A DNA stretch of 64,000 bases from an uncultured Dokdonia sp. (GTDB lineage: Bacteria > Bacteroidota > Bacteroidia > Flavobacteriales > Flavobacteriaceae), in contig CAJXSW010000001.1 of NCBI GenBank assembly GCA_913060645.1, positions 1 to 64,000 of the forward strand. The letters are read 5' to 3'. The notes under the pieces are model-generated. The model had not been told where the DNA came from. It was given only the letters and a program-made list of their open reading frames with translations, and made no database searches. This document shows positions 1 to 64,000 of the stretch, piece after piece. Every line of letters begins with the position of its first letter. Position 1 is the stretch's first letter. A program made the translations under genes and the position numbers.

Positions 1-50
1 GATCTACACTATCCTCTTCGTCGGCAGCGTCAGATGTGTATAAGAGACAG
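1..50 (+). other. Illumina Nextera i5 adapter left on the contig end
   Basis: These bases are library adapter, not genome. Positions 1-9 are the end of the P5/i5 oligo, 10-17 (TATCCTCT) match the Nextera N503/S503 index, 18-31 are the read-1 tail TCGTCGGCAGCGTC, and 32-50 are the 19-bp transposase mosaic end. Genomic sequence starts at 51. The reading frame running in from 36 therefore has adapter-encoded first residues. The match is from memory of the public adapter sequences but is exact over the whole stretch. Confidence 0.97.
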
Positions 51-1010
51 CAACTATCTTTTGAGGAAACTGCAGCTGTCCATTCGGTGGAATATGATTC
101 TTTGAAAGCTGGCATGAATGCTCGAGCACTGTCTCAATTGTTTCAAATTAAGGCTAGTGTGGATGATAATGAGAGTTCCGCTTTCGCGAAAGCGGAACAA
201 AACACCATCGCTACCACAAGCCTATATGACCATTTACCTAAAACAAGTGGCGTGTACTACTTTAGGAACGCAGCCGACGAAGTGATTTACGTAGGAAAAG
301 CAGTCGACTTAAAAAAGCGAGTGATTTCGCATTTTAAGAGCAGATTAGTTTTTGAAAAAACCCTGTGCAAAGAAACCGTCGCTGTAGAATATGTTGAAAC
401 CGGAAACGAGTTAATCGCTTTACTCAAAGAGTCGGCAGAGATTAAAGAACTTGTACCTATCTATAATTCGCAACAGATAGAAACCAACAACCCATGGATT
501 GTGGAATCTAAAATAGATGCCAAAGGAATCTTGAGAATTGTACCCACAGAAAAGAGCTACACAGACTCCTGTCATACCGTTTCTTTTAATAGGGATTCTG
601 TAATCCAGCAACTCAAACTATTACAAATAATGCACGCGCTATGTCCAAGATTTATGGGTGTAGAACGTACTGCTAGTTCTTGCTCTAGCAAAGCTTGTAA
701 GGGCGTTTGTAGGGGAGAAGAACCCAAGGAAATATACAATGCAAGAGTGTATAAAGCACTGGAAACTCTCACAAGTAAAGAAGAAACCTACTACCTAGAC
801 CTTATAGGGAGAACTAGTAACGAGCGATCATTTGTGCTCGTGGTAGACGGGATTTATATGGGGTATGGATATATTACAAATCAAGAGACGGTAAATACCA
901 TAGAAGATCTTGAGGCGTATCTTATTCCTCAAGAACATACGTATTATACCAGCCGAAGTATCCTCACACACCTCAAAAAACGCGGAGTTATTAAAAATTT
1001 CTTAAGATAG
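51..1010 (+). CDS. DnaQ-like exonuclease / GIY-YIG nuclease fusion, 5' truncated
   Basis: This is the C-terminal part of what is likely an exonuclease fused to a GIY-YIG nuclease (Cho/UvrC-type), used in DNA repair. The gene enters from the contig edge with no start; a GTG at 36 lies in adapter DNA. The first residues contain H-x4-D (HSVEYD), compatible with the ExoIII motif of DnaQ exonucleases. The GIY-YIG module follows about 50 residues on, with GVYYF and IYVGKA plus the downstream Arg region, and then a Cys-containing tail as in Cho/UvrC-like fusions. The linker carries one copy of the window's palindromic repeat, read as SAFAKA. The GIY-YIG assignment is firm; the exonuclease half is inferred from family architecture because most of it is missing. 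Confidence 0.85.
   Translation, partial: QLSFEETAAVHSVEYDSLKAGMNARALSQLFQIKASVDDNESSAFAKAEQNTIATTSLYDHLPKTSGVYYFRNAADEVIYVGKAVDLKKRVISHFKSRLVFEKTLCKETVAVEYVETGNELIALLKESAEIKELVPIYNSQQIETNNPWIVESKIDAKGILRIVPTEKSYTDSCHTVSFNRDSVIQQLKLLQIMHALCPRFMGVERTASSCSSKACKGVCRGEEPKEIYNARVYKALETLTSKEETYYLDLIGRTSNERSFVLVVDGIYMGYGYITNQETVNTIEDLEAYLIPQEHTYYTSRSILTHLKKRGVIKNFLR
178..195. repeat. 16-bp palindrome, copy 1 (coding)
   Basis: CGCTTTCGCGAAAGCG extended by one C/G pair on each side. It lies in the interdomain linker of the GIY-YIG gene and reads AFAKA. Confidence 0.95.
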
Positions 1011-1278
1011 CACGCTTCAATTTTCAACTTTTACTGACTTTTTAATGTCTTTATGTTCATTAAAAAGCACTTTTCCTTATTTAATACATCCTCTTGTGTG
1101 TAGGAGGTAAGAGCTGTTTTGGTTGATTTTTTGTCTGAAAATTATATCATTTTAGGTTGTCATAATAATATCTGTTAGGGCATTTTTCATTTTAAGAACG
1201 CTCTAACACATGGAGTTAAATAAGATTAAATGTCATTATAAAACAAAGAGTCACTCGTAATTTTATAAAAAAAAAGAG

Positions 1279-1401
1279 ATGGAAAAGGATAAATTAACGA
1301 AGACAGAGATAAAGGATACAAACGAACGTCCTAACGGATTAGGATATGGTGGAAGAGATAAACCATCATCTAAAGATCTTAATAAGAACGAGGAAGAGTA
1401 G
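1279..1401 (+). CDS. small hydrophilic protein (40 aa)
   Basis: A short frame of 40 codons runs from ATG to TAG and is preceded by an A-rich stretch ending AAAGAG, a plausible ribosome binding region. The product is highly charged, rich in Lys, Asp and Glu, with a central Gly-Tyr-Gly-Gly segment and no membrane stretch. It precedes a DUF2383 stress-type gene in the same direction, separated by about 90 bases. I do not recognise a family. The support is a clean start and stop and coding-like composition only. Confidence 0.45.
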   Translation: MEKDKLTKTEIKDTNERPNGLGYGGRDKPSSKDLNKNEEE

Positions 1402-1491
1402 CATTTTTAAAATTGCTACGATGTACCGATAACGTACACATTATAATTAATCATGTGTTTCTATTAAGAGACACTTTTAAAACTAACAATT

Positions 1492-1968
1492 ATGAAACAG
1501 ACAACAGCAGAAGCAGCAAGAGAACAATCTCACATAGATATCGTAAACAACTTACAAGGAATTCTAGAAAAGAATTACGATGCAGAGGAAGGATATAAAG
1601 AAGCAATGCTCAAGGCAGATAATAGTTACTTAAAAGACTACCTTAAAAACAAGGCAGCAACAAGAGCAACATTTGCCACAGAGATAAGTGACATTATTTT
1701 AAAGCTCAATGAAACTCCAAAGGAATCTGGAAGCACAAAAGGAAGTATCCATAGAACATGGATGAGTATTAAAGATGCTTTTAGTTCAAACTCAGACGAG
1801 GGAATCCTTGAAGAATGCATTCGTGGAGATAAAGCGAGTATAGAGGAGTACAACGAAGTGATGGAAAACCAAGCGTTTCCAGTTGAAATTACAAGCGTAC
1901 TCACAAATCAATTACTACAGGTAAAAAAATCTGTAAATGATATAAAGAAGATAGAAGATTTATTCTAG
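1492..1968 (+). CDS. PA2169-type four-helix-bundle protein (DUF2383)
   Basis: A 158-residue, all-helical, ferritin-like protein of the DUF2383/PA2169 family, which has no established biochemical role and is often found among stress genes. It shows the family's opening segment of alternating helix residues around VNNLQGILEKNYDAEEGY and a C-terminal helix rich in Val, Leu and Lys. There is no signal peptide, so it is cytoplasmic. It ends just before a strong terminator, so it is the last gene of its unit. It does not carry the CRP/FNR-type box found upstream of many genes further right. Confidence 0.85.
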   Translation: MKQTTAEAAREQSHIDIVNNLQGILEKNYDAEEGYKEAMLKADNSYLKDYLKNKAATRATFATEISDIILKLNETPKESGSTKGSIHRTWMSIKDAFSSNSDEGILEECIRGDKASIEEYNEVMENQAFPVEITSVLTNQLLQVKKSVNDIKKIEDLF

Positions 1969-1983
1969 ACCCTATCAAGTAAG

Positions 1984-2014
1984 AAAAAAGCCACCTTCGG
2001 GTGGCTTTTTTTTT
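1984..2014 (+). terminator. rho-independent terminator after the DUF2383 gene
   Basis: A GCCACC/GGTGGC stem (1990-1995 with 2000-2005) with a TTCG tetraloop is followed by nine T residues. Confidence 0.93.
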
Positions 2015-2055
2015 GCTACCTTATGAAGCAATATAATATTTGGCAAACTTTTTAA

Positions 2056-2488
2056 ATGGATTGGCAGCTCCCCAAAGAGGTTCAAAACCGTTTGTTATAT
2101 CAGTGAGCATCATTATAATTTAACTCATTCAGAAGTAAATATACTTCTAAAAAGATCTCAAATTTATAATATTGGACACGGTGTAAATGGTGTTCTTATA
2201 AGTGCATCAAATCGATTTTTTCAAATACTAGAAGGAGAGGAAAAGGAAATCAATGAGCTGTTTGAAAGAATTCAAGCAGATGACCGCCATACAAATATTT
2301 TAAAGCTGTTTAGTACTACGATTGATCGTCCATTTTTCTCATCGTACAATAGTTCCTTTAGAGTAGGTCTAGGAAGTGATGAGATTAACGAGATAAATAA
2401 ATACCTTTCGATTACCACAAACCATCCCTTTGAAGCAAATGTTGTAGGTATCCTCAATTCCATGGCACTCTCTGCAAGGCTAGCATGA
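2056..2488 (+). pseudogene. BLUF-domain photoreceptor gene, frameshifted near its start
   Basis: A frame ending at TGA 2486-2488 encodes a clear BLUF (blue-light, FAD-binding) domain: CYIS with the flavin-site Tyr, YN as the conserved Asn, GVNGVLI, FFQILEG with the key Gln, and ADDRH. This frame has no ATG, GTG or TTG start. An ATG at 2056 lies one frame away. Removing one C from the CCCC run at 2070-2073 joins them into a protein opening MDWQLPKRFKTVCYIS. A -10-like AATATTTG lies at 2035-2042. Either the gene is disrupted, the run is slippery, or the assembly has a one-base error. The domain end is atypical: the usual Trp/Met of the W-x-M-G motif is absent. Confidence 0.75.
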
Positions 2489-2660
2489 AAGTATGAGTTA
2501 TTGGGATTATATTTTTAACCAGATATTTCTTTAATCTAACGTTAATTACTGCGGCTAGCCTTAACACTTCTTACACTTCCCGTTAAAATATTCTTTAGGT
2601 TTTTATAATGTGTATTGAGACACGGCTTTATGTTTTTAAATTTATATAAAACCAATTATT

Positions 2661-3059
2661 ATGAAAGCACAAGCATATTTATCATTTGACGGAAATTGCC
2701 AAGAGGCATTAAATTTTTATAAAGGAATTCTAGGTGGAGAGGTTGTAAACCGCGAGACTTGGGAAGGGAAGGAAACAGATATTCCAGAGCATTACCGCAA
2801 CAAGCTGCAACATGCAGAACTTAAAGGAAAAGGATTTCACTTTATGGCGTATGATGCAGCACCAGATACACCACTTACTTCAGGTAATAAGGTGTGTATG
2901 AGTCTAGATTATAGCGATACCGCAGAGGCTCAATCTGCATTTGAAGCGTTAAGCGCGCAAGGAAAAATTAATTCACCATTCCAAGAGACTAGTTGGAACG
3001 CACATTACGGACGTTGCACAGATCAATTTGGAGTAGAGTGGATGGTAAATGCCAAATAA
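2661..3059 (+). CDS. VOC family protein (PhnB-like glyoxalase fold)
   Basis: A 132-residue protein of the vicinal oxygen chelate superfamily, PhnB-like branch. It opens with the typical AYLSFDGNCQEALNFYK strand-helix, has the middle GFHFMAYDAAP segment and ends with YGRCTDQFGVEWMV, which matches the family's closing strand (G-x-x-x-D-x-F-G-x-x-W). Members bind a metal or small molecule; the substrate here is unknown. It is a single gene followed by a terminator. Confidence 0.88.
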   Translation: MKAQAYLSFDGNCQEALNFYKGILGGEVVNRETWEGKETDIPEHYRNKLQHAELKGKGFHFMAYDAAPDTPLTSGNKVCMSLDYSDTAEAQSAFEALSAQGKINSPFQETSWNAHYGRCTDQFGVEWMVNAK

Positions 3060-3080
3060 ATCTACAGAAAACACAAAGTA

Positions 3081-3106
3081 AAGCCCTCACAAGAGGGCTT
3101 TTTTAA
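3081..3106 (+). terminator. terminator after the VOC gene
   Basis: AAGCCCTC (3081-3088) pairs with GAGGGCTT (3093-3100) across an ACAA loop and is followed by a T run. Confidence 0.92.
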
Positions 3107-3124
3107 TCTTTAAAATAAAAATAC

Positions 3125-3649
3125 ATGGAAAACTGGATGACCGCATCAATGCCCATTTTAGGTAAAGTATTAATATCAATAATAGCCATATTTACAGTGA
3201 TGATTATTATCACGAGGATTTCTGGTTTACGCACATTTGCAAAGATGTCAAGCTTTGACTTTGCATCAACCATTGCGGTAGGTTCTGTACTTGCATCCAT
3301 TATTCTCAACCCAGACCAATCACTTCTTAAAGGAGGAATCGCGCTAGCGGGTATTATTGCTTTTCAAACTTTATTTGCCTTGCTAGTAAGGAAAAGTGAT
3401 TTTTTTAAAAATCTTGCTACTAATGATCCATTATTGTTAATGAAGGACGGGAAGATTCTTTATAAAAACTTAGAAAAATCAAACGTAGGTGAGGGAGATT
3501 TGATTGCAAAACTAAGGGAAGCAAACGTGCTCGACTACAGTGAGGTAAGAGCTGTTGTACTAGAAAGTACGGGAGACATGTCTGTACTTCATGACGACGG
3601 AGACAACAAACTTAATGATCAACTTTTAGAAGGCGTGCGCATTCATTAA
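3125..3649 (+). CDS. YetF-like membrane protein (DUF421)
   Basis: A 174-residue protein with three N-terminal membrane helices (about residues 10-30, 40-60 and 65-87) and a small cytoplasmic domain. It belongs to the DUF421/YetF family: the RISGLRTFAKMSSFDFASTIAVGSVLAS segment is the family signature. Function is not established; relatives are spore or stress-associated in other phyla. It lies between a terminator and a Usp transcription unit that has its own promoter, so it is probably monocistronic. Confidence 0.85.
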   Translation: MENWMTASMPILGKVLISIIAIFTVMIIITRISGLRTFAKMSSFDFASTIAVGSVLASIILNPDQSLLKGGIALAGIIAFQTLFALLVRKSDFFKNLATNDPLLLMKDGKILYKNLEKSNVGEGDLIAKLREANVLDYSEVRAVVLESTGDMSVLHDDGDNKLNDQLLEGVRIH

Positions 3650-3697
3650 TTGACTTGTTTTCGTTTTTATATTTCAGATAGATATAAAAATAGGAGC

Positions 3698-3740
3698 TGA
3701 TATAAGTCATAGTTTATTTTCATAGTTGTAGGTAGGTTTG
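3698..3740 (+). promoter_or_regulatory. CRP/FNR-type box plus -10, for usp at 3759
   Basis: Box TGATATAAGTCA at 3698-3709, followed by AG. The -10 box TAGGTTTG at 3733-3740 begins 35 bases after the box start. The predicted transcription start is about 12 bases before the ATG at 3759, which rules out the upstream TTG. Confidence 0.85.
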
Positions 3741-3758
3741 AGAAAGACCACCACTATT

Positions 3759-4607
3759 ATGAAAAATATCCTTTTACTTACAGACTTCACGTTAAAATCT
3801 GATAATGCTCATGCATACGCTTTTGACTTTTTTAAAGGGCAAGAGTGCGAGTTTCACTTACTCAGTATTCAAAAAACTTGGGAGTATACCACAGATGATT
3901 TAATGACCTCTAGTCCTAGAGGAAATATAGACAACGCATTACTTGGTGATAATAGAACCAAGGTGGATGGAATGATTGGTCATTATAAAGAAACTTATAA
4001 CAATAGTTCATTCACTTTTCAAGGTCATGTGGATTATGATGTATTTACAGATGCCATAAGCCAGGCTGTTACTGCATATAATATTGATTTAGTAGTATGT
4101 GGTACAGATGGTAAAACCGGGATTGTTGAAAATATATTCAGCTCACATGCTCTTAGAATTATAAGAAAAGTAGAGTGTCCTGTACTCGTAATTCCAGAAA
4201 AGTATAGATTTATAACTCCTAAGAGAATACAGTATTTACTTGATTATGATGATACTTTTGAGATGTGTGGTAAGGAACCATTAATTGACATAACTCATAA
4301 ATATGCATCTAGTATAGATGTTCTGAGACTCACCTTTGGCTTTCATATGGAAGATCATGAATTTGAATATGAGCATACAGAAATCCAGAAGTTATTTCCA
4401 AGCACAACTATAAGCTACGCTAGGCACATAGATGAAAATCCCGTAGCGGTAATAAGAGAATCTCTATTGAAGAGATCTTGCCAACTTCAAGTACTATCCG
4501 CCAAAAATCAAACTTTTTTAGAACGTATATTTTCATATTCGCATCTATCACAGATTGTTAACACTGTAACTACACCCTTGTTGATATTAAGAGATTGTAA
4601 CTCTTAA
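3759..4607 (+). CDS. tandem universal stress protein (Usp) 1
   Basis: A two-domain UspA-family protein of about 282 residues, presumably cytoplasmic, binding nucleotide and acting in stress survival. Domain 1 starts at MKNILLLTDFT and has the DLVVCGTDGKTG strand-loop, but the last element of the ATP motif reads SSHAL rather than GS, so nucleotide binding may be weakened. Domain 2 is degenerate. A TTG 21 bases upstream keeps the frame open but overlaps the -10 box, so I start at ATG 3759. It is followed 11 bases later by a TauE-like transporter gene, forming a two-gene operon under the CRP/FNR-type box. Confidence 0.88.
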   Translation: MKNILLLTDFTLKSDNAHAYAFDFFKGQECEFHLLSIQKTWEYTTDDLMTSSPRGNIDNALLGDNRTKVDGMIGHYKETYNNSSFTFQGHVDYDVFTDAISQAVTAYNIDLVVCGTDGKTGIVENIFSSHALRIIRKVECPVLVIPEKYRFITPKRIQYLLDYDDTFEMCGKEPLIDITHKYASSIDVLRLTFGFHMEDHEFEYEHTEIQKLFPSTTISYARHIDENPVAVIRESLLKRSCQLQVLSAKNQTFLERIFSYSHLSQIVNTVTTPLLILRDCNS

Positions 4608-4618
4608 CCTTAGGTTGT

Positions 4619-5350
4619 ATGCTCACTAGATACCTTCCCGTATTTTTATTACTAGCCTTACTGGCCGAAATTTTAGGAACCGTAGGTGGATTTGGGTCAT
4701 CAGTATTTTTTGTGCCCATAGCAAATTTCTACTTTGATTTTCAATCGGTACTTGGTATCACGGCACTATTTCACTTGTCTAGCAACGTTACTAAGATCGC
4801 TTTTTTTAGAAAGGGCTTAGATAAGCGTCTCTTGCTTTATCTAGGTATTCCTGCCGTAATTTTTGTGACGATAGGAGCATTTGCAAGCAAATATGTAGAC
4901 CCTACATTTCTAGGACTTATACTGGGCATATTTCTCATTCTCTTGAGTCTTACTTTTTTGATATTTAAAAAACTAACCATAAAAGATTCTCCTAAAAATG
5001 CAATCACGGGAGGCATACTTTCTGGTTTGAGTGCAGGGTTGCTAGGTACAGGAGGAGCGATACGAGGTATTACTATGGCGGCCTTCAAGATGGATAAGGC
5101 AACTTTTATTGCAACCTCTGCGGTGATTGATTTTGGCGTAGACTTTAGTAGGACTGTCATTTATTTTTATAACGGATACATACATACGCATGATCTTTAC
5201 CTAGCTCCCTTATTACTCGTAGTAGCAGTCATTGGTACGTGGATAGGTAAGAAAATTTTAAACCATTTTTCGCAAGAGCAATTTAGAACTTTTGTACTTG
5301 TATTGATTTTACTCGTTGGTATCGCCAGTATTGCGTCAGATTATATTTGA
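4619..5350 (+). CDS. TauE/SafE family membrane transporter
   Basis: A 243-residue integral membrane protein with about eight hydrophobic segments and the two GG-rich repeats typical of the TauE/SafE (sulfite exporter/anion permease) family: GTVGGFGSSVFFVPIANF near the N terminus and GLLGTGGAIRGI in the second half. Substrate is not predictable. It follows the Usp gene by 11 bases and would be co-transcribed from the CRP/FNR-type promoter at 3698. It converges on the patatin gene with a palindromic repeat between them. Confidence 0.87.
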   Translation: MLTRYLPVFLLLALLAEILGTVGGFGSSVFFVPIANFYFDFQSVLGITALFHLSSNVTKIAFFRKGLDKRLLLYLGIPAVIFVTIGAFASKYVDPTFLGLILGIFLILLSLTFLIFKKLTIKDSPKNAITGGILSGLSAGLLGTGGAIRGITMAAFKMDKATFIATSAVIDFGVDFSRTVIYFYNGYIHTHDLYLAPLLLVVAVIGTWIGKKILNHFSQEQFRTFVLVLILLVGIASIASDYI

Positions 5351-5418
5351 ACGAGTTCAGCTATCTAGAGTTATGAGCTCTCTGTTGTAAATGCTATGAT
5401 TGATGTAAAATATTGTTA

Positions 5419-5434
5419 CGCTTTCGCGAAAGCG
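5419..5434. repeat. 16-bp palindrome, copy 2 (intergenic)
   Basis: Perfect CGCTTTCGCGAAAGCG between the convergent TauE-like and patatin genes. It could form a hairpin, but lacks the T run of a terminator. Confidence 0.95.
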
Positions 5435-5463
5435 TTATTATCACCATACAAAGTCTTGAAAAC

Positions 5464-6225
5464 CTATTTAAAAAGATCAGAATTTTCAAGTTGCTTACAA
5501 GCCTCTTCATAACCAATCTCAAATATCGCAGGAATACTTCGCATACTGAAAGTACCAAATTTGGCTAGCTTCTCTGGGCATATTAATAAATCACAGTCTT
5601 TGAACTTGTTGAGTCCTTTTTGATGTAAGTTGATTTCATAAGCTCTATTGAGTACTTGATATGAGTATTTTAAATCTCCTATTTTAATAGCACTCAGCGG
5701 ATTTACATAACTACCGATAATAAGGTCACACTTGGGTACAAGTGGTTCTATAGGAAAGTCATCTATCACACCGCCGTCAAAATAATGAACACCGTCAATC
5801 TCTATGGGAGTAAAAATCCCAGGAAAAGAAGCAGATGCGATAACTGGATTAATTAAAGGACCAGCGTCAAAAGTGCGCAGTTGGCCAGTAATCACCGTAG
5901 TCGCTGTAATGGATAATGGAAGTTGTAGGGACTCAAAACTATCTTCTGAGAAATATGCCGATAGATCTTTGTGAAATAACAAGGAATCTAAGAAGCCAGG
6001 TTTCCTTCGAGCAAATCTTTTTATGGAGAAAACAGGCGTTGTTTTAAAAAAATCATAAATCGCTTCCCAGTCGTGACCAGCAGCATATAGCGCACCTACA
6101 ATAGCGCCAGCACTAGTGCCAGAAATATGCGTAGGTTTAATATTATGTTCTGATAATGCTTTGAGTACGCCCAAATGAGCAACACCTTTAATTCCGCCTC
6201 CAGAAAAAGAAAGACCTATATTCAT
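5464..6225 (-). CDS. patatin-like phospholipase (RssA-like)
   Basis: A 253-residue single-domain patatin-family lipid acyl hydrolase. The oxyanion loop SGGGIKG is at residues 8-14, the nucleophile elbow GTSAG at 36-40 gives Ser38, and the catalytic Asp is in DGG at 150-152, so the Ser-Asp dyad is complete. There is no signal peptide, so it is probably cytoplasmic and acts on phospholipids. It is read leftward and is separated from upp by about 60 bases. The length fits the short RssA/YchK group. Confidence 0.92.
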   Translation of the reverse strand: MNIGLSFSGGGIKGVAHLGVLKALSEHNIKPTHISGTSAGAIVGALYAAGHDWEAIYDFFKTTPVFSIKRFARRKPGFLDSLLFHKDLSAYFSEDSFESLQLPLSITATTVITGQLRTFDAGPLINPVIASASFPGIFTPIEIDGVHYFDGGVIDDFPIEPLVPKCDLIIGSYVNPLSAIKIGDLKYSYQVLNRAYEINLHQKGLNKFKDCDLLICPEKLAKFGTFSMRSIPAIFEIGYEEACKQLENSDLFK

Positions 6226-6284
6226 GATTGATTTATTATAATGCTAAGATAGCAAACCGTGTAAAGGAATATCTTAAGATTTAC

Positions 6285-6938
6285 TTACAACTTCACACCA
6301 TAACTCAAATCTCCAGCATCACCTAGACCCGGAATAATATATCCTTTTGAACTAAGCTTATGATCAATACCCGAAATCCACAAATGCGTGCTCTCTGGAA
6401 ATTCCTTTTGCACATAATCAACTCCTTCTTGAGAACCAATTACTGAGATAATGTGTATTTGTGCTGGTGTGCCATGAGGTTTTAATGCATCAAGCACATT
6501 TTTAAGCGTTTTACCCGTTGCAAGCATAGGATCTGTAAGAATTAACGTTTTTCCTTCAAGTGAAGGAGCTGCAAGATATTTTACAATAACCTCAAATTCA
6601 TCATCATCATTAGGATGATTTCTATAGGCAGATATAAATGCATTTTCTGCACCGTCAAAATAGTTGAGCAACCCTTGATGTAGCGGTAATCCCGCACGTA
6701 ATATAGAGCACAATACTATGTCTTGTTGTGGTAAGCTCATTTCCTTTTCACCTAAAGGAGTTTGTACCTTTTTAATTTCAAACTCTAATGATTTACTCAT
6801 TTCATAAGCTAGAATTTCTCCTACACGTTCAATATTTTTTCTAAAACGCATTGCGTCTTTCTGAATATCATGGTCTCTCAATTCATAAATAAACTGGTTA
6901 AGGATAGAATGATCTTTAGAGTAATCGTGTATGTGCAT
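6285..6938 (-). CDS. upp: uracil phosphoribosyltransferase
   Basis: A 217-residue enzyme that makes UMP from uracil and PRPP in pyrimidine salvage. The PRPP loop is the LILTDPMLATGKT segment, and SILRAGLPLHQGLL and the C-terminal uracil-binding GLGDAGDLSYG motif are intact. Length and motif order match the family. The start is at MHIHDYSKD, where the flavobacterial form begins. It is probably a housekeeping gene; no CRP/FNR-type box precedes it. Confidence 0.95.
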   Translation of the reverse strand: MHIHDYSKDHSILNQFIYELRDHDIQKDAMRFRKNIERVGEILAYEMSKSLEFEIKKVQTPLGEKEMSLPQQDIVLCSILRAGLPLHQGLLNYFDGAENAFISAYRNHPNDDDEFEVIVKYLAAPSLEGKTLILTDPMLATGKTLKNVLDALKPHGTPAQIHIISVIGSQEGVDYVQKEFPESTHLWISGIDHKLSSKGYIIPGLGDAGDLSYGVKL

Positions 6939-6981
6939 ATCAACAATTTTTAATGAGATATAAATATATAGAAAGGCAGAC

Positions 6982-7482
6982 TTATAAGATCTTTTTTAAC
7001 ACGGAGTACATAAAGGATTGTAGTCGATACATTTCTGTTCTACCTGTTTTTTTTCCTATTCTACCCGCAATATAAAGACCAATCCAAACAAGAAAAAGCA
7101 GTATCATCCCTAATAATGGAAATATATAAGACAATGTCAAAGCGATATTAGTGTACAGCCACACTGCACTTGCCATAAATAAAATAAAAACTATAAAATG
7201 AAAAAACATAAATAGTGTCCATACCGTTGGGCTAGGTCCATAAAGTCCCTTTATTACAGTAGGTTGTGTATCTATTTTATAGACTTCAAGATGTAGTTGT
7301 GGAGACCAGAAATGTTGCTCATTCTTAGGTATGCTTATAAAGATATGATCATCTGCTCGATGTACTATAAAGTCTTTTGAGACTGCCCCTACATCTTCAT
7401 AAGCACGTAGAATCGTTTCTGGAAGCGCAGTATACTCAAGCGTAAAACGCGGTCTTAATACAATATTATTAGGAAGTTCCAT
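6982..7482 (-). CDS. two-TM membrane protein of unknown function
   Basis: A 166-residue protein. The first 95 residues are soluble, with mixed beta content and an HxxDxHIFIS stretch. Two hydrophobic helices follow (about residues 97-115 and 120-143), then a basic tail. I do not recognise the family. Its gene is read leftward and shares, with the divergent outer-membrane gene, the CRP/FNR-type box at 7566-7577. On this strand a TATATTTA -10 box sits at the standard distance, so it is probably expressed with the low-oxygen set. Confidence 0.7.
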   Translation of the reverse strand: MELPNNIVLRPRFTLEYTALPETILRAYEDVGAVSKDFIVHRADDHIFISIPKNEQHFWSPQLHLEVYKIDTQPTVIKGLYGPSPTVWTLFMFFHFIVFILFMASAVWLYTNIALTLSYIFPLLGMILLFLVWIGLYIAGRIGKKTGRTEMYRLQSFMYSVLKKIL

Positions 7483-7534
7483 AAGTTAGATGTTTCTAGT
7501 AATTAATATCATACTAGTAGGGCGATGTATATTA

Positions 7535-7577
7535 TAAATATAGTTCTGTTCTATGGTATGTAATATGACCGTTGTCA
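7535..7577 (-). promoter_or_regulatory. CRP/FNR-type box plus -10, leftward direction
   Basis: The box at 7566-7577 reads TGACAACGGTCA on this strand. The -10 box TATATTTA runs from 7542 to 7535, 35 bases from the box start. It serves the gene beginning at 7482. Confidence 0.75.
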
Positions 7578-7608
7578 TAGTATTCCCTATACGTAGCCAA
7601 TAGCTTTG
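7566..7608 (+). promoter_or_regulatory. CRP/FNR-type box plus -10, rightward direction
   Basis: Box TGACCGTTGTCA at 7566-7577, followed by TAG. The -10 box TAGCTTTG at 7601-7608 has the standard spacing. It serves the outer-membrane gene at 7639 and shares its box with the leftward promoter. Confidence 0.85.
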
Positions 7609-7638
7609 AGTAGTTATACCTCTTAATAATTACGACAT

Positions 7639-8208
7639 ATGAAACATCTTTTCCAACTTCTTTTGTTAGGTCTTACCATGTCCAGTTATGCTCAAGTATG
7701 GAGTGTAGAGTTACGACCTACTTTACATATTCCTACTCGGGAAGTAGCAAATCAAAAGTTGCGCATAGGTAATGGACTAGAGTTGACAGGAGTTTTATCT
7801 ATAGGTAAGCGCACAGATCTATATGGCGGTCTTATCTGGAATCGCTTTGATACGGATGAAGGTTTTGAAGAGTCTGATATAGAATTTATACAAAAAGGTT
7901 TTCTCTTTGGGGGGATGGTGTCATTCTCTATACTTGAATCCCAGAAAAATCCTTTTTATGTACGAGCTGGCTTAACCCTAATGACCGTAGACACAGAGCG
8001 TACTGAAGGAAATTTTATTATTAAAACAGATCCCGCAATTGGTACTCATCTAGGGCTGGGGATGAAAATTATAAGCTTAGGAAACTGGCATGTGCTTCCA
8101 GAGGTGCGCTACGGAAATTCTTCACACAGATATCAAGAAGCAGGTGAATATCGCCATATCTCCTTTGGTAATATTTCTATTACAGCAGCATTGAGAAGGA
8201 GTTTTTAA
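7639..8208 (+). CDS. small outer-membrane beta-barrel protein
   Basis: A 189-residue protein with a signal peptide (MKHLFQLLLLGLTMSSYAQ) and alternating amphipathic strands ending in a C-terminal aromatic residue (RRSF), as in small outer-membrane beta-barrels. It is likely an OmpA-barrel or OmpW-sized porin of unknown function. It stands between two CRP/FNR-type promoters, the second of which drives the next gene. The fold is inferred from strand pattern only. Confidence 0.72.
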   Translation: MKHLFQLLLLGLTMSSYAQVWSVELRPTLHIPTREVANQKLRIGNGLELTGVLSIGKRTDLYGGLIWNRFDTDEGFEESDIEFIQKGFLFGGMVSFSILESQKNPFYVRAGLTLMTVDTERTEGNFIIKTDPAIGTHLGLGMKIISLGNWHVLPEVRYGNSSHRYQEAGEYRHISFGNISITAALRRSF

Positions 8209-8245
8209 TAGGATTAATGATGATAAAAAGTAAGTATACAGCAGC

Positions 8246-8288
8246 TGATAATTATCATAGTCCCTACACTTTGATCTTTCTAGATTTA
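8246..8288 (+). promoter_or_regulatory. CRP/FNR-type box plus -10, for the hibernation-factor gene
   Basis: Box TGATAATTATCA at 8246-8257, followed by TAG. The -10 box TAGATTTA is at 8281-8288, and the ATG at 8307 follows 18 bases later. Confidence 0.84.
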
Positions 8289-8306
8289 CAGTAAATATGT
8301 ACAACT

Positions 8307-8606
8307 ATGACAACTATTTTTCAATATGTAAAGATTAAAGAAAGCGATGCGTTAAGTGCTGCTACAGAGGCTCAACTTGAAAAGCTCCATAAAAAATATC
8401 CAGAACTTATAAGAGCGCAAGTCTTTTTTAAAATGGAGAATACTCCAGCTCCAGAGCAACAAACCTGCGAGATAGAATTAAGCGCTCCTGGTCCTAGACT
8501 ATTTGCCACTACAACTGCTGTACACTTTGAAACAGCAATGAAGGAAACCATCTCAGACCTCGATAAACAACTGAGTAAACGTAAAGGAATATTAAATACA
8601 CACTAA
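8307..8606 (+). CDS. ribosome hibernation factor-like protein (HPF/RaiA fold)
   Basis: A 99-residue protein resembling the short HPF/YfiA family, which binds the 30S subunit and silences ribosomes in stress. It has the beta-alpha-beta-beta-beta-alpha order: VKIKESDALSAATEAQLEKLHKKYP, then RAQVFFKME, a CEIELSAPGPRLFATTTA strand pair and a final basic helix ending QLSKRKG. Sequence match to true HPF is moderate. It is 10 bases upstream of a Usp gene and has its own CRP/FNR-type promoter, so ribosome silencing and Usp synthesis would be co-induced. Confidence 0.75.
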   Translation: MTTIFQYVKIKESDALSAATEAQLEKLHKKYPELIRAQVFFKMENTPAPEQQTCEIELSAPGPRLFATTTAVHFETAMKETISDLDKQLSKRKGILNTH

Positions 8607-8616
8607 ACCAATTGTT

Positions 8617-9453
8617 ATGAAAAAGATATTAGTACCTGTAGACTTTTCGAAACATTCAGAATATGCACTTGAGACTGCTTCCGCTTTCGCGAAAGCGCAC
8701 AACGCAGAGATTATATTACTCCACATGTTAGGCTTATCAGATAGTCTTCTTCCTAAGGATGAAAGCGAAGGAGTAAACCAAGCTGTCTTCCATATGAAAC
8801 TTGCCGAAAAGCAATTTAAAGAGTTTAGAGATAAACCTTATATGAAAGGCATCACAGTCACTGAAGAAGTTCAAAATCATACAGTTTTTCATGATATCAA
8901 CGAGCTTGCATCCCAGCACAATGTAGACTTGATAGTCATGGGATCACATGGTGTTAAAGGACTCAGAGAAGAGTTTGTAGGGTCAAATACTGAGAAAGTG
9001 GTGCGTAGCTCCACGATACCCGTGCTAGTAGTTAAAGAAAAAATGACCTCTTTTATACCTAAGAATGTTGTTTTTGCCTGTGACTTTAAATTAGAAAATA
9101 TCAAAGCTTACCGAGAAGCTATTCCACTTTTTGAAGAAATGGAGGCTCGTATCCATCTTGTATATGTGAATCTCCCTACAGATCGCTTTAAAAGCTCAAA
9201 GGAGATAGAAGAAACCATGGCAGCCTTTATGCGTGCAGCAGAGTTTGGGACAGAATTACATCAGGAAGATCTTGTGATTGTAAACGGTTATACCATAGAA
9301 AGCGGACTTTATGAATATGCAGAAAAGGTAGGTGCAGATGCACTTGCAATGCCTACTCATGGTCGTAAAGGGCTAGCACATTTCTTTGCAGGTAGCGTGG
9401 CAGAGAATATAGCAAATCACTCAACACTACCTGTGTTTACTTTTAAAATGTAA
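8617..9453 (+). CDS. tandem universal stress protein (Usp) 2
   Basis: A 278-residue protein with two UspA domains, and the least degenerate of the eight in this window. Domain 1 has the ATP motif G-x2-G-x9-GS as GSHGVKG...VGSN, and domain 2 also keeps HGRKG...AGSV, so both halves may bind nucleotide. It has an in-frame palindromic repeat early in domain 1, read SAFAKAH. It is co-transcribed with the hibernation-factor gene and followed by a strong bidirectional terminator. Confidence 0.93.
   Translation: MKKILVPVDFSKHSEYALETASAFAKAHNAEIILLHMLGLSDSLLPKDESEGVNQAVFHMKLAEKQFKEFRDKPYMKGITVTEEVQNHTVFHDINELASQHNVDLIVMGSHGVKGLREEFVGSNTEKVVRSSTIPVLVVKEKMTSFIPKNVVFACDFKLENIKAYREAIPLFEEMEARIHLVYVNLPTDRFKSSKEIEETMAAFMRAAEFGTELHQEDLVIVNGYTIESGLYEYAEKVGADALAMPTHGRKGLAHFFAGSVAENIANHSTLPVFTFKM
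8682..8697. repeat. 16-bp palindrome, copy 3 (coding)
   Basis: Perfect copy in the first helix of Usp 2, read AFAKA. Confidence 0.95.
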
Positions 9454-9469
9454 TACACAACTTCTAATA

Positions 9470-9508
9470 AAAAAGGGGTGAGTTTCTCAAGAAACTCACC
9501 CTTTTTTA
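9470..9508. terminator. bidirectional terminator
   Basis: An 11-bp stem GGGTGAGTTTC (9476-9486) pairs with 9491-9501, with a TCAA loop, A run on the left and T run on the right. It serves the rightward Usp and leftward lipoprotein genes, which converge here. Confidence 0.94.
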
Positions 9509-9527
9509 TGCTTGGCTTTAAAATGAA

Positions 9528-10427
9528 TTATCTTGAAGCTAGCAACAAAGGTTGTTGATAGTGCTCTATAAGATGCATAATCTCTATGAGCGGTATTACA
9601 ACGCTATACTGGCCAGTATATGATGGGCAAATGATACAGTCATCAAAATAAAACTCAATAGCGTTATCGTTAATTACAAAGTTATTTTTATAGGCTTTAA
9701 AGTCGGTATCAGATATTTCCCAGCAGTCATAAAACATTTCGCCAGAGTGAATTTGCTCGTAAATGGTTTGATTAATTAAATCAAATACTTTCTTCTCTGC
9801 TCCAGCGATAAAAAAGTCATCAAAATAGATGAACTCCTCCTTATCTACATTGTAATTAAGACAGTCAAACATGTAAGTAGAGTGCAACATTCCTGAGTAA
9901 TAATTTTCTTTATAGAGCAGTATACTTACAAGATTTCTCTCATTTGCGTGAAGTTTAAAATCTATAATACGTTTATCTCTAAAACGCTTAATACTCAAAG
10001 TGTCGCATAGTAGTTCTTTATCCTCAAGAATCTCATTTACAGTGCGCTCTACATTTAAGTAACTCTCTGCCATATATTCATTAAACGCCTTGTATTTAGG
10101 GTTTACAGTCTCGTTAAGATAAGGATAGGTGTAATCTAGAAGATAATCTTCTGCCTCTTTATATAGATTTTTTGACTCTACAACGGCTTTTAAAATTGTG
10201 CGATCATCTGGTATTTTGATCAACGCTTCTTTTTTTGAAAGCTGACTTTTTGCTTGAATTTCCATGATGTCCTTATCTGTGAGGTACAGAGAATCTGCAG
10301 AGTCTGGATCGAGTAATCCGGCTTCTTTCTGAGGTTCGGTATTTAATGGTGTTTTCTTCAGTTTATCTGTAGGTTCTTTGCAGCTAGCTAGTAATAATAT
10401 TGCGATTAGGGTTAGATAGGTTTTCAT
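9528..10427 (-). CDS. lipoprotein with RsiV-like (DUF3298) domain
   Basis: A 299-residue lipoprotein: signal peptide with lipobox LLASC, Cys16. A charged linker follows, then a domain from about residue 90 with the DUF3298/RsiV pattern (YYSGMLHSTYMFDCLNY, a DDFF loop, and the closing AIEFYFDDCIICPSYTGQYSVVIPL strand series). In Firmicutes this fold senses lysozyme; here it is attached to the outer membrane and the ligand is unknown. A CRP/FNR-type box with a standard -10 lies upstream, so it belongs with the low-oxygen set. Confidence 0.8.
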   Translation of the reverse strand: MKTYLTLIAILLLASCKEPTDKLKKTPLNTEPQKEAGLLDPDSADSLYLTDKDIMEIQAKSQLSKKEALIKIPDDRTILKAVVESKNLYKEAEDYLLDYTYPYLNETVNPKYKAFNEYMAESYLNVERTVNEILEDKELLCDTLSIKRFRDKRIIDFKLHANERNLVSILLYKENYYSGMLHSTYMFDCLNYNVDKEEFIYFDDFFIAGAEKKVFDLINQTIYEQIHSGEMFYDCWEISDTDFKAYKNNFVINDNAIEFYFDDCIICPSYTGQYSVVIPLIEIMHLIEHYQQPLLLASR

Positions 10428-10447
10428 AATGATGTTTTTAAGTGTCG

Positions 10448-10490
10448 TAAATGTAATTTTGAGATTGATGGATTACTATGATATCCGTCA
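10448..10490 (-). promoter_or_regulatory. CRP/FNR-type box plus -10, for the lipoprotein gene
   Basis: On the minus strand the box reads TGACGGATATCA, followed by TAG (10490 to 10479). The -10 box TACATTTA runs 10455 to 10448, with standard spacing. Confidence 0.83.
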
Positions 10491-10534
10491 GCTTAGACGA
10501 GCTAAAACAAGAAGAAGTACATGTTTTTTTAATT

Positions 10535-10550
10535 CGCTTTCGCGAAAGCG
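10535..10550. repeat. 16-bp palindrome, copy 4 (intergenic)
   Basis: Perfect copy between the lipoprotein promoter and the 3' end of the MscS-like gene. Confidence 0.95.
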
Positions 10551-10567
10551 TACCCTAAAAATCCACA

Positions 10568-11488
10568 CTACTTTGTGGTAGTTGTAGTCATATTAATAGT
10601 AGTAGGCGGCATTTTGATAACCTCAAGAGTGGTAGAGGCGATAACCACTTGGTCATTGGTTTTAAGAATCGCTTCTTGAATGCGAGACTGGAGAAGATCC
10701 TTTGTGATTCTACGTTTTTTGTAGTCTACTATATATCTCAAATTAAATTGCACCCAGTTATCTGTGAGCGTGATGGCAAGGGTAGGACCAACAAGGGCAT
10801 CTTCTATGTAGTATTTTGCAACAACTTGCTGCCAATGATCGAGCGCAAAATTTACATAGTCTGCAAGTACCTCTTGTGCAACATTTGTGATAATCTCTTT
10901 TGTAAGTTCCATATCTGAACTATGATGAATGGGAAGATTAAATTCATCCCAGATAAAAGGAAAATCTTGGGAGTAATTATAAATAGGTCCTTTAAAAACA
11001 AAGGCATTACTCAGTTTTACAATTCGGCCGCTATAATTATCTGAGCTTACCCATTCTCCTATTTCCATCATGGTGGTGTAAATGCTATCTATATCGATCA
11101 CATCTCCTTTAATTCCATTAATCTCTATACGGTCTCCAGGCGCATATACTTTTACTATAAAAATGTATAAAGAGCCAGCAATACTGAGGATAAGTTCTTG
11201 TAAAGTAAATGCTATTCCCGCAGAAAATAACCCAATGGCGAGCGTAAAGTCTTCTATGTTTCCAGTAAAATAGGAAATTGATAATAAGGCGATAAAAACG
11301 TAACCCACAATCTCAATCGCTTTTTGAGATTTGTAACGAGTGTTTGTATTGGGTAATCTTTTCTTAAGAAACTTACGTACTAGTTGTACGATTATAACAA
11401 TAAAAAGCACCCATAAAACATAGCGTATTACATCAATACCTGCGGGATGCTCCGTAAACCAGTTTCTTATGTATTCTTGTTGATCCAA
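10568..11488 (-). CDS. MscS-like mechanosensitive channel
   Basis: A 306-residue small-conductance mechanosensitive channel homologue. There are about three N-terminal membrane helices (residues 18-38, 52-72 and 75-115), the last being the pore helix region with AGIAFTLQELILSIAGSLYI. The beta domain follows, with the signature PGDRIEINGIKGDVIDID. It releases solutes under hypo-osmotic stress. It is the last gene of a leftward five-gene run (TerB-like, cbpA, cbpM, dinB-like, mscS-like), spaced 5 bases from the previous gene. Confidence 0.92.
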   Translation of the reverse strand: MDQQEYIRNWFTEHPAGIDVIRYVLWVLFIVIIVQLVRKFLKKRLPNTNTRYKSQKAIEIVGYVFIALLSISYFTGNIEDFTLAIGLFSAGIAFTLQELILSIAGSLYIFIVKVYAPGDRIEINGIKGDVIDIDSIYTTMMEIGEWVSSDNYSGRIVKLSNAFVFKGPIYNYSQDFPFIWDEFNLPIHHSSDMELTKEIITNVAQEVLADYVNFALDHWQQVVAKYYIEDALVGPTLAITLTDNWVQFNLRYIVDYKKRRITKDLLQSRIQEAILKTNDQVVIASTTLEVIKMPPTTINMTTTTTK

Positions 11489-11493
11489 GATAA

Positions 11494-11958
11494 TTAATTT
11501 TTTGCCTCCCCATATTTGAGAATAATCCCGATTTGCCCTGCGTGATATGCAGTATGTGATGTGATACGACCTAGGGCTTGCGCTTTTGTTTTTGCACCAA
11601 ACTCTTTGGTCTCAATAACTGTCTCCCAGTCTGCATCTACTTGCTTCTCTATAATTGCCTTTAAAACAGATTTTGATCTGTTTAAGATGTCTTTAAGCGC
11701 ATTGAGATCTACCCACTCACCAGTATCGTGCTTTGCTATTACTGTTTTTGCAATGATTTTTGTGTCTTTTGCTCCAAAAACATTTTTGGCAAATAATAAT
11801 TCCACCTCTGCAATATGTCTTAGTAAGAAACCTAAACTGTTAGGCGATGGAGATAGTGTTTTTCGTAAATCTTGTTTTGTAATTAAATGGAGTTTATCCT
11901 CTAGTCGTGTATGAGCTTCTTCCCATAATGCTAGTAATAATGAAGTTCGTGTAGCCAT
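11494..11958 (-). CDS. DinB family protein
   Basis: A 154-residue four-helix-bundle protein of the DinB/YfiT metal-dependent hydrolase superfamily. The three metal-ligand His positions of the family are visible: His in LLRHIAEVE, and the last in TSHTAYHAGQIG. Partner thiol-transfer functions are known for some relatives; the substrate here is unknown. It overlaps the end of cbpM by 28 bases, showing translational coupling in the chaperone operon. Confidence 0.88.
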   Translation of the reverse strand: MATRTSLLLALWEEAHTRLEDKLHLITKQDLRKTLSPSPNSLGFLLRHIAEVELLFAKNVFGAKDTKIIAKTVIAKHDTGEWVDLNALKDILNRSKSVLKAIIEKQVDADWETVIETKEFGAKTKAQALGRITSHTAYHAGQIGIILKYGEAKN

Positions 11959-12248
11959 TTTTGAAATCTTTTAAGTTGGTTTTCTAGTTCGCTCAGATGG
12001 TGTTGCATTTTTTCAAGACGTTCTAATAGATGAAAAATCGTTTCAATACCGGGTAGGTTAATGTCGAGCTCTTGATTAAAAACAAGAATGCGTTCAAGTT
12101 TTTGAACTTCTGTTTCTGGTATAAAGAGCGTATTCTCTTTAGTCACTACAGTAACAAGTCCAAAGTTGTTTAAATCTTCTATAAATGTTAGTGCAATCTC
12201 ATGACTTGTACAGAAGTTTTCGGCGGGTATTAAGATGTGTTTTTCCAT
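11931..12248 (-). CDS. cbpM: CbpM-like chaperone modulator
   Basis: A 105-residue protein with a MerR-like helix-turn-helix N-terminal part and a long C-terminal coiled-coil (about residues 65-100). This matches CbpM, which binds the J-domain of CbpA and inhibits it. It lies directly after the CbpA-type gene, 2 bases away, exactly the expected partner arrangement. Sequence identity to the Escherichia protein is low, so the call rests on size, layout and context. Confidence 0.8.
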   Translation of the reverse strand: MEKHILIPAENFCTSHEIALTFIEDLNNFGLVTVVTKENTLFIPETEVQKLERILVFNQELDINLPGIETIFHLLERLEKMQHHLSELENQLKRFQKWLHELHYY

Positions 12249-12250
12249 AA

Positions 12251-13135
12251 TTAATCAAGTGCTGCAAGTCGTTCATAAAGCTCTTTTTGTGCTGGAGTAA
12301 GAGTAGTAGGTATGGTGATTTGATAAGTCACAAACAAGTTTCCGAAGGTGTCATCCTTTTTATAAACGGGAAATCCTTTTCCGCTAAGTTTTATTTTGGT
12401 GCCATTTTGAGTACCAGGTTTTACCTTGAGCTTTACGGTACTGTCTAAAGTTTTTATCTGAATATCTCCACCTAGTACAGCCGTGGTGAGCGGGATGTTA
12501 TGTGTAATAAATAAATCTGCTTTTTCGCGATGAAAAGGAGTGTTATTTGTAATTGCAAAAGTGATATACAAATCCCCTTTAGGACCGTTATTAGGACTTT
12601 TACCACCATGATTTTTGATCTTAATGGTTTGTCCATGTTCTACACCGGCAGGTATAGTAATTCTTATGTTTTTGCCATTTACAGTGAGGGTACGCTTTGT
12701 GGTCTTAAACACATCCATTAAGTTGAGATGCAACTCTGCTTGCACATCTTGCCCACGGTAAGTAGCTCGCTGTTGCTGTCTTCCAGCACCTCCAAACATA
12801 TTTTCAAAAAAGTCTGAAAAGTCTTCTTCACCACCTCCAGAATATCTTTGATATTGCTGTCGTGATTGCTGGCTATTACGTTGCTTACTAGCTTTTTCAT
12901 AAGCCTCTGCATCTTTCCAGTTTTCACCGTATTGATCGTATTTTTTACGATTTTCAGGATGGCTTAAAACTTCATTTGCTTCGTTTATTTCCTTAAACTT
13001 ATGTTCTGCCTCTTTATCATTAGGATTGAGGTCAGGATGGTATTTGCGTGCGAGTTTACGATATGCTTTTTTGATATCTGCTTCGCTTGCACTTTTGGTA
13101 ATTCCAAGGATCTTATAGTAATCTATAAATTGCAT
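12251..13135 (-). CDS. cbpA: DnaJ-type co-chaperone CbpA
   Basis: A 294-residue class B J-protein. The J domain is at residues 3-68 with the HPD tripeptide at 33-35, which stimulates DnaK ATPase. A Gly/Gln/Arg-rich linker with GGAGRQQQ follows, then two C-terminal beta domains (from about residue 120). There is no zinc-finger, as expected for CbpA rather than DnaJ. It is followed by the modulator cbpM and preceded, 15 bases away, by a TerB-like gene. Confidence 0.93.
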
Positions 13136-13150
13136 CTTTAATAAAATATA

Positions 13151-13555
13151 TTAATGTGAGAGCGCTATTTCTAATTTGCCTAGCATGACAAGTTCAGACT
13201 TATTGACGTCAGAAAATGCACGCGCAATTGTCCATGCTGTTTGTAGAATGATGTTCTTAACTTCTAGTGTAAAAAACTGTGGCCGTTCATTTCTATAGGT
13301 AATAAAAGCATCATACATATCTTGAGGATCTTCATTAAAAGCTTCTACACCTTCAAAAACAATCTCTATAAGATAGGCAGCATCAGAGCCAAATGCATCC
13401 TCCAGATCATCAAGATCTAGCCAGTAATCATGAATACACGATTGGAGTCTAGAAAACTCCTCATCTTTTACAATATTATCTGCTGCGGCAACAGCATAAA
13501 AGAGTTTTCCTAGCTGGTGATAAAATGTATTGTCTTTTTTATTAGTAAGAGCCAT
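13151..13555 (-). CDS. TerB-like helical protein
   Basis: A protein of about 134 residues with a TerB/tellurite-resistance-type helical core: FYAVAAADNIVKDEEFSRLQ is the typical calcium-loop-like first motif, followed by a second helical half. The frame is open to an ATG at 13624, but that would place the start upstream of the -10 box and inside the shared regulatory box. The ATG at 13555 (MALTNKKDN) follows the leftward -10 box by about 20 bases and is preferred. It heads the chaperone operon. Confidence 0.72.
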   Translation of the reverse strand: MALTNKKDNTFYHQLGKLFYAVAAADNIVKDEEFSRLQSCIHDYWLDLDDLEDAFGSDAAYLIEIVFEGVEAFNEDPQDMYDAFITYRNERPQFFTLEVKNIILQTAWTIARAFSDVNKSELVMLGKLEIALSH

Positions 13556-13575
13556 TGGGATTGTATTTACACCTG

Positions 13576-13617
13576 CAAATTGAGTCCTTGAAACGGTGTA
13601 GTCTATGATATTTATCA
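13576..13617 (-). promoter_or_regulatory. CRP/FNR-type box, leftward use (weaker -10)
   Basis: The symmetric box at 13606-13617 reads TGATAAATATCA on this strand. A 7-base CAATTTG (13582 to 13576) stands at nearly the standard distance, one base shorter than the consensus. It probably drives the TerB-like/cbpA operon. Confidence 0.55.
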
Positions 13618-13648
13618 TAGGCATATCTTGCTTTTATTCTCAAGTTTA
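13606..13648 (+). promoter_or_regulatory. CRP/FNR-type box plus -10, for the sigma-like gene
   Basis: Box TGATATTTATCA at 13606-13617, followed by TAG. The -10-like CAAGTTTA at 13641-13648 is at the standard spacing, and the ATG at 13671 follows. Confidence 0.75.
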
Positions 13649-13670
13649 TAGGGTATTAAAAATTATACCC

Positions 13671-14426
13671 ATGAGCACTAGACAACACATTACCAAGACA
13701 AGAAATTACCGTATTTATGTACAGCAATATTATGAGATCTTAGAACTCCATAAAGCAAAAGATGATAAGCGTGCTTTTTATGAAGTGTACATACGTATCA
13801 TTCCTGAGCTTAAAAACTATATCAATACAAGGTTACAAGAGCTCGTTCATAATGGTCATTTTCCTCATAATTTTTATGAAGTCCATGATTTTATAGATGA
13901 CCTATTTATTGCCGTGTATGAGAATTTTGAAGATTTAAAACAAGAAGAGGACTTTTACCTATTTCTTTTTGCTCAAATCGATGCGTTATTAGCACAGGCA
14001 GCGCAAGAGGAAATCAAGCACCATGAGTCTGTAGTACAACTAGATCTTTATGCAAAAACAGAACGAGATAAGCTTAGAGAGCGCTATACGGCACAGTTTG
14101 ATGGTGATTTAATTATGAAAGAAGAGCTCACTGATGTGTCATATGATCTCAATAAACAGATTTTTGAGCCTATAATTCAAGATGGTGGTACACAAAAACT
14201 TGACGAGCGTATAGATCAAGAAAAGCTGGAAAAATTTACCACAAATAACATCCATGAGATACTCAAAATGATCCCGCTAGCGCATCGCAATATTGCTACA
14301 TTGTTTATCCACTTTCACCTAGATGCACCAGAGATTGTAAGAATTACAAAACGCTCACGTCTCGAGGTAGAAAACTCGATAGATAGTATAAAACATATTT
14401 TACGTAGAGATTTTTTTAATGTGTAG
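13671..14426 (+). CDS. sigma-70/ECF-like protein
   Basis: A 251-residue protein with two regions resembling RNA polymerase sigma factors. Around residues 60-110, HDFIDDLFIAVYENFEDL resembles region 2. The last 60 residues, with IPLAHRNIATLFIHFHLDAPEIVRITKRSRLEVENSI, resemble the region 4 helix-turn-helix. The middle is longer than in ordinary ECF factors. There is no visible anti-sigma partner next door. An upstream in-frame start at 13605 is rejected because it would overlap the regulatory box. It could be an ECF sigma under low-oxygen control, extending the regulon; assignment is moderate. Confidence 0.6.
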   Translation: MSTRQHITKTRNYRIYVQQYYEILELHKAKDDKRAFYEVYIRIIPELKNYINTRLQELVHNGHFPHNFYEVHDFIDDLFIAVYENFEDLKQEEDFYLFLFAQIDALLAQAAQEEIKHHESVVQLDLYAKTERDKLRERYTAQFDGDLIMKEELTDVSYDLNKQIFEPIIQDGGTQKLDERIDQEKLEKFTTNNIHEILKMIPLAHRNIATLFIHFHLDAPEIVRITKRSRLEVENSIDSIKHILRRDFFNV

Positions 14427-14489
14427 TAAACTCAATAGAGAGAACTTTGTAATTAAAGAAATTACTCTCTTTATGTAATAGTATAAGTA

Positions 14490-14505
14490 CGCTTTCGCGA
14501 AAGCG
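14490..14505. repeat. 16-bp palindrome, copy 5 (intergenic)
   Basis: Perfect copy in the 238-base gap between the sigma-like and sensor kinase genes. The rest of that gap shows only a weak GAGAG/CTCTC hairpin at about 14433-14472 and a TACTTTTA -10 candidate at 14652-14659, without a CRP/FNR-type box. Confidence 0.95.
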
Positions 14506-14664
14506 TAAAAAATTATAATTATGCTCTGTAAATAGTTATAGTAAAGTGCCTTTAAAATGAGGTGTGCAAGTTTCTTAATATGTCGCAAATCAGATTTTTT
14601 TTTGGTGAGTATTAATTTCTAGTTTCATTACTTCATACTCTATTATTCTTGTACTTTTAGGGGT

Positions 14665-16170
14665 ATGGAATTTTTTGAAGAAAGTATTGAAGAAGCTTTT
14701 ATGATTCTCTTTGAAGGAGCGTCAGAAGGGATTGTAGTTGTAAATGCAGACCAGATGATTGTAGCAACAAATCAATCTGCTCGCGACATTTTTGGCTATG
14801 AAAAGAAGGAGTTAGAAGGCAGGTCGCTAGAAACCTTAATCCCTATGCGTTTTCATAAGAAGCACGTGGGGCACTTTGATAAGTTTATGCATCATAGTGA
14901 TAAACGTGAGATGGGCAAGGGGCGTGATCTTTATGGGCTATGCAAAGACGGAAGTCAAGTACCTGTAGAAGCCGGACTTAATCCTTTTGTTCTGCACAAA
15001 AAGAAGTACGTCATGGCACTCGTGACAAATATTACTGTGCGTAAAAATGCCGAAAAAGAGCTCAAGCAATGGGCAAACATCTTTAACGAGTCTTTAAATG
15101 AGATTTTCATATTTGACGCTGTAAGCCTGCGCTTTATTGATGCAAATATAGGCGCAAGAGAAAATATAGGGTATACGCTCGAAGAGCTGTCATTAATGAC
15201 ACCCGTAGATATTAAGCCAGACTTTACAGAAAAACAATTCCGAGATTACATAGCGCCCTTGATTAATGGTACAGAGCGCAAAATGATTTTTAATACCACC
15301 CATGAGCGTAAAGATGGAACTACATATCCAGTAGAGGTACACCTGCAACCATCTAATTCTGAAAATACGAGTACACTTGTTGCCATTATTCTTGATATTA
15401 CAGAGCGTGTAAATTATACAGATAGACTTGAGAAGACTGTAGAGGAGCGCACACATCAGCTAGAAGAAGCCTTGCAAACAGAAATAGAACTCAACGAGCT
15501 TAAAACAAAGTTTTTGTCTCTTGTTTCTCATGAGTTTAAAACACCATTGAGTGGTATTTTAACTTCGGCGACACTCGCAGGAAAGTATACAACAGAAGAG
15601 CAACAAGATAAAAGAGTAAAGCACCTTACCACGATACAGAATAAGGTTAAGTATCTCAATACTATTATAGATGATTTTCTATCTATCGAGAGGCTAGAAA
15701 CTGGAAAGACTAATTATGCATACACGACGTTCCCACTTAGCAAAGTGCTTAACGAGGTAATTTATGATGCAAACATGCACCTTAAAGATGGCCAGTATAT
15801 TAAGTATCCTACAGATGCAGATGAGTTTATTATTAATTTTGATGAGAAAATTATGGAGCTCGTGTTGAGCAATTTAATATATAACGCCATTAAATATTCA
15901 TCTGAAGGCACGATAGTAGATCTCCAACTCAAAAATAATGAGCAAGGACTCGAGATTAAGATTATTGATCAAGGAATAGGGATACCAGAACACGAGCAAA
16001 AATTTATTTTTAATCGATATTTTAGAGCAGAAAATGCATTGTTAAATGCAGGAACAGGGATAGGACTTAACATTGTCAAGACGCATTTAGAAAACCTTGG
16101 AGCTTCTATTAGTTTTGAAAGTAAACATAATGAAGGTTCTACATTTACAGTTACAATACCAATCACATAG
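14665..16170 (+). CDS. soluble PAS-PAS sensor histidine kinase, FixL-like
   Basis: A 501-residue cytoplasmic kinase without membrane segments. PAS1 spans about residues 10-128 and PAS2 about 132-250; a coiled coil (252-280), a HisKA domain with the phospho-acceptor His289 in LVSHEFKTPLSG, and a HATPase domain with N, G1 (DQGIGIP) and G2 (GTGIGL) boxes follow. In PAS1, LIPMRFHKKH and GKGR align without gaps to the rhizobial FixL haem pocket as I remember it: His67 with the haem ligand His200 and Arg87 with Arg220. Many non-haem PAS domains share a similar His, so haem binding is a hypothesis. It ends 3 bases before the receiver-CRP gene and is surely its partner. Confidence 0.9.
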   Translation: MEFFEESIEEAFMILFEGASEGIVVVNADQMIVATNQSARDIFGYEKKELEGRSLETLIPMRFHKKHVGHFDKFMHHSDKREMGKGRDLYGLCKDGSQVPVEAGLNPFVLHKKKYVMALVTNITVRKNAEKELKQWANIFNESLNEIFIFDAVSLRFIDANIGARENIGYTLEELSLMTPVDIKPDFTEKQFRDYIAPLINGTERKMIFNTTHERKDGTTYPVEVHLQPSNSENTSTLVAIILDITERVNYTDRLEKTVEERTHQLEEALQTEIELNELKTKFLSLVSHEFKTPLSGILTSATLAGKYTTEEQQDKRVKHLTTIQNKVKYLNTIIDDFLSIERLETGKTNYAYTTFPLSKVLNEVIYDANMHLKDGQYIKYPTDADEFIINFDEKIMELVLSNLIYNAIKYSSEGTIVDLQLKNNEQGLEIKIIDQGIGIPEHEQKFIFNRYFRAENALLNAGTGIGLNIVKTHLENLGASISFESKHNEGSTFTVTIPIT

Positions 16171-16173
16171 ATT

Positions 16174-17220
16174 ATGAAAAAAGTACTTTTAATAGAGGAT
16201 GATATGGCGCTGCGTGAGAATACAGCAGAACTTCTAGAGCTTTCTAACTATGAGGTTACGACGGCTCCTAATGGTCGCATAGGTATTGACCTAGCTATAG
16301 CAAACCCACCACAAATAGTAGTTTGCGATATCATGATGCCAGAGGTAGATGGTTATGGAGTGCTAGAAGCACTATCTAGCAACCCTAGCACAAGTCATAT
16401 TCCATTTATTTTTCTTTCGGCTAAGACAGAGCACAAGGAAATTAGAAAAGGAATGGATATGGGAGCAGATGATTATCTTACAAAACCTTTTGAAGAAGAA
16501 GAACTTATAAGTGCCATAGAAAGTAGAATTGCAAAGGCAACGATACTTAATAACATATTAAAAGAAGAACCAGTAGCAAAGGAGGAGGACTCACTGCGTA
16601 GTCTCAATGAGCTTAAAAATTTTTTTGATGACGAGGGTGGAGAGTTAAGCTTTAATAAAGGCGCATTAATCTATAAGGAAGGAGAACATTCTAACATGAT
16701 TTACCTCATCCTCAAAGGTGTGGTAAAAACACATAAGATGGATGAAAGTGGAAAGGAACTTATCACCGGACTTTTAAAAGCGGATGATTTTCTTGGTTTT
16801 ACCTCATTTATTGAAAACATAGCTTACCTCGAGTCTGCTACGGCTATAGAAGATACCGTTGTCGTGGGAGTGAGTAAAAACGAACTAAAAGAAGTGCTTG
16901 AGAAAAGTAAGAATGTATCCTTAGAGTTAATGGAACTTCTCACAGATAACCTTGCAGAGATTAAAGGACAATTATTACAAATGGCATACAGCTCTGTGCG
17001 CAAAAAGACAGCGCAAACCATTTTACAGTTTGCTGTAATTCTTAATAAAAAGCCAGAAGAAGGAATTAAAATTGCACGTAATGATCTAGCAAGTGTAGCA
17101 GGTATCGCTACAGAAAGTTTAATAAGAACACTATCTGGTTTTAAAAAAGAAGGTCTTATTGAAATAGAAGGACGCAACATCAGGTTGATTGATGTGGAAG
17201 GACTTGAGATGATAGACTAA
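16174..17220 (+). CDS. response regulator fused to a CRP/FNR transcription factor
   Basis: A 348-residue fusion. The receiver domain is residues 1-120, with phospho-acceptor Asp52 (CDIMMPEVDG), acidic pocket E8/D9/D10 and Lys104. A cyclic-nucleotide-binding-type domain runs about 145-265, and a Crp-type winged helix about 285-345 with the recognition helix in GIATESLIRTLSGFKKEGL, keeping the Glu and Arg that read TGA half-sites. The protein has a single Cys, so it cannot hold an FNR-type Fe-S cluster. Phosphorylation by the adjacent kinase is the likely input. It is the best candidate to bind the TGAY-N4-RTCA boxes around it. Confidence 0.93.
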   Translation: MKKVLLIEDDMALRENTAELLELSNYEVTTAPNGRIGIDLAIANPPQIVVCDIMMPEVDGYGVLEALSSNPSTSHIPFIFLSAKTEHKEIRKGMDMGADDYLTKPFEEEELISAIESRIAKATILNNILKEEPVAKEEDSLRSLNELKNFFDDEGGELSFNKGALIYKEGEHSNMIYLILKGVVKTHKMDESGKELITGLLKADDFLGFTSFIENIAYLESATAIEDTVVVGVSKNELKEVLEKSKNVSLELMELLTDNLAEIKGQLLQMAYSSVRKKTAQTILQFAVILNKKPEEGIKIARNDLASVAGIATESLIRTLSGFKKEGLIEIEGRNIRLIDVEGLEMID

Positions 17221-17231
17221 ATCGTGTAAAC

Positions 17232-17274
17232 TGACTTTTGTCATATTTTATGGCTCAACAGTAAAATACATTTG
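17232..17274 (+). promoter_or_regulatory. CRP/FNR-type box plus -10, for usp at 17295
   Basis: Box TGACTTTTGTCA at 17232-17243. The -10 box TACATTTG at 17267-17274 has exact standard spacing. The box starts only 12 bases after the regulator's stop codon. Confidence 0.87.
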
Positions 17275-17294
17275 TGCTATTATATATAGTACTC

Positions 17295-18101
17295 ATGAAG
17301 CATATTCTTATACCTGTAGATTTTTCAAGCCAGTCATGGAACACAGCCTTATGTGCAATAAATTTATATAAAAGTCCGAGAGTTCGCTTTTATCTTTTCT
17401 TTTCTGAAGAGCTTGATTACAGCACAGATAGAGAGGCAACTATTTGCGAACCTCCCACACAGCAACTTACTTCTTGGATAAAGAAATTAGACAAAGTAAT
17501 AGCTGGAGGACAAACTATTGAACCCCTCAGATGGAAAAGTGATTTTATAGGTGGTATGCGTAAAGCAGTTGCAGATAATCACATAGATCTCATTGTGATG
17601 AGTACTAGCTACCCAAATATATTTTGTGATGTACTCAAAGGAAGTCATGTGCGAGAAGTAATCACACGTTTAAAATGCCCTGTACTTATCGTGCCTAGAG
17701 AGTTTCACTGTAAAAGTCCAGAGCAGGTAGTTTTAATAACAGATTATAATTTTAACCATAGGGCAGAGCCCACTTCTGTGATTAATAATTTTATAAAGCG
17801 CACAAGTGCACACCTCAATATTCTACAATTATCAAAAACAGGTAATGCGCTTAGTGAAACACAGCAAACCAATAAAACGTTCCTGCAGACTTCTTTTCAT
17901 GACATACCACATAGTTTTCATTTTGTAATGGAAAGAACAATGGATGAGGCTTTGCAATTTTTTGTAGATGTGCAGCAGGTAGATCTGGTAGTTTTATTTG
18001 CAAAAAATATAAACCTGTCTGAGAATGTGCTTTTTTCTCCAGCCCTTTCAGAAGAGAAAGATTATCACAAAAACATCCCGTTTCTCATAGTACACGAATA
18101 A
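17295..18101 (+). CDS. tandem universal stress protein (Usp) 3
   Basis: A 268-residue two-domain Usp protein starting MKHILIPVDFSSQSW. Domain 1 has lost the canonical first Gly residues of the ATP loop (MSTSYPNIFCDVLKGSH), and domain 2 is strongly degenerate, so nucleotide binding is doubtful. The ATG at 17295 is chosen over the TTG at 17274 because that codon falls in the -10 box. It is the first of six Usp genes in a row and lies directly after the receiver-CRP regulator. Confidence 0.88.
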   Translation: MKHILIPVDFSSQSWNTALCAINLYKSPRVRFYLFFSEELDYSTDREATICEPPTQQLTSWIKKLDKVIAGGQTIEPLRWKSDFIGGMRKAVADNHIDLIVMSTSYPNIFCDVLKGSHVREVITRLKCPVLIVPREFHCKSPEQVVLITDYNFNHRAEPTSVINNFIKRTSAHLNILQLSKTGNALSETQQTNKTFLQTSFHDIPHSFHFVMERTMDEALQFFVDVQQVDLVVLFAKNINLSENVLFSPALSEEKDYHKNIPFLIVHE

Positions 18102-18110
18102 CTGGCGAGC

Positions 18111-18153
18111 TGATAAAAGTCATAGTTTACAGAGTGTTAAGTTTCTAGTTTTG
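18111..18153 (+). promoter_or_regulatory. CRP/FNR-type box plus -10, for the usp 4-5-6 operon
   Basis: Box TGATAAAAGTCA at 18111-18122, followed by TAG. The -10 box TAGTTTTG is at 18146-18153. Confidence 0.87.
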
Positions 18154-18176
18154 AGTATCAATAAACACTTGCTACT

Positions 18177-19022
18177 ATGAGAGTTATCATCATACCCACA
18201 GATTTTTCAGAAAATGCTTTTAATGCACTTCGCTGTGCGCAACAGTATTTTAAATATGAAAAAAGTAAATTCATATTAGTTCATACCTATGCAGATGAAG
18301 TTTATGAGAATAAAGAGGTTCTCTCAAGAGATATTCTAGAAGAATATAAAGCAGTTAAACATAAAGAAACAGAAGCATCTCTTGCCTTAGTCTTAGAGCG
18401 AGCTATGGGTCTAGAGCCTAATCCGAGACATGAGGTGGAATCTCATGCGATATTTGGAACCTTAGTTGATGAGGTTAATAGTCTCGTAAACAGCGAGAAT
18501 GCAGATCTTGTGATAATGGGGTCTCAAGGAAAGACAGCAGATCGTAATATCACGTATGGCAGCAATACCCTACAAGTAGTAAAATATGTGAAATGCCCAG
18601 TATTAGGAATTCCTATAGGGTACAATTATGAGCGACCAGAGCGTATTTTATTCCCATCGGAATTGTTGATTCCTTATAAAAATAGAGAGTTAAAGCTCAT
18701 AAGCTGTATGGCAAAGAGCTTTCGATCTGATTTGCACTTATTATATATCTCAAACTTTGATAGATTATCCCTTAGACAAGAAGATGTCAAGAGTGGTTGG
18801 GAATACCGCTTTCGCGAAAGCGAACAAACCTACACACGTCATGACGAAGGAGATATAGCTCAAATTATAAATGAGCATATAAGTAGTAATAAGATTGACA
18901 TGGTGGTGCTAGTAAACTCAAAGCACACTTACATGGAAACATTGTTATATACATCGACCATTGATACAGTAGGTCTTAATACCAAAATCCCATTTTTAAT
19001 TTTACAGAATCTCTCACGCTAA
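18177..19022 (+). CDS. tandem universal stress protein (Usp) 4
   Basis: A 281-residue two-domain Usp. Domain 1 opens MRVIIIPTDFSENAF and keeps a recognisable ATP loop, GSQGKTA...GSNT; domain 2 is degenerate. A palindromic repeat is carried in frame in domain 2, read here as RFRES instead of the usual AFAKA. It is the first gene of a three-gene operon with 11-base and 1-base junctions. Confidence 0.92.
   Translation: MRVIIIPTDFSENAFNALRCAQQYFKYEKSKFILVHTYADEVYENKEVLSRDILEEYKAVKHKETEASLALVLERAMGLEPNPRHEVESHAIFGTLVDEVNSLVNSENADLVIMGSQGKTADRNITYGSNTLQVVKYVKCPVLGIPIGYNYERPERILFPSELLIPYKNRELKLISCMAKSFRSDLHLLYISNFDRLSLRQEDVKSGWEYRFRESEQTYTRHDEGDIAQIINEHISSNKIDMVVLVNSKHTYMETLLYTSTIDTVGLNTKIPFLILQNLSR
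18807..18822. repeat. 16-bp palindrome, copy 6 (coding)
   Basis: Perfect copy in Usp 4, read in the RFRES frame. Confidence 0.95.
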
Positions 19023-19033
19023 ACCATCACTTT

Positions 19034-19891
19034 ATGAAACATATATTAATACCTACAGACTTTTCTAATGCATCATATAACGCACTTGAGTATGCAGTGC
19101 AGTTATTTATAAACGATGCATGTACTTTTTATGTGTTGAATACGTACACACCTGTTGCTTTATACACAAGCACTATTTACGATAATCATACAGCGCTTAA
19201 TATAGACTTAGGTGAGATTTATAAAAACAACTCTTTAGAGCGACTCGAGACTGTTATAGATAAAGTAAAATATGCCTACCCAAATAGTAAACATATATTT
19301 ACTCCAATAGCAAGCTATAATGTATTAACACTGGAAATAGATGAGATTGTTACAACTTCAAACATTGACGCCATCGTTATGGGAACCAGTGGAGCATCTG
19401 GACTTAAAGAAGTTTTTATAGGTTCTCAAACAATGCATGTTGTAAAAGATGCAAAAGTGCCTGTGATAGGCGTACCAGAGGGCTATACTTATAAAGCGCT
19501 CAAGGATATTCTGTTTGCTACAGATTATCGCACTGGAACCCATCAAAAGGGACTTTCACTTCTAGAGGAGCTTTGTAGAAAACATATATCTAGGCTCATT
19601 TTTTTAAACGCTTATTTTGGTCTTTCTCTAGATGAAGAACAGCTTGAAAATAAAGAGAGCCTTGATACATATTTTGAGCGTGATGCACATATAAATGAAA
19701 TAGCAGATGGCATGACTGTGCTAGAAGCGGTTGAAGATTTTCAGTCTAAGCATTCGATAGATTTACTAGTACTCGTGCACAATAAGCATAGCTTTTTTGA
19801 GAATCTATTGTTTACACCTGTTGTAAATAAGATTGTCCATCATGCAGCCCTTCCTTTTATGATTTTACCACCTGTTAATACCGCTATATAA
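19034..19891 (+). CDS. tandem universal stress protein (Usp) 5
   Basis: A 285-residue two-domain Usp. Domain 1 has an intact G-x2-G-x9-GS nucleotide motif (GTSGASG...GSQT). Domain 2 keeps the ILFATDYRTG start but not the ATP loop. Its TAA stop overlaps by one base the ATG of the next Usp gene, so the two are translationally coupled. Confidence 0.93.
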   Translation: MKHILIPTDFSNASYNALEYAVQLFINDACTFYVLNTYTPVALYTSTIYDNHTALNIDLGEIYKNNSLERLETVIDKVKYAYPNSKHIFTPIASYNVLTLEIDEIVTTSNIDAIVMGTSGASGLKEVFIGSQTMHVVKDAKVPVIGVPEGYTYKALKDILFATDYRTGTHQKGLSLLEELCRKHISRLIFLNAYFGLSLDEEQLENKESLDTYFERDAHINEIADGMTVLEAVEDFQSKHSIDLLVLVHNKHSFFENLLFTPVVNKIVHHAALPFMILPPVNTAI

Positions 19892-20736
19892 TGATACGTG
19901 TTTTAGTACCTACAGATTTCTCTAAGCATGCATTAGATGCATTCACTTATGGGCAGCAGCTTTTTAAAGGAGAAAAAGTGACGTTTACATTATATCATGC
20001 TTATGAGCCATCTGCATTACAATTATTAGGAAATAAAAGTCCGCTCGCACTTTCTAAGATCTATAGGGATTTAAAAGACGAGTCAGAAGTGCGCTTATCT
20101 GTATTTCTATCAGAAATTCTAAGTAAAGATAAGAGTACGACTTTCTTTTACAAAACGGCAAGCTATTCTGGCCACCTTAAGGATGGTATTGCAGCGCTAG
20201 AGGAAAACGCTTATGATTATATATTGATGGGAACAAAAGGAGCAACGGGACTTAAAGAAGTTTTTATGGGTAGTATGACCCATAGCATAGTAGCACTTCA
20301 CAAAAAAATACCGCTACTTGTCATTCCAGAAAATGCTGTATTTAATGATCCAGACAGCATAGGCTTTGCAACAGATTTTGCAAGAGCGTATAACCATGAG
20401 GATTTACAACCACTTATCGTGCTTACTAAGTTATGGAAAGCAACGGTGCGCATGGTAGAGGTATATGAAAAACCAGAGATAACTCAAGTAAAAAAAGATC
20501 ATTTACAACAACTAGAAGACTTACTTTCAGGGGTAGATTATCGATTTCATACAGTCCCTGAGTTTTCATCATTAGAAAATTGTATAAATGTGTTTGATGA
20601 TGAACTCAACATAGATTTACTTGTGATGATTGATTATCCTAAAACATTTTTTGAAAGTCTCATGCGCGAGCCTGTTGTTAAGAAGATGACATTCCACACT
20701 ACACTACCATTTCTTATACTTCCGAGCCATAACTGA
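19891..20736 (+). CDS. tandem universal stress protein (Usp) 6
   Basis: A 281-residue two-domain Usp with an intact domain 1 nucleotide motif (GTKGATG...GSMT) and a degenerate domain 2. It is the last gene of the usp 4-5-6 operon; the next Usp gene begins behind its own CRP/FNR-type promoter. Paralogue-level similarity to Usp 5 and 7 indicates expansion by tandem duplication. Confidence 0.93.
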   Translation: MIRVLVPTDFSKHALDAFTYGQQLFKGEKVTFTLYHAYEPSALQLLGNKSPLALSKIYRDLKDESEVRLSVFLSEILSKDKSTTFFYKTASYSGHLKDGIAALEENAYDYILMGTKGATGLKEVFMGSMTHSIVALHKKIPLLVIPENAVFNDPDSIGFATDFARAYNHEDLQPLIVLTKLWKATVRMVEVYEKPEITQVKKDHLQQLEDLLSGVDYRFHTVPEFSSLENCINVFDDELNIDLLVMIDYPKTFFESLMREPVVKKMTFHTTLPFLILPSHN

Positions 20737-20776
20737 TTATTGTCATAGAATAAGAGTGTATCTCTCACTAGTTTAG
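20734..20776 (+). promoter_or_regulatory. CRP/FNR-type box plus -10, for usp at 20796
   Basis: Box TGATTATTGTCA at 20734-20745, followed by TAG. Its first three bases are the TGA stop codon of Usp 6. The -10 box TAGTTTAG is at 20769-20776. Confidence 0.83.
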
Positions 20777-20795
20777 AGGTATAAAACTTATTACA

Positions 20796-21644
20796 ATGGC
20801 ACACATACTAGTACCCACAGATTTTTCTAAGAACGCTTACAACGCATTATTTTATGCAACTAGATTGTATCCTAATGAGGAATGTATAATAACGCTAGTA
20901 CACTCTTTTGAAAATTTATTTTCCACCAATACTAGTCGTATAGATATAGGTAGAAATGAGCAATTATATGATGAGTTAGAACGTGCAGCTTTTGATAAGC
21001 TTGATACGTTGAAGCATGAAATAACTCTTGATAGTGAGGGCATTTCTCTTGTTATTGATATGGTAACGAGCGCACAGCCTTTATACAAAATAGTAAATAA
21101 GCTTATCATAAATACAAACGTAGATGTAGTGGTGATGGGAACTAAAGGCTCTTCAGGAATGCGAGAAGTATTTCTAGGAAGCCAAACGGTAAAACTAATT
21201 AAGAAAATAAAGCCTGTGCCAGTGTTTGTAGTGCCTCAAAGCGCCACTTTTCAAGCGCCTACAAAGGTTGCTTATGCTACAGATCTTAAAATTGACTATG
21301 CTCAGTATCCACTAGAGATTATAAAGGAAATCATAAGAATACATAAATCTAAGTTGTACATCACACATATTTATAATCAAATGAGCCCAGGTCAAACTGT
21401 GGAGACTAATTATAGAAAACTCAAGCACAAACTAGAAGATGTCTCTTATACTACTCACTGGCTGTCTAGTATCACTAAGATGGAAGATGCACTAGGTGTT
21501 TTTATTAATGAACATGATATCAATTTACTAGTGTTGATGTACCACAAAAGCGGCTTTTTAAAGAAACTCTTTAATAAATCGTTTGTAGATAAATTAAGCT
21601 TTCACTCAGAAATACCTCTACTTATATTACCAGAATCATTCTGA
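20796..21644 (+). CDS. tandem universal stress protein (Usp) 7
   Basis: A 282-residue two-domain Usp. Domain 1 has an intact GTKGSSG...GSQT nucleotide motif; domain 2 is degenerate. It is a single-gene unit between two CRP/FNR-type promoters; the following box starts inside its stop codon. Confidence 0.93.
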   Translation: MAHILVPTDFSKNAYNALFYATRLYPNEECIITLVHSFENLFSTNTSRIDIGRNEQLYDELERAAFDKLDTLKHEITLDSEGISLVIDMVTSAQPLYKIVNKLIINTNVDVVVMGTKGSSGMREVFLGSQTVKLIKKIKPVPVFVVPQSATFQAPTKVAYATDLKIDYAQYPLEIIKEIIRIHKSKLYITHIYNQMSPGQTVETNYRKLKHKLEDVSYTTHWLSSITKMEDALGVFINEHDINLLVLMYHKSGFLKKLFNKSFVDKLSFHSEIPLLILPESF

Positions 21645-21684
21645 TATATATCATAGTTAATACAATAGTACTCCCGTATTTTTA
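21642..21684 (+). promoter_or_regulatory. CRP/FNR-type box plus -10, for usp at 21708
   Basis: Box TGATATATATCA at 21642-21653, followed by TAG, again overlapping the preceding stop codon. The -10 box TATTTTTA is at 21677-21684. Confidence 0.83.
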
Positions 21685-21707
21685 ATTAATAATCAAACAC
21701 TTACACG

Positions 21708-22559
21708 ATGAAAAAGAAGATTCTAATACCTACAGATTTCTCAAAAAATGCTTGGAACGCGCTCACCTATGCAGCCGATCTTTTTAAGCATGAAGAATGT
21801 TCTTTCATTGTTCTCAATACCTATAGAACTAAAGGTTACAACTTAGGCGATTTGATGGTTCCAGAACCTGGAACACCATCGTATGAAAGTGCAAAAACGG
21901 CATCAGAGAAGCACATGGACAAGCTGGTGAGTATGATAGAATTCAGGGATACTAATCCTAAGCATGAGTATGAAATCATCACAAAGTTTGGTGGTCTTAT
22001 GGAGGTGATGGAAGCTATCATTGAGCAACGAGACATAGAGTTAGTGGTGATGGGTACTAAAGGAGCAAGTAATAGTAGGGGAGCTCTTTTTGGTACAAGT
22101 ACCATTCTCGCAATGGAAAAACTACGCAATTGCCCTGTGATGGGAGTGCCTCTCGATGTACGAGTAGCCAGTCTCAAAGAGATTGTAATGCCTACAGGAT
22201 ATAAAACTCATTATAAACGCAAAGAGCTCAGCAATCTCACAACAATTGCAAACCTTCAAGACGCAAATATCTGTGTGCTTTATGTAAATCCAGATGAAGA
22301 ACTGAGTAAACAACAAGAAGCAAATAAGGAGTTGCTTGCAGAGTGTCTAGAAGATGCATCCTTTAGTTTCCACCATCTGAGTGGAGTGGATGCTACTATT
22401 GGTGTGAGAAATTTTGTAGAGAGTCGTGATAGCGATATGGTTGCTATCATTAATAGAAAGCATGCCTTTTTTGGGAGTGTTTTTACCACACCTATGATCA
22501 AGGAGCTCGGTATGTTCAGCAAAGTGCCATTATTAGTAATGCATGATTTACGCAATTAA
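21708..22559 (+). CDS. tandem universal stress protein (Usp) 8
   Basis: A 283-residue two-domain Usp. Domain 1 opens MKKKILIPTDFSKNAW and has a modified ATP loop (GTKGASNSRGALFGTST), with the second Gly lost. It is the last member of the array and is followed by a palindromic repeat that marks the end of this unit. Confidence 0.92.
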   Translation: MKKKILIPTDFSKNAWNALTYAADLFKHEECSFIVLNTYRTKGYNLGDLMVPEPGTPSYESAKTASEKHMDKLVSMIEFRDTNPKHEYEIITKFGGLMEVMEAIIEQRDIELVVMGTKGASNSRGALFGTSTILAMEKLRNCPVMGVPLDVRVASLKEIVMPTGYKTHYKRKELSNLTTIANLQDANICVLYVNPDEELSKQQEANKELLAECLEDASFSFHHLSGVDATIGVRNFVESRDSDMVAIINRKHAFFGSVFTTPMIKELGMFSKVPLLVMHDLRN

Positions 22560-22573
22560 TGGTGTGATGGATA

Positions 22574-22589
22574 CGCTTTCGCGAAAGCG
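22574..22589. repeat. 16-bp palindrome, copy 7 (intergenic)
   Basis: Perfect copy 15 bases after the Usp 8 stop codon; may also act as a 3'-end hairpin, though no T run follows. Confidence 0.95.
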
Positions 22590-22655
22590 TAATTGCACTA
22601 TTTAGAAAACTAAGTCGCTGTAAAATAAATTGATAACATAAACCCAGCTTTACTC

Positions 22656-23495
22656 GTGATTAAAAAGTCTATCCAAGTCAAAAAGTCCTCTGGTGAAAAA
22701 GTAGATTTTTCACTAGAAAAACTAAAAGCTTCTATACATCGCAGCGGCGCTGGAGAAAATGACGTAAGTCACATTCTTAATATAGTTCGCGATGAGCTTT
22801 ATCAAGGCATATCTACTAAAGAAATTTACAATAGAGCCTTTGCATTGCTCAAAAAAAAGAAATCTGTTTTTGCGTCCAAATATAAATTAAAAAAAGCCAT
22901 TTATGAATTTGGGCCTACAGGCTTTCCCTTTGAAAAATTTATAGGGCAGGTGTTAAAGCATAGTGGCTATGACACAGAAGTAGGAGTTCTTGTGGATGGA
23001 AAATGCGTACAGCATGAAGTGGATGTGGTGGCAAGTAAAGAAAACCGAACGCTTTATGTAGAGTGTAAATTTCACGGTGAAGAAGGGCGTAACTGTAATG
23101 TAAAAGTGCCGCTTTATATTCATGCGAGATACAGTGATATTATTGCTGAGACCAAAATTAAAGGAGCTATAAGTACTGAAGGATGGGTAGTTACAAACAC
23201 TCGTTTTACAAAAGATGCTATAGATTATGGAACCTGCGCAGGTCTTACTTTATTAAGTTGGGATTATCCTAAAGATAACGGACTTAAAGACCGTATAGAT
23301 AGCTTAGGATTATATCCCATTACCGTTTCTACACTTCTTACAAAACGAGAAAAAAACTTTTTACTTGGTAGAGATGTTGTGCTGTGTAAGCAATTACTAG
23401 GTGATAGTTTTTACCTCGATCATCTAGGAATTTCGGAGACTAGGAAGTCAAAAATTTTAAAGGATATTCAATTTCTGTGCAATGTAAGTGAGTAA
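22656..23495 (+). CDS. ATP-cone / restriction-endonuclease-fold protein
   Basis: A 279-residue protein from a GTG start. Residues 1-88 form an ATP-cone (the nucleotide-sensing domain of NrdR and ribonucleotide reductases: KKSSGEKVDFSLEKLKASI...). Residues 90-210 form a Mrr-type PD-(D/E)xK nuclease with D123, E136 and K138 (D-x12-E-x-K), and a helical tail follows. This architecture suggests an ATP/dATP-gated nuclease, role unknown. Unlike its neighbours it has no CRP/FNR-type box upstream. Domains are confident; the biological role is not. Confidence 0.82.
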   Translation: MIKKSIQVKKSSGEKVDFSLEKLKASIHRSGAGENDVSHILNIVRDELYQGISTKEIYNRAFALLKKKKSVFASKYKLKKAIYEFGPTGFPFEKFIGQVLKHSGYDTEVGVLVDGKCVQHEVDVVASKENRTLYVECKFHGEEGRNCNVKVPLYIHARYSDIIAETKIKGAISTEGWVVTNTRFTKDAIDYGTCAGLTLLSWDYPKDNGLKDRIDSLGLYPITVSTLLTKREKNFLLGRDVVLCKQLLGDSFYLDHLGISETRKSKILKDIQFLCNVSE

Positions 23496-23513
23496 TAAAT
23501 ACTGCTCGATAGC

Positions 23514-23556
23514 TGATAATTGTCATAGTTTAGGTAGCTCTACTGCGCTACTTTTA
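23514..23556 (+). promoter_or_regulatory. CRP/FNR-type box plus -10, for the helical protein at 23586
   Basis: Box TGATAATTGTCA at 23514-23525, followed by TAG. The -10 box TACTTTTA is at 23549-23556. Confidence 0.86.
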
Positions 23557-23585
23557 AACTAGTTAACACGTAAAACTCTTTTAGT

Positions 23586-23990
23586 ATGGAATCGACACTC
23601 CCACTCACAATAGACCAGTTTCATCAAGATGTCAAGGTCTGGAAATCTAATGTTGCACTCGCAAGCGACGAAATTCAGTTTATAGAAAATCTGACACATT
23701 CTTACGTTTTTGAACCTAGTTCACCTAATCTTTTTGAGCGTTTAGAGCATTACAAAATAGAAGTTTCTAAAATCAAAGTATTACTCAAGAGTATTGAGGT
23801 TTTACTTGTAAAACATGATGCAGAACTAAGCGGGATGCTAGAGTGCGACACCGTTTCTTGTGATGTGTTTTTTCAAGAAAAACACTTGACAATTAAAGAG
23901 CAATACAGACAATTTATTGATTCTTATAATAAAACCAAAAGTGAGATTTTTAACTACTGTGGTAATATTCTTAAGACAAAAAAGAAATAA
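23586..23990 (+). CDS. helical protein of unknown function, member A of a pair
   Basis: A 134-residue, soluble, all-helical protein with Leu/Ile/Glu/Lys-rich heptads. I do not recognise a family. It resembles the next gene product in layout: a Trp-Lys-Ser segment in helix 1, then E-x-x-F, then a Phe/Tyr-rich turn and a helix of the form EV-x-L. The two are probably old paralogues. It stands behind a CRP/FNR-type promoter and before a terminator, so it is a single-gene unit of the low-oxygen set. Confidence 0.75.
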   Translation: MESTLPLTIDQFHQDVKVWKSNVALASDEIQFIENLTHSYVFEPSSPNLFERLEHYKIEVSKIKVLLKSIEVLLVKHDAELSGMLECDTVSCDVFFQEKHLTIKEQYRQFIDSYNKTKSEIFNYCGNILKTKKK

Positions 23991-24037
23991 AGTATAAACA
24001 TATAAATCTTCATTTCAATTGGAGATTACATGAAGAG

Positions 24038-24075
24038 CCAGCTCCTGGTTAGAGGGGAATCAGGAGTGGTTTTTC
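24038..24075 (+). terminator. terminator after the helical protein A gene
   Basis: CCAGCTCCTG (24038-24047) pairs, with one bulge, with CAGGAGTGG (24061-24069), followed by TTTTT. Confidence 0.82.
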
Positions 24076-24078
24076 TTT

Positions 24079-24093
24079 GCTTTCTCGAAAGCG
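24079..24093. repeat. imperfect palindrome, copy 8 (intergenic)
   Basis: TGCTTTCTCGAAAGCG, with one central mismatch (CTCG for CGCG), between a terminator and the next gene. Confidence 0.75.
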
Positions 24094-24126
24094 TATTCTC
24101 AACAATATCAAAACCTCATAGTTATT

Positions 24127-24576
24127 ATGAAACATCCATTTTTTAATCAGTATAAGTTTAAATATCTTGAGTGGAATGATGCTCAAGCCATACATGATGT
24201 CACACTACTGTGGAAATCACAAGTGGAATTTATAGCTGTTGAGCAAGCTTTCTTAGGAGAGCTTTTAACCGAGCATACCCTGCAACTACTTTCTGAAACA
24301 AGCTTTGAATATGCAAGACATCTCGCCGTAGAGCTTGATGCTTTTGAAAAAGAAGTTCCAAAATTACTTAAACGTATTACAGAGCATTTAAACGAGGTAA
24401 AAGTCCTTATGGATGGTAAAGATGAGTTCCAGAAGGAGCGCACTTTTCAAGATGCCCATATCTTGCTAGAACTTAAAATGGGTGACTATCAAGATAAGTA
24501 CAAACTCTTAAAAGAGGAGATATTTAAAACGATGAAGTCTGTCTTTGCTAATAGCAAAAGCAAATTAATAGCTTAA
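24127..24576 (+). CDS. helical protein of unknown function, member B of a pair
   Basis: A 149-residue, soluble, all-helical protein with the same WKS-x-V...E-x-x-F-L arrangement as member A and similar helix spacing. Function unknown. No CRP/FNR-type box is visible before it. It is followed 11 bases later by a lipoprotein gene, with which it probably forms an operon. Confidence 0.72.
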   Translation: MKHPFFNQYKFKYLEWNDAQAIHDVTLLWKSQVEFIAVEQAFLGELLTEHTLQLLSETSFEYARHLAVELDAFEKEVPKLLKRITEHLNEVKVLMDGKDEFQKERTFQDAHILLELKMGDYQDKYKLLKEEIFKTMKSVFANSKSKLIA

Positions 24577-24587
24577 AACGTATTAAG

Positions 24588-25241
24588 ATGAGAATATTAT
24601 TAGTGTGTGTGAGTATATGTATAATAAGTCTGTTGCAAAGTTGTAACAGCTCAGAGCTTATTGAAAATTGGAAAAATCCAGATATCGATGTTTTTCAAGC
24701 AGAGAAAGTGCTTGTGCTTGCAATGACCAGCGATGTAAAAAACCGAAAACTGTTTGAAAAACGATTAGTAGATCTTCTTAAAGATAAAGGAGTTAATGCG
24801 GTAGGAAGTGATGCTTTTTTTAATCCAGAATTCACCTCTAGACCGCGCACAGAAGAAGAGTTAGGAGACCTTGAGAGAGCTATGCTCTCAGAAGGATTTG
24901 ACGCCATTTTAGTTTCAAAAGTGCTAGGGGCAGAGGATAAGGTGACGCTAGTACAGTCTTATCGCAACTGGGATAAAAGTGTAAATGGTTTTGAAGATGA
25001 TTATTATGCACATCAAGGAATTTATGTGGAGGATGAAGAGATGCAAAAGTATACAGTCTATCATGCAGAGAGTGCACTGTACTGCATCTGCCCGACCAAG
25101 GAACGTGAGATTATCTGGAAAGGATCTATAGATGTTACAGAGCCAGATAACGACCGTAAGGCGATTAAAGATTATATAAGCATGTTAGTATGGGCGCTTG
25201 AAGAGCAAGAATTATTAATAATAGGACCTGTTGATTATTAA
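24588..25241 (+). CDS. lipoprotein of unknown function (DUF4136-like)
   Basis: A 217-residue lipoprotein; the signal peptide ends in the lipobox LLQSC at about residue 19. The mature part begins SSELIENWKNPDIDVFQAEKVLVLAM and has an alternating alpha/beta pattern reminiscent of DUF4136-type envelope lipoproteins, but I cannot assign it firmly. It is co-directional with helical protein B and followed by a strong hairpin terminator. Confidence 0.72.
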   Translation: MRILLVCVSICIISLLQSCNSSELIENWKNPDIDVFQAEKVLVLAMTSDVKNRKLFEKRLVDLLKDKGVNAVGSDAFFNPEFTSRPRTEEELGDLERAMLSEGFDAILVSKVLGAEDKVTLVQSYRNWDKSVNGFEDDYYAHQGIYVEDEEMQKYTVYHAESALYCICPTKEREIIWKGSIDVTEPDNDRKAIKDYISMLVWALEEQELLIIGPVDY

Positions 25242-25255
25242 GTGTATAATTGATA

Positions 25256-25306
25256 ACGCTAGCAACCTGCGATTTTAGTACCACAAGTTGCTAGCGTAAT
25301 TTTTAT
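25256..25306. terminator. hairpin terminator between convergent genes
   Basis: ACGCTAGCAAC (25256-25266) pairs with GTTGCTAGCGT (25287-25297), with AATTTTT on the right. It separates the lipoprotein gene from the leftward small membrane gene. Confidence 0.85.
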
Positions 25307-25320
25307 AAAACTTTTAAACT

Positions 25321-25545
25321 TTAAGAACGTCCTCGTTGCGGGAAGTCCTCATACCTATCCTCAAAAGTTTTATCTGTAACATAGTTGTCTTTAAGAACTT
25401 TGTAAACCATTACAACCACAGATGCTTGACCTAGCATGGTGATATAAAATACCCAGTTAAAAGCTAGATTCATTGTTGCAAAAATGGTGACTGTAATCAA
25501 AAGTAAGGTAGTGATCGCTACCCAGTGCATTGCTGTAATTCTCAT
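25321..25545 (-). CDS. small two-TM membrane protein (74 aa)
   Basis: A 74-residue protein with two membrane helices (about residues 8-28 and 32-50) and a short charged cytoplasmic tail. Family unknown. It is read leftward next to the CBS protein, which is in the same direction, but the 113-base gap and lack of a visible CRP/FNR-type box leave its promoter unassigned. Confidence 0.7.
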   Translation of the reverse strand: MRITAMHWVAITTLLLITVTIFATMNLAFNWVFYITMLGQASVVVMVYKVLKDNYVTDKTFEDRYEDFPQRGRS

Positions 25546-25658
25546 AGTTATCTTTTCTACTAAAGATAATAATTATTGTAACCATTTAAAAATGAGCATA
25601 GCAAAAGAGGATAATCGCACACAGCAATATCCTCATTATGATTTTATAGAGCTATGTT

Positions 25659-26078
25659 CTAAAATTGATCTAGTAAATAATTTATTAAGTCTGTAGTGGT
25701 AACAATCCCTACTAGTGTATTGTTTTGTAGTACTGGGAGTGCGTGAAACTCTTTGCTAGCAAGAATTTGTGCCACTTCTTTTACGGTTGTATCTGTGGTT
25801 ACGGTCACAAGTTTTTTTGCCATTACTTGCTCGATGGTAAACATATTATAGACGATGGTATCTACGTCTTGCTCATCTTCATCTATTGCATCTGCAAAGC
25901 TTATTCTTAATAGATCTGTATAGCTCAAGATGCCTATAATATTATTACCGTCTACTACAGGAATATGTCTTATACTATGATTTTTAAAAAGTTGCTCGGC
26001 ATGCTCTAATGAGTCAGTTTTATGTAGTGTGACCATATTTGAGGTCATTATGCTAGAAACGGGCGTACTCTTTTTCAT
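25659..26078 (-). CDS. CBS-domain pair protein
   Basis: A 139-residue protein made of two CBS domains (about 5-60 and 78-135) and nothing else. Such Bateman modules bind adenosyl nucleotides and sense energy state. The DSLEHAEQLFKNHSIRHIPVVDGNNIIGILSYTDLLR repeat is followed by TTVKEVAQILASKEFHALPVLQ...GIVTTTDLI. A CRP/FNR-type box with a perfect TACTTTTG -10 box lies 22 bases before the ATG. Confidence 0.93.
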   Translation of the reverse strand: MKKSTPVSSIMTSNMVTLHKTDSLEHAEQLFKNHSIRHIPVVDGNNIIGILSYTDLLRISFADAIDEDEQDVDTIVYNMFTIEQVMAKKLVTVTTDTTVKEVAQILASKEFHALPVLQNNTLVGIVTTTDLINYLLDQF

Positions 26079-26100
26079 CTTTTAGGTTTTAATGATTTCT

Positions 26101-26143
26101 CAAAAGTAGCTGATGGCTTGCTTGAAAAAGATGATATAAATCA
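26101..26143 (-). promoter_or_regulatory. CRP/FNR-type box plus -10, for the CBS protein gene
   Basis: On the minus strand the box reads TGATTTATATCA (26143 to 26132). The -10 box TACTTTTG runs 26108 to 26101. A separate box at 26220 serves the divergent ccoI gene. Confidence 0.86.
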
Positions 26144-26219
26144 GCTTTTGGGATGACTTCTTGAGTAATCATTAAGAGCTCGAGAATTGCCCAGTTAATT
26201 TATAAAAATCTTCTAAAAA

Positions 26220-26262
26220 TGATATTTGTCATAATTTAAAAACCAACATAATCTCAAATTTG
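26220..26262 (+). promoter_or_regulatory. CRP/FNR-type box plus -10, for ccoI
   Basis: Box TGATATTTGTCA at 26220-26231. The -10-like CAAATTTG at 26255-26262 is at the standard spacing, and the ATG at 26308 follows. Confidence 0.82.
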
Positions 26263-26307
26263 CCGTAGGTATAATGGACTTTTTATAAGTCTGAGCAAAT
26301 TAGAATT

Positions 26308-28728
26308 ATGGATAATTGTTTCCATTGTGGTGATCCCTGTACAACAGTGATACACCATCAAGAAAAATCGTTTTGTTGTCACGGTTGTAAGACGGTGTAT
26401 GACATATTGAGCGATAACGATATGTCGTACTACTACGACCTTGAGAATACACCAGGTACGTCTCCGCTACTTCAAGAAGGTAAGTTTGACTTTTTAGAAA
26501 ATGAACAAGTAGTTACCAAACTTTTAGAGTTTGATGAGCAAGGAACACAAGTTGTATCCTTATTAATCCCTACCATACACTGTAGCTCTTGCATTTGGGT
26601 GCTAGAAAATCTTAACAAATTGAATCCTGCGGTCAAAACCGCTCAAGTAGATTTTCCTAAGAAAACCATAAGAATCACTTACTCATCTAAGGAGTTATCA
26701 CTGCAGGATCTAGTGATTCTTCTGGCAAGAATAGGGTATGAGCCATACATCTCGTTAGATGATACCACAAAGAAGAAAAAGACGGTAGACAGGAGCTTGA
26801 CGTATAAGCTAGGTGTGGCTGGGTTTGCTTTTGGAAATATTATGTTTCTATCATTTCCGGAGTATTTTGAGGTAAGTGAGTTTTGGCTAGATAAGTATAA
26901 GTATGTTTTTAGAGGGTTAATGCTCTTGTTTGCTATTCCGGTAGCCTTTTACTCAGGTCGTGACTATTTTATCTCTGCCTACAAAGGATTGCGGTCTAAC
27001 ATCCTTAATATTGATGTGCCTATCGCTATTGGTATTTCTGTACTATTTATCAGATCTACCGTTGAGGTTTTGATGGATTGGGGTTCGGGATTTTTTGATA
27101 GTATGGCGGGACTTGTATTCTTCTTGTTGCTTGGTAAATTCTTTCAGCAAAAGACCTACGAGTACCTCTCTTTTGAGCGTGACTATAAGTCTTACTTTCC
27201 TATTGCTGTAACACGATTATATAGGGATGATAACGCTTTCGCGAAAGCGCAACCTTCAAGAAAAGAAGAGCAAACACAAGTATACGACCTTAAGAAAGGC
27301 GACCGAATTTTAATACGCAACAGTGAGTTATTGCCTGTAGATGGCGTTTTGATTAACGGAAATGCGCTCATAGATTACAGCTTTGTCACAGGAGAAGCAG
27401 AACCAGTAGCCAAAAAATCTAGCGATCAGTTATTTGCCGGAGGGAGACAGCAAGCGGGATCCATAGAAGTAGAAGTACTGAAGCCAGTGGCGCAAAGTTA
27501 CCTCACGCAATTATGGTCTAACGAAATATTCTCAAAAGGCAGACAGACCGTTTTTGAAACCCTTACAGATAGTATAAGTAGACGTTTTACGGTGAGTTTG
27601 CTTATTATTGCTGCGATTGCAACGGCTTACTGGTTATTTATAGACACATCAAAATCACTTCAAGTATTTACGGCAGTTCTCATTGTGGCTTGCCCTTGTG
27701 CTATCGCGCTAGCAGCACCATTCACGTTAGGAAATATACTACGCATTTTTGGGAGACATAAACTGTATCTAAAAAACAGTGGCGTTATTGAGCAGCTTGC
27801 TCATATTGATACCATTGTCTTTGACAAAACAGGAACACTTACTACGAGTGCAAAAAGTGTAATCACTTATGAGGGAGTGGCGCTTACACCAGAAGAAGAA
27901 TCACTATTAACAAGCACGTTGAGAGCTTCAAACCATCCCTTGAGTAGATCTCTTTATGATTTACTAGAATCTCATGATATAAAAACACTAGACTCCTTTA
28001 CAGAGGAAGTAGGACAAGGAATTATAGGAACGCATAATAATCATACGATTAAAGTAGGTTCTTATGGATTTGTGGCAACTGCACAAACAACTTCTCCTGC
28101 AGCCGGCGCCGAACGTACTGCTGTGCACATAAGTACAGATAATGAATATAAAGGTTGCTACATCTTTTACAATGAATATAGAGAAGGTGTGCAATCGCTT
28201 TTTAGTGAATTAAAAAGTAACTACGAGATTATCATACTTTCTGGCGATAATGCTGGAGAGCGTACTTTTTTATCACAGATATTACCAGATAATGCAACGC
28301 TACTTTTTAACCAGAAACCTGGAGATAAATTAGACTTTATAAAAAACTTACAAGAGCAAAGTAAGAATGTACTTATGGTGGGTGATGGGCTCAATGACGC
28401 TGGTGCGCTAGCACAGAGCCACGTAGGTATTTCTATCTCAGAAAACGTCAATGTTTTCTCGCCAGCTTGTGACGGTATTCTAGACGCTTCAAGGTTTACA
28501 GATATTGCAACTTTCTTAAAACTCTCACACAAGGGAGTGAGCATCATTAAGTATGCTTTTATATTCTCATTATTCTATAATCTCATAGGCTTAGGCTTTG
28601 CGGTTACAGGCAATCTTGCTCCCGTAGTTGCTGCTATTTTAATGCCGCTTAGCTCTATTAGTATCGTCTTATTTACAACGATTGCTACTCATTTTATGGG
28701 TGGAAGTCTCACATCAAAAAAACTATAA
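26308..28728 (+). CDS. ccoI: copper-exporting P1B ATPase CcoI/FixI, cbb3 oxidase assembly
   Basis: An 806-residue copper-translocating P-type ATPase needed to supply Cu to the cbb3 oxidase. The N terminus has the CcoI-specific CFHCG and CHGC cysteines, followed by a heavy-metal-associated domain with CSSC. The membrane part has the CPC ion site at 462-464, the phosphorylation motif DKTGTLT with Asp506, and a GDGLND hinge. It is 806 residues against about 800 expected. A palindromic repeat is carried in frame in the cytoplasmic actuator region (AFAKAQ). It is the first gene of the cbb3 cluster. Confidence 0.95.
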   Translation: MDNCFHCGDPCTTVIHHQEKSFCCHGCKTVYDILSDNDMSYYYDLENTPGTSPLLQEGKFDFLENEQVVTKLLEFDEQGTQVVSLLIPTIHCSSCIWVLENLNKLNPAVKTAQVDFPKKTIRITYSSKELSLQDLVILLARIGYEPYISLDDTTKKKKTVDRSLTYKLGVAGFAFGNIMFLSFPEYFEVSEFWLDKYKYVFRGLMLLFAIPVAFYSGRDYFISAYKGLRSNILNIDVPIAIGISVLFIRSTVEVLMDWGSGFFDSMAGLVFFLLLGKFFQQKTYEYLSFERDYKSYFPIAVTRLYRDDNAFAKAQPSRKEEQTQVYDLKKGDRILIRNSELLPVDGVLINGNALIDYSFVTGEAEPVAKKSSDQLFAGGRQQAGSIEVEVLKPVAQSYLTQLWSNEIFSKGRQTVFETLTDSISRRFTVSLLIIAAIATAYWLFIDTSKSLQVFTAVLIVACPCAIALAAPFTLGNILRIFGRHKLYLKNSGVIEQLAHIDTIVFDKTGTLTTSAKSVITYEGVALTPEEESLLTSTLRASNHPLSRSLYDLLESHDIKTLDSFTEEVGQGIIGTHNNHTIKVGSYGFVATAQTTSPAAGAERTAVHISTDNEYKGCYIFYNEYREGVQSLFSELKSNYEIIILSGDNAGERTFLSQILPDNATLLFNQKPGDKLDFIKNLQEQSKNVLMVGDGLNDAGALAQSHVGISISENVNVFSPACDGILDASRFTDIATFLKLSHKGVSIIKYAFIFSLFYNLIGLGFAVTGNLAPVVAAILMPLSSISIVLFTTIATHFMGGSLTSKKL
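27234..27249. repeat. 16-bp palindrome, copy 9 (coding)
   Basis: Perfect copy in ccoI, read AFAKA, in a variable cytoplasmic loop. Confidence 0.95.
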
Positions 28729-28729
28729 T

Positions 28730-29119
28730 ATGAACAGTATTATTAATGTACAAAGTACACCTCAACTTGCTCAAGTAGCATTTAAAAAAGCATCTTATAC
28801 GGAGCGTGATCTCATAAGTCTTTTTCATAAATCTGTACATAAAGGTGCAGATGAGACGGTTTTTAATAGTTGGGTGAGAGACACCGAAAAGCGAATTTAC
28901 AGCTTGCAAAGTGGCTTATATGGACGATCATCTGTGTGCAGTACGGTGAGCCTAGGCATTGCTTCCATGCTTAATATGTATGTAAATGCGATTACTCGTT
29001 TTGAACAGCAGTTTATGATGAGTTGTCCTTGTGCTACAAATGGCGCAGGACCTATACTCAATAGACTTAAAAAAGTATCGCAAAGTGCGCAAGTAGCGCT
29101 TTTGTATGTGGAAGTGTAA
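28730..29119 (+). CDS. uncharacterised protein between ccoI and ccoS
   Basis: A 129-residue soluble protein starting one base after the ccoI stop codon. I do not recognise it. It is predicted helical at both ends, with a hydrophobic segment STVSLGIASMLNMYVNAITRF and a later MSCPCATNGAG motif that puts two Cys in a C-P-C arrangement like a copper site. There is no signal peptide. Its position in the cbb3 cluster and the CPC motif suggest a role in copper handling or oxidase assembly, which is inference. Confidence 0.65.
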   Translation: MNSIINVQSTPQLAQVAFKKASYTERDLISLFHKSVHKGADETVFNSWVRDTEKRIYSLQSGLYGRSSVCSTVSLGIASMLNMYVNAITRFEQQFMMSCPCATNGAGPILNRLKKVSQSAQVALLYVEV

Positions 29120-29193
29120 GTGCCGCTAGCATTATGACTAGTCTATGTTTTAAGAGATAATCTTACGTGCAATAAGATAAGCTTTAAGGAAAG

Positions 29194-29209
29194 CATTTTT
29201 CGCGAAAGC
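29194..29209. repeat. imperfect palindrome, copy 10 (intergenic)
   Basis: CATTTTTCGCGAAAGCAT, with one arm altered, upstream of the ccoS promoter. Confidence 0.7.
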
Positions 29210-29234
29210 ATATCCAAAACTATTTATCTAAAAC

Positions 29235-29277
29235 TGACAATTGTCATAATTCAAAAACAACTTCAATCTTAATTTTA
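29235..29277 (+). promoter_or_regulatory. CRP/FNR-type box plus -10, for the cbb3 oxidase operon
   Basis: Box TGACAATTGTCA at 29235-29246. The -10 box TAATTTTA is at 29270-29277, and the ccoS ATG follows at 29297. Confidence 0.87.
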
Positions 29278-29296
29278 CACCATAATTCAGGTAGGT

Positions 29297-29503
29297 ATGA
29301 GTATTATTTATATGCTTCTCGCAATCAGCGTTGTTGTTGCTCTCGTCTTTTTTGTCGCATTTATTGTGTCTGTAAAGAAGGGGCAATATGATGACACCTA
29401 TACGCCATCTGTGCGTATGCTTTTTGATGACGAGTTAGTAAAAGAAAAAAGTGCTCCTACAACGCCTGAGCCAATCGAAAAATCCATCCAAATAAAAGAG
29501 TAA
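29297..29503 (+). CDS. ccoS: cbb3 oxidase maturation protein CcoS
   Basis: A 68-residue protein with one N-terminal membrane helix and a short charged tail. The family signature is the YDDTYTPSVRMLFDDE region (D-x-x-xP-x-x-R-M-L-FDD). CcoS is required for cofactor insertion into the oxidase. It is the first gene of the long operon, 11 bases before ccoNO. Confidence 0.93.
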   Translation: MSIIYMLLAISVVVALVFFVAFIVSVKKGQYDDTYTPSVRMLFDDELVKEKSAPTTPEPIEKSIQIKE

Positions 29504-29514
29504 CTAATCAAACT

Positions 29515-31719
29515 ATGGAAGTACAACAATTCTATTACGATAATAAAATCGTACGAAAATTTATAGTGGCTACGATGTTTTGGGGCATTGTGGGAATGAG
29601 CATAGGGCTACTTCTAGCCTTTATGTTTTTATTCCCTAATGTAACAGACGGCATCTCGTGGTTAAGTTTTGGGCGTTTACGTCCGTTACACACTAATGCA
29701 GTCATCTTTGCCTTTGTAGGTAACGCTATTTTTGCTGGTGTATATTATTCTTCACAGCGTTTGCTTAAAGCTCGTATGTGGAAAGACTGGCTCAGTAATT
29801 TAAACTTCTGGGGATGGCAAACCATTATCGTGGGAGCAGCAATTACACTTCCACTAGGGTTTACTACATCAAAGGAATATGCAGAGCTAGAATGGCCATT
29901 TGATATTGCGATTGCTCTTATATGGGTAGCTTTTGGAGCCAACTTGATAGGTACTATTCTCAAAAGAAGACAACGTCACTTGTATGTTGCCATCTGGTTT
30001 TATCTAGCAACTTTTGTTACCGTAGCGGTATTGCATATAGTAAACAGTATGGAGCTTCCAGTAAGTGCTTTTAAAAGTTACTCTATGTATGCTGGAGTGC
30101 AAGATGCACTAGTACAGTGGTGGTATGGACACAATGCGGTAGCATTTTTCTTAACTACTCCATTCTTAGGATTGATGTACTACTTTGTACCTAAGGCGGC
30201 AAACAGACCTGTGTATTCTTATAGACTTTCTATTGTACACTTCTGGTCACTTATATTTATCTATATCTGGGCAGGACCTCACCACTTATTATATTCTGCA
30301 TTGCCAGACTGGGCGCAGAATCTTGGTGTTGCATTTTCCATCATGCTTCTTGCTCCATCATGGGGAGGAATGATAAACGGACTACTTACACTACGTGGAG
30401 CGTGGGATAAAGTACGTACAGATCCTGTTCTTAAATTTATGGTTGTTGCGATTACAGGTTATGGTATGGCAACCTTTGAAGGGCCAATGCTCTCGCTTAA
30501 AAATGTAAATGCGATAGCTCACTTTAGTGATTGGATTATTGCGCACGTACACGTAGGTGCACTTGCCTGGAACGGTTTCTTCACATTTGGTATGGTATAC
30601 TGGATGGTTCCAAAATTATTCAAGACAAAATTATGGTCTACTAAGTTAGCCAACTTCCACTTCTGGATAGGAACGTTAGGTATTATACTATATGCATTAC
30701 CTATGTATGTTGCTGGTTTTGTACAAGCCTTTATGTGGAAACAATTTAATCCAGATGGAACGCTTACCTACGGTAACTTCTTAGAAACAGTAAGTGAGAT
30801 TATCCCTATGTACTGGATGCGTGCTATAGGTGGTAGTATGTTTATTGTAGGAGCCCTTATAGGTGTTTATAATATGATCATGACTGCTCGTGCAGGTAGC
30901 AACGTTACAGATGAACTTGCAGAGGCTGCTCCTTTACCTAAAGTAACAAAGAAACGTACCTCAAAAGAAGGATACCATACATGGTTAGAAAGACGCCCGG
31001 TAAAGCTTACCATTTTTGCAACTATCGCTATTCTTATTGGAGGTATGGTGCAAATTATACCATCACTTATTGTTGATGATTATATCCCGGTGATATCAAG
31101 TGTGAAGCCATATTCACCACTAGAGCTACAGGGTAGAGATATTTATATACGTGAAGGGTGTGTAGGGTGTCACTCTCAAATGGTACGACCATTTAGAAGT
31201 GAGGTAGAGCGCTATGGAGAATACTCAAAAGCGGGAGAGTATGTGTATGATCACCCATTCTTATGGGGAAGTAAGCGTACTGGGCCAGATCTTATGCGCG
31301 TGGGAGGAAAGTACAGTGATAACTGGCACTTAAATCACTTCTATGATCCGCAGAGTACTTCGTCTGGTTCTATTATGCCATCTTATAAATGGTTATTAAG
31401 TAGAGAATTAGATAAAGATCTCACAGAGACAAAAATGGAAGCTATGGTTACGCTAGGGGTTCCATATACTCCAGAAGATATTGCAAATGCTCAAAAGTCT
31501 ATGACGGCACAAGGAATAGCTATAGAGAAGAACCTCTACTCAGATCCAGACTTTGCCAAAACTTACGAGGCAGATAAAAAATATGCCGAAGAAAACGGTG
31601 AAGACTTTGTAGAGATGCGTAACCGTGAGGTGGTAGCTCTTATAGCTTACATACAGCGACTAGGAACAGATATTAAAGTTAAAAACGCAGATGGTACTAC
31701 ATCCATCTTAAACGACTAG
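29515..31719 (+). CDS. ccoNO: cbb3 cytochrome oxidase subunits I and II fusion (CcoN-CcoO)
   Basis: A 734-residue fusion typical of Bacteroidota. Residues 1-480 are CcoN, the haem-copper catalytic subunit with about 12 membrane helices and His ligands such as those in LRPLHTNAV and WWYGHNAVAF. About residues 495-734 are CcoO, a membrane-anchored c-type cytochrome with CVGCH starting at Cys549. The enzyme is a high-affinity terminal oxidase pumping protons at low oxygen. It is preceded by ccoS and followed 4 bases later by ccoQ. Confidence 0.97.
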   Translation: MEVQQFYYDNKIVRKFIVATMFWGIVGMSIGLLLAFMFLFPNVTDGISWLSFGRLRPLHTNAVIFAFVGNAIFAGVYYSSQRLLKARMWKDWLSNLNFWGWQTIIVGAAITLPLGFTTSKEYAELEWPFDIAIALIWVAFGANLIGTILKRRQRHLYVAIWFYLATFVTVAVLHIVNSMELPVSAFKSYSMYAGVQDALVQWWYGHNAVAFFLTTPFLGLMYYFVPKAANRPVYSYRLSIVHFWSLIFIYIWAGPHHLLYSALPDWAQNLGVAFSIMLLAPSWGGMINGLLTLRGAWDKVRTDPVLKFMVVAITGYGMATFEGPMLSLKNVNAIAHFSDWIIAHVHVGALAWNGFFTFGMVYWMVPKLFKTKLWSTKLANFHFWIGTLGIILYALPMYVAGFVQAFMWKQFNPDGTLTYGNFLETVSEIIPMYWMRAIGGSMFIVGALIGVYNMIMTARAGSNVTDELAEAAPLPKVTKKRTSKEGYHTWLERRPVKLTIFATIAILIGGMVQIIPSLIVDDYIPVISSVKPYSPLELQGRDIYIREGCVGCHSQMVRPFRSEVERYGEYSKAGEYVYDHPFLWGSKRTGPDLMRVGGKYSDNWHLNHFYDPQSTSSGSIMPSYKWLLSRELDKDLTETKMEAMVTLGVPYTPEDIANAQKSMTAQGIAIEKNLYSDPDFAKTYEADKKYAEENGEDFVEMRNREVVALIAYIQRLGTDIKVKNADGTTSILND

Positions 31720-31723
31720 CACC

Positions 31724-31921
31724 ATGTTTAAATTTATAAAAGGAAACTTAGAAAATATAGATGGAGTGGAGATCTATCCTATAGTATCATTACTCATATT
31801 TTTCATCTTTTTTGCTGCACTATTCTTTTGGGTATTTACAGCTAAGAAAGCACACATCACAGAGGTAAGTAACATCCCGCTTAATGATGATACACTCAAC
31901 GTAAATACTATAGAAGAATGA
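31724..31921 (+). CDS. ccoQ: cbb3 oxidase subunit CcoQ-like
   Basis: A 65-residue protein with one membrane helix (about residues 20-41) and a charged tail, in the CcoQ position between CcoNO and CcoP. CcoQ stabilises the complex. The identification rests mainly on size, topology and gene order. Its end overlaps the ccoP start (ATGA-type overlap of 4 bases). Confidence 0.82.
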   Translation: MFKFIKGNLENIDGVEIYPIVSLLIFFIFFAALFFWVFTAKKAHITEVSNIPLNDDTLNVNTIEE

Positions 31922-32862
31922 GAACGACAGCATCATTTTTAAGAATACTAGGCTTTTCATTATTAGGATATTTCCTTATAGATTACGTAGGGACTACAGG
32001 GGAGACCTCTATATTTCTAGAGCAACCGTGGGTCTGGGCTATACTAGGCATAATCATGCTTTTTTATACAGCAGGAGAAGTGAGCATGGCTGCGCTGCGC
32101 AATGTTCTTTACAAAACGCTTAAGCCAGAAGCACAAGCAAAGTTTGATAAAGAAGAGGCACTCGCAGAAGCAAATCAGTTTAAGTGGATTAAAGACAAGT
32201 ATAAAGCATCTCTAGGAAGTAAAGAGATAGCCGAAGAGCATGAGATTATACTAGATCATAACTATGACGGTATACAAGAGCTTGATAACAACTTGCCGCC
32301 ATGGTGGGTGTATATGTTCTACGCATCAATAGTCTTTGCAGTAATATATTTAGTGCGTTTTGAAGTACTAGACGATTATAACCAAGCCGAAGAATATGAA
32401 GTTGCTGTAGCCGAAGCAAAAGCAGAAATAGAAGAATGGAAAAAAACGGCAAAAGATCTTGTAGACGTAAATACCGTAACACTCCTCACAGATGCGAGTG
32501 ATATTAATGCTGGTAAAGCCATTTTTACAAATAACTGTATTGCTTGTCACAAAGCAGATGGTGGTGGAGGTATAGGACCTAACCTCACAGACCAGCACTG
32601 GATTCTGGGTGGAGGAATCAAAAATGTATTCAAAACTATATCAGAAGGTGGTCGTGATGGTAAAGGTATGATCTCCTGGAAGTCCGAACTTAAAGCTGCC
32701 GAGATGGCGCAAGTAGCTAGCTTCGTGTTAAGCTTACAAGGCACCACGCCTGCAGAGCCTAAGGAGGCAGAAGGTGAGTTATGGGTAAATCCAGATGCAC
32801 CAGCAGCACCAGTAAAGGATGTTGTTACAGATAGCACAGCAGTGCAATTAACGAGTAACTAA
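31918..32862 (+). CDS. ccoP: cbb3 oxidase cytochrome c subunit CcoP
   Basis: A 314-residue protein with an N-terminal double membrane helix, the CcoP-type YDGIQELDNNLPPWW motif, then a membrane helix and a single periplasmic cytochrome c domain with CIACH at 207-211 (most proteobacterial CcoP have two). The Met ligand lies in the later KGMISWK region. The C terminus has an Ala/Pro-rich extension. It passes electrons to the CcoO/CcoN centres. Confidence 0.93.
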   Translation: MRTTASFLRILGFSLLGYFLIDYVGTTGETSIFLEQPWVWAILGIIMLFYTAGEVSMAALRNVLYKTLKPEAQAKFDKEEALAEANQFKWIKDKYKASLGSKEIAEEHEIILDHNYDGIQELDNNLPPWWVYMFYASIVFAVIYLVRFEVLDDYNQAEEYEVAVAEAKAEIEEWKKTAKDLVDVNTVTLLTDASDINAGKAIFTNNCIACHKADGGGGIGPNLTDQHWILGGGIKNVFKTISEGGRDGKGMISWKSELKAAEMAQVASFVLSLQGTTPAEPKEAEGELWVNPDAPAAPVKDVVTDSTAVQLTSN

Positions 32863-32873
32863 ATAATAAACGG

Positions 32874-33170
32874 ATGATTCAAGATATAGCGATTGCATTA
32901 AGTTCAAGTACTGCTCCGATAATGAAGCCTTATTATGAAAATGATAAGACTAAAATTATAGCAATAGGACTTAAAAAGGATGTTGTACTAGAAAAACATA
33001 CAGCACCTAGCAAAGCGCAAATCTTGATCATACAGGGAACGGTCACTTTTAGAACAGCGACCTTCTCAAAATCTATAGACACCTATGAGACTTTTGAAAT
33101 ACCATTAGAGGTAGAGCATGAGGTCATAGGTGATACAGACTGTATTTTTCTGTTAATCTTATCTAAGTAA
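32874..33170 (+). CDS. small cupin-fold protein of the cbb3 operon
   Basis: A 98-residue single-domain beta-barrel of the cupin type (LEKHTAPSKAQILIIQGTVTFRT is the first motif, followed by EIPLEVEHEVIGDTDCIFLLI). The His in EKHTAP and EHEV may bind metal. Not named in the operon literature I know; it sits between ccoP and ccoG, 7 bases before ccoG. A sensor or assembly role is inferred from position only. Confidence 0.75.
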   Translation: MIQDIAIALSSSTAPIMKPYYENDKTKIIAIGLKKDVVLEKHTAPSKAQILIIQGTVTFRTATFSKSIDTYETFEIPLEVEHEVIGDTDCIFLLILSK

Positions 33171-33176
33171 TATATA

Positions 33177-34598
33177 ATGGCAGAGCAAGGAAAAGATAAC
33201 TTTAGAGATACCATGGGAACCCTTGATAAGGAAGGGAAACGCGCATGGGTATTTCCTAAGAAGCCAAGTGGGAAATGGTATGAATACCGTAAGTATGTGA
33301 GTTATTTATTACTTGCTATTTTACTTAGCTCACCATTTATAAAAGTAGGAGGGAACCAGCTGTTTATGTTTAATGTGCTGGAGCGTAGGTTCAATATTTT
33401 TGGGTATCCATTCTGGCCTCAAGATTTTCATCTCTTTGTAATCATGATGATTATTGGGGTGGTATTTGTAATCCTATTTACGGTAGCATTTGGTAGAATA
33501 TTTTGTGGCTGGATTTGCCCGCAAACTATTTTTATGGAGATGGTTTTTCGTCGTATTGAGTACTGGATAGATGGCGATCGTGGTAAACAGATACGTCTAA
33601 AAAAAATGCCTTGGAACAAGGAAAAAATCAAAAAGAGAGTTTTAAAATGGACTATCTTTTTTATCATCTCTTTTATAATTGCAAATGTATTTCTTGCGTA
33701 TCTCATAGGGAGCGATCAGCTTATTAGGTACATCACAGACGGACCATCTAAGCACGTTAGTACGCTAATATCACTTCTCATATTTACTGGGGTTTTCTAT
33801 TTCATATTTGCATGGTTTAGAGAGCAGGTGTGTATCATAGCTTGTCCTTACGGAAGGTTACAAGGAGTGTTACTAGATAACAAATCTATTATTGTTGCTT
33901 ATGATCATAAGCGTGGAGAGAAGGAAGAAGGAAGAGCTAAGTTTAAGAAAAATGAAGACAGACCATCTACTGGGAAAGGAGATTGTATAGATTGCTTCGC
34001 ATGTGTGCATGTATGCCCTACAGGGATAGACATACGTAACGGTACACAGTTAGAATGTGTAAACTGTACTGCTTGTATAGATGCTTGTGATCATATGATG
34101 GAAGCAGTAGATCTTCCTAAAGGTCTTATACGGTATGCTAGTGAAGATAATATTGAAAAGAAAGCGCCATTTAAATTCACACCTCGTCTCAAGGGGTATG
34201 TTGCTGTACTAGGTATTCTTACTGCGGTACTCATAGGGATGTTGTTTTTACGTAATGATGTAGAAGCTCGCATTCTCAGATTACCAGGACAACTTTATGA
34301 GCATAAAGACAATAACATGATTAGTAATGTCTACACCTTTAAGCTGGTTAATAAAACGGTAGAGGAGATAGAAGATGTGCATTTTGAACTACGCTCTCAT
34401 AAAGGGACTATAGAAGTAGTTTCTGGTAATAGTTTCAGTGTAGATGCACAAGGACTCGCAGAGGGAACGCTATTTATAGAAATCAATGCCAGCGGTATTA
34501 AAAGTGATAAAGAACGTTTGGAAATAGAAGTGTACAGCGGCGATCAACTTATTGAGACGACAACAACGGCATTTCTGGGACCTAGAAGTTATAAGTAA
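33177..34598 (+). CDS. ccoG: cbb3 oxidase accessory ferredoxin CcoG
   Basis: A 473-residue polyferredoxin-like membrane protein involved in oxidase assembly, probably as a Cu(II) reductase. It has several membrane helices (about 37-58, 85-112, 158-180, 195-215 and 338-358), a CGWICPQ motif in the membrane part, two 4Fe-4S clusters (CIDCFACVHVCP and CVNCTACIDACD) and a C-terminal immunoglobulin-like domain. The order matches CcoG/RdxA. It lies in the cbb3 operon. Confidence 0.96.
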   Translation: MAEQGKDNFRDTMGTLDKEGKRAWVFPKKPSGKWYEYRKYVSYLLLAILLSSPFIKVGGNQLFMFNVLERRFNIFGYPFWPQDFHLFVIMMIIGVVFVILFTVAFGRIFCGWICPQTIFMEMVFRRIEYWIDGDRGKQIRLKKMPWNKEKIKKRVLKWTIFFIISFIIANVFLAYLIGSDQLIRYITDGPSKHVSTLISLLIFTGVFYFIFAWFREQVCIIACPYGRLQGVLLDNKSIIVAYDHKRGEKEEGRAKFKKNEDRPSTGKGDCIDCFACVHVCPTGIDIRNGTQLECVNCTACIDACDHMMEAVDLPKGLIRYASEDNIEKKAPFKFTPRLKGYVAVLGILTAVLIGMLFLRNDVEARILRLPGQLYEHKDNNMISNVYTFKLVNKTVEEIEDVHFELRSHKGTIEVVSGNSFSVDAQGLAEGTLFIEINASGIKSDKERLEIEVYSGDQLIETTTTAFLGPRSYK

Positions 34599-34603
34599 GA
34601 GTA

Positions 34604-34618
34604 CGCTTTCGCGAAAGC
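34604..34618. repeat. 16-bp palindrome, copy 11 (intergenic, one end base changed)
   Basis: CGCTTTCGCGAAAGC in the 34-base gap between ccoG and the small Cys-rich gene. Confidence 0.92.
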
Positions 34619-34632
34619 AAAACAAAAAAACT

Positions 34633-34767
34633 ATGAGTACAGAGCATAAAAAATGTTGTGATGGCTGTAAAAAAGGACAGCCAGGAACTAACGAAGCATG
34701 CAGCGCAAAGTTGATGATGGAAGCGCTGAAGAATAATCAAGAAATCACTAAAACACAAGAGTTATGA
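34633..34767 (+). CDS. small Cys-rich protein (44 aa)
   Basis: A 44-residue soluble protein with CCDGCKK at residues 9-15 and a further Cys later, reminiscent of a metal-binding motif. The frame extends upstream without a start codon of its own, so the ATG at 34633, behind an A-rich stretch, is used. It overlaps ccoH by four bases (ATGA). Its place between ccoG and ccoH suggests Cu or Fe-S handling for the oxidase; this is inference. Confidence 0.65.
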   Translation: MSTEHKKCCDGCKKGQPGTNEACSAKLMMEALKNNQEITKTQEL

Positions 34768-35210
34768 AATGGAACTGGGGAAAGGGTATTGTAGTGGCCA
34801 TGGCTTGTTTTATGGGCTTTATTCTGTACATGGTTATCACGATGAGTACAGATGATAATTATAGCCATGATCTTGTGACAGAAGAGTATTATGCTAAAGA
34901 AATGGCATATCAAACCGAAATAGATGCAGAGACTAATGCGCGCAACCTCGTAGGAGAGATTAGTGGGAAACGCACGCCAGAAGGATGGTTACTCACCTTC
35001 CCACCGTCTATTTCAGAAAGTACAAATAAAGGAAAAGTGTTTCTATACAGACCGTCTAATCAGCAACTTGATTTTGAAGTGCCTTTGGCTATTTCAGGAT
35101 CTAATTTGCTCATACCTGACAATCAGCTGATAGACGGTCGATGGAACATTATCATAGAGTGGACAGACGGGGAAGAGGAATTCATGTATAAAAAGTCAAT
35201 CGTTTACTAA
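34764..35210 (+). CDS. ccoH: FixH/CcoH family protein
   Basis: A 148-residue protein with one N-terminal membrane helix and a periplasmic beta domain, of the FixH family. The first 60 residues (KWNWGKGIVVAMACFMGFILYMVITMSTDDNYSHDLVTEEYYAKEMAYQ) carry the family signature of DDNYS-HDLV-EYY. CcoH stabilises the CcoN-CcoO-CcoP complex. It overlaps the next gene by one base. Confidence 0.9.
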   Translation: MKWNWGKGIVVAMACFMGFILYMVITMSTDDNYSHDLVTEEYYAKEMAYQTEIDAETNARNLVGEISGKRTPEGWLLTFPPSISESTNKGKVFLYRPSNQQLDFEVPLAISGSNLLIPDNQLIDGRWNIIIEWTDGEEEFMYKKSIVY

Positions 35211-35917
35211 TGTTGTGGTCTGCACTCATATTTGGTCTTTTGGGCAGTTTCCACTGTGTGGGAATGTGTGGTCCCATTGCATTTATGTTGCCCGTAGATC
35301 GTAAAAATCCTGTAAAAAGAGCTTTCCAATTAATGAGTTACCACACTGGTCGTATACTTACTTACAGTGTTTTGGGCTTAGTATTTGGGATTGTAGGTAA
35401 AAGTTTTAATCTCTTTGGTATTCAGCAGCAACTATCTATAATCATAGGTGTACTTATGATTGTAGTTATTCTCATACCCACTAAAATTTTCAATAAATAC
35501 AACTTCTCACGACCGTTATATAAGGCAGTTGGGAAAGTAAAGAGCTCCATGGGAACTGCTCTTAAGAAAAAAGATCCAGGTACGTTTTTTACTATAGGAT
35601 ATCTCAACGGACTATTGCCTTGCGGACTTGTATATATGGCAATTTTTGGCGCACTTGCTTCTGGTGGTGCTTGGGAAGGAGGATTGTATATGGCAGTTTT
35701 TGGATTAGGTACCATTCCATTAATGACCACTGCTATCTATTTAGGTAATTTTTTAAAAGGAAAAGCAAAGCAGCGCATCGTTAAGATGATTCCTGTTTTT
35801 GTAGTCATTGTAGGAGTCTTATTTATAGTACGGGGTCTTGGCCTTGGTATTCCGTACGTATCACCATCAAAAATGGTAAGCATAGAAAAAGTGGCTGCAC
35901 AACATTCTTGTCATTAA
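35210..35917 (+). CDS. SafE/TauE-like membrane protein of the cbb3 operon
   Basis: A 235-residue membrane protein with about six helices and the FHCVGMCGP motif near the N terminus, plus LLPCGLVYMAIFGA in the middle. It is the SafE/UreH-like protein regularly found at the end of cbb3 clusters, related to DsbD-type cytochrome-biogenesis transporters, and possibly transporting a metal or reductant. The start overlaps ccoH. Confidence 0.86.
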   Translation: MLWSALIFGLLGSFHCVGMCGPIAFMLPVDRKNPVKRAFQLMSYHTGRILTYSVLGLVFGIVGKSFNLFGIQQQLSIIIGVLMIVVILIPTKIFNKYNFSRPLYKAVGKVKSSMGTALKKKDPGTFFTIGYLNGLLPCGLVYMAIFGALASGGAWEGGLYMAVFGLGTIPLMTTAIYLGNFLKGKAKQRIVKMIPVFVVIVGVLFIVRGLGLGIPYVSPSKMVSIEKVAAQHSCH

Positions 35918-35939
35918 TAACAACCAAACATTTATAATT

Positions 35940-36086
35940 ATGGAACATTTTTTAATACTTCTCGTAGACTGGGGAATGGGAGCACTACTCATAGGAGTAT
36001 TTGCCTTAGTTTGTATCACTCTTGTACTTATCGTACTAAACATGATAAAGGGAGACTCAAAAAAATCTGATACTGATGAAAAGTAG
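35940..36086 (+). CDS. small single-TM protein (48 aa)
   Basis: A 48-codon frame, ATG to TAG, 22 bases after the SafE-like gene. The product has one long hydrophobic helix (about residues 4-35) and a short Lys/Asp-rich tail. It could be a small oxidase-associated subunit; function unknown. It ends the cbb3 operon before the terminator. Confidence 0.6.
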   Translation: MEHFLILLVDWGMGALLIGVFALVCITLVLIVLNMIKGDSKKSDTDEK

Positions 36087-36254
36087 AGGATTACAAATAG
36101 TAAGAGAATATACAAGTACTTTATTAAACTGCTTAGTTTTTAAAGGTCTCGACCTATTTATATCATTACAATGGCTTTTAACTTATAACAAAGATCGTAT
36201 TAGTTCGCAAAGATAATCGTGAACTTGATGAGGTCTTATAATCTTCAAGAGCAT

Positions 36255-36288
36255 AAAAAAAGGGAAGCAGTAATGCTTCCCTTTTTTA
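36255..36288. terminator. bidirectional terminator between the cbb3 operon and hemN
   Basis: GGGAAGCA (36262-36269) pairs with TGCTTCCC (36274-36281) across a GTAA loop, with an A run on the left and a T run on the right. Confidence 0.92.
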
Positions 36289-36307
36289 GTAAACGTTGAG
36301 GTGATTT

Positions 36308-37669
36308 TTAAACCGTCATAGAAAATAGCTGAGTCTCTGGTTTATTGCGCTGTAATCTCATGTCAAACGGAAGGCATATATTTCTCACAAAAGGACGTCC
36401 CTTTTCTGTAACAATTAATTTTCTTGCATGTATTTCTAGAAGTCCGTCGTTTTCTAGTTCCTTTAATTTTATAAGAACATCTGGAAGCTCTGCAAAATTT
36501 CCTTGATCCTTATCCCAAGAAGTCTCAAACGAGCACATTAAATTAAGAATATGTTGTCTGATGATAAGATCTTCTTCAGTAAGGATATGACCTCTAAAAA
36601 TAGGTAGAATACCATCTTCTATAAGCTGTTGATATTCCTCTATATTTTTTGCATTCTGAGCAAAACTATACCAGCTATCACTTATGGCAGATACTCCTAA
36701 GCCTATCATTACTTGCGTTTTGCTAGCGTTATATCCCATAAAGTTACGATGTATAGTTCCCGATTGCTGGGCTTCAAATAGTGCATCTGTTTTAAGCGCA
36801 AAGTGATCCATACCTATCTCAACATACCCTGCTTTAACTAGCATCTTTTTGCCTATCTCATACTGCATTCTCTTCTGGTCTGCACTAGGTAAATCTCCAT
36901 CCTTAAATCCTCGCTGTCCATTACCTTTTATCCATGGCACGTGAGCGTAGCTATAAAAAGCGATACGGTCTGGCTGAAGAGAGATGGTTTTATTTATAGT
37001 ATTTATAACATCATCCTGGGTTTGAAACGGTAGTCCATAAATGATATCATGTCCTACAGATTCATAACCTGTTGCATGAGCGTTTTCTGTAGCGTTTTGC
37101 ACGTGAGCATAAGGTTGCACACGATTTATTGCTCTCTGTACCGTTGTATTGTAATCTTGAACTCCATAACAAACTCTAGTAAACCCTTTGTTATATAGTG
37201 ACTCAAGATGCTCTTTTGTAGTATTATTAGGGTGTCCCTCAAAGCTGAGTTCAAAAGTGCTAGCCTTTTTTGTAAGTGCAAAAATCCCGTCCATAAGACG
37301 TTCTAGATGTGCTGGTGAGAAAAATGTAGGAGTTCCTCCACCTAAGTGTAGTTGTTTAATCACCGGCTTGTCTCCTAGTAAAGTTACGTACATCGCAAGT
37401 TCCTTAAGTACAGATTGTATATAAGGAATCTCAACATCATGATTCTTTGTAATACGCTTGTTACATCCACAAAAAGTACACATACTCTCACAATAAGGTA
37501 AATGTACATAGAGACTTATTCCTTGTGAAGTATTGCTTTCGCGAAAGCTTTCTTGTAAGGTATTCTTCCACTGGGTGAGTGAAAAGTTATCTTGATCCCA
37601 ATAAGGCACAGTAGGATAACTTGTATATCGTGGTCCTGCCACATTGTACTTTGATATAAGGGTACACAT
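36308..37669 (-). CDS. hemN: oxygen-independent coproporphyrinogen III dehydrogenase HemN
   Basis: A 453-residue radical SAM enzyme that makes protoporphyrinogen IX precursors without oxygen. The cluster motif is C60-E-S-M-C64-T-F-C67-G-C69, followed by a GGGTP region. It differs from HemW by its N-terminal YNVAGPRYTSYP and full length. A CRP/FNR-type box with a perfect TAATTTTG -10 box precedes it, as expected for haem synthesis at low oxygen. A palindromic repeat is carried near residues 41-45, read SFRES. Confidence 0.95.
   Translation of the reverse strand: MCTLISKYNVAGPRYTSYPTVPYWDQDNFSLTQWKNTLQESFRESNTSQGISLYVHLPYCESMCTFCGCNKRITKNHDVEIPYIQSVLKELAMYVTLLGDKPVIKQLHLGGGTPTFFSPAHLERLMDGIFALTKKASTFELSFEGHPNNTTKEHLESLYNKGFTRVCYGVQDYNTTVQRAINRVQPYAHVQNATENAHATGYESVGHDIIYGLPFQTQDDVINTINKTISLQPDRIAFYSYAHVPWIKGNGQRGFKDGDLPSADQKRMQYEIGKKMLVKAGYVEIGMDHFALKTDALFEAQQSGTIHRNFMGYNASKTQVMIGLGVSAISDSWYSFAQNAKNIEEYQQLIEDGILPIFRGHILTEEDLIIRQHILNLMCSFETSWDKDQGNFAELPDVLIKLKELENDGLLEIHARKLIVTEKGRPFVRNICLPFDMRLQRNKPETQLFSMTV
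37535..37548. repeat. palindrome, copy 12 (coding, 14-bp core)
   Basis: GCTTTCGCGAAAGC inside hemN, read FRES. Confidence 0.93.
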
Positions 37670-37685
37670 TGATTTTGAGTTTTTT

Positions 37686-37728
37686 CAAAATTACTATATG
37701 ACAAAAACAGAGAATATGATGGATGTCA
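37686..37728 (-). promoter_or_regulatory. CRP/FNR-type box plus -10, for hemN
   Basis: On the minus strand the box reads TGACATCCATCA (37728 to 37717). The -10 box TAATTTTG runs 37693 to 37686, 16 bases before the ATG. Confidence 0.87.
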
Positions 37729-37839
37729 GCTTTTGAGAAAACACACTATTTCTGGACGGAAATAGCCGTGAGGGATAGTTTATTTGAAAGTGGTAAATTA
37801 TACATGTAAATTACCACTCGTCGACACTTAAACGTCATC

Positions 37840-37905
37840 CGTCTATAGTAAAGGACTCGTTAGACTTAATTATTGAAGAATATCGACTTTAATTGACCAA
37901 CTTTG
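37840..37905 (+). promoter_or_regulatory. LytTR-type element plus -10, for the H-NOX/LytTR operon
   Basis: CGTCTATAGTAA at 37840-37851. A second weaker half (ACTCGTCGACACTTA) starts 21 bases upstream at 37816. The -10-like CAACTTTG is at 37898-37905, 58 bases from the element start, against 57 in three other cases. This suggests autoregulation of the operon that encodes the LytTR regulator. Confidence 0.6.
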
Positions 37906-38342
37906 GAAACATAAAGATCAATACTTTGGGGACAAGAAAATTAAGAATACTGCTCGTTGAGGACGATGCCATTGAGGTAATGAAACTCAAGCGAGCTATA
38001 GCAAAGCTAGAAATGAACCATGAGCTCATAGAGGCAAAAAATGGTGAGGAAGCACTTGAAATACTTAAAGACCACTCGGTCTTACCAGACGTGCTGTTTC
38101 TCGATCTTAATATGCCAAAAATCAACGGAATAGAGTTCTTGAAGATTTTGAAAAAAGACGAAATTTTACGATTTTTACCAACAGTCATGCTCACAACCTC
38201 AAGTAACCGCAAGGATATACTAGCTTGTTATGACACGGGAGTAGCAGGTTATATTATCAAACCTTTGAAGTACGATCACTACGTTGAGAAAATAAAATCG
38301 GCGTTAGAGTACTGGAGTATGAATGAATTAATCAAAGCATAA
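37893..38342 (+). CDS. CheY-like single-domain response regulator (Rcp1-like)
   Basis: A stand-alone receiver of about 140 residues with acidic pocket VEDD, phospho-acceptor Asp in FLDLNMPK and Lys in IIKPLK. There is no ATG before the first beta strand. The frame has TTG codons at 37893 and 37926; because the likely -10 box covers 37898-37905, TTG 37926 is the more consistent start and 37893 is the outer limit. It is the first gene of the phosphorelay operon, ending in a one-base overlap with the H-NOX gene. Confidence 0.85.
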   Translation: MTNFGNIKINTLGTRKLRILLVEDDAIEVMKLKRAIAKLEMNHELIEAKNGEEALEILKDHSVLPDVLFLDLNMPKINGIEFLKILKKDEILRFLPTVMLTTSSNRKDILACYDTGVAGYIIKPLKYDHYVEKIKSALEYWSMNELIKA

Positions 38343-38884
38343 TGAAAGGAATTGTATTTACAGAGTTTTTAGATCTTGTTGAAACAAAATTTGGTTTAGA
38401 AATGGTTGACACCATTCTTAATGAATCTGAGCTACCTTCTAATGGTGTTTATACAGCAGTAGGAACATATAGCTTTACAGAAATGGTGAGCTTACTTACT
38501 AATTTAAGTAAGGAAACGGGACTTGTAATTGATGATTTATTACTGGTATATGGAGAGCACTTTTTCTCAGTGGTAGAGAAAAGTTATCCTTCTTTTTTAA
38601 AGCAATATACAGACCCTATAGAGATGCTTTCATCTATAGAAAATCATATACATGTAGAAGTTAGAAAGATTTATCCAGATGCAGAATTGCCTACTTTTAC
38701 CATAGAAGAGAAGACTCCAGAAAGTCTCGTAATGATCTATAAGTCAAGTAGAGCCATGCATGCCTTTGGTCGCGGATTAATGAATAAAACTTTTGAGTTT
38801 TTTAATACAAAAGCTACTATCTTAGTTGAAAAATTAAAAGAAAACGGAACCGAAGTAAAATTCAGCATAGCAACATATGAGTGA
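38342..38884 (+). CDS. H-NOX haem-based NO/O2 sensor protein
   Basis: A 180-residue H-NOX (HNOB) domain protein. It has the family order: opening MKGIVFTEFLDLVE, SNGVYTAVGTYSFTEM, the proximal haem ligand His104 in NHIHVEVRKIYP, and the propionate-binding Y-x-S-x-R as Y133, S135 and R137. H-NOX proteins bind NO, and in some cases O2, and control partner kinases. Its stop overlaps the start of the kinase gene, so the pair are coupled. I cannot tell NO-selective from O2-binding by sequence alone. Confidence 0.93.
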   Translation: MKGIVFTEFLDLVETKFGLEMVDTILNESELPSNGVYTAVGTYSFTEMVSLLTNLSKETGLVIDDLLLVYGEHFFSVVEKSYPSFLKQYTDPIEMLSSIENHIHVEVRKIYPDAELPTFTIEEKTPESLVMIYKSSRAMHAFGRGLMNKTFEFFNTKATILVEKLKENGTEVKFSIATYE

Positions 38885-40853
38885 CTCCAAAATTAAGATG
38901 TACGAAAGAGCGCTAGCGCGTGAAAAGGCCGCTAGAAAAGAAGCCGAGCGTATTCTTGAGGAAAAGTCATTAGAATTATATCACAAATCTGAGGAGTTAA
39001 GAGTTTCAAATTCAAAACTTGAAGATATTGTAAAAGAACGCACTTCTGAACTTGAGGGAGTATTTGAAAACATAGTAGATGCCTATGTAGTTATGGAGTT
39101 ATCTGGCAATGTTATCAAAATGAATGACGCTGCCATTACACTTCTTGGGTACACGCTAGAAGATAACTTCAACCTTTTGGACATTGTTCACCCAGATGAA
39201 AATGATAAAGTTGTTGAAGGTTTTGAGGTTCTTACCACAAAAGGAGCAATAACAGATTTTCAAATAAAAATAATAGTGTCTTCAGGATCCATTAAATTGG
39301 TTCACATTAATGCAAGTATTGTTTTTAATGATGAAGGAAAACCTATCGCTGCTCAAGGTATTGTAAGGGATATTACGCAAGACAAGGCAGCCGAGCAGCG
39401 CCTTATAGATTCAGAAAATCGATTATCTGCACTTATTTTAAACCTAGAAAGTGGTATTCTACTTGAAGATGAGCATCGCAATATTGTAATCACAAATAAT
39501 CGCTTCTGCGATTTTTTTAATATTCCATCAAGTCCAGAGCAACTTATAGGTGTAAACTGCGAGCATGCAGCTGAAGATAGCAAAGATCTTTTTAAAGATC
39601 CAGAAGAATTTGTATCAAGAATAAATACGCTTACGCGAAAAAAAGAACAAGCGCTATCTGATGAGCTTAAATTAGTTGATGGTCGTATCTTGGAGAGAGA
39701 TTTTATTCCTATTTATGAAGAAGGTATTTATAAAGGTCACCTTTGGACGTATAGAGATGTTACCTTGAGAAGAAAGTTTCGCGAAAGCATAGAAGCAGAA
39801 CGTCAAAAATATAGTGACATTATTGCAAACATGAACTTGGGACTTATTGAGGTCAATCTTGATGATGAAGTCTTGATGATCAATAACAGTTTTGAATTGT
39901 TATCTGGTTATACCGAAGAGGAACTCCTAGGTAAAAAAGCGAAGGAGATATTACTTACTCCAGCGTCTCAAAAACAACTTACTCAAGAGAATAATGATAG
40001 GTTGAGCGGAGCGTCAAATTCATACGAAGTGCAGGCTATAACTAAGAGTGGTGAATTGAAACACTGGCTAATAAGTGGTGCTCCAAACTATAATCTTAAT
40101 GGTAAAGTCATAGGCTCTATAGGAATACACCTCGATATAACAGAGCTCAAAAGTTTAGAGATACAAAAGGAAAATCTTTTAAAGAAGCTTGAAAAAAGTA
40201 ATGATGAGTTACAAGAATATGCACATGTAGTCTCTCATGATCTTAAAAGTCCGCTTAGGAGTATAAATGCCCTAGTAAATTGGATTAAGGATGATAATGA
40301 AGATGTCTTCACTAAAGAAACAAAGAGTCATCTTGAGATGATAGATACTACTTTAGAAAAGATGGAGCAGCTTATATCTGATGTTCTTGAATACTCCAGT
40401 GTAGGATCTGAAAATGCACCTCGAGAAAAAGTAAATTTACAAGAAGTACTAGCAGATATAGAAACTTTACTTCACTGTCCAGAACATATAACATTAAATA
40501 TTCATCCAGATTTACCTACGGTAAATGGTGATAAAGTCAAGTTACAACAGTTGTTTCAGAACTTGATGAGTAATGCTATACGCTATTGTGATAAAGAAAA
40601 AGGTCTCATAGAAGTAGGTTTCACAGAAAACAAAACTCATTACACGTTTACTGTAAAGGATAATGGAATTGGGATTCCTAAGGAGTATCACGATAAAATA
40701 TTTAAAATTTTTCAATCACTTAATAACCACAAAGACTCTACTGGTATAGGACTTTCTATCGTGAAGAAAATAGTAGACTTATATAAAGGAAGTATCTGGT
40801 TAGAAAGCATCGTAGGGGAGGGTACAACGTTCTTCTTTACACTACAAAAATAA
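38877..40853 (+). CDS. three-PAS cytoplasmic sensor histidine kinase
   Basis: A 658-residue soluble kinase. An N-terminal coiled coil (1-60) is followed by PAS domains at about 62-175, 180-300 and 310-430, a HisKA domain with YAHVVSHDLKSPLRS, and a HATPase domain with N box, GIGIP and GTGIGL-type motifs (SIVKKIVDLYKGS). There are no membrane segments, so it is the likely H-NOX partner kinase. One palindromic repeat is carried in frame in the linker after PAS2 (FRES). No receiver is attached, so phosphate must pass to a separate HPt or receiver. Confidence 0.9.
   Translation: MSDSKIKMYERALAREKAARKEAERILEEKSLELYHKSEELRVSNSKLEDIVKERTSELEGVFENIVDAYVVMELSGNVIKMNDAAITLLGYTLEDNFNLLDIVHPDENDKVVEGFEVLTTKGAITDFQIKIIVSSGSIKLVHINASIVFNDEGKPIAAQGIVRDITQDKAAEQRLIDSENRLSALILNLESGILLEDEHRNIVITNNRFCDFFNIPSSPEQLIGVNCEHAAEDSKDLFKDPEEFVSRINTLTRKKEQALSDELKLVDGRILERDFIPIYEEGIYKGHLWTYRDVTLRRKFRESIEAERQKYSDIIANMNLGLIEVNLDDEVLMINNSFELLSGYTEEELLGKKAKEILLTPASQKQLTQENNDRLSGASNSYEVQAITKSGELKHWLISGAPNYNLNGKVIGSIGIHLDITELKSLEIQKENLLKKLEKSNDELQEYAHVVSHDLKSPLRSINALVNWIKDDNEDVFTKETKSHLEMIDTTLEKMEQLISDVLEYSSVGSENAPREKVNLQEVLADIETLLHCPEHITLNIHPDLPTVNGDKVKLQQLFQNLMSNAIRYCDKEKGLIEVGFTENKTHYTFTVKDNGIGIPKEYHDKIFKIFQSLNNHKDSTGIGLSIVKKIVDLYKGSIWLESIVGEGTTFFFTLQK
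39777..39788. repeat. palindrome, copy 13 (coding, partial)
   Basis: TTTCGCGAAAGC core in the three-PAS kinase gene, read in the FRES frame. Confidence 0.85.
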
Positions 40854-40857
40854 CACA

Positions 40858-41988
40858 ATGAAAACAGTACAATTACAACGCGACTCGTCTGGTTCATGGA
40901 ACTATTTAAGTGAATCAATAACACTTGATAATCCGCTGGTGCTTATTCTAGGGAATCGTTTTCTTCTAGAAAAAGAAGGCGTTTTTGAGGAAGTAAGAGA
41001 CTTATTTCCTTCAGGGCATCTTGTTTTTGGATCTTCTAGTGGTGAGATTGTAGCTGGAGCAGTAAATGATGAACATATCACCATAACTGCCATAGAATTT
41101 GAAAAGTCTTCCTTTGAGATTCAAACATTTAATATACATGAAGTAGGAGATGATAGTGAGAAGGCGGGATCTACAATAATAAAGAAGTTAACTGCAGAAG
41201 GCCTTAAGCATGTATTTGTGTTATCTGAAGGAAGTTTTGTAAATGGATCTGCGCTCACCAAGGGAATGCAAGGAGCATTGCCTAATGTTTTAATTACTGG
41301 CGGACTGTGTGGAGATGATGCACGTTTTGAAAAAACACTTGCTTCTTATAATGAGGCGCCAAAGGAAGGCGAGATTGTAGTCATAGGTTTTTATGGAGAA
41401 ACTTTTGAAGCGTCATTTTCTATTTATGGTGGGTGGACACCCTTTGGACCAGAAAGGCTCATTACAAAATCTGATGGTAATATCTTATATGAGATAGATG
41501 GTAAACCAGCATTAGATTTATATAAAACATATCTAGGTGACAAAGCAAAAGAACTTCCAGGCTCTGCGCTTATATATCCGCTCAATGTTAAAAGTGCAGA
41601 AAATGACCAGTCATTTGTACGAACTATTTTAAATATAGACGAAGATAAAAATGCGATGATTCTAGCGGGAGATGTGCCAGAGCAATCTAAGGTGCAACTC
41701 ATGATGACTAATATGGATAGCATCGCTTCTGCATCAGAAACGGCAGCATTACGTGCGATGGAAGGTAGAAATAATCCGCCACAATTAGCATTGCTTATAA
41801 GCTGTATAGGACGTAAATTAGTACTAGATCAACGTATAGAAGAGGAAGTTGAGGAGGTAATGAGTGTGATAGGTGATGATGTTGTGATAAGTGGGATGTA
41901 CTCTTACGGAGAGATTGCCCCTTTTTACGGAGAACGTAGTTGTAAATTGCACAACCAGACCATGACAATTACCTTAATAAGCGAGTAA
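40858..41988 (+). CDS. FIST-domain sensor protein (NosP-like)
   Basis: A 376-residue protein with FIST N (about 30-220) and FIST C (about 230-365) domains: NPLVLILGNRFLLEKEGVFEEVRDLFPSGHLVFGSSSGEI and a later SALIYPL and SIGRKLVLDQR region. FIST proteins are signal-transduction sensors, and the NosP subgroup binds haem and NO next to histidine kinases. It is followed with no gap by a kinase, the standard NosP-type arrangement. Haem binding here is inferred from context. Confidence 0.88.
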   Translation: MKTVQLQRDSSGSWNYLSESITLDNPLVLILGNRFLLEKEGVFEEVRDLFPSGHLVFGSSSGEIVAGAVNDEHITITAIEFEKSSFEIQTFNIHEVGDDSEKAGSTIIKKLTAEGLKHVFVLSEGSFVNGSALTKGMQGALPNVLITGGLCGDDARFEKTLASYNEAPKEGEIVVIGFYGETFEASFSIYGGWTPFGPERLITKSDGNILYEIDGKPALDLYKTYLGDKAKELPGSALIYPLNVKSAENDQSFVRTILNIDEDKNAMILAGDVPEQSKVQLMMTNMDSIASASETAALRAMEGRNNPPQLALLISCIGRKLVLDQRIEEEVEEVMSVIGDDVVISGMYSYGEIAPFYGERSCKLHNQTMTITLISE

Positions 41989-43029
41989 ATGAATCCACTG
42001 TTAAAAAGACAAATACGTAAATATCTTCCTGACGATCTTAAAGATCGTGAGGATATGCAGGTCTTTTTTAATGCGGTGGCAGCATCGTATGATAATCTTG
42101 ACGATCAATTCAAAATGACCCAGCGAGCTATGCAAATAAGCTCAGATGAGTTATTTGAGGCAAATAAGCAGCTTAGAGAAGAATCAGAACGCCAGCAAGG
42201 TTTATTAATACGTTTACAGTCTGTTATAAATGCTGTACAACCTTTTGGTGAAGAAGATGGAGACATAGATATTGGAGAAACAAATCTAGCCGAATATATA
42301 AGCCAGCAGGCAGAGCAGCTTATCCTAGTAAATAGGGATCAAGAATTACTTGTAAAAGAGCTTGCATTACAAAACCAAGAGCTCAACGATTATGCACATA
42401 TTGTATCTCATGATCTCAAATCACCACTGCGCAGTATTGAGGCATTAGTAAGCTGGCTTAAAGAAGATTATGGAGATGCTATAGGCGAGGAGGGAAAAAC
42501 ACAAATAGGGCTTATAGTAACCCATTTAGAAAAAATGGATGCCCTTATTACAGGAATCTTAAATTACTCTTCTATTGATAAGGAAGTTCGTACAGAGCGA
42601 AAAATAGATTTAAATATTCTTGTAAAAGAGACGGTAGATCTCATGCATTTACCAGAGCATATCACTATAAAAGTGCATAAAATGCCTACTATTCTTGCAG
42701 ACCGTTTTAAAATTCAGCAGTTGTTTCAAAACTTGATAGGTAATGCTGTGAGTAGTATTGATAAGCCTAAGGGAGTTGTAGAAGTAATTGCACGAAATCT
42801 TGATGACGTTTTCCAGTTTGAAATAAAGGATAATGGAAAAGGAATTAATCAGGCATACTTCCATAAGATTTTTCAAGTCTTTCAAAAGCTAGAAAATGAT
42901 TCTGAAAGCACGGGAATTGGGTTATCTATCGTTAAGAAAATCGTACATTTTTATGATGGTAAGATTTGGTTAGATAGCACCGAAGGTGTAGGGACCACAT
43001 TTTATTTTACACTGCCTCAAACTACATAA
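41989..43029 (+). CDS. FIST-associated histidine kinase
   Basis: A 346-residue soluble kinase. A coiled-coil N-terminal part (about 20-135) without a PAS domain is followed by a HisKA domain with DYAHIVSHDLKSPLRS and a HATPase domain. The C-terminal 220 residues are closely related to the three-PAS kinase of the same operon, so one kinase core was duplicated and given a different sensor partner. It begins one base after the FIST gene. Confidence 0.9.
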   Translation: MNPLLKRQIRKYLPDDLKDREDMQVFFNAVAASYDNLDDQFKMTQRAMQISSDELFEANKQLREESERQQGLLIRLQSVINAVQPFGEEDGDIDIGETNLAEYISQQAEQLILVNRDQELLVKELALQNQELNDYAHIVSHDLKSPLRSIEALVSWLKEDYGDAIGEEGKTQIGLIVTHLEKMDALITGILNYSSIDKEVRTERKIDLNILVKETVDLMHLPEHITIKVHKMPTILADRFKIQQLFQNLIGNAVSSIDKPKGVVEVIARNLDDVFQFEIKDNGKGINQAYFHKIFQVFQKLENDSESTGIGLSIVKKIVHFYDGKIWLDSTEGVGTTFYFTLPQTT

Positions 43030-43030
43030 T

Positions 43031-43348
43031 ATGGAACAGCCTAATCTTAATTATATAAAGGAACTTTCAGGTGGAGACGCAGGTTTTGAAAAAAAACTTA
43101 TAGGCGTTGTACAAACAGAATTACCTCAAGAAATCGCCGAGTATGAAGGTAATATGAATGATTCCGCTTTCGCGAAAGCGGCCGAAAACGTACATAAGAT
43201 AAAGCACAAATTAGGAATCGTAGGATTAGAAAAAGGGTACGAACTGGCCATTGCCTATGAAGATGAACTTAAGGAAGGAAAGTCTACCTTGAAAGAAGAA
43301 TTTGATAGCATTCTAACCGCTGTAATCCATTTCATAAAAGATTTATAA
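43031..43348 (+). CDS. HPt phosphotransfer protein
   Basis: A 105-residue four-helix HPt domain. The phospho-acceptor His55 is in VHKIKHKLGIVG (H-x-x-K...G). It would shuttle phosphate between the kinases and the receivers of this operon. A palindromic repeat lies just before the active helix, read SAFAKA at residues 45-50. It begins one base after the kinase gene. Confidence 0.9.
   Translation: MEQPNLNYIKELSGGDAGFEKKLIGVVQTELPQEIAEYEGNMNDSAFAKAAENVHKIKHKLGIVGLEKGYELAIAYEDELKEGKSTLKEEFDSILTAVIHFIKDL
43164..43181. repeat. 16-bp palindrome, copy 14 (coding, extended to 18 bp)
   Basis: Perfect palindrome CCGCTTTCGCGAAAGCGG within the HPt gene, five residues before the phospho-acceptor His. Confidence 0.95.
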
Positions 43349-43383
43349 TCTGTAAATTGCATAATAAATCACAAAATATCTAA

Positions 43384-44106
43384 ATGTTGAACTGTATAAT
43401 TGTAGATGATGAAACTGCGGCACGTACTATCGTATCGCATTTATGTAGCCAGGTAGATGAACTCAATGTAATTGATGAGTTTCCTAATGCAATGCAGGCA
43501 ATCAAGTTTTTAAATAAGAACGAGATTGACCTCATATTCTTAGACATACACATGCCAGATTTTACTGGTTTTGACTTTATAGATTCGCTCAAAAACCCGC
43601 CTAAAATTGTACTTACAACATCAGATCGCGACTTTGCGATAGAAGCTTTTGAGTATGATTGTATTGTAGATTATCTAGTAAAGCCTATAACGCTACCTAG
43701 ATTTCTCAAAGCCATGCAAAAAGTAGAGAACTTTAAATCTCCAGTTGAACAAAAAACTGCGTTGCCTCAAGAAGCAAAACAAGAAGAGGCTTCAGAAAAG
43801 GAGATGTATGTAAACATAGATAGGCGTCTCATAAAAATTGAGTTTGATAAAATCTTTCTAGTAGAAGCAAAAGGTGACTACGTACTTATAAAAACAGAAG
43901 GAAAAAATTATACCGTACACTCTACACTTAAGAAAATAGAAGAAAAACTACCAGATAGTCTTTTCTTAAAAATACATCGCTCTTACATTATTAACATTAA
44001 GAAAATAGTTGATATTGAGGATAATAGCGTCCTGATAGCTAGAGATGTAATCCCAATAAGTCGATCTAACAGACCTGAACTTATGAAGCGTCTTAACTTG
44101 CTATAA
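43384..44106 (+). CDS. LytTR-family response regulator
   Basis: A 240-residue regulator. The receiver (1-120) has Asp54 in IFLDIHMPDF and Lys in VDYLVKPI. A Gln/Glu-rich linker follows, then a LytTR DNA-binding domain (about 138-238) with KGDYVLIKTEGKNYTVHSTLKKIEEKLP and the HRSYIIN element. It acts as a transcription factor, the likely output of the operon's phosphorelay. LytTR factors bind direct repeats like those upstream of this operon and of units at 44.2, 52.8, 54.5 and 62.1 kb. Confidence 0.94.
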   Translation: MLNCIIVDDETAARTIVSHLCSQVDELNVIDEFPNAMQAIKFLNKNEIDLIFLDIHMPDFTGFDFIDSLKNPPKIVLTTSDRDFAIEAFEYDCIVDYLVKPITLPRFLKAMQKVENFKSPVEQKTALPQEAKQEEASEKEMYVNIDRRLIKIEFDKIFLVEAKGDYVLIKTEGKNYTVHSTLKKIEEKLPDSLFLKIHRSYIINIKKIVDIEDNSVLIARDVIPISRSNRPELMKRLNLL

Positions 44107-44122
44107 AACAACAAATTCCATT

Positions 44123-44207
44123 CGTCTACAGTAAATTACCACTCAACGATACAAGTATCAGTGCGGTCGAATAAATTGAAAATCAGGGTATAAACTGCCT
44201 AATTTTG
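44123..44207 (+). promoter_or_regulatory. LytTR-type element plus -10, for the secreted protein gene
   Basis: CGTCTACAGTAA at 44123-44134. The -10 box TAATTTTG is at 44200-44207, 77 bases from the element start, 20 more than the three 57-base cases (about two helical turns). ACTCAACG stands 21 bases after ATTCGTC as a second half. Confidence 0.65.
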
Positions 44208-44235
44208 TTTCTATAATCACATCAATAGAAGCATT

Positions 44236-46836
44236 ATGATTGCAAATTTCTACTCTCTTACAAGGCAAATAATAGCACTAAGCTGCCTGTTGTATTCATT
44301 TACAGCCAGCGCACAAGATGTACCTTTTAATTGTGATTTTAGCGCTTATTTGTTTCAATACAATGATGTTTATTCTATTGACCTTGCATCTGGAAACTCT
44401 TTTCTAGCAGCAAAGGATATCACACCAGGAAACATAAACGCAGCAGCATATAATCCAGCAGATGGTTACATCTGGGGATACTTATCAAGCCCTGCAAAAT
44501 CTATTGTTAAGATAGGTAAGAACTTTGAGACCACGACCATCACTATTGATGCATTGCCTACAGGTAACAAGTATGTAGGTGACATAAGTGCCACAGGACA
44601 ATATTACTTTAAAGCTGGCGGGAGCACATACTACACCGTAGACCTCGACCCAGCATCAGAAACATATACAGAGCTTACTTCGACGGCTTCATTATCTCAA
44701 GGTTTAAGTATTCACGACTGGGCATTTAATGCAGTAGATAACCAATTGTATGCTGTTGAAAAAGGAACAAACATTTTATATAGAATTAATCCAGAAAATG
44801 GACAAGTACAAACATTAGGTATCGTACCTATTTTATCAGGGCTTGATTATACCTATGGAGCTGTATATTTTGATGCATCGGGACGTTTTTATGTATCTGC
44901 AAATCAAACAGGAACTATCTATGTAATACAAAGTGTACAAGACTTAACTGGAAGTAATGGTATGGATTCAAATCTTTTTGCCTTTGGACCATCAAGTAAT
45001 AGTAATGATGGCGCACGTTGCCCTACAGCACCAGTTTTACAAGAAATTTGTGATAACGGAATTGATGATGATGGTGACGGACTTATTGATTGTGAAGATC
45101 CATCATGTTCAGGATACGGGATGTGTGCGACTATTGACCCAGAAGCATCTACAGGAAATAAAGGAGGACTAGAAAGTAACAATAGACTGTCTAACGCCAT
45201 TGCAAAACGTAATTTTAATCGTGCAAAGGAGAGTTATGAGTTTAACAAAGACCTTGCACCACTAGTAGATAAGAAAGAAACCTATGCCGTAAGAACTGCA
45301 CAGGCCTTTACGCTTGCAGACCTTATTCCACTAGAGGAAATTGATGAAGATTATGTAGTAGAGTCTACACCTACAGATCTTGTAGCTATCACAAATGCAA
45401 CAGATGTATATGCTGTAGATTATATAAAAGGAGAGCTCTCAACCGCATCTATACTTGCACTTAAGACAGAAAATGGCGTGTATGAGCACACTAAGTATAT
45501 CTGTGATCGTTTATTAGGAGCAGAGCTTATCTCTGTCTCTACCATAGCAATTAATGATCAACAATTTATTAAGTCCCTCATTAAAAATATAGATGGGAGT
45601 GTAGAATTTGTTTTAAGCCTTTCGGCGAAAATGGTAAACAACGAGACTGAGTTTGCTGTAGAAAGCCACTGGAATCTTGATAGCTATGAAGATGATGTAA
45701 CATTTTACAACTTCCAAATATGGGCAAACTCGATAGATGATTTACACAAACTAGGACAACAAGTTTTGAATCTTCTAGAAGTACAGAAGCCAGTAACTTC
45801 ATATAATACCTCGACACCACCTACCGTATTTGTAAAAAAAGGAAACTATAACAACGGAGCTTTACAACTAGAAATCATCAATACAAATGCAACCGAAAGT
45901 GTGACTTTTGACGCAGGAATAAGAGCAACAGAAACAAGCGAAATTGTAACAACAACCTCTAGCATCTCACTTGGCCAAAATTACATCACACAAGTAACCA
46001 TAGATACTGGATACTTATTTGACATAGGCTTTAGAATAGGCGACGGGATTAATACTCCAGATGATTTATTCTTATCTGACGGGCCATGGGGAGTAGATGC
46101 ATCTCAAGAAGGTACAGATGTAATAACCTACGAGATTTCAGAAAATGAACAAACATACGGAGATGACACCTATGCTATAGAACGCAACCTGTCACTCACC
46201 GCAACTACAAACAGTTATGTTGCGTCATATAGAGCACTTACAGCACGTTTTCAAGCAGTAGATGTAAGCATGTTTAATGCATTACAAATGACAGCAAAGG
46301 GAACAGGAAACTTAGAAATCACTTTTGTAAAGGAAAGTATAGAAATCTGGGAAGATCAGTATAAAGCAACAATAGTACTTACAGACAACTATCAAGATTT
46401 TGATATCTCATTTGAGAACTTTACAAGTCCGTCGGGAACACCATTGTTACTTAATGATCTAGTAACGGTAGTATTTACCATGGTCTCTCAAGATGGAACG
46501 ATGGTTACAAAGGAAATGGATGTTAATGATATACAATTTGCAAACTCAGAAGTACTCTCAACCGAAGAAAATATAGTGGTAGCAGATGCCTTAATAAATT
46601 ACCCTAACCCTTTTATATCGCAGACTACAATACGCTTGCCACAAGCAAGTGCAACAGTACAAATCACGGTAGTAGATATGCTAGGACGCATAGTAGATAC
46701 ACAAGAAATAACAACAAATAACGGAGGATTAACAGCAGCTTATAATGCTCCAAATTTACAAACAGGTATCTACACTTATAAAATAATAGATAGTGCCTCA
46801 CAACAACACAGTGGCAAGTTTGTCATAAAAAGATAA
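44236..46836 (+). CDS. large secreted protein with T9SS sorting domain
   Basis: An 866-residue secreted protein: signal peptide with ASAQ, then a DUF6923-like beta-propeller-type region (SIDLASGNSFL...AAAYNPADGYIWGY), a Cys-containing EICDNGIDDDGDGLIDCEDPSC calcium-binding-type motif, a beta-rich middle part and a C-terminal Por-secretion (type A) tail starting at YPNPF with the closing GKFVIKR. Function unknown. It is the first gene after the LytTR regulator and carries an upstream LytTR-type element. Confidence 0.85.
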   Translation: MIANFYSLTRQIIALSCLLYSFTASAQDVPFNCDFSAYLFQYNDVYSIDLASGNSFLAAKDITPGNINAAAYNPADGYIWGYLSSPAKSIVKIGKNFETTTITIDALPTGNKYVGDISATGQYYFKAGGSTYYTVDLDPASETYTELTSTASLSQGLSIHDWAFNAVDNQLYAVEKGTNILYRINPENGQVQTLGIVPILSGLDYTYGAVYFDASGRFYVSANQTGTIYVIQSVQDLTGSNGMDSNLFAFGPSSNSNDGARCPTAPVLQEICDNGIDDDGDGLIDCEDPSCSGYGMCATIDPEASTGNKGGLESNNRLSNAIAKRNFNRAKESYEFNKDLAPLVDKKETYAVRTAQAFTLADLIPLEEIDEDYVVESTPTDLVAITNATDVYAVDYIKGELSTASILALKTENGVYEHTKYICDRLLGAELISVSTIAINDQQFIKSLIKNIDGSVEFVLSLSAKMVNNETEFAVESHWNLDSYEDDVTFYNFQIWANSIDDLHKLGQQVLNLLEVQKPVTSYNTSTPPTVFVKKGNYNNGALQLEIINTNATESVTFDAGIRATETSEIVTTTSSISLGQNYITQVTIDTGYLFDIGFRIGDGINTPDDLFLSDGPWGVDASQEGTDVITYEISENEQTYGDDTYAIERNLSLTATTNSYVASYRALTARFQAVDVSMFNALQMTAKGTGNLEITFVKESIEIWEDQYKATIVLTDNYQDFDISFENFTSPSGTPLLLNDLVTVVFTMVSQDGTMVTKEMDVNDIQFANSEVLSTEENIVVADALINYPNPFISQTTIRLPQASATVQITVVDMLGRIVDTQEITTNNGGLTAAYNAPNLQTGIYTYKIIDSASQQHSGKFVIKR

Positions 46837-46868
46837 GTAGTTTTTTGATTTGATTTGATTGATGTTTA

Positions 46869-46899
46869 GCCATCACCGGGGACGGTGGTGGCTTTTTTT
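46869..46899 (+). terminator. terminator after the secreted protein gene
   Basis: GCCATCACCG (46869-46878) pairs, allowing G-T, with CGGTGGTGGC (46883-46892), with a GGGA loop and a T run. Confidence 0.9.
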
Positions 46900-47148
46900 G
46901 TGGGGTGGGGTAAAATGTACTTATGAGCGATAATACTACATTGCTTAGTTCGCTTTCGCGAAAGCATATCTCGAGTATGAGTAGTAAAAAGTGCTCATCG
47001 TAATGATAACTAAGCTCTCAAATAAGCTATTACCTTCAGAGAAGTAGTAAGATCAAATTGGGAAATTATAGGTTAAGATAAGCTTAGAAGTACTTATTGA
47101 GGGGAGTTGAAGGTGGATTTTATTAATTGAGTTGTGTGTCGTGTCGAG
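46900..47148. other. gap without a gene
   Basis: About 250 bases between a terminator and the DUF4365 gene. It holds palindrome copy 15 and a stray GTGCTCATCG at 46991-47000 resembling the second half of one LytTR-type site, but no complete element and no coding frame I would support. Confidence 0.6.
46951..46965. repeat. 16-bp palindrome, copy 15 (intergenic, one end base changed)
   Basis: CGCTTTCGCGAAAGC in the gap left of the DUF4365 gene. Confidence 0.93.
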
Positions 47149-48939
47149 TTAATTTTCAAATCCTATTTCTCCCGCAAAACGAAGAATTTCAAAGGTGTTT
47201 TTTAACCGTAAAGAATCTATTTCTTTAGTAGGCATTAAATGATTAAATATTTCTAGTATTTCACTTTCATTATCAGTGTATGATTCTTTGGATGATTTTA
47301 TGACTTCTGGTGTCCAGGATATTAACAATTCATATATAGGAGTTTCCCATAATGAATCATCTTTTAAACCAAATTCTATATGATAATTTTTTAAGTTTAA
47401 CTGTTGGGATTTATTAAGTTTCTCCTCAATTTCGTGGACGATATCCTTTGGTATCATTTGAAATCTTGAAACAAAAATTTGTCTATCTTCTAATTTTAAT
47501 GGAAATCCTGCGATATATTCAGCTTCGGTTATTGTTACGCTTTTATAGTCTTTGTGAGAATACTTATTTAAAACCTCAGATAAATATTTAGGTACTTTGC
47601 CTTTATATTCTTTTCCAGGAATTAAGTCAAATAGTTTATTTTGAATTAATTTATTTCTGACATTTCCTTTTTCGAAACTATCCCAATCCATAGGAACACT
47701 ATATAATCCAATAAAAGGGTCAAACATTGGCTTTGTTATAGCCAATAATTGTTCTCCTTTATTATCTTCAATTATTCTTATAGTTAATTCATTTTCAGAA
47801 AGTATTTCTTGTAACTGCTCTATTTCTTCTGTTTTACAGCTCCATAAAACTAATTGACCTTTAATGTTATTATCGTGAATTTGTTCTATTTTTTTTATTG
47901 TTGGTGTAATTTCAAAAGAGCCAAATAGTTGGATTGCAATATCTTTTGTCGGATTAACGTGATGCATAAAATCCCAGCTTCTCGCACGTCTACTAACTTG
48001 TCTTAAAAAATTATTTGGTATTTCAAAACAGTAATCGTAATCATCTATTATAGTGTTATTTAATTTTGAATAAGAATTCCAAAATGTAATTTGATTTGAC
48101 CAAGATGATTTATTTGATTCTATTTTTATAGGACTAACTATAAAAGAAATCCACTCATTATCTTTTAAGCTGTATTCAAATGAGTTTATTTTCTTTTTGA
48201 GATTTGTTAGAAAAACGTCTATTTCTGTATTATTAGATTTCAACTTTATTGATGTTAAAATACTAGTTGGGTCTATTCTTTTTAAAACTGACATCCAACT
48301 TGGTAAAAGTTCAATATAATCTCCTGATATTTCTGGTGATAATTCTGTGCTTTCAAAAATGAAACTTGAATAGTGATGAAATGGAATAATGCGATAATTT
48401 GGCATTAGAATTGGGACTATTTTCGATTCAATTACAGATTCGTCTAAACGTTGAATTTTTCGGTAAAAACTTTTTACCTCTTCAAGAATTGTTTCTTTTG
48501 ACGATGAATTGAAAATATTCTTTTTTGGTACTTGTATTGAAGGTTTTTCCTTCTCAAGTTTTGAAGGGTTTTTGAGTATCTGTTCAATTGGACTACACCA
48601 ATAGCATAAATCTGATTGTTCTTCGTAAATTATTAAGAATACTGGGAAATATGATGTTAACCAGGCTTTAAGTGTACTAGAAGCAATTGAAACGCTATAA
48701 TTTCCATTTTTTAATAGTTTGATATATTCGCTATCCTTTGTAGTTGATTTTACTTGGCATCTCAAATGATAGTTAGTTCTAGAGTTGTCAATAAAAATAT
48801 TAGAATCTATATCTTCTCCAAAATCACTTTTTATAATGTCAGCAGTCCACTTAAATTTCCTTAGAATCAATTGAACTGTAGTTTCTCCAATATCTCCTAA
48901 ATTTTGTGAATCGGTTTGAATTGGTACATTATTTTTCAT
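47149..48939 (-). CDS. DUF4365-domain protein, PD-(D/E)xK nuclease-like
   Basis: A 596-residue protein. Residues 10-150 are a DUF4365 domain: GDIGETTVQLILRKF, then DFGEDIDSNIFID and LRCQVKST, an E-D...Q-x-K arrangement of the PD-(D/E)xK nuclease fold. The rest (150-596) is unknown and rich in Ile, Lys, Asn and Ser. Base composition is visibly more AT-rich than its neighbours, with poor use of flavobacterial GC-third codons, and it breaks up an envelope gene cluster. It looks horizontally acquired, perhaps for defence. The domain is supported; the role is open. Confidence 0.75.
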   Translation of the reverse strand: MKNNVPIQTDSQNLGDIGETTVQLILRKFKWTADIIKSDFGEDIDSNIFIDNSRTNYHLRCQVKSTTKDSEYIKLLKNGNYSVSIASSTLKAWLTSYFPVFLIIYEEQSDLCYWCSPIEQILKNPSKLEKEKPSIQVPKKNIFNSSSKETILEEVKSFYRKIQRLDESVIESKIVPILMPNYRIIPFHHYSSFIFESTELSPEISGDYIELLPSWMSVLKRIDPTSILTSIKLKSNNTEIDVFLTNLKKKINSFEYSLKDNEWISFIVSPIKIESNKSSWSNQITFWNSYSKLNNTIIDDYDYCFEIPNNFLRQVSRRARSWDFMHHVNPTKDIAIQLFGSFEITPTIKKIEQIHDNNIKGQLVLWSCKTEEIEQLQEILSENELTIRIIEDNKGEQLLAITKPMFDPFIGLYSVPMDWDSFEKGNVRNKLIQNKLFDLIPGKEYKGKVPKYLSEVLNKYSHKDYKSVTITEAEYIAGFPLKLEDRQIFVSRFQMIPKDIVHEIEEKLNKSQQLNLKNYHIEFGLKDDSLWETPIYELLISWTPEVIKSSKESYTDNESEILEIFNHLMPTKEIDSLRLKNTFEILRFAGEIGFEN

Positions 48940-49120
48940 TGTTGATTTTAATGTTGGTTAGCAGGCCACCGCAAATGACTAGCACTGGGACCATTAACTA
49001 TCAAGGTCGCTGTCTTGTTTGTTTGATCTAAATATACAACCAATATCGTAGTTCTATAATTCTAGAAACAAACATTATACTCACAATATGCATGAGCATT
49101 GTCTGTGTATTATAACAACA

Positions 49121-49143
49121 AAAAACGCCCAAAAGGCGTTTTT
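49121..49143 (-). terminator. terminator after the TPR/barrel gene
   Basis: AAAAACGCC pairs with GGCGTTTTT around a CAAAA loop. Its A and T runs make it active in both directions; it faces the leftward gene at 49179. Confidence 0.85.
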
Positions 49144-49178
49144 AAATATTTTAAACTAGTAGTTCGTAGTCTTAAAGA

Positions 49179-51200
49179 TTACATCTTCACAACACCACCC
49201 TTAAGCACTTGCCATCTCAGTTTTAAGCCTACTTCTATAAACTCAAATCCTGCTGCGGTTGCAGAGGCGATGTTACTGTACTTTCCATAAGCACCCACTT
49301 GAAAACGGTTAGATATTGCATATTGTAGTCTAGCTTCTAAGCGAAATAGCGTGGTAGCCTCATCATCTTCTACTACTTGTAAACCTCCAGCAGCGTTTGC
49401 TGCATAGCTCCATTTTCCTGCTTGTCCTGTAAGATCTAAAAACAACTCAACTGCTTGATATTTTGATGGGCTAAAATATAGCGTAGGTACTTGATCCTTA
49501 AAGCCTACATACTGGTAATTGATACCACCTTTAAGCGTTGGGTTTTTTGTAAAGTTGTAATACAAGGATGTGAATAATAAGTTACGAGAATTACCATCCG
49601 TTTGCTGCGTGTGCATAAGACCAGAATACCATCCTAAGTTTATATTAGTTCCCATATTGTAGTTCAGGGAATAGTTATTCATAAATATCTTTTCGTCTAG
49701 TAGCGCTGCGTTAAAATCTTGTAGCGTTCTGCTGTAACCTATCTCTAAATATTGCAGTGGCAATGGTCTTGATTTTATAAAAACAGATCCATTTACATCT
49801 GTATAGTTATTTGCATTTGCGTCTGCTTTTACAAATCCTAACGTCCCTTCTAACCATGTATTATTAATCACTCTATAATGAGCACCTATAGATGCATCTG
49901 TATTATATGCCATCGTATTTGTAGTCATATTTTCAGTAGTTCTATAGTTATATGAGAACACTGTTTTAAACCTGCTTGTAAATGGTAGGGTAGCCGTCAT
50001 TCCAGCAGAGTATGCTTGGTTATCGCCATTATCAGAAGTGTAGGCAGCTCGTGTTTCAATCACGGGAGCAAGGCTACTTTCTATTGTTTTCATTAACCCA
50101 GTAGCATCTTTCTGATTAGGGTAGAAGGTTAAGGTATTTTTCGCGAAAGCGTAAGCCTCATCCAGATTCCCCTGTGCGCGGTATGCATTTGCAATCCCTA
50201 GGTTTCCATCAAAAGAGGCGCTATCCTTCTCGAGGATACCGTTATATACCTCGATACTCTTTTTGAAAGTCCCAGTGTACATCCCTAGCGTAGCTTTGAG
50301 TGCTGCAACGCGCTGGTTTGTAGGGAATGTCACTTTTAGATCTGCAATGGCAGTTCTTGCCGTGGCGTATTTTCCGTTCCAGATAAGTGCCTGGATGTAG
50401 CGCTCGTTTGCGGTAATGATTTTTGTAGTGTCCGCTTTCGCGAAAGCGATACTCTCCTGAGCTAGTGATAAAGCAAGCTTGTCGTCTTTCTGCAAGTGAG
50501 CAACTAATGACTTTCCTACCTGAGAAGTTAAGGTATCTGAAAGTTGGCTGTACATCGTGTTTGCATTCTCATAATCCTTCTTTGCGATATACGTATTTGC
50601 AAGAGCACTTATGATTTGCTCATCGTTAGGCATATCCTCTAGAGCACTTTTAAGCAATTGTATAGCCGCATCATATTGAAAAGCAGTTGTAAGTTGGTTT
50701 GCTTTCCCCAAACGCATAAACTTTTTTGACACCGCAGCATTTGCATTGCCAGGTTGTACAGTAAGTGCTTTATTTACATAAGTGATTGCAGCGTCGTATT
50801 CTTTAAGGTTAGAAAGCGTGTTTGCATAACCGAGTAGGGCAGAGAAGCTCGTACTGTCTTTAACAACGAGGGTTTCATAAAAGTCCTTTGCAGCGCCAAA
50901 ATCACTATCCCATAAAAGAGACTCGGCATAGTTTAAGCCAACTTCAAAATCCGTCGGATAGTCTGCCTTTAGTGTTGTAAATAATGATCTAGCTTCTGCG
51001 CTATCACCGCTCAGACCTAAAGCACGACCGTAACAAAGTCTTGCTGTCTTATTATCTGGGTAGTCTTCTAGTACTTCTCCAAAAAAAGCTTTTGCCTCCT
51101 CATATTTTCCAGTTTCTAATAAAGTGAAACCTGCAGACATATCTTGAGCGTATGCTGTTGCACTTAAAAGGAAGACGATAATTAATGTTGCTATTCTCAT
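49179..51200 (-). CDS. TPR / outer-membrane beta-barrel protein
   Basis: A 673-residue protein. The start is the ATG at 51200, followed by signal peptide MRIATLIIVFLLSATAYAQ; an in-frame ATG at 51233 would add 11 residues ahead of it. Residues 20-375 contain about ten TPR repeats. The C-terminal 290 residues are alternating amphipathic strands of a beta-barrel. The layout resembles BcsC/PgaA/AlgK-AlgE export proteins and YaiO-like proteins. It could export or anchor a polysaccharide made by the nearby cluster. Two palindromic repeats are carried in frame in the TPR part. Confidence 0.82.
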   Translation of the reverse strand: MRIATLIIVFLLSATAYAQDMSAGFTLLETGKYEEAKAFFGEVLEDYPDNKTARLCYGRALGLSGDSAEARSLFTTLKADYPTDFEVGLNYAESLLWDSDFGAAKDFYETLVVKDSTSFSALLGYANTLSNLKEYDAAITYVNKALTVQPGNANAAVSKKFMRLGKANQLTTAFQYDAAIQLLKSALEDMPNDEQIISALANTYIAKKDYENANTMYSQLSDTLTSQVGKSLVAHLQKDDKLALSLAQESIAFAKADTTKIITANERYIQALIWNGKYATARTAIADLKVTFPTNQRVAALKATLGMYTGTFKKSIEVYNGILEKDSASFDGNLGIANAYRAQGNLDEAYAFAKNTLTFYPNQKDATGLMKTIESSLAPVIETRAAYTSDNGDNQAYSAGMTATLPFTSRFKTVFSYNYRTTENMTTNTMAYNTDASIGAHYRVINNTWLEGTLGFVKADANANNYTDVNGSVFIKSRPLPLQYLEIGYSRTLQDFNAALLDEKIFMNNYSLNYNMGTNINLGWYSGLMHTQQTDGNSRNLLFTSLYYNFTKNPTLKGGINYQYVGFKDQVPTLYFSPSKYQAVELFLDLTGQAGKWSYAANAAGGLQVVEDDEATTLFRLEARLQYAISNRFQVGAYGKYSNIASATAAGFEFIEVGLKLRWQVLKGGVVKM
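50138..50151. repeat. palindrome, copy 16 (coding, partial)
   Basis: TTTTCGCGAAAGCG in the TPR gene, read AFAK on the minus strand, 295 bases from the next copy. Confidence 0.85.
50433..50448. repeat. 16-bp palindrome, copy 17 (coding)
   Basis: Perfect copy in the TPR gene, read AFAKA on the minus strand, at a TPR boundary. Confidence 0.95.
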
Positions 51201-51463
51201 TACGTTTGTTTTACAGTTGCAAGTTATGGTCATGTATCAAGATTTCAATCTGAAGATAATTGCAACTCATCGACACTTATCGTCGACTGGTGGAGGTTAA
51301 GATCTGGTAAAGGGTAGTTTTGAGTTTATAGGTAATAAAAATATTCAATATTTAGCCAAGAACCATCTAATTTTTAGGCTTTTATGTTGTGTTGTAAATT
51401 GATAGATGAAAATAGGTTAGAGATGAGTTTTGGGTAGATGTTGCACACATTTTTCAAATGTGG
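51201..51463. other. gap upstream of the TPR/barrel gene
   Basis: About 260 bases before the start of repeat block 1. It contains ACTCATCGACACTTA at 51265-51279, matching the weaker half of the operon's LytTR element, but in the orientation opposite to the TPR gene and without a -10 box at the usual distance. No coding frame is supported. Confidence 0.5.
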
Positions 51464-51670
51464 CTTGCTCTCATTCTCAGGTTTGATAAATTCTCACTGT
51501 TGCGAACATCTCCTCAAATGTGCCTTCCTCTCCTTCTAAGGTTTGATAAATTCTTACTGTTGCGAACATCTCCCCAAACCCCTCTTCGAAGAGGGGCTTG
51601 ATTTTTTTTACTCCTCCTCTTCGAAGAGGAGGCTGGGTGGAGATGTTTTGCGTTCGAGTGAGAAAAACAA
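51464..51670. repeat. inverted repeat block 1 beside the DUF559 gene
   Basis: Two roughly 60-base tandem units (51481-51540 and 51541-51600) share GTTTGATAAATTCT, ACTGTTGCGAACATCTCC and CAAA. The second runs into a hairpin centred on CTCTTCGAAGAGG, followed by CTCCTCTTCGAAGAGGAG and then GGTGGAGATGTTTTGCG, which inverts the opening CATCTCC. The same pieces recur right of the DUF559 gene. It also makes small spurious frames. Confidence 0.85.
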
Positions 51671-51682
51671 CAACTAGGTCAA

Positions 51683-52042
51683 TTACAAACATTCCTCTAT
51701 TCTATCTTCTATAGCAATAATAACGTCATCTATATCTTTAAACACTTCCTCATTTGTAAATCTTAAGAAATGTACACCTTTCTCCTCTAGACGACCTTGA
51801 CGCAGTCCGTCTTCTATGATTTGGTTTTCGTGAATGCTTCCATCTAACTCAATAGCAAGACCTATTTCATGACAATAGAAATCGACGATGTAATCTAATA
51901 ACGGCACTTGTCTATGAAATTCTGCTCCTGTTGCCTTTCTTCTGATTTTATCCCAAAGAGTTAATTCGGCTAGCGTCATATTCTTTCTCAGTTCCTGAGC
52001 TCGCTCTTTTAAGTCTCTACGGTATGGAATCAATCTTTGCAT
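51683..52042 (-). CDS. DUF559 / very-short-patch-repair-like endonuclease
   Basis: A 119-residue DUF559 protein. It starts RLIPYRRDLKERAQELRKNMTLAELTLWDKIRRK, then has the VDFYCHEIGLAIELDG (D...E-x-D) nuclease core and ends in a helical QGRLEEKG...RFTNEEVF segment typical of the family. The fold is PD-(D/E)xK; biological targets are unknown. It stands alone between two blocks of the same inverted repeats, as DUF559 genes in Bacteroidota often do, which suggests linked movement. Confidence 0.88.
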   Translation of the reverse strand: MQRLIPYRRDLKERAQELRKNMTLAELTLWDKIRRKATGAEFHRQVPLLDYIVDFYCHEIGLAIELDGSIHENQIIEDGLRQGRLEEKGVHFLRFTNEEVFKDIDDVIIAIEDRIEECL

Positions 52043-52099
52043 TAGTTTTTAGAGTAAATATATGTAAATCAATAAAATAGATATTTTTAAATATATTAG

Positions 52100-52570
52100 G
52101 CTGCTAACATCTGTCCAAACGTGCCTTCCATTCATTCTAAGGTTTACTAAAATCTTACTGTTGCGAACATCTCCCCAAATGTGCCTTCCTCTCCTTCATA
52201 CTTCAGTCGTCGGAGGCAAGTTCCAAGAGGGGCTTCATTTATTTACTCCTCCTCTTTCTTGCATCCGACGAGGGAGTAACGACCGAGAGGAATGCACAGA
52301 GGCTGGGTGGAGATGTTTTGCGTTCGAGTAAGAAAATCGTTGCTACATCTCCCCAAATGTGCCTTCCTCTCATTCCTAAAGTCATTCGTTGGAGGCAAGT
52401 TCCAAGTGGGGCTTTATTTTTTTTGCTCCTCCTCTTCGAAGAGGAGGCTGGGAGGAGATGTTTTGCGTCTGAGTAAGAAATACGTATAGTTATAGAGAAG
52501 ACGTTTCACATCTGAGTAAGAAATTCAAAAAGGCTGGGTGGAGATGTTTTTTGCGTGCCAGTAAGAAACA
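52100..52570. repeat. inverted repeat block 2, right of the DUF559 gene
   Basis: At least three diverged copies of block 1 elements: CTTACTGTTGCGAACATCTCC near 52153, GGCTGGGTGGAGATGTTTTGCG near 52301, CTCCTCTTCGAAGAGGAG near 52430, GGAGATGTTTTGCG near 52457 and GGTGGAGATGTTTTTTGCG near 52537. Some are interrupted by a different GGAGGCAAGTTCCAAG segment (52215 and 52393). The frames it opens are not real genes. Confidence 0.8.
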
Positions 52571-52642
52571 GAGAAGTTGAAAATAAAATATTTCACACCC
52601 GAACAATCTAAAAACTCCCTCCTTATATAGTAACAAGTAAAC

Positions 52643-52656
52643 CTTTCGCGAAAGCG
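52643..52656. repeat. palindrome, copy 18 (intergenic, partial)
   Basis: CTTTCGCGAAAGCG between the repeat block and the LytTR-type promoter at 52699. Confidence 0.88.
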
Positions 52657-52698
52657 ATACAACCACTAAACATGCTTTAAAGAAGAAATACTACCATT

Positions 52699-52763
52699 CG
52701 TCTACAGTAAAAATGTGCTCATCGAAATTTCAACCGAAAGCCTCTTAATTGCTTGCATCTTTG
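52699..52763 (+). promoter_or_regulatory. LytTR-type element plus -10, for the unit at 52789
   Basis: CGTCTACAGTAA at 52699-52710, with GCTCATC 21 bases after ATTCGTC. The -10-like CATCTTTG is at 52756-52763, exactly 57 bases from the element start. Confidence 0.7.
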
Positions 52764-52788
52764 TACCAGAATCAAACAACAAACTATT

Positions 52789-52923
52789 ATGGGACTTACA
52801 GTAATAAACAACAAAAGCACATTAAGAATAGTGCACAACGCAAGAACGATGTCAACAGGAGCTACATTAAATGTAGTGCATAGAAAGGTTGATAAGCCAG
52901 TTATCCAACTAATGACTTATTAA
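52789..52923 (+). CDS. small protein (44 aa) at the head of the flippase unit
   Basis: A 44-codon frame from ATG to TAA, starting 26 bases after a -10 box and ending 9 bases before the flippase start. The product is soluble, basic, with Thr, Asn and Val repeats (MGLTVINNKSTLRIVHN); no family known. It is too short for homology. Its fixed place directly behind the LytTR-type promoter and in the same unit as the flippase supports a real gene. Confidence 0.6.
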   Translation: MGLTVINNKSTLRIVHNARTMSTGATLNVVHRKVDKPVIQLMTY

Positions 52924-52932
52924 TCAATAATC

Positions 52933-54171
52933 ATGATCGCAATCCAACAAAAAATCAAAAAAGCACTTTCACCAGAGCAAATATTTATGCTCAGTGCCTT
53001 TGTAGTAAATGGAGGAAATTACCTCTATAACCTAGGCTTAGGTAGAGTATTAGGACCTGGAGCTTTTGCAGATGCTGCTATATTAATCACATTACTTCTA
53101 GTACTATCTTTTATAGCGATGACTTTCCAACTTGCAGTTGCAAAGTTTACTACAGAGTTTGATGCATCAAAACAGGAAGCCTTTGTAAAAAGAGCTTACA
53201 AGCAGGCAACGACTTTTGGGATTATACTCGGAGCGTTGATTGTAGTTTTTGCAACATCATTACAGTCACTTTTTCAAACGGCATCACCTATAATGTTTAC
53301 CATCTTTGGAATAGCAGTCCCACTTTATTTTGTGATGAGTGTAAATCGAGGTAACCTACAAGGACGCAAATCATTTATTGAACTTTCTGTTACATATCAG
53401 CTAGAGATGATATGCAGACTTGCTCTTACTTTTGCATTCTTACTGTTTTTCAATATAGAATCCTCTGTAGCAGTATCTACAGCAATAGCAGTTTCTTTTA
53501 TAGCTGGTGTGTTTCCTTTTAAGAAACTCACTTCAAAAAAAGCGATAGAGACAGCACTTACCTCAAAAGAAAGTAAGGCCGTGACTCAGTTTTTTGTACT
53601 CACAGCATGTTACGAGCTTACCCAAATCATTTGTAATAACAGTGACATATTATTAGTAAAGCACTTTTTTCCATCGTATGATGCAGGATTGTATGCCTCA
53701 CTAGCACTTATAGGTCGTGTTGTATATTTTGTAACCTGGATGTTTGTGATGTTATTACTACCTACCGTAGTAACCATGCGTAAAGAGGGTAAAAACTCTG
53801 TGCCAGTACTTATGAAGTACGTAGGATACATCACAGCTCTTGCAAGCGCGATTGTATTATTCACATTTTTATTCCCATCATTTGCCGTTCAGGTTCTCTT
53901 TGGAGATCAATATATGGCAATTGCTCCCTTACTTGGTTGGTACGCCCTTGCCACATCTTTTTTTGCCTTATCTAATATTTTTGCCTACAACTATTTATCC
54001 CTAGATCATTATAAGCCTATCGTAATTGCGGCCATTTTTGGAGTGTTACAGATAGTGTTAATCATATTATTCCACGATTCATTATTTGAAGTTGTGTTAG
54101 CCCAAGTTGCAGCGATGGGTGGTTTACTTATCGCGCAACTACTTTACTTCTGGAAAATGCAAGTAAAGTAA
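52933..54171 (+). CDS. polysaccharide flippase (Wzx/MOP-type)
   Basis: A 412-residue polytopic membrane protein with about twelve helices, of the MOP exporter/oligosaccharide flippase group (RVLGPGAFADAAILITLLLVLSFIAMTFQLAVAKFTTEF opening). It flips lipid-linked oligosaccharides across the inner membrane. It is the second gene of a two-gene unit behind a LytTR-type element, and faces a terminator. Confidence 0.9.
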   Translation: MIAIQQKIKKALSPEQIFMLSAFVVNGGNYLYNLGLGRVLGPGAFADAAILITLLLVLSFIAMTFQLAVAKFTTEFDASKQEAFVKRAYKQATTFGIILGALIVVFATSLQSLFQTASPIMFTIFGIAVPLYFVMSVNRGNLQGRKSFIELSVTYQLEMICRLALTFAFLLFFNIESSVAVSTAIAVSFIAGVFPFKKLTSKKAIETALTSKESKAVTQFFVLTACYELTQIICNNSDILLVKHFFPSYDAGLYASLALIGRVVYFVTWMFVMLLLPTVVTMRKEGKNSVPVLMKYVGYITALASAIVLFTFLFPSFAVQVLFGDQYMAIAPLLGWYALATSFFALSNIFAYNYLSLDHYKPIVIAAIFGVLQIVLIILFHDSLFEVVLAQVAAMGGLLIAQLLYFWKMQVK

Positions 54172-54195
54172 AATATACCCCCAGATTGTAGTTTG

Positions 54196-54238
54196 CCCTC
54201 TTATAGAAGCTGTTGCTTTAATAAGAGGGTTTTGTTTT
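54196..54238 (+). terminator. terminator after the flippase gene
   Basis: CCCTCTTAT (54196-54204) pairs with ATAAGAGGG (54221-54229), followed by a T-rich run. Confidence 0.88.
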
Positions 54239-54412
54239 AGCAATACTTTATAAAACTGTTATTGCCATCCAAGCGTCGTCCTTTTAATATGTTCTACATT
54301 GATAGAAAACACTTTTGATAGCATTAGTAAGTACTGTAATATAGGTTGTTGAGCTAAATACGTGATAAATCGCCCATTTTCAAAAATCGTTTATCGAAGG
54401 TCAATTACCATT
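54239..54412. other. gap between terminator and LytTR-type promoter
   Basis: About 175 bases with no coding frame, RNA gene or repeat that I can support. Confidence 0.5.
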
Positions 54413-54477
54413 CGTCTATACTAATGGTCGAGTAAACGTTTTTGGTCCGCTTTCGCGAAAGCAAAGCCGCATATTTG
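54413..54477 (+). promoter_or_regulatory. LytTR-type element plus -10, for the unit at 54516
   Basis: CGTCTATACTAA at 54413-54424. The -10-like CATATTTG is at 54470-54477, exactly 57 bases from the element start. A palindromic repeat (54448-54462) lies between them, in the spacer. Confidence 0.7.
54448..54462. repeat. 16-bp palindrome, copy 19 (intergenic, one end base changed)
   Basis: CGCTTTCGCGAAAGC inside the spacer of a LytTR-type promoter. Confidence 0.92.
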
Positions 54478-54515
54478 TACTATCAAAAAAACATAACTAC
54501 TTAAAAATAAATATC

Positions 54516-54815
54516 ATGGCTTTAGAAATCAACAACATTTACGGAGTAACTTGCATCAAAGGAAAAGTATCTAGCACACACGTTCAAGAAGTAAAAGGAT
54601 ACTTCAAAGCATTACTTACAATACAAGATAATGTCATCATCAACTTATGTGAGATCAAGAAAGGATCTAAGAAGTTAGTAAGAGTTTTAGAAAACTTACA
54701 AGCTGAAATCTCAGAAGAAAAATCACTTAAATTTTTCAGCTACCCAGAGCCAGCAGTAAAGGAATTATACGCACAGCTTAATAATGAAGCCAACTATTAC
54801 CAAGCAGCAGCATAA
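54516..54815 (+). CDS. small STAS-like protein (99 aa)
   Basis: A 99-residue soluble protein with a beta-alpha-beta-alpha pattern: INNIYGVTCIKGKV, HVQEVKGYFKALLTIQDNVIINLCEI and two more helices. It resembles STAS-fold anti-sigma-antagonist-like domains, but with no clear phospho-Ser motif. It stands behind a LytTR-type promoter and overlaps the longer upstream frame of the GT4 gene, with which it is probably co-transcribed. Confidence 0.65.
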   Translation: MALEINNIYGVTCIKGKVSSTHVQEVKGYFKALLTIQDNVIINLCEIKKGSKKLVRVLENLQAEISEEKSLKFFSYPEPAVKELYAQLNNEANYYQAAA

Positions 54816-54855
54816 CAAAAAGAATACTACTACAACAACATCAAATCTATATATC

Positions 54856-56061
54856 ATGAAATTAGCAATCGTAACGGCCTATCCACCGAGCAAAGTAACT
54901 TTAAACGAATATGCATATCACCTAGTAAAGCACTTTCGTCAAAACCAAGAAGTAACAGAACTTGTACTTCTCACAGATGTAACTCCAGAACAAGCAGATA
55001 TCACTTTTGAAGAAGATGGATGCGCAATCACCGTAAAGCAGTGCTGGAAATTTAATAGCTTATCTAATGTACTATCCATTGCAAAGGCAGTAAGAGCTAC
55101 AAAGCCAGATGCGGTACTTTATAACCTACAGTTTATGAAGTTTGGAGATAAGAAAGTAGCAGCCGCTTTAGGACTGTTTTCTCCTTGGGTTTCTAAGTTA
55201 ATGGGAGTAAAAACTACGGTGTTACTTCATAATATTATGGAAACTGTAGATCTTGATAGCGCAGGATTTACATCTAACAAACTTAAAATAAAAGCCTATA
55301 ACTTTATTGGAGAGATGCTTACTCGTGTAGTTCTTAAAGCAGATACTGTAGCACTTACCATAAGCAAGTATGTGACTATCCTAGAAGAAAAGTATAATGC
55401 AAAAAATTGCGTACTGATCCCTCATGGTACTTTTGAAATTCCATTAGAACCATCTTACCAAGCCGCTCCTGGTCCTCTTAAGATAATGACTTTCGGAAAA
55501 TTTGGAACTTATAAAAAAGTAGAAATACTTATAGAAGCAGTACAAAAGGTAAGAGAAAACACAGGTCGTGATCTTGAGATCGTAATTGCTGGTACAGATA
55601 GTCCTAACACGCCAGGATACCTAGCAGGAGTTCAAGAAGTATATAAATACGTTCCTAATCTTACATTTACTGGGTATGTAGAAGAAGAAGATGTACCTGT
55701 AATCTTTTCAGAAAGTGCGATGGTTGTTTTTCCATACACATCTACAACAGGAAGCTCAGGAGTATTACACCAAGCTGGAAGTTATGGTAAGGCAGTAGTA
55801 ACGCCAGACTTAGGAGATCTTGGTATTCTTGTAAAAGAAGAAGGATACAGAGGTGAGTTTTTTAACCCAGAGAGTTTACGTAGTCTAGCTACAGGAATCC
55901 AAAATCTAGTAACAAACGAAGCCTACAGAACAGAAATAGCAAAAGCAAATTATCAAGCAGCAACAGCATTACCTATGAGCCGTATTGCTCAAATGTATCT
56001 AGATAATTTTGCAGGTAGAGCTATAAATGGAAAACGAGGAGAACTGGCCGTTGCGGCTTAA
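54856..56061 (+). CDS. GT4-family glycosyltransferase
   Basis: A 401-residue GT-B glycosyltransferase. The start chosen is ATG 54856 (MKLAIVTAYPP); an in-frame ATG at 54784 would overlap the upstream gene. The N-terminal Rossmann half is followed by the GT4 half with KFGTYKKVEILIEAVQ and an E-x7-E-type SESAMVVFPYTSTTGSSGVLHQAGSYGK region. Donor and acceptor are unknown. It is the second gene of the STAS-like unit. Confidence 0.9.
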   Translation: MKLAIVTAYPPSKVTLNEYAYHLVKHFRQNQEVTELVLLTDVTPEQADITFEEDGCAITVKQCWKFNSLSNVLSIAKAVRATKPDAVLYNLQFMKFGDKKVAAALGLFSPWVSKLMGVKTTVLLHNIMETVDLDSAGFTSNKLKIKAYNFIGEMLTRVVLKADTVALTISKYVTILEEKYNAKNCVLIPHGTFEIPLEPSYQAAPGPLKIMTFGKFGTYKKVEILIEAVQKVRENTGRDLEIVIAGTDSPNTPGYLAGVQEVYKYVPNLTFTGYVEEEDVPVIFSESAMVVFPYTSTTGSSGVLHQAGSYGKAVVTPDLGDLGILVKEEGYRGEFFNPESLRSLATGIQNLVTNEAYRTEIAKANYQAATALPMSRIAQMYLDNFAGRAINGKRGELAVAA

Positions 56062-57573
56062 TTACCGATTTTTAATGATAAAATAGGCATCGTCTTTCAC
56101 CCCAAGTGTATTCACAATTCCAAAAAAAGCCTGTTTGTTCTTTCGCCACGGTAATCTACCAGCCACTTCAGTCGGTATGTCCCTAAAGTCGTAAAGTGTC
56201 CAAGAGAGATAGTGTAAGCTATCTCTTTTCTGGGTTACATAAAACTCCTTAAAATATGCAGCTTGATCTTTCTCATCAGGTCCTAGAGGATTCCATAATC
56301 CGTGATAAGCTGCGAGACCAAATTCTTGCAAAACCACAGGCTTGCTAGTTGCATCTGTAAGGGATTTGTGAGCCGCTGCAAGATCCTCAAGATCTTTATA
56401 ATAATGATACGAGACAATATCTACATGCTCTTTAAGATGTAGCGCAGCCTCTGGAGAAGACCAGCCTATAGTTACTGGATGCGTATTATCTATAGTCTTG
56501 AGATAACCTATTGTTTGACTCAGCCACGATAATACCTCGCGTTCCCCACGACTTTCAAAATCGAGATTAGGTTCATTTTTAATATCCCAACCTAATAATG
56601 CAGGATGATCCTTTACATGAGTGACAATACTATGAAGGTGTGCATTTGTTATCGTCCAGTCTTGTATGCGATAATCTCCATAAAAGTCAAAAAGAGTAAC
56701 CACAACCTTAAGTTTTGCTTTTTCTGCTTCGTCCAGAAGTGAGGTGAGTTTCTCAAGCTTTTCTTTAGAAACACGTGCTTTTCCAAAATCTTCAAAACCT
56801 ACAAAGACTCTTATGGAATTAAGTTTAAGATCATTAATAATTTGAAAATCTGTAGCAAGTGTGTCTTTACTAAATGTAGGGCCAAAGGTATCCCAAGGAC
56901 TTCCTTGTGGGTAATAATTCATGCCTTCTAGCATTGTAAGATCTAGAGGTACAGTTTCATTTTTAATTTCGGCAGGATGTGAAGCTACTTTTTCAAAATG
57001 ACGCACTCTCCAGAAGCCATCCTCTAGCAGTAGTATGATTTTGTAGTCATTATTAAAAGCTCGTTCTACGAGAAATTGTTCATTTTTAAAAACACGCTCT
57101 ACACCAGTTACATTGCGATCTGTGAGCACTACTAATGTACCATCTGCACTATAAAATTCTACAGAGAGGTGATGTGTAAGCGTTGTGCTTTCTATATAGG
57201 TGTTTGTTTCATTATTAAGTGCTAGTAGGTCAAGTACTTTCCCTCGAGCACGCTCTGTATAATGGTCAAAAATACCCGCATCTTCTCCTGTGTAAAAAGC
57301 CCTGTTTTTCACATACCAAGCATCAAGATAGTCTTCTTCTATACTCGCTAGATTTGCTTCTTCCATAGGCCTTCCGGGGTTTTCAATAGACTGCCAAGTA
57401 ACTTCTGGTACATAATGACGGTCTTTTGTTTCGTCTAGATGTAGCATTTTACTCCTATCTGCACCCGTATTTAAAAAAGCAATCACCTGACTCACACCAT
57501 AGAGTACACCTGCATTTATGAGAATAAATCCAGCCAAAATCAAAATGCGATATAGGGTTTTGTTACTTTTCAA
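56062..57573 (-). CDS. membrane-anchored GH5-like glycoside hydrolase
   Basis: A 503-residue protein: an N-terminal membrane anchor (10-32), an NTF2-like domain (about 60-200), then a (beta/alpha)8 GH-A clan domain (from about 215) with acid/base Glu334 (WDIKNEPNLD) and nucleophile Glu417 (VLQEFG). It is periplasmic and could trim or process the exopolysaccharide made by the flanking transferases. It is read leftward and overlaps the next gene by 4 bases. Confidence 0.85.
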   Translation of the reverse strand: MKSNKTLYRILILAGFILINAGVLYGVSQVIAFLNTGADRSKMLHLDETKDRHYVPEVTWQSIENPGRPMEEANLASIEEDYLDAWYVKNRAFYTGEDAGIFDHYTERARGKVLDLLALNNETNTYIESTTLTHHLSVEFYSADGTLVVLTDRNVTGVERVFKNEQFLVERAFNNDYKIILLLEDGFWRVRHFEKVASHPAEIKNETVPLDLTMLEGMNYYPQGSPWDTFGPTFSKDTLATDFQIINDLKLNSIRVFVGFEDFGKARVSKEKLEKLTSLLDEAEKAKLKVVVTLFDFYGDYRIQDWTITNAHLHSIVTHVKDHPALLGWDIKNEPNLDFESRGEREVLSWLSQTIGYLKTIDNTHPVTIGWSSPEAALHLKEHVDIVSYHYYKDLEDLAAAHKSLTDATSKPVVLQEFGLAAYHGLWNPLGPDEKDQAAYFKEFYVTQKRDSLHYLSWTLYDFRDIPTEVAGRLPWRKNKQAFFGIVNTLGVKDDAYFIIKNR

Positions 57574-58805
57574 TCTATTAATATTTGGGTGTTACTTTCT
57601 AGTCCTAAACAACGTACTACGACGTCATAAGTTCCAGCAGGATAATTTTCTTCTTTTAGATAAAAGGTAGCCTCACCATTTTTTGTTTGTCCGTTGCGGG
57701 TCTCATCTCCTATGGTTACAGATACGTCAATTCCATTTTGTACCAATTGCCCTAAATAGCTTGTAAGCGGTCCTATGGTCAAGTTTCTTTCGGTTATCGT
57801 TGGAGTAGGGATGGAGGTTATGATGGATTTAAATTGCTGCGTTATGGTGTTGCTTTGTGCAATACCTGTTACGGCTGCTCTTACATTCCATGTGGTAGGT
57901 GATTGTGGGTGTAACGCTTTCGCGAAAGCGTACCCATTAACCGTACTCGCCTTATTCTGCCAATGGGCACCTGTTGCATCTGTCATATAGAAGGTAACCA
58001 GCGTTCCATCTGTCATCACATTACCATGCTCATCGCGTATTTGCGTACTCTGAAAGCTGATGATCTCGTTGCCATCTGCATAGTTATGATTACTGTTTGC
58101 TTCTATTTGAAAATTTTGAGCTACATCTGGAAAAACATCTGCTACGAGCTCTTTTGATGAGATATTTTCAAGCGTACTCCCGGTGCTCATCCTTCCTGTG
58201 CGTAGCGGAGAAGAAATGCGTTTCCACACAAAACCAGAAGCTATAGGATGCGTAGTAGTCTTAATAGCCGACTTAAATTGTGACTTAAGTGCTACTTGAG
58301 TGTTGTCTGGAAGGGTGTTATCTAGCGTATCTGTCGGGATACTCACCAGCATTGTGTAATCACGCACATTTGCAACAATACTCCGTGGACCAAGAAATGT
58401 TTCAATGGTGCCTAAATGGTTTGTGTCTGGTAATAAGCTGAACTCACTTTCTTGAGTGATGTTCCCATTACTATAAAGACTATAATTCACAACACCACTT
58501 CGTTTAGTAAAACTAGGCGGAATGTAAAACTGTGCTGTATTATCTAGTATTTCGGGTTCAACAATGATGGTAGCGTAGGTACTTGATAGAATTAGATAGA
58601 CTGTTTGCTCATCTAGTGCGCTGCCTGTTTTAATAGATATATACAATCCCTTATCTGTAACTGTTTGATCACCTACATCCATTAAAGTTATGGCAGTATG
58701 TTGCACTGTTTTTACTGTAGCTTTATCTGCACAGGAACAGAACATTGTGAGCAGCGATAGTGCAACGATAGCAAAGGACGATATGTATGTGCTACGTTTT
58801 ATCAT
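57570..58805 (-). CDS. beta-sandwich lipoprotein with Ig-like domains
   Basis: A 411-residue lipoprotein or secreted protein with a signal peptide and Cys-rich FCSC lipobox near residue 24. The body is composed of beta-sandwich (Ig/invasin-type) repeats; one has the typical GTLVTFYMTDATGAHW...GYAFAKALHPQSPTTWNVRA turn, in which the AFAKA is a palindromic repeat. It is the middle gene of a three-gene leftward operon with 4-base overlaps on both sides. Confidence 0.75.
   Translation of the reverse strand: MIKRSTYISSFAIVALSLLTMFCSCADKATVKTVQHTAITLMDVGDQTVTDKGLYISIKTGSALDEQTVYLILSSTYATIIVEPEILDNTAQFYIPPSFTKRSGVVNYSLYSNGNITQESEFSLLPDTNHLGTIETFLGPRSIVANVRDYTMLVSIPTDTLDNTLPDNTQVALKSQFKSAIKTTTHPIASGFVWKRISSPLRTGRMSTGSTLENISSKELVADVFPDVAQNFQIEANSNHNYADGNEIISFQSTQIRDEHGNVMTDGTLVTFYMTDATGAHWQNKASTVNGYAFAKALHPQSPTTWNVRAAVTGIAQSNTITQQFKSIITSIPTPTITERNLTIGPLTSYLGQLVQNGIDVSVTIGDETRNGQTKNGEATFYLKEENYPAGTYDVVVRCLGLESNTQILID
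57915..57930. repeat. 16-bp palindrome, copy 20 (coding)
   Basis: Perfect copy in the Ig-like lipoprotein gene, read AFAKA on the minus strand. Confidence 0.95.
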
Positions 58806-61800
58806 TTTGGATTACCCACATAGTTGTTAGTGGTAATTGTAATATATGCATACGGCATATTTTTAATTGGTATAAATGATTGCTCACTTCCAGATGTATT
58901 CCTTTGCGGTACTACTTTATCAGATATACTCTGGTTAGGTAGTCCGTTTACAGAAGCTGTTTCTAATCCAGAGGCTACTTCTGTAGGCAAGATATCTGAG
59001 TATAATACCTCAGAAAATGGCCTTTTACGTTGCTGGCGCACACTCTCATCTATATACCTGCTTTCTACCCATAACAACTCTTTGTCTTCATTATAGTAGC
59101 CTATAAGTAGTTGTGGTATGGTCGCTTCTTCTATACTAGTGTTAAACAGGAAACCTTTAAGTGTATTTTCTTCTTGCTGCACCTTAGAAAGATCTACTGC
59201 CTGATATAAATCTGTCGTAGCAACATTTGCGCTTACTTGTACTTCAAAATTTACAGGGATGTCTGTAAGATCAATTTCTGTAAATGTATCTGGAGCGTAC
59301 GTAGTTGGTTTTTCTTCTGTGGCAGAAGCCCATGCAATACCTTCAAAATTGATGCGGTAAAGCGTAGTCTCCTTAGGTAGTAATTTATGTTTGACTACAT
59401 CCTTTGCATTAAATCTAGCCAGCTCTTCATTATCTTCATTATAGATAGCTCCCGTTACAGATATATCTGCAGGAATATTATCTACGTTCTGAATTTCTCC
59501 CACAATAGCATAGGTCGTATCTAGTTGCACCAGTCTTGCAGAGAGTACCTCTACTACAGGTTGCTTGAGTACATCCTCATGAAAAGTTTGCTCAGATGTC
59601 ACAGCACGTTTTCCGTGGTTATAATACCTCGTTCCGCTCTGTATAAGAAGCTGCTCTGGCGGTATATCTGGATCTACAGTTTTAGGAACGATATACCATT
59701 TGCTTCTCTTTTTGAGCAGTTGTAACTCGTCGTGAGTTTCAATTTCTTTAAGTGGTGTAATCCACGTAGCATCTACAATTCCTAAAGCTGTAGTATCTGT
59801 TTTTGGGATAATGTCTATGTATAGACTATCCAACTTCGCATAAGAACTTAATAAACCATCTGAGACAGAAATCTCGAGCATAAATTGAGATAGTTTCTTG
59901 TCACTATCCGGATCTAGATAAGAATGGGCACGCTCAAATTCTTTAAAATCTACCGCATCATAATAAGCAGTAACCACATTGTTAGCCGATAGTTGTGTGG
60001 TGTTTTTTACATAAAATAAATATCCGCCAAAGGCAATTACAATCAGTAAAATAATAGTCCACACCACAGATGCTCGATATAATAGGGAAGGAGCGCGCTT
60101 GTAGATAGGAGCAAAGGCAAAGTATAATGGCAGCTCTTTCTTTCTTTTAAAGGAGCGCGTCCAGAGCGAACCTAAATGAAGTAGAAATGCAATAATAACT
60201 GTGGTAAATGGTATAATCCCCCACATGAGCTTTAAAACAAGTGGTGCATCTTCTCGAGGTAATACACTTGGTAAGGGAGCGATACCTGCTTTTTCCCATA
60301 CCATGATACCATTTTCTAGTAAGCTTAATCTATGCCAACCAGCAAAATAGAGTAGAGGATCATAAAACTTGTCGTTTGAAAAAACATACTTCAAATGGTA
60401 TTTTTCTGGTACCGTAAGAAACTGCTGGAGTGACCCTATACCTTCTATACCTCTATATTTTGAATTTTCGAGACGCTCCACCGCCCTTGTAGTAAGTTCT
60501 GGTAATCGTCTTGCAGAGTGATAATCACCATCTACTGTAGTTGCCTTAGTTTGTGCAGAGAGCCATGCCATTTGGTCTCCAAAACCAAGTGGTAAGTATC
60601 TCCATTTGTAATGCTCATCTTCATTTAAGAAGTTTACAATAGGCGTCATTTTTATAGCATCTGGCTGGCTCGGTCTAAACTTCCCTAGGGTAATGGTGAA
60701 TATGGCGATAAAGATGAAGAGGAATGATAAGAATGCCCCAGACGCTCTATGTACTAGTGTTCCCCATTTTTCTTGTAAGTAGTCTTTATAATCACCTTCT
60801 ACAAAGCGATAACAGAACTCTCCAAAAACGGGTAACGCCATGATAGACGCCCATAAGGTAAAACGATCTAAGGTTAATATATTAAAGGCGTTTTCTCCCA
60901 GCATTGCTAGAGGTACCGGAGTTGTTCCGCCGGTTCCTAAAATCAATAACAAGGTAAATGATATACCAAAAAAGAGTAGTCTCTTACTGTAATACCTATA
61001 GAAAAAGTAAGGAAGTAAGAACATTAAAAGTCCCCAAGGAATCACAAAAAATACTAAACCAGAGGAGAGCACTTCAAGAAAATTATCCCTAGATCCATGC
61101 GGAATAGGTACCTGTGTGATGGGATTATTTTTTGTGTTTACCCAATATGGAAAAATGCAACCTACGATAAGCACGAGCGAGCAAGCTCCAAATATAACGA
61201 TGCGTCTTAAGTGGGTCCATACCGCTTTCGCGAAAGCGATAACAGTAACCTCCTTTGTGCTATTCACCTTTTCTCTCGCAGCATCCATTACCACCATACC
61301 TAACAGTGGGAATATAAAGAAGATCATCCCAAATATAGGAGTGACATGATGTGAAGTAACAGTAACCGAAAGTAATGCAAGGGCTTTAAATAGGTGTCGT
61401 TTGCGTGCTGTCTTTACCCATAGATATATTTCGGGGAGGCAGTGCATTAATACCGAGATACCTATAATACTAGGTAGTTGCCCAAAAATGTGAAGCGTTT
61501 CTACAAATGACGAACTAAAAACGGCCATTAAAGCAGCATATCCTGCAACCTTCTTATTAGGTATTAAGACTTGGGTAAAGCGATAGACACCAGTAATAAA
61601 TAGTACAACTCCCGTGAGAGCAACCGTAAACATCCCAAATTTAAGTCCGCCTATATAAGAAAGAGCACCTATGGTTTGATGTACAAGTGGCGGATAGCCC
61701 ATGACAGTAAAGCCAGTGTACCAACTATAACTCCACGGCTCAAACCAGCTCGTTGCATAATGATTTGCAAAAAACAAATGAATAAGAGCGTCATATGTGC

Positions 61801-61888
61801 GCTCTACAGTGAAGAACATAGCTGTTCCGTGGAAAATCATTCCAAGGAGAACCGCGCTTACTAAGTATTTGTTTGTTTTTGACTGCAT
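58802..61888 (-). CDS. large GT-C-like membrane protein
   Basis: A 1028-residue protein. The first 610 residues have about twelve membrane helices with a GT-C/PTPS-related layout (Asp in YDALIHLFF, then WYTGFTVMGYPPLVHQ). The last 400 residues are a large extracytoplasmic region with an NTF2-like domain (about 640-730) and beta-rich domains. Lipid-linked sugar transfer is the likely function; the C-terminal part could hold the product. It forms a leftward operon with the Ig-like and GH5-like genes, suggesting one polymer-assembly module. Confidence 0.8.
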   Translation of the reverse strand: MQSKTNKYLVSAVLLGMIFHGTAMFFTVERTYDALIHLFFANHYATSWFEPWSYSWYTGFTVMGYPPLVHQTIGALSYIGGLKFGMFTVALTGVVLFITGVYRFTQVLIPNKKVAGYAALMAVFSSSFVETLHIFGQLPSIIGISVLMHCLPEIYLWVKTARKRHLFKALALLSVTVTSHHVTPIFGMIFFIFPLLGMVVMDAAREKVNSTKEVTVIAFAKAVWTHLRRIVIFGACSLVLIVGCIFPYWVNTKNNPITQVPIPHGSRDNFLEVLSSGLVFFVIPWGLLMFLLPYFFYRYYSKRLLFFGISFTLLLILGTGGTTPVPLAMLGENAFNILTLDRFTLWASIMALPVFGEFCYRFVEGDYKDYLQEKWGTLVHRASGAFLSFLFIFIAIFTITLGKFRPSQPDAIKMTPIVNFLNEDEHYKWRYLPLGFGDQMAWLSAQTKATTVDGDYHSARRLPELTTRAVERLENSKYRGIEGIGSLQQFLTVPEKYHLKYVFSNDKFYDPLLYFAGWHRLSLLENGIMVWEKAGIAPLPSVLPREDAPLVLKLMWGIIPFTTVIIAFLLHLGSLWTRSFKRKKELPLYFAFAPIYKRAPSLLYRASVVWTIILLIVIAFGGYLFYVKNTTQLSANNVVTAYYDAVDFKEFERAHSYLDPDSDKKLSQFMLEISVSDGLLSSYAKLDSLYIDIIPKTDTTALGIVDATWITPLKEIETHDELQLLKKRSKWYIVPKTVDPDIPPEQLLIQSGTRYYNHGKRAVTSEQTFHEDVLKQPVVEVLSARLVQLDTTYAIVGEIQNVDNIPADISVTGAIYNEDNEELARFNAKDVVKHKLLPKETTLYRINFEGIAWASATEEKPTTYAPDTFTEIDLTDIPVNFEVQVSANVATTDLYQAVDLSKVQQEENTLKGFLFNTSIEEATIPQLLIGYYNEDKELLWVESRYIDESVRQQRKRPFSEVLYSDILPTEVASGLETASVNGLPNQSISDKVVPQRNTSGSEQSFIPIKNMPYAYITITTNNYVGNPK
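61223..61238. repeat. 16-bp palindrome, copy 21 (coding)
   Basis: Perfect copy in the GT-C-like gene, read AFAKA on the minus strand. Confidence 0.95.
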
Positions 61889-61976
61889 TGTTTGGGAGTG
61901 AAAAGATACCCATTTTAATATTCTGAATCAAAGATAGTTCTTTCGATAAATGGTTTAACCTTCGACGAGTGGTAAC

Positions 61977-62041
61977 CGTCTATAGTAAGCCGCTAGCCAT
62001 CGAAAACACTGGCTGTCAACGAGAAAAGCGGGGTATGTTTG
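61977..62041 (+). promoter_or_regulatory. LytTR-type element plus -10, for the GT2 gene
   Basis: CGTCTATAGTAA at 61977-61988, with AGCCATCG 21 bases after the first half-site. The -10 box TATGTTTG at 62034-62041 is exactly 57 bases from the element start. On the minus strand a similar ACCACTCGTCGAA (61972 to 61960) faces the GT-C-like gene, so the region may be divergent. Confidence 0.72.
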
Positions 62042-62078
62042 TACTGTAAAACAATAACAACACACAAAAACACACATT

Positions 62079-62888
62079 ATGAAAACTGGAATAATCATCC
62101 CTTGCTACAACGAAGAAAAGAGACTTAACACAAACGCATTTGTGTCATTCATTAAAGAAAACAGCGATTATCATTTATGTTTTGTAAATGACGGAAGTAA
62201 AGATAAAACGCTAGAGGTTCTTTATAGTATGAAAGAACAAGCGCCTAATGCAATAAGCATTGTAGATGTAAAAAAGAACTCTGGTAAAGCAACAGCTGTA
62301 AGAGCAGGAGCTAGATTCTTATATAGCAAGTCTACTATCTCTACGATAGGATTTATGGATGCAGACCTCTCAACAGACTTCAGAGATTTTAAGGACCTCG
62401 TTAAAACTCTGAAGACTGAGGGAAAGCTCGTAGTATTCGGTTCTAGAAACGCTTTAGGAAGCGGTACGATAGAACGCAACTTTATGAGAAACATGTTTTC
62501 AAAATTTGTGAAGCAGTTTATCTTACTAATCTTAGGATTACCTATAAGAGACACGCAGTGTGGAGCAAAAGTATTTACAAGAAGCATCGTGCCTGTAGTA
62601 TATGACAATGCTTTTACTAGCAGATGGTTATTTGATGTTGAGATCTTCTTACGTCTTAAGAGCTACCTAGGAAAAGAAAACACAATGAAGAACATTTTTG
62701 AGCAGCCACTTATGAGATGGGTACACTTAGATGATTCTAAGTTAGGAATGAAAGACGCTTTACAAATCCCAATGAATCTTACACAAATCTGGATGAACTA
62801 TGCTTTTCAAAGCAATACAGCAGCCAGCGCAATCCCTACAGAATTTGCATTAGACACTATGTCTCAAGAATTTTCTATAGCAGCATAA
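62079..62888 (+). CDS. GT2-family glycosyltransferase (dolichyl-P-sugar synthase-like)
   Basis: A 269-residue GT-A transferase with the nucleotide-sugar motif FVNDGSKDKT, the DAD (MDADLSTDF) metal site, and a downstream DTQCGAKVF segment matching the GT2 polyprenyl-phosphate glycosyltransferase group. It probably makes a lipid-linked sugar used by the neighbouring GT-C-like protein. A LytTR-type promoter lies 40 bases upstream. Donor sugar unknown. Confidence 0.9.
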   Translation: MKTGIIIPCYNEEKRLNTNAFVSFIKENSDYHLCFVNDGSKDKTLEVLYSMKEQAPNAISIVDVKKNSGKATAVRAGARFLYSKSTISTIGFMDADLSTDFRDFKDLVKTLKTEGKLVVFGSRNALGSGTIERNFMRNMFSKFVKQFILLILGLPIRDTQCGAKVFTRSIVPVVYDNAFTSRWLFDVEIFLRLKSYLGKENTMKNIFEQPLMRWVHLDDSKLGMKDALQIPMNLTQIWMNYAFQSNTAASAIPTEFALDTMSQEFSIAA

Positions 62889-62945
62889 TAATTACTGTTT
62901 CCTAGTCCCCATAAAACATCATTTATCCACATCAATTCTACTATT

Positions 62946-63914
62946 ATGAACATCTATCCAATAAAATTTGAGCCTATTCTTCAAGAAAAAATCTGGGGAG
63001 GATCTAAACTACAATCGGTACTTAACAAGAAATGTACTAGCGATACGACTGGTGAGAGCTGGGAAATATCTGGAGTAGAAGGAAATATATCACAGGTAGC
63101 AAACGGATTATACGAGGGAGAATCACTGGTTTCTCTTTTAGAAAACCACACAAGTGAATTTGTAGGAGCTGCAAATTATGAGCGTTTTGGAAATGAGTTT
63201 CCGTTGCTTATAAAGTTTTTAGATGCAAAGACTAATCTTTCTGTACAAGTACACCCAGATGATGAGATGGCACAAAGAGATCATAACTCATACGGTAAAA
63301 CCGAAATGTGGTACATAATGGACCATGAAGAAGAAGCAGAGATCATATTAGGTCTTAAAGATAAAAACGTAAATACAGAAATCTTACGTGATGTGACAGG
63401 AGATAATGTATACGACGTATTTAATAAAGAAAAAGTAACAAGAGGTGATGCATATTTTATTCCTGCAGGAAAGATACACGCCATAGGAGCAGGTGTACTC
63501 GCAGCAGAGATACAGCAAACCTCAGATATCACCTATAGAGTATATGACTGGGATCGCACAGATAAGAAAGGTCAAAAAAGAGATTTACACCTTGACCAGT
63601 CTGTTGCTGCGACAAGAGAATTTTATGAAGAGTGTAAGAAAGAGTGTAAAACGGAAGGAAATACTTCATCAAATGTGGTAGCCTGTGATTACTTTACTAC
63701 AAATGTGTTACGAGTAAATAAAACTTTTGAGAAATCTTATGCAAACCTTGACTCTTTTGTAATCCTTATGTGTGTTGAGGGTTGTGCCTCAGTAACCGTA
63801 AATAATAAGACAGAGATTGTATTTAAAGGTGAGACCATCTTACTTCCAGCAAATACAAAAGAAGCTTTTTTCTTTGCAAAGGATGCTCAATTTCTAGAAG
63901 TATATATTGATTAA
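62946..63914 (+). CDS. manA: mannose-6-phosphate isomerase, class I
   Basis: A 322-residue zinc enzyme interconverting mannose-6-P and fructose-6-P and feeding GDP-mannose for polysaccharide synthesis. The signature LSVQVHPDD, the GKTEMWYIM segment and the GDAYFIPAGKIHAIGAG zinc-ligand region are all intact. It has the short form usual in Bacteroidota (about 320 residues). It follows the GT2 gene by 57 bases and is probably co-transcribed, linking sugar supply to the polymer cluster. Function could also include related sugars. Confidence 0.92.
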   Translation: MNIYPIKFEPILQEKIWGGSKLQSVLNKKCTSDTTGESWEISGVEGNISQVANGLYEGESLVSLLENHTSEFVGAANYERFGNEFPLLIKFLDAKTNLSVQVHPDDEMAQRDHNSYGKTEMWYIMDHEEEAEIILGLKDKNVNTEILRDVTGDNVYDVFNKEKVTRGDAYFIPAGKIHAIGAGVLAAEIQQTSDITYRVYDWDRTDKKGQKRDLHLDQSVAATREFYEECKKECKTEGNTSSNVVACDYFTTNVLRVNKTFEKSYANLDSFVILMCVEGCASVTVNNKTEIVFKGETILLPANTKEAFFFAKDAQFLEVYID

Positions 63915-64000
63915 TAAATTAAATCTGTACACAAATCCCTTAGTAAATCTAGGATGTACGTTGTTGTTATTGTTACTTCTATTAGATGAAGCAATACTAA
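63915..64000. other. window end, non-coding
   Basis: Eighty-six bases after manA with no coding frame, terminator or repeat that I can identify. Confidence 0.5.

Follow-up and report, generated by a model that had tools for sequence, protein, structure and literature searches.

A candidate kinase/receiver-CRP pair and its predicted cbb3 and Usp regulon in a 34-kb island of an uncultured Dokdonia sp.

The window, a 64,000-nucleotide stretch from an uncultured Dokdonia sp., contained a 34-kb island with eight Usp genes, a gene for an S30AE hibernation-type factor, a CBS-domain protein gene, ccoI, the cbb3 oxidase operon, and a hemN-like gene. Within the island, a PAS-PAS histidine kinase gene was located 3 bases upstream of a gene encoding a protein with a receiver, a cNMP-binding fold, and a CRP-type helix-turn-helix, hereafter REC-CRP (Table 1). 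The first-pass annotation of this DNA had named no reader of the boxes described below and had overlooked these two genes at 14665-17220.

Table 1. Regulatory genes, candidate promoters, and associated genes in the island (window positions; 4/5, four of the five fixed -10 bases matched).
Feature	Position	Strand	Gene or annotation	Relatives with the composite
PAS-PAS histidine kinase (Pfam)	14665..16170	+	candidate oxygen sensor	
REC-CRP (PF00072, PF00027, PF13545)	16174..17220	+	candidate box reader	
Box and -10	3698..3740	+	Usp 3738-4607	
Box and -10	7566..7608	+	7639-8208, without Pfam match	
7566 box, opposite direction	7535..7577	-	6982-7482, without Pfam match	
Box and -10	8246..8288	+	S30AE hibernation-type factor 8307-8606 and Usp 8617-9453	10/10 having the gene
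Box and -10	10448..10490	-	DUF3298 protein 9528-10427	
Box and weak -10 (CAAGTTTA)	13606..13648	+	precedes 13605-14426, then kinase and REC-CRP genes	3/14, all 4/5
13606 box, opposite direction, weak -10 at offset 34	13576..13617	-	towards 13151-13624, DnaJ, DinB, MscS	8/10 carrying the 13151 homologue
Box and -10	17232..17274	+	Usp 17274-18101	11/11
Box and -10	18111..18153	+	Usp 18177-19022 (and Usp 19034-19891, 19891-20736)	11/11
Box and -10 (TAGTTTAG, 4/5)	20734..20776	+	Usp 20796-21644	7/7, exact in 4
Box and -10	21642..21684	+	Usp 21708-22559	
Box and -10	23514..23556	+	23586-23990, without Pfam match	
Box and -10	26101..26143	-	CBS-domain protein 25659-26078	
Box and weak -10 (CAAATTTG)	26220..26262	+	ccoI 26308-28728	8/8, all 4/5
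Box and -10	29235..29277	+	cbb3 operon	8/8
cbb3 operon members	29515-31719, 31918, 33177, 34764, 35210-35917		ccoNO, FixP, CcoG, FixH, and the gene at 35210-35917, respectively	
Box and -10	37686..37728	-	hemN-like radical SAM gene 36308-37669	5/5

A motif scan of the window recovered all fourteen TGAY-N4-RTCA boxes previously noted by eye, at 3698, 7566, 8246, 10479, 13606, 17232, 18111, 20734, 21642, 23514, 26132, 26220, 29235, and 37717. The window held 17 such boxes, whereas 100 shuffles gave 5.0 on average and never more than 11, and none of the three further boxes (3201, 22760, and 25488) had TAnnTTT[A/G] at offset 35. When every box of positions 1-38000 was taken in both directions (34 directions), 12 had an exact TAnnTTT[A/G] at offset 35, counted from the first base of the box, whereas offsets 17 and 24 had one exact match each and the remaining offsets from 12 to 59 had none; the chance expectation per single offset was 0.05. 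The first-pass annotation had reported this spacing in 15 of 16 promoter directions, a set picked post hoc. That figure holds if 4/5 matches are counted, because the 12 exact matches are joined by three 4/5 matches at offset 35 (13606+, 20734+, and 26220+); 13606- had a 4/5 match at offset 34.

The box alone was scarcely enriched in the 3.11-Mb genome (239 copies versus 183 for the reversed control) and was dropped as evidence. On the other hand, the composite of box and -10 occurred 15 times versus 0 in the control, with 12 copies inside the window, and a stricter form (T after TCA, and YAnnTTT) occurred 15 times versus 1, with 14 copies inside the island. The same geometry was found around REC-CRP in 21 loci of relatives, where the -10 stood at offset 35 in 108 of 336 box directions, compared with 4 for the runner-up offset. 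The constant 35-base spacing of the predicted promoters would centre the box near -41.5, as in class II activation. The earlier proposal that a CRP/FNR-type regulon with a constant, class II-like promoter geometry is concentrated in the island was thus borne out by offset 35 in 12/34 directions and by 14/15 composites.

The predicted targets largely agreed with those listed earlier. All eight Usp genes were confirmed, served by six boxes, one of which (18111) would serve three of them, and the hibernation factor, CBS protein, ccoI, cbb3, and hemN also stood. However, the supposed sigma-like gene 13605-14426 gave no hit in Pfam (E<=0.001) or NCBIfam (E<=0.01), and the 10479 box, assigned earlier to MscS, faces the DUF3298 gene on the minus strand; the minus direction of the 13606 box would instead serve the TerB-like/DnaJ/MscS operon. 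Autoregulation of the kinase operon was not supported, because its composite was weak both here and in the few relatives that carried it.

REC-CRP exceeded the PF00027 and PF13545 cut-offs, which places it in the CRP/FNR superfamily. The acidic pair, phospho-Asp, Ser/Thr, and Lys expected of a response-regulator receiver (D9, D10, D52, S82, and K104) were invariant in 14 homologues, and so were E314 and R318 of the E-x-x-x-R recognition helix, a helix of the FNR type that goes with a TGA palindrome. This helix, TESLIR, resembles that of the four-Cys flavobacterial FNRs, which is mostly TESxIR (letters were counted in FNR rows only, because of mis-hits in six REC-CRP rows, and REC-CRP helices were read separately). 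The only Cys of REC-CRP was located in the receiver, unlike the four cysteines of Fe-S FNR. In cAMP receptor protein, cAMP is contacted by a Glu and an Arg of the phosphate-binding cassette; the GEL...PRTSS of M. tuberculosis CRP aligned with GFT...AYLES in REC-CRP, which does not retain these contacts. The FixJ and FixK models matched residues 3-123 and 154-346 only, each with 60 bits against cut-offs of 255 and 300, respectively; the output domain is HTH_Crp_2 rather than the LuxR/GerE of FixJ, and REC-CRP carries a fused receiver, unlike FixK, a stand-alone CRP/FNR protein transcribed by FixJ.

The first PAS domain of the kinase had multi-sensor kinase PAS 10jx as its best solved match and also matched heme-PAS FixL 1d06 (E 9.7e-10) and DosP. 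Overall it was only distantly FixL-like, and its H67 and R87 aligned with FixL residues that we take to be the proximal heme His and the distal Arg, respectively. The His was kept in 15/16 flavobacterial kinases and 12/12 others, the sole exception being in G010, a genome without ccoNO, and the distal position was variable (R in 14/16 and 7/12, respectively). In Sphingobacterium, REC-CRP was paired with a kinase predicted to be of the FixL heme-PAS type, adjoining hemN and ccoI. The PAS of this kinase matched FixL structures at E 2.6e-30, and a 180-aa piece of it scored 122 bits against the whole-protein NCBIfam FixL model, below the cut-off of 850. Among kinase-REC-CRP loci of named Bacteroidota, hemN, cco genes, or both lay no more than 10 kb away in 6/13; the offset-35 composite occurred in none of the five non-flavobacterial cco/hemN loci.

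We surveyed 149 genomes, representing as many genera, for REC-CRP (E<=1e-60) and four-Cys FNR (E<=1e-40). One or both regulators were present in 114 of 115 genomes with cbb3 oxidase (REC-CRP only in 29, FNR only in 51, and both in 34), the single genome with neither being 82% complete, and neither was present in 27 of 34 genomes without cbb3. Four members of the class with both have a REC-CRP only 41-44% identical, and two genomes were counted as FNR-positive though the match begins past the N-terminal cysteines. Seven genomes with FNR-query hits between 1e-30 and 1e-40 were counted as FNR-negative; the hit was REC-CRP in two of them and a 34-37% identical protein in the other five. Within one genus, 6/6 relatives without REC-CRP had no ccoNO and 0-3 composites, whereas 10/11 relatives with REC-CRP had ccoNO and 7-25 composites; G010 had REC-CRP (53%), no ccoNO, and 2 composites. 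Of the 27 genomes lacking both regulators and cbb3, two had many composites (10 in G178 and 16 in G187), and two genomes with four-Cys FNR but no cbb3 (G014 and G017) had only 2 and 1, respectively.

The ccoNO promoters of all 29 REC-CRP-only genomes were compared with those of 32 of the 51 FNR-only genomes. Box and -10 preceded ccoNO in 28/29 REC-CRP-only genomes. The base before TGA was C in 19/28 REC-CRP-only versus 3/31 FNR-only promoters (Fisher p 3.8e-6; like the other statistics given here, this value overstates independence because the genomes are related). The TAG that the first-pass annotation had described as usually following the box was present at 8/14 listed boxes, the respiratory and CBS boxes being without it. 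TAG followed TCA in 57/106 cases in REC-CRP loci versus 0/25 in FNR loci, but in 1/28 REC-CRP-only versus 1/31 FNR-only ccoNO promoters; it was therefore rejected as a REC-CRP mark and regarded as a feature of Usp-type promoters.

Taken together, we consider it probable from sequence comparison that the island is the regulon of its own kinase/REC-CRP pair, a shortened FixL-FixJ-FixK circuit for low oxygen that replaces four-Cys FNR. The kinase would respond to low oxygen, or to a redox signal linked to it, most likely via a FixL-type heme PAS, and, as suggested by gene adjacency, phosphorylate D52 of REC-CRP. Phosphorylated REC-CRP would then dimerise, bind CTGAY-N4-RTCAT via TESLIR, and, centred near -41.5, recruit RNA polymerase at TAnnTTTG -10 elements that have no strong -33 element. 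The cbb3 oxidase, copper pump CcoI, HemN, eight Usp, hibernation-type factor, and chaperone group would be jointly switched on, with REC-CRP substituting for the four-Cys FNR that does the same job in other flavobacteria.

Alternatively, REC-CRP may read the boxes in response to a redox, carbon/energy, or light signal, the low-oxygen genes being no more than one arm of a general dormancy programme. Most targets by number are Usp/stress genes, the PAS of the window kinase is not clearly FixL, and partner kinases of one diverged REC-CRP clade carry a LOV motif. However, the tight REC-CRP/ccoNO co-occurrence, the hemN/cco linkage in other Bacteroidota, the Sphingobacterium partner, and the PAS His, conserved except where ccoNO is missing, favour low oxygen, and we regard this alternative as possible but rather unlikely. 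The joint placing of Usp and micro-oxic genes under one box, previously taken as the main signal of the window, is seen here but is not special to it: Usp genes also lie near an FNR-type regulator or cco genes in four loci of relatives without REC-CRP, and joint control of both gene groups is known for ANR or DosR.

It is quite improbable that another CRP-family protein reads the boxes while REC-CRP controls other genes. Besides REC-CRP, the genome search turned up three CRP proteins, of the C24, C56, and C7 types. Their helices are SRVVVSR, SRPTLN, and AREVVSR, the last being that of the C24 type and sharing the E-x-x-x-R spacing. Between the C24-type gene and a small DUF2892-like gene downstream lies a composite box, which recurs with a changed centre in the relatives G006, G008, and G009; TGAC-N4-GTCA may therefore be read by at least one further CRP. 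On the other hand, relatives that have a C56- or C7-type gene and lack both REC-CRP and four-Cys FNR carried almost no composites (0 in G004 and 1 in G016), and across the 149 genera composites and ccoNO track REC-CRP or FNR.

Four-Cys FNR, whose C4, C7, C53, and C106 were present in 23/23 flavobacterial sequences and which adjoins ccoI in many relatives, was not found in this genome, and one may have been overlooked because the genome is 89.46% complete. That such an FNR in the unassembled 10% reads the respiratory boxes, leaving REC-CRP the Usp boxes, would fit the respiratory and CBS boxes without TAG and the two genomes with both proteins (G011 and G015, with FNR adjoining ccoI), but is very unlikely given that TAG does not track the regulator at ccoNO promoters, that REC-CRP is the only one of the two regulators in 29 genera with ccoNO, and that the closed genomes of the relatives G006 and G008 (REC-CRP 98% and 89% identical, respectively) have ccoNO with its box, while none of the five PF13545 matches in each is a four-Cys FNR.

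Returning to the kinase/REC-CRP circuit, we lean towards a wider reading for Bacteroidota, in which a FixL-type kinase directly phosphorylates a REC-CRP/FNR fusion that, in flavobacteria, is swappable with Fe-S FNR on common promoters. FNR would have been lost in some lineages, with cbb3 kept under REC-CRP and A changed to C before TGA, and this genus would hold nearly the whole regulon in one 34-kb island around the regulator. If so, one set of promoters receives input from two unrelated low-oxygen sensors, an Fe-S FNR and a receiver-FNR fusion driven by a kinase, which replace each other across a large environmental family. Regulator replacement would then be testable with natural genome pairs, the cbb3 and Usp genes of many Bacteroidota would gain a likely regulator, and a ready target list would come with the hypothesis that a single base, C or A before TGA, sets specificity.

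A search of the open-access literature, with subscription journals outside its scope, turned up no account of receiver-CRP regulators in Bacteroidota. In the tree, the 31 REC-CRP rows grouped in a single fork (91/88) and the FNR rows in a separate one (98/94), with lower support (86/52) for how the two are related; a recent birth of REC-CRP by a receiver joining FNR was not supported by these forks. Among known systems, Fe-S FNR, including the four-Cys flavobacterial FNR, shares the recognition helix, box, promoter geometry, and cbb3 targets with REC-CRP, which differs in having a receiver, no four cysteines, and a favoured C, not A, before TGA. DevR/DosR-type dormancy regulons are under two-component hypoxia control and include Usp genes, but have a NarL-type output, another box, and no cbb3. 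FixL-FixJ-FixK2 of Bradyrhizobium and hFixL-FxkR-FixK of Rhizobium leguminosarum would have in common with the circuit proposed here a heme-PAS-type kinase, a phospho-receiver, a CRP/FNR-family activator, a TTGAT-N4-ATCAA-like box, and fixNOQP(cbb3)/fixGHIS targets (PMC7888657). REC-CRP, with a box without the outer T/A and no LuxR-type FixJ output, joins receiver and CRP/FNR output in one protein, and therefore the intermediate transcription step of the Fix cascade would drop out. In Myxococcus xanthus, the two-component NmpRSTU system is likewise proposed to sense low oxygen and to control cbb3, a CcoI-like ATPase, and HemN, whereas NmpR is NtrC-type and sigma-54-dependent and has the site GCGCA-N5-TGCGC (PMC11841059).

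The TGAY-N4-RTCA box occurred 17 times in the window, compared with 5.0 expected and a maximum of 11 in 100 shuffles, and these 17 include all 14 sites listed in the first-pass annotation. The geometry between the box and the -10 element was a stronger signal than the box count. Among the 34 box directions in the first 38 kb, an exact TAnnTTT[A/G] was found at offset 35 from the box start in 12, once each at offsets 17 and 24, and at none of the remaining offsets from 12 to 59. The claim that 15 of 16 promoter directions carry a -10 box at 35 bases was reproduced when three four-of-five matches at offset 35 and one at offset 34 were added to the exact matches, but those directions had been picked afterwards. 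The pairing of box and -10 element at offset 35 (the composite) held up genome-wide: in the window's own genome (3.11 Mb in 219 contigs, with 89% completeness), 15 composites were found, 12 of them within the window, compared with none in reversed controls. A stricter composite (T after TCA, YAnnTTT) occurred 15 times compared with once in the reversed control, and because 14 of the 15 were located in the 34-kb island, the regulon as defined by the composite is almost confined to it. The sole exception (on contig C49), which recurs in G008 and G009, precedes genes for ferredoxin-NADP-reductase-like and 2Fe-2S ferredoxin-like proteins. Another composite, on contig C24, lies after the C24-type CRP gene and before a gene for a small membrane protein that looks DUF2892-like by eye, and recurs in G006, G008, and G009 with its centre changed.

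Pfam analysis bore out the eight Usp proteins and also identified an S30AE factor, CBS, CcoI, fused CcoNO, FixP, CcoG, FixH, a HemN-like radical SAM protein, MscS, DinB, and DnaJ in the window. Neither Pfam nor NCBIfam gave a match to the gene previously described as sigma-like at the thresholds applied, and the target of the box at 10479 had to be corrected to a DUF3298 protein. The window also encodes a fusion of an ATP-cone domain with a restriction-endonuclease-like (Mrr) domain, which is retained within the Usp island of several relatives.

Coordinates of the features found in the window, elsewhere in its genome, and in fetched loci
Feature	Coordinates (strand)	Size or position	Evidence
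PAS-PAS-HisKA-HATPase kinase	window 14665-16170 (+)	between boxes	domain search
REC-CRP: receiver, cNMP-binding, HTH_Crp_2	window 16174-17220 (+)	348 residues; starts 3 bases past kinase	domain search
ATP-cone/Mrr fusion	window 22656-23495
Stricter composite outside island (L008)	C49:12287-12329 (-)
Composite after C24-type CRP gene (L007)	C24:25363-25405 (-)
Diverged REC-CRP clade	L063:6757-11077
Diverged REC-CRP clade	L065:9610-12676

No NCBIfam model spans the receiver-CRP fusion (REC-CRP); the partial matches, all far under cut-off, were to FixJ in its first half and to FixK and Fnr in its second. In 14 homologues, D9, D10, D52, S82, and K104 of the receiver and E314 and R318 of the helix were invariant. 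The window protein contains one Cys in total and does not retain the cAMP-contact stretch. For the first PAS of the partner kinase, the matches were the multi-sensor kinase 10jx, FixL, and DosP, with E-values from 1e-10 to 1e-8. Among 16 flavobacterial partner kinases, the FixL His position was His in 15 (Tyr in G010), and the distal Arg position was Arg in 14. Another REC-CRP clade has diverged to 42-43% identity with the window protein and adjoins kinases carrying the LOV-type motif GKNCRFLQ, which suggests a variant in which blue light drives this output.

Promoters were compared gene by gene in 14 relatives with REC-CRP, each denominator being those whose fetched DNA held the gene. The composite preceded HPF in 10/10, Usp3 in 11/11, Usp4 in 11/11, ccoNO in 8/8, hemN in 5/5, and ccoI in 8/8, the last matching four of five -10 bases. 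It was absent before ccoP (0/7), ccoG (0/7), patatin (0/8), and the REC-CRP gene itself (0/14).

The search for REC-CRP, ccoNO, the composite, and the stand-alone four-Cys FNR-type regulator (FNR) covered 149 genomes, each from a different genus. Among the 115 ccoNO-positive genomes, 34 carried REC-CRP and FNR together, 29 REC-CRP alone, 51 FNR alone, and one, 82% complete, neither; the corresponding numbers for the 34 ccoNO-negative genomes were 1, 2, 4, and 27. Composites totalled 2130 compared with 79 controls, with a median of 15 in the 121 genomes with a regulator and 1 in the 28 without (Mann-Whitney p 1.5e-12, which is optimistic because the genomes are kin). Two genomes with neither regulator nevertheless had 10 and 16 composites, and the simple regulator-ccoNO rule is weakened by G014 and G017, which carry FNR without ccoNO and have only 2 and 1 composites. 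Within the window's genus, all six relatives without REC-CRP lacked ccoNO and had 0-3 composites, and 10 of 11 relatives with REC-CRP had ccoNO and 7-25 composites; G010 has REC-CRP but only 2 composites and no ccoNO.

FNR is a candidate alternative regulator of such promoters. A stand-alone CRP gene adjoins ccoI in most of 13 FNR-type cco loci fetched from relatives, and of the 51 FNR-only genomes, 32 were fetched, 31 of which had the box with a -10 element at offset 35 upstream of ccoNO. The same arrangement was present in 28 of the 29 genomes with REC-CRP alone, the box being of the strict form in 27. The base before TGA at ccoNO was C in 19/28 REC-CRP-only compared with 3/31 FNR-only promoters (p 3.8e-6). 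The recognition helix reads TESxIR in most FNRs and TESLIR in the window REC-CRP. C4, C7, C53, and C106 were common to all 23 flavobacterial FNR sequences; the E. coli FNR cysteines are C20, C23, C29, and C122, and because the third Cys sits elsewhere, the cluster ligands may differ. In the window's own genome, PF13545 was matched by four proteins, namely REC-CRP plus three whose helices differ, and a search of this 89% complete assembly with FNR as the query gave nothing at E<=1e-30. None of the five PF13545 matches in each of the closed relatives G006 and G008, all of them read, was a four-Cys FNR, and the four Cys were absent from the 5 of 6 read in G009. REC-CRPs (31 rows, 91/88) and FNRs (98/94, including one outlier) formed separate clusters in the tree, with no resolved branching order between them.

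The simplest account of the island would be a FixL-type kinase acting on an FNR-type activator that carries its own receiver. The kinase would bind heme, respond to oxygen, and transfer phosphate to the receiver of REC-CRP, whose FNR-type part would bind at the class II position and activate the promoters. The support for this putative mechanism is architectural and statistical. FixL, receivers, CRP/FNR proteins, class II sites, and oxygen-controlled cbb3 and Usp genes are known kinds (PMC7888657 and PMC11841059). Text searches of an open-access library found neither the receiver-CRP fusion nor its exchange with an Fe-S-type FNR.

A scan of named genomes yielded 13 full-length REC-CRP loci, including those of Aquimarina, Salinimicrobium, Mucilaginibacter, Arcticibacter, Sphingobacterium, and Chitinophaga. 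Fetched DNA contained hemN and/or cco genes in 6 of the 13, and TGAY-N4-RTCA occurred within 40 bases 3' of the REC-CRP gene in 7. The promoter geometry is established for flavobacteria only, since no offset-35 composite occurred in the five of these 13 loci that carry cco/hemN genes and come from other families. In the Sphingobacterium partner kinase, the PAS is of the FixL heme type (E 2.6e-30), and those of Mucilaginibacter and Arcticibacter resemble it in alignment; the window kinase is more distant. In 12 other partner kinases, beyond the 16 above, the FixL His position was His in 12/12 and the distal Arg position was Arg in 7/12.

Separately, the palindrome CTTTCGCGAAAG occurred 17 times in the 64 kb, from position 181 to 61225 (for example at 5421, 8684, 10537, 27236, and 54450), compared with 0.00 expected in shuffles. 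At about one per 3.8 kb, in both genic and intergenic DNA, it is reminiscent of repeats such as HIP1, a highly iterated palindrome of cyanobacteria.
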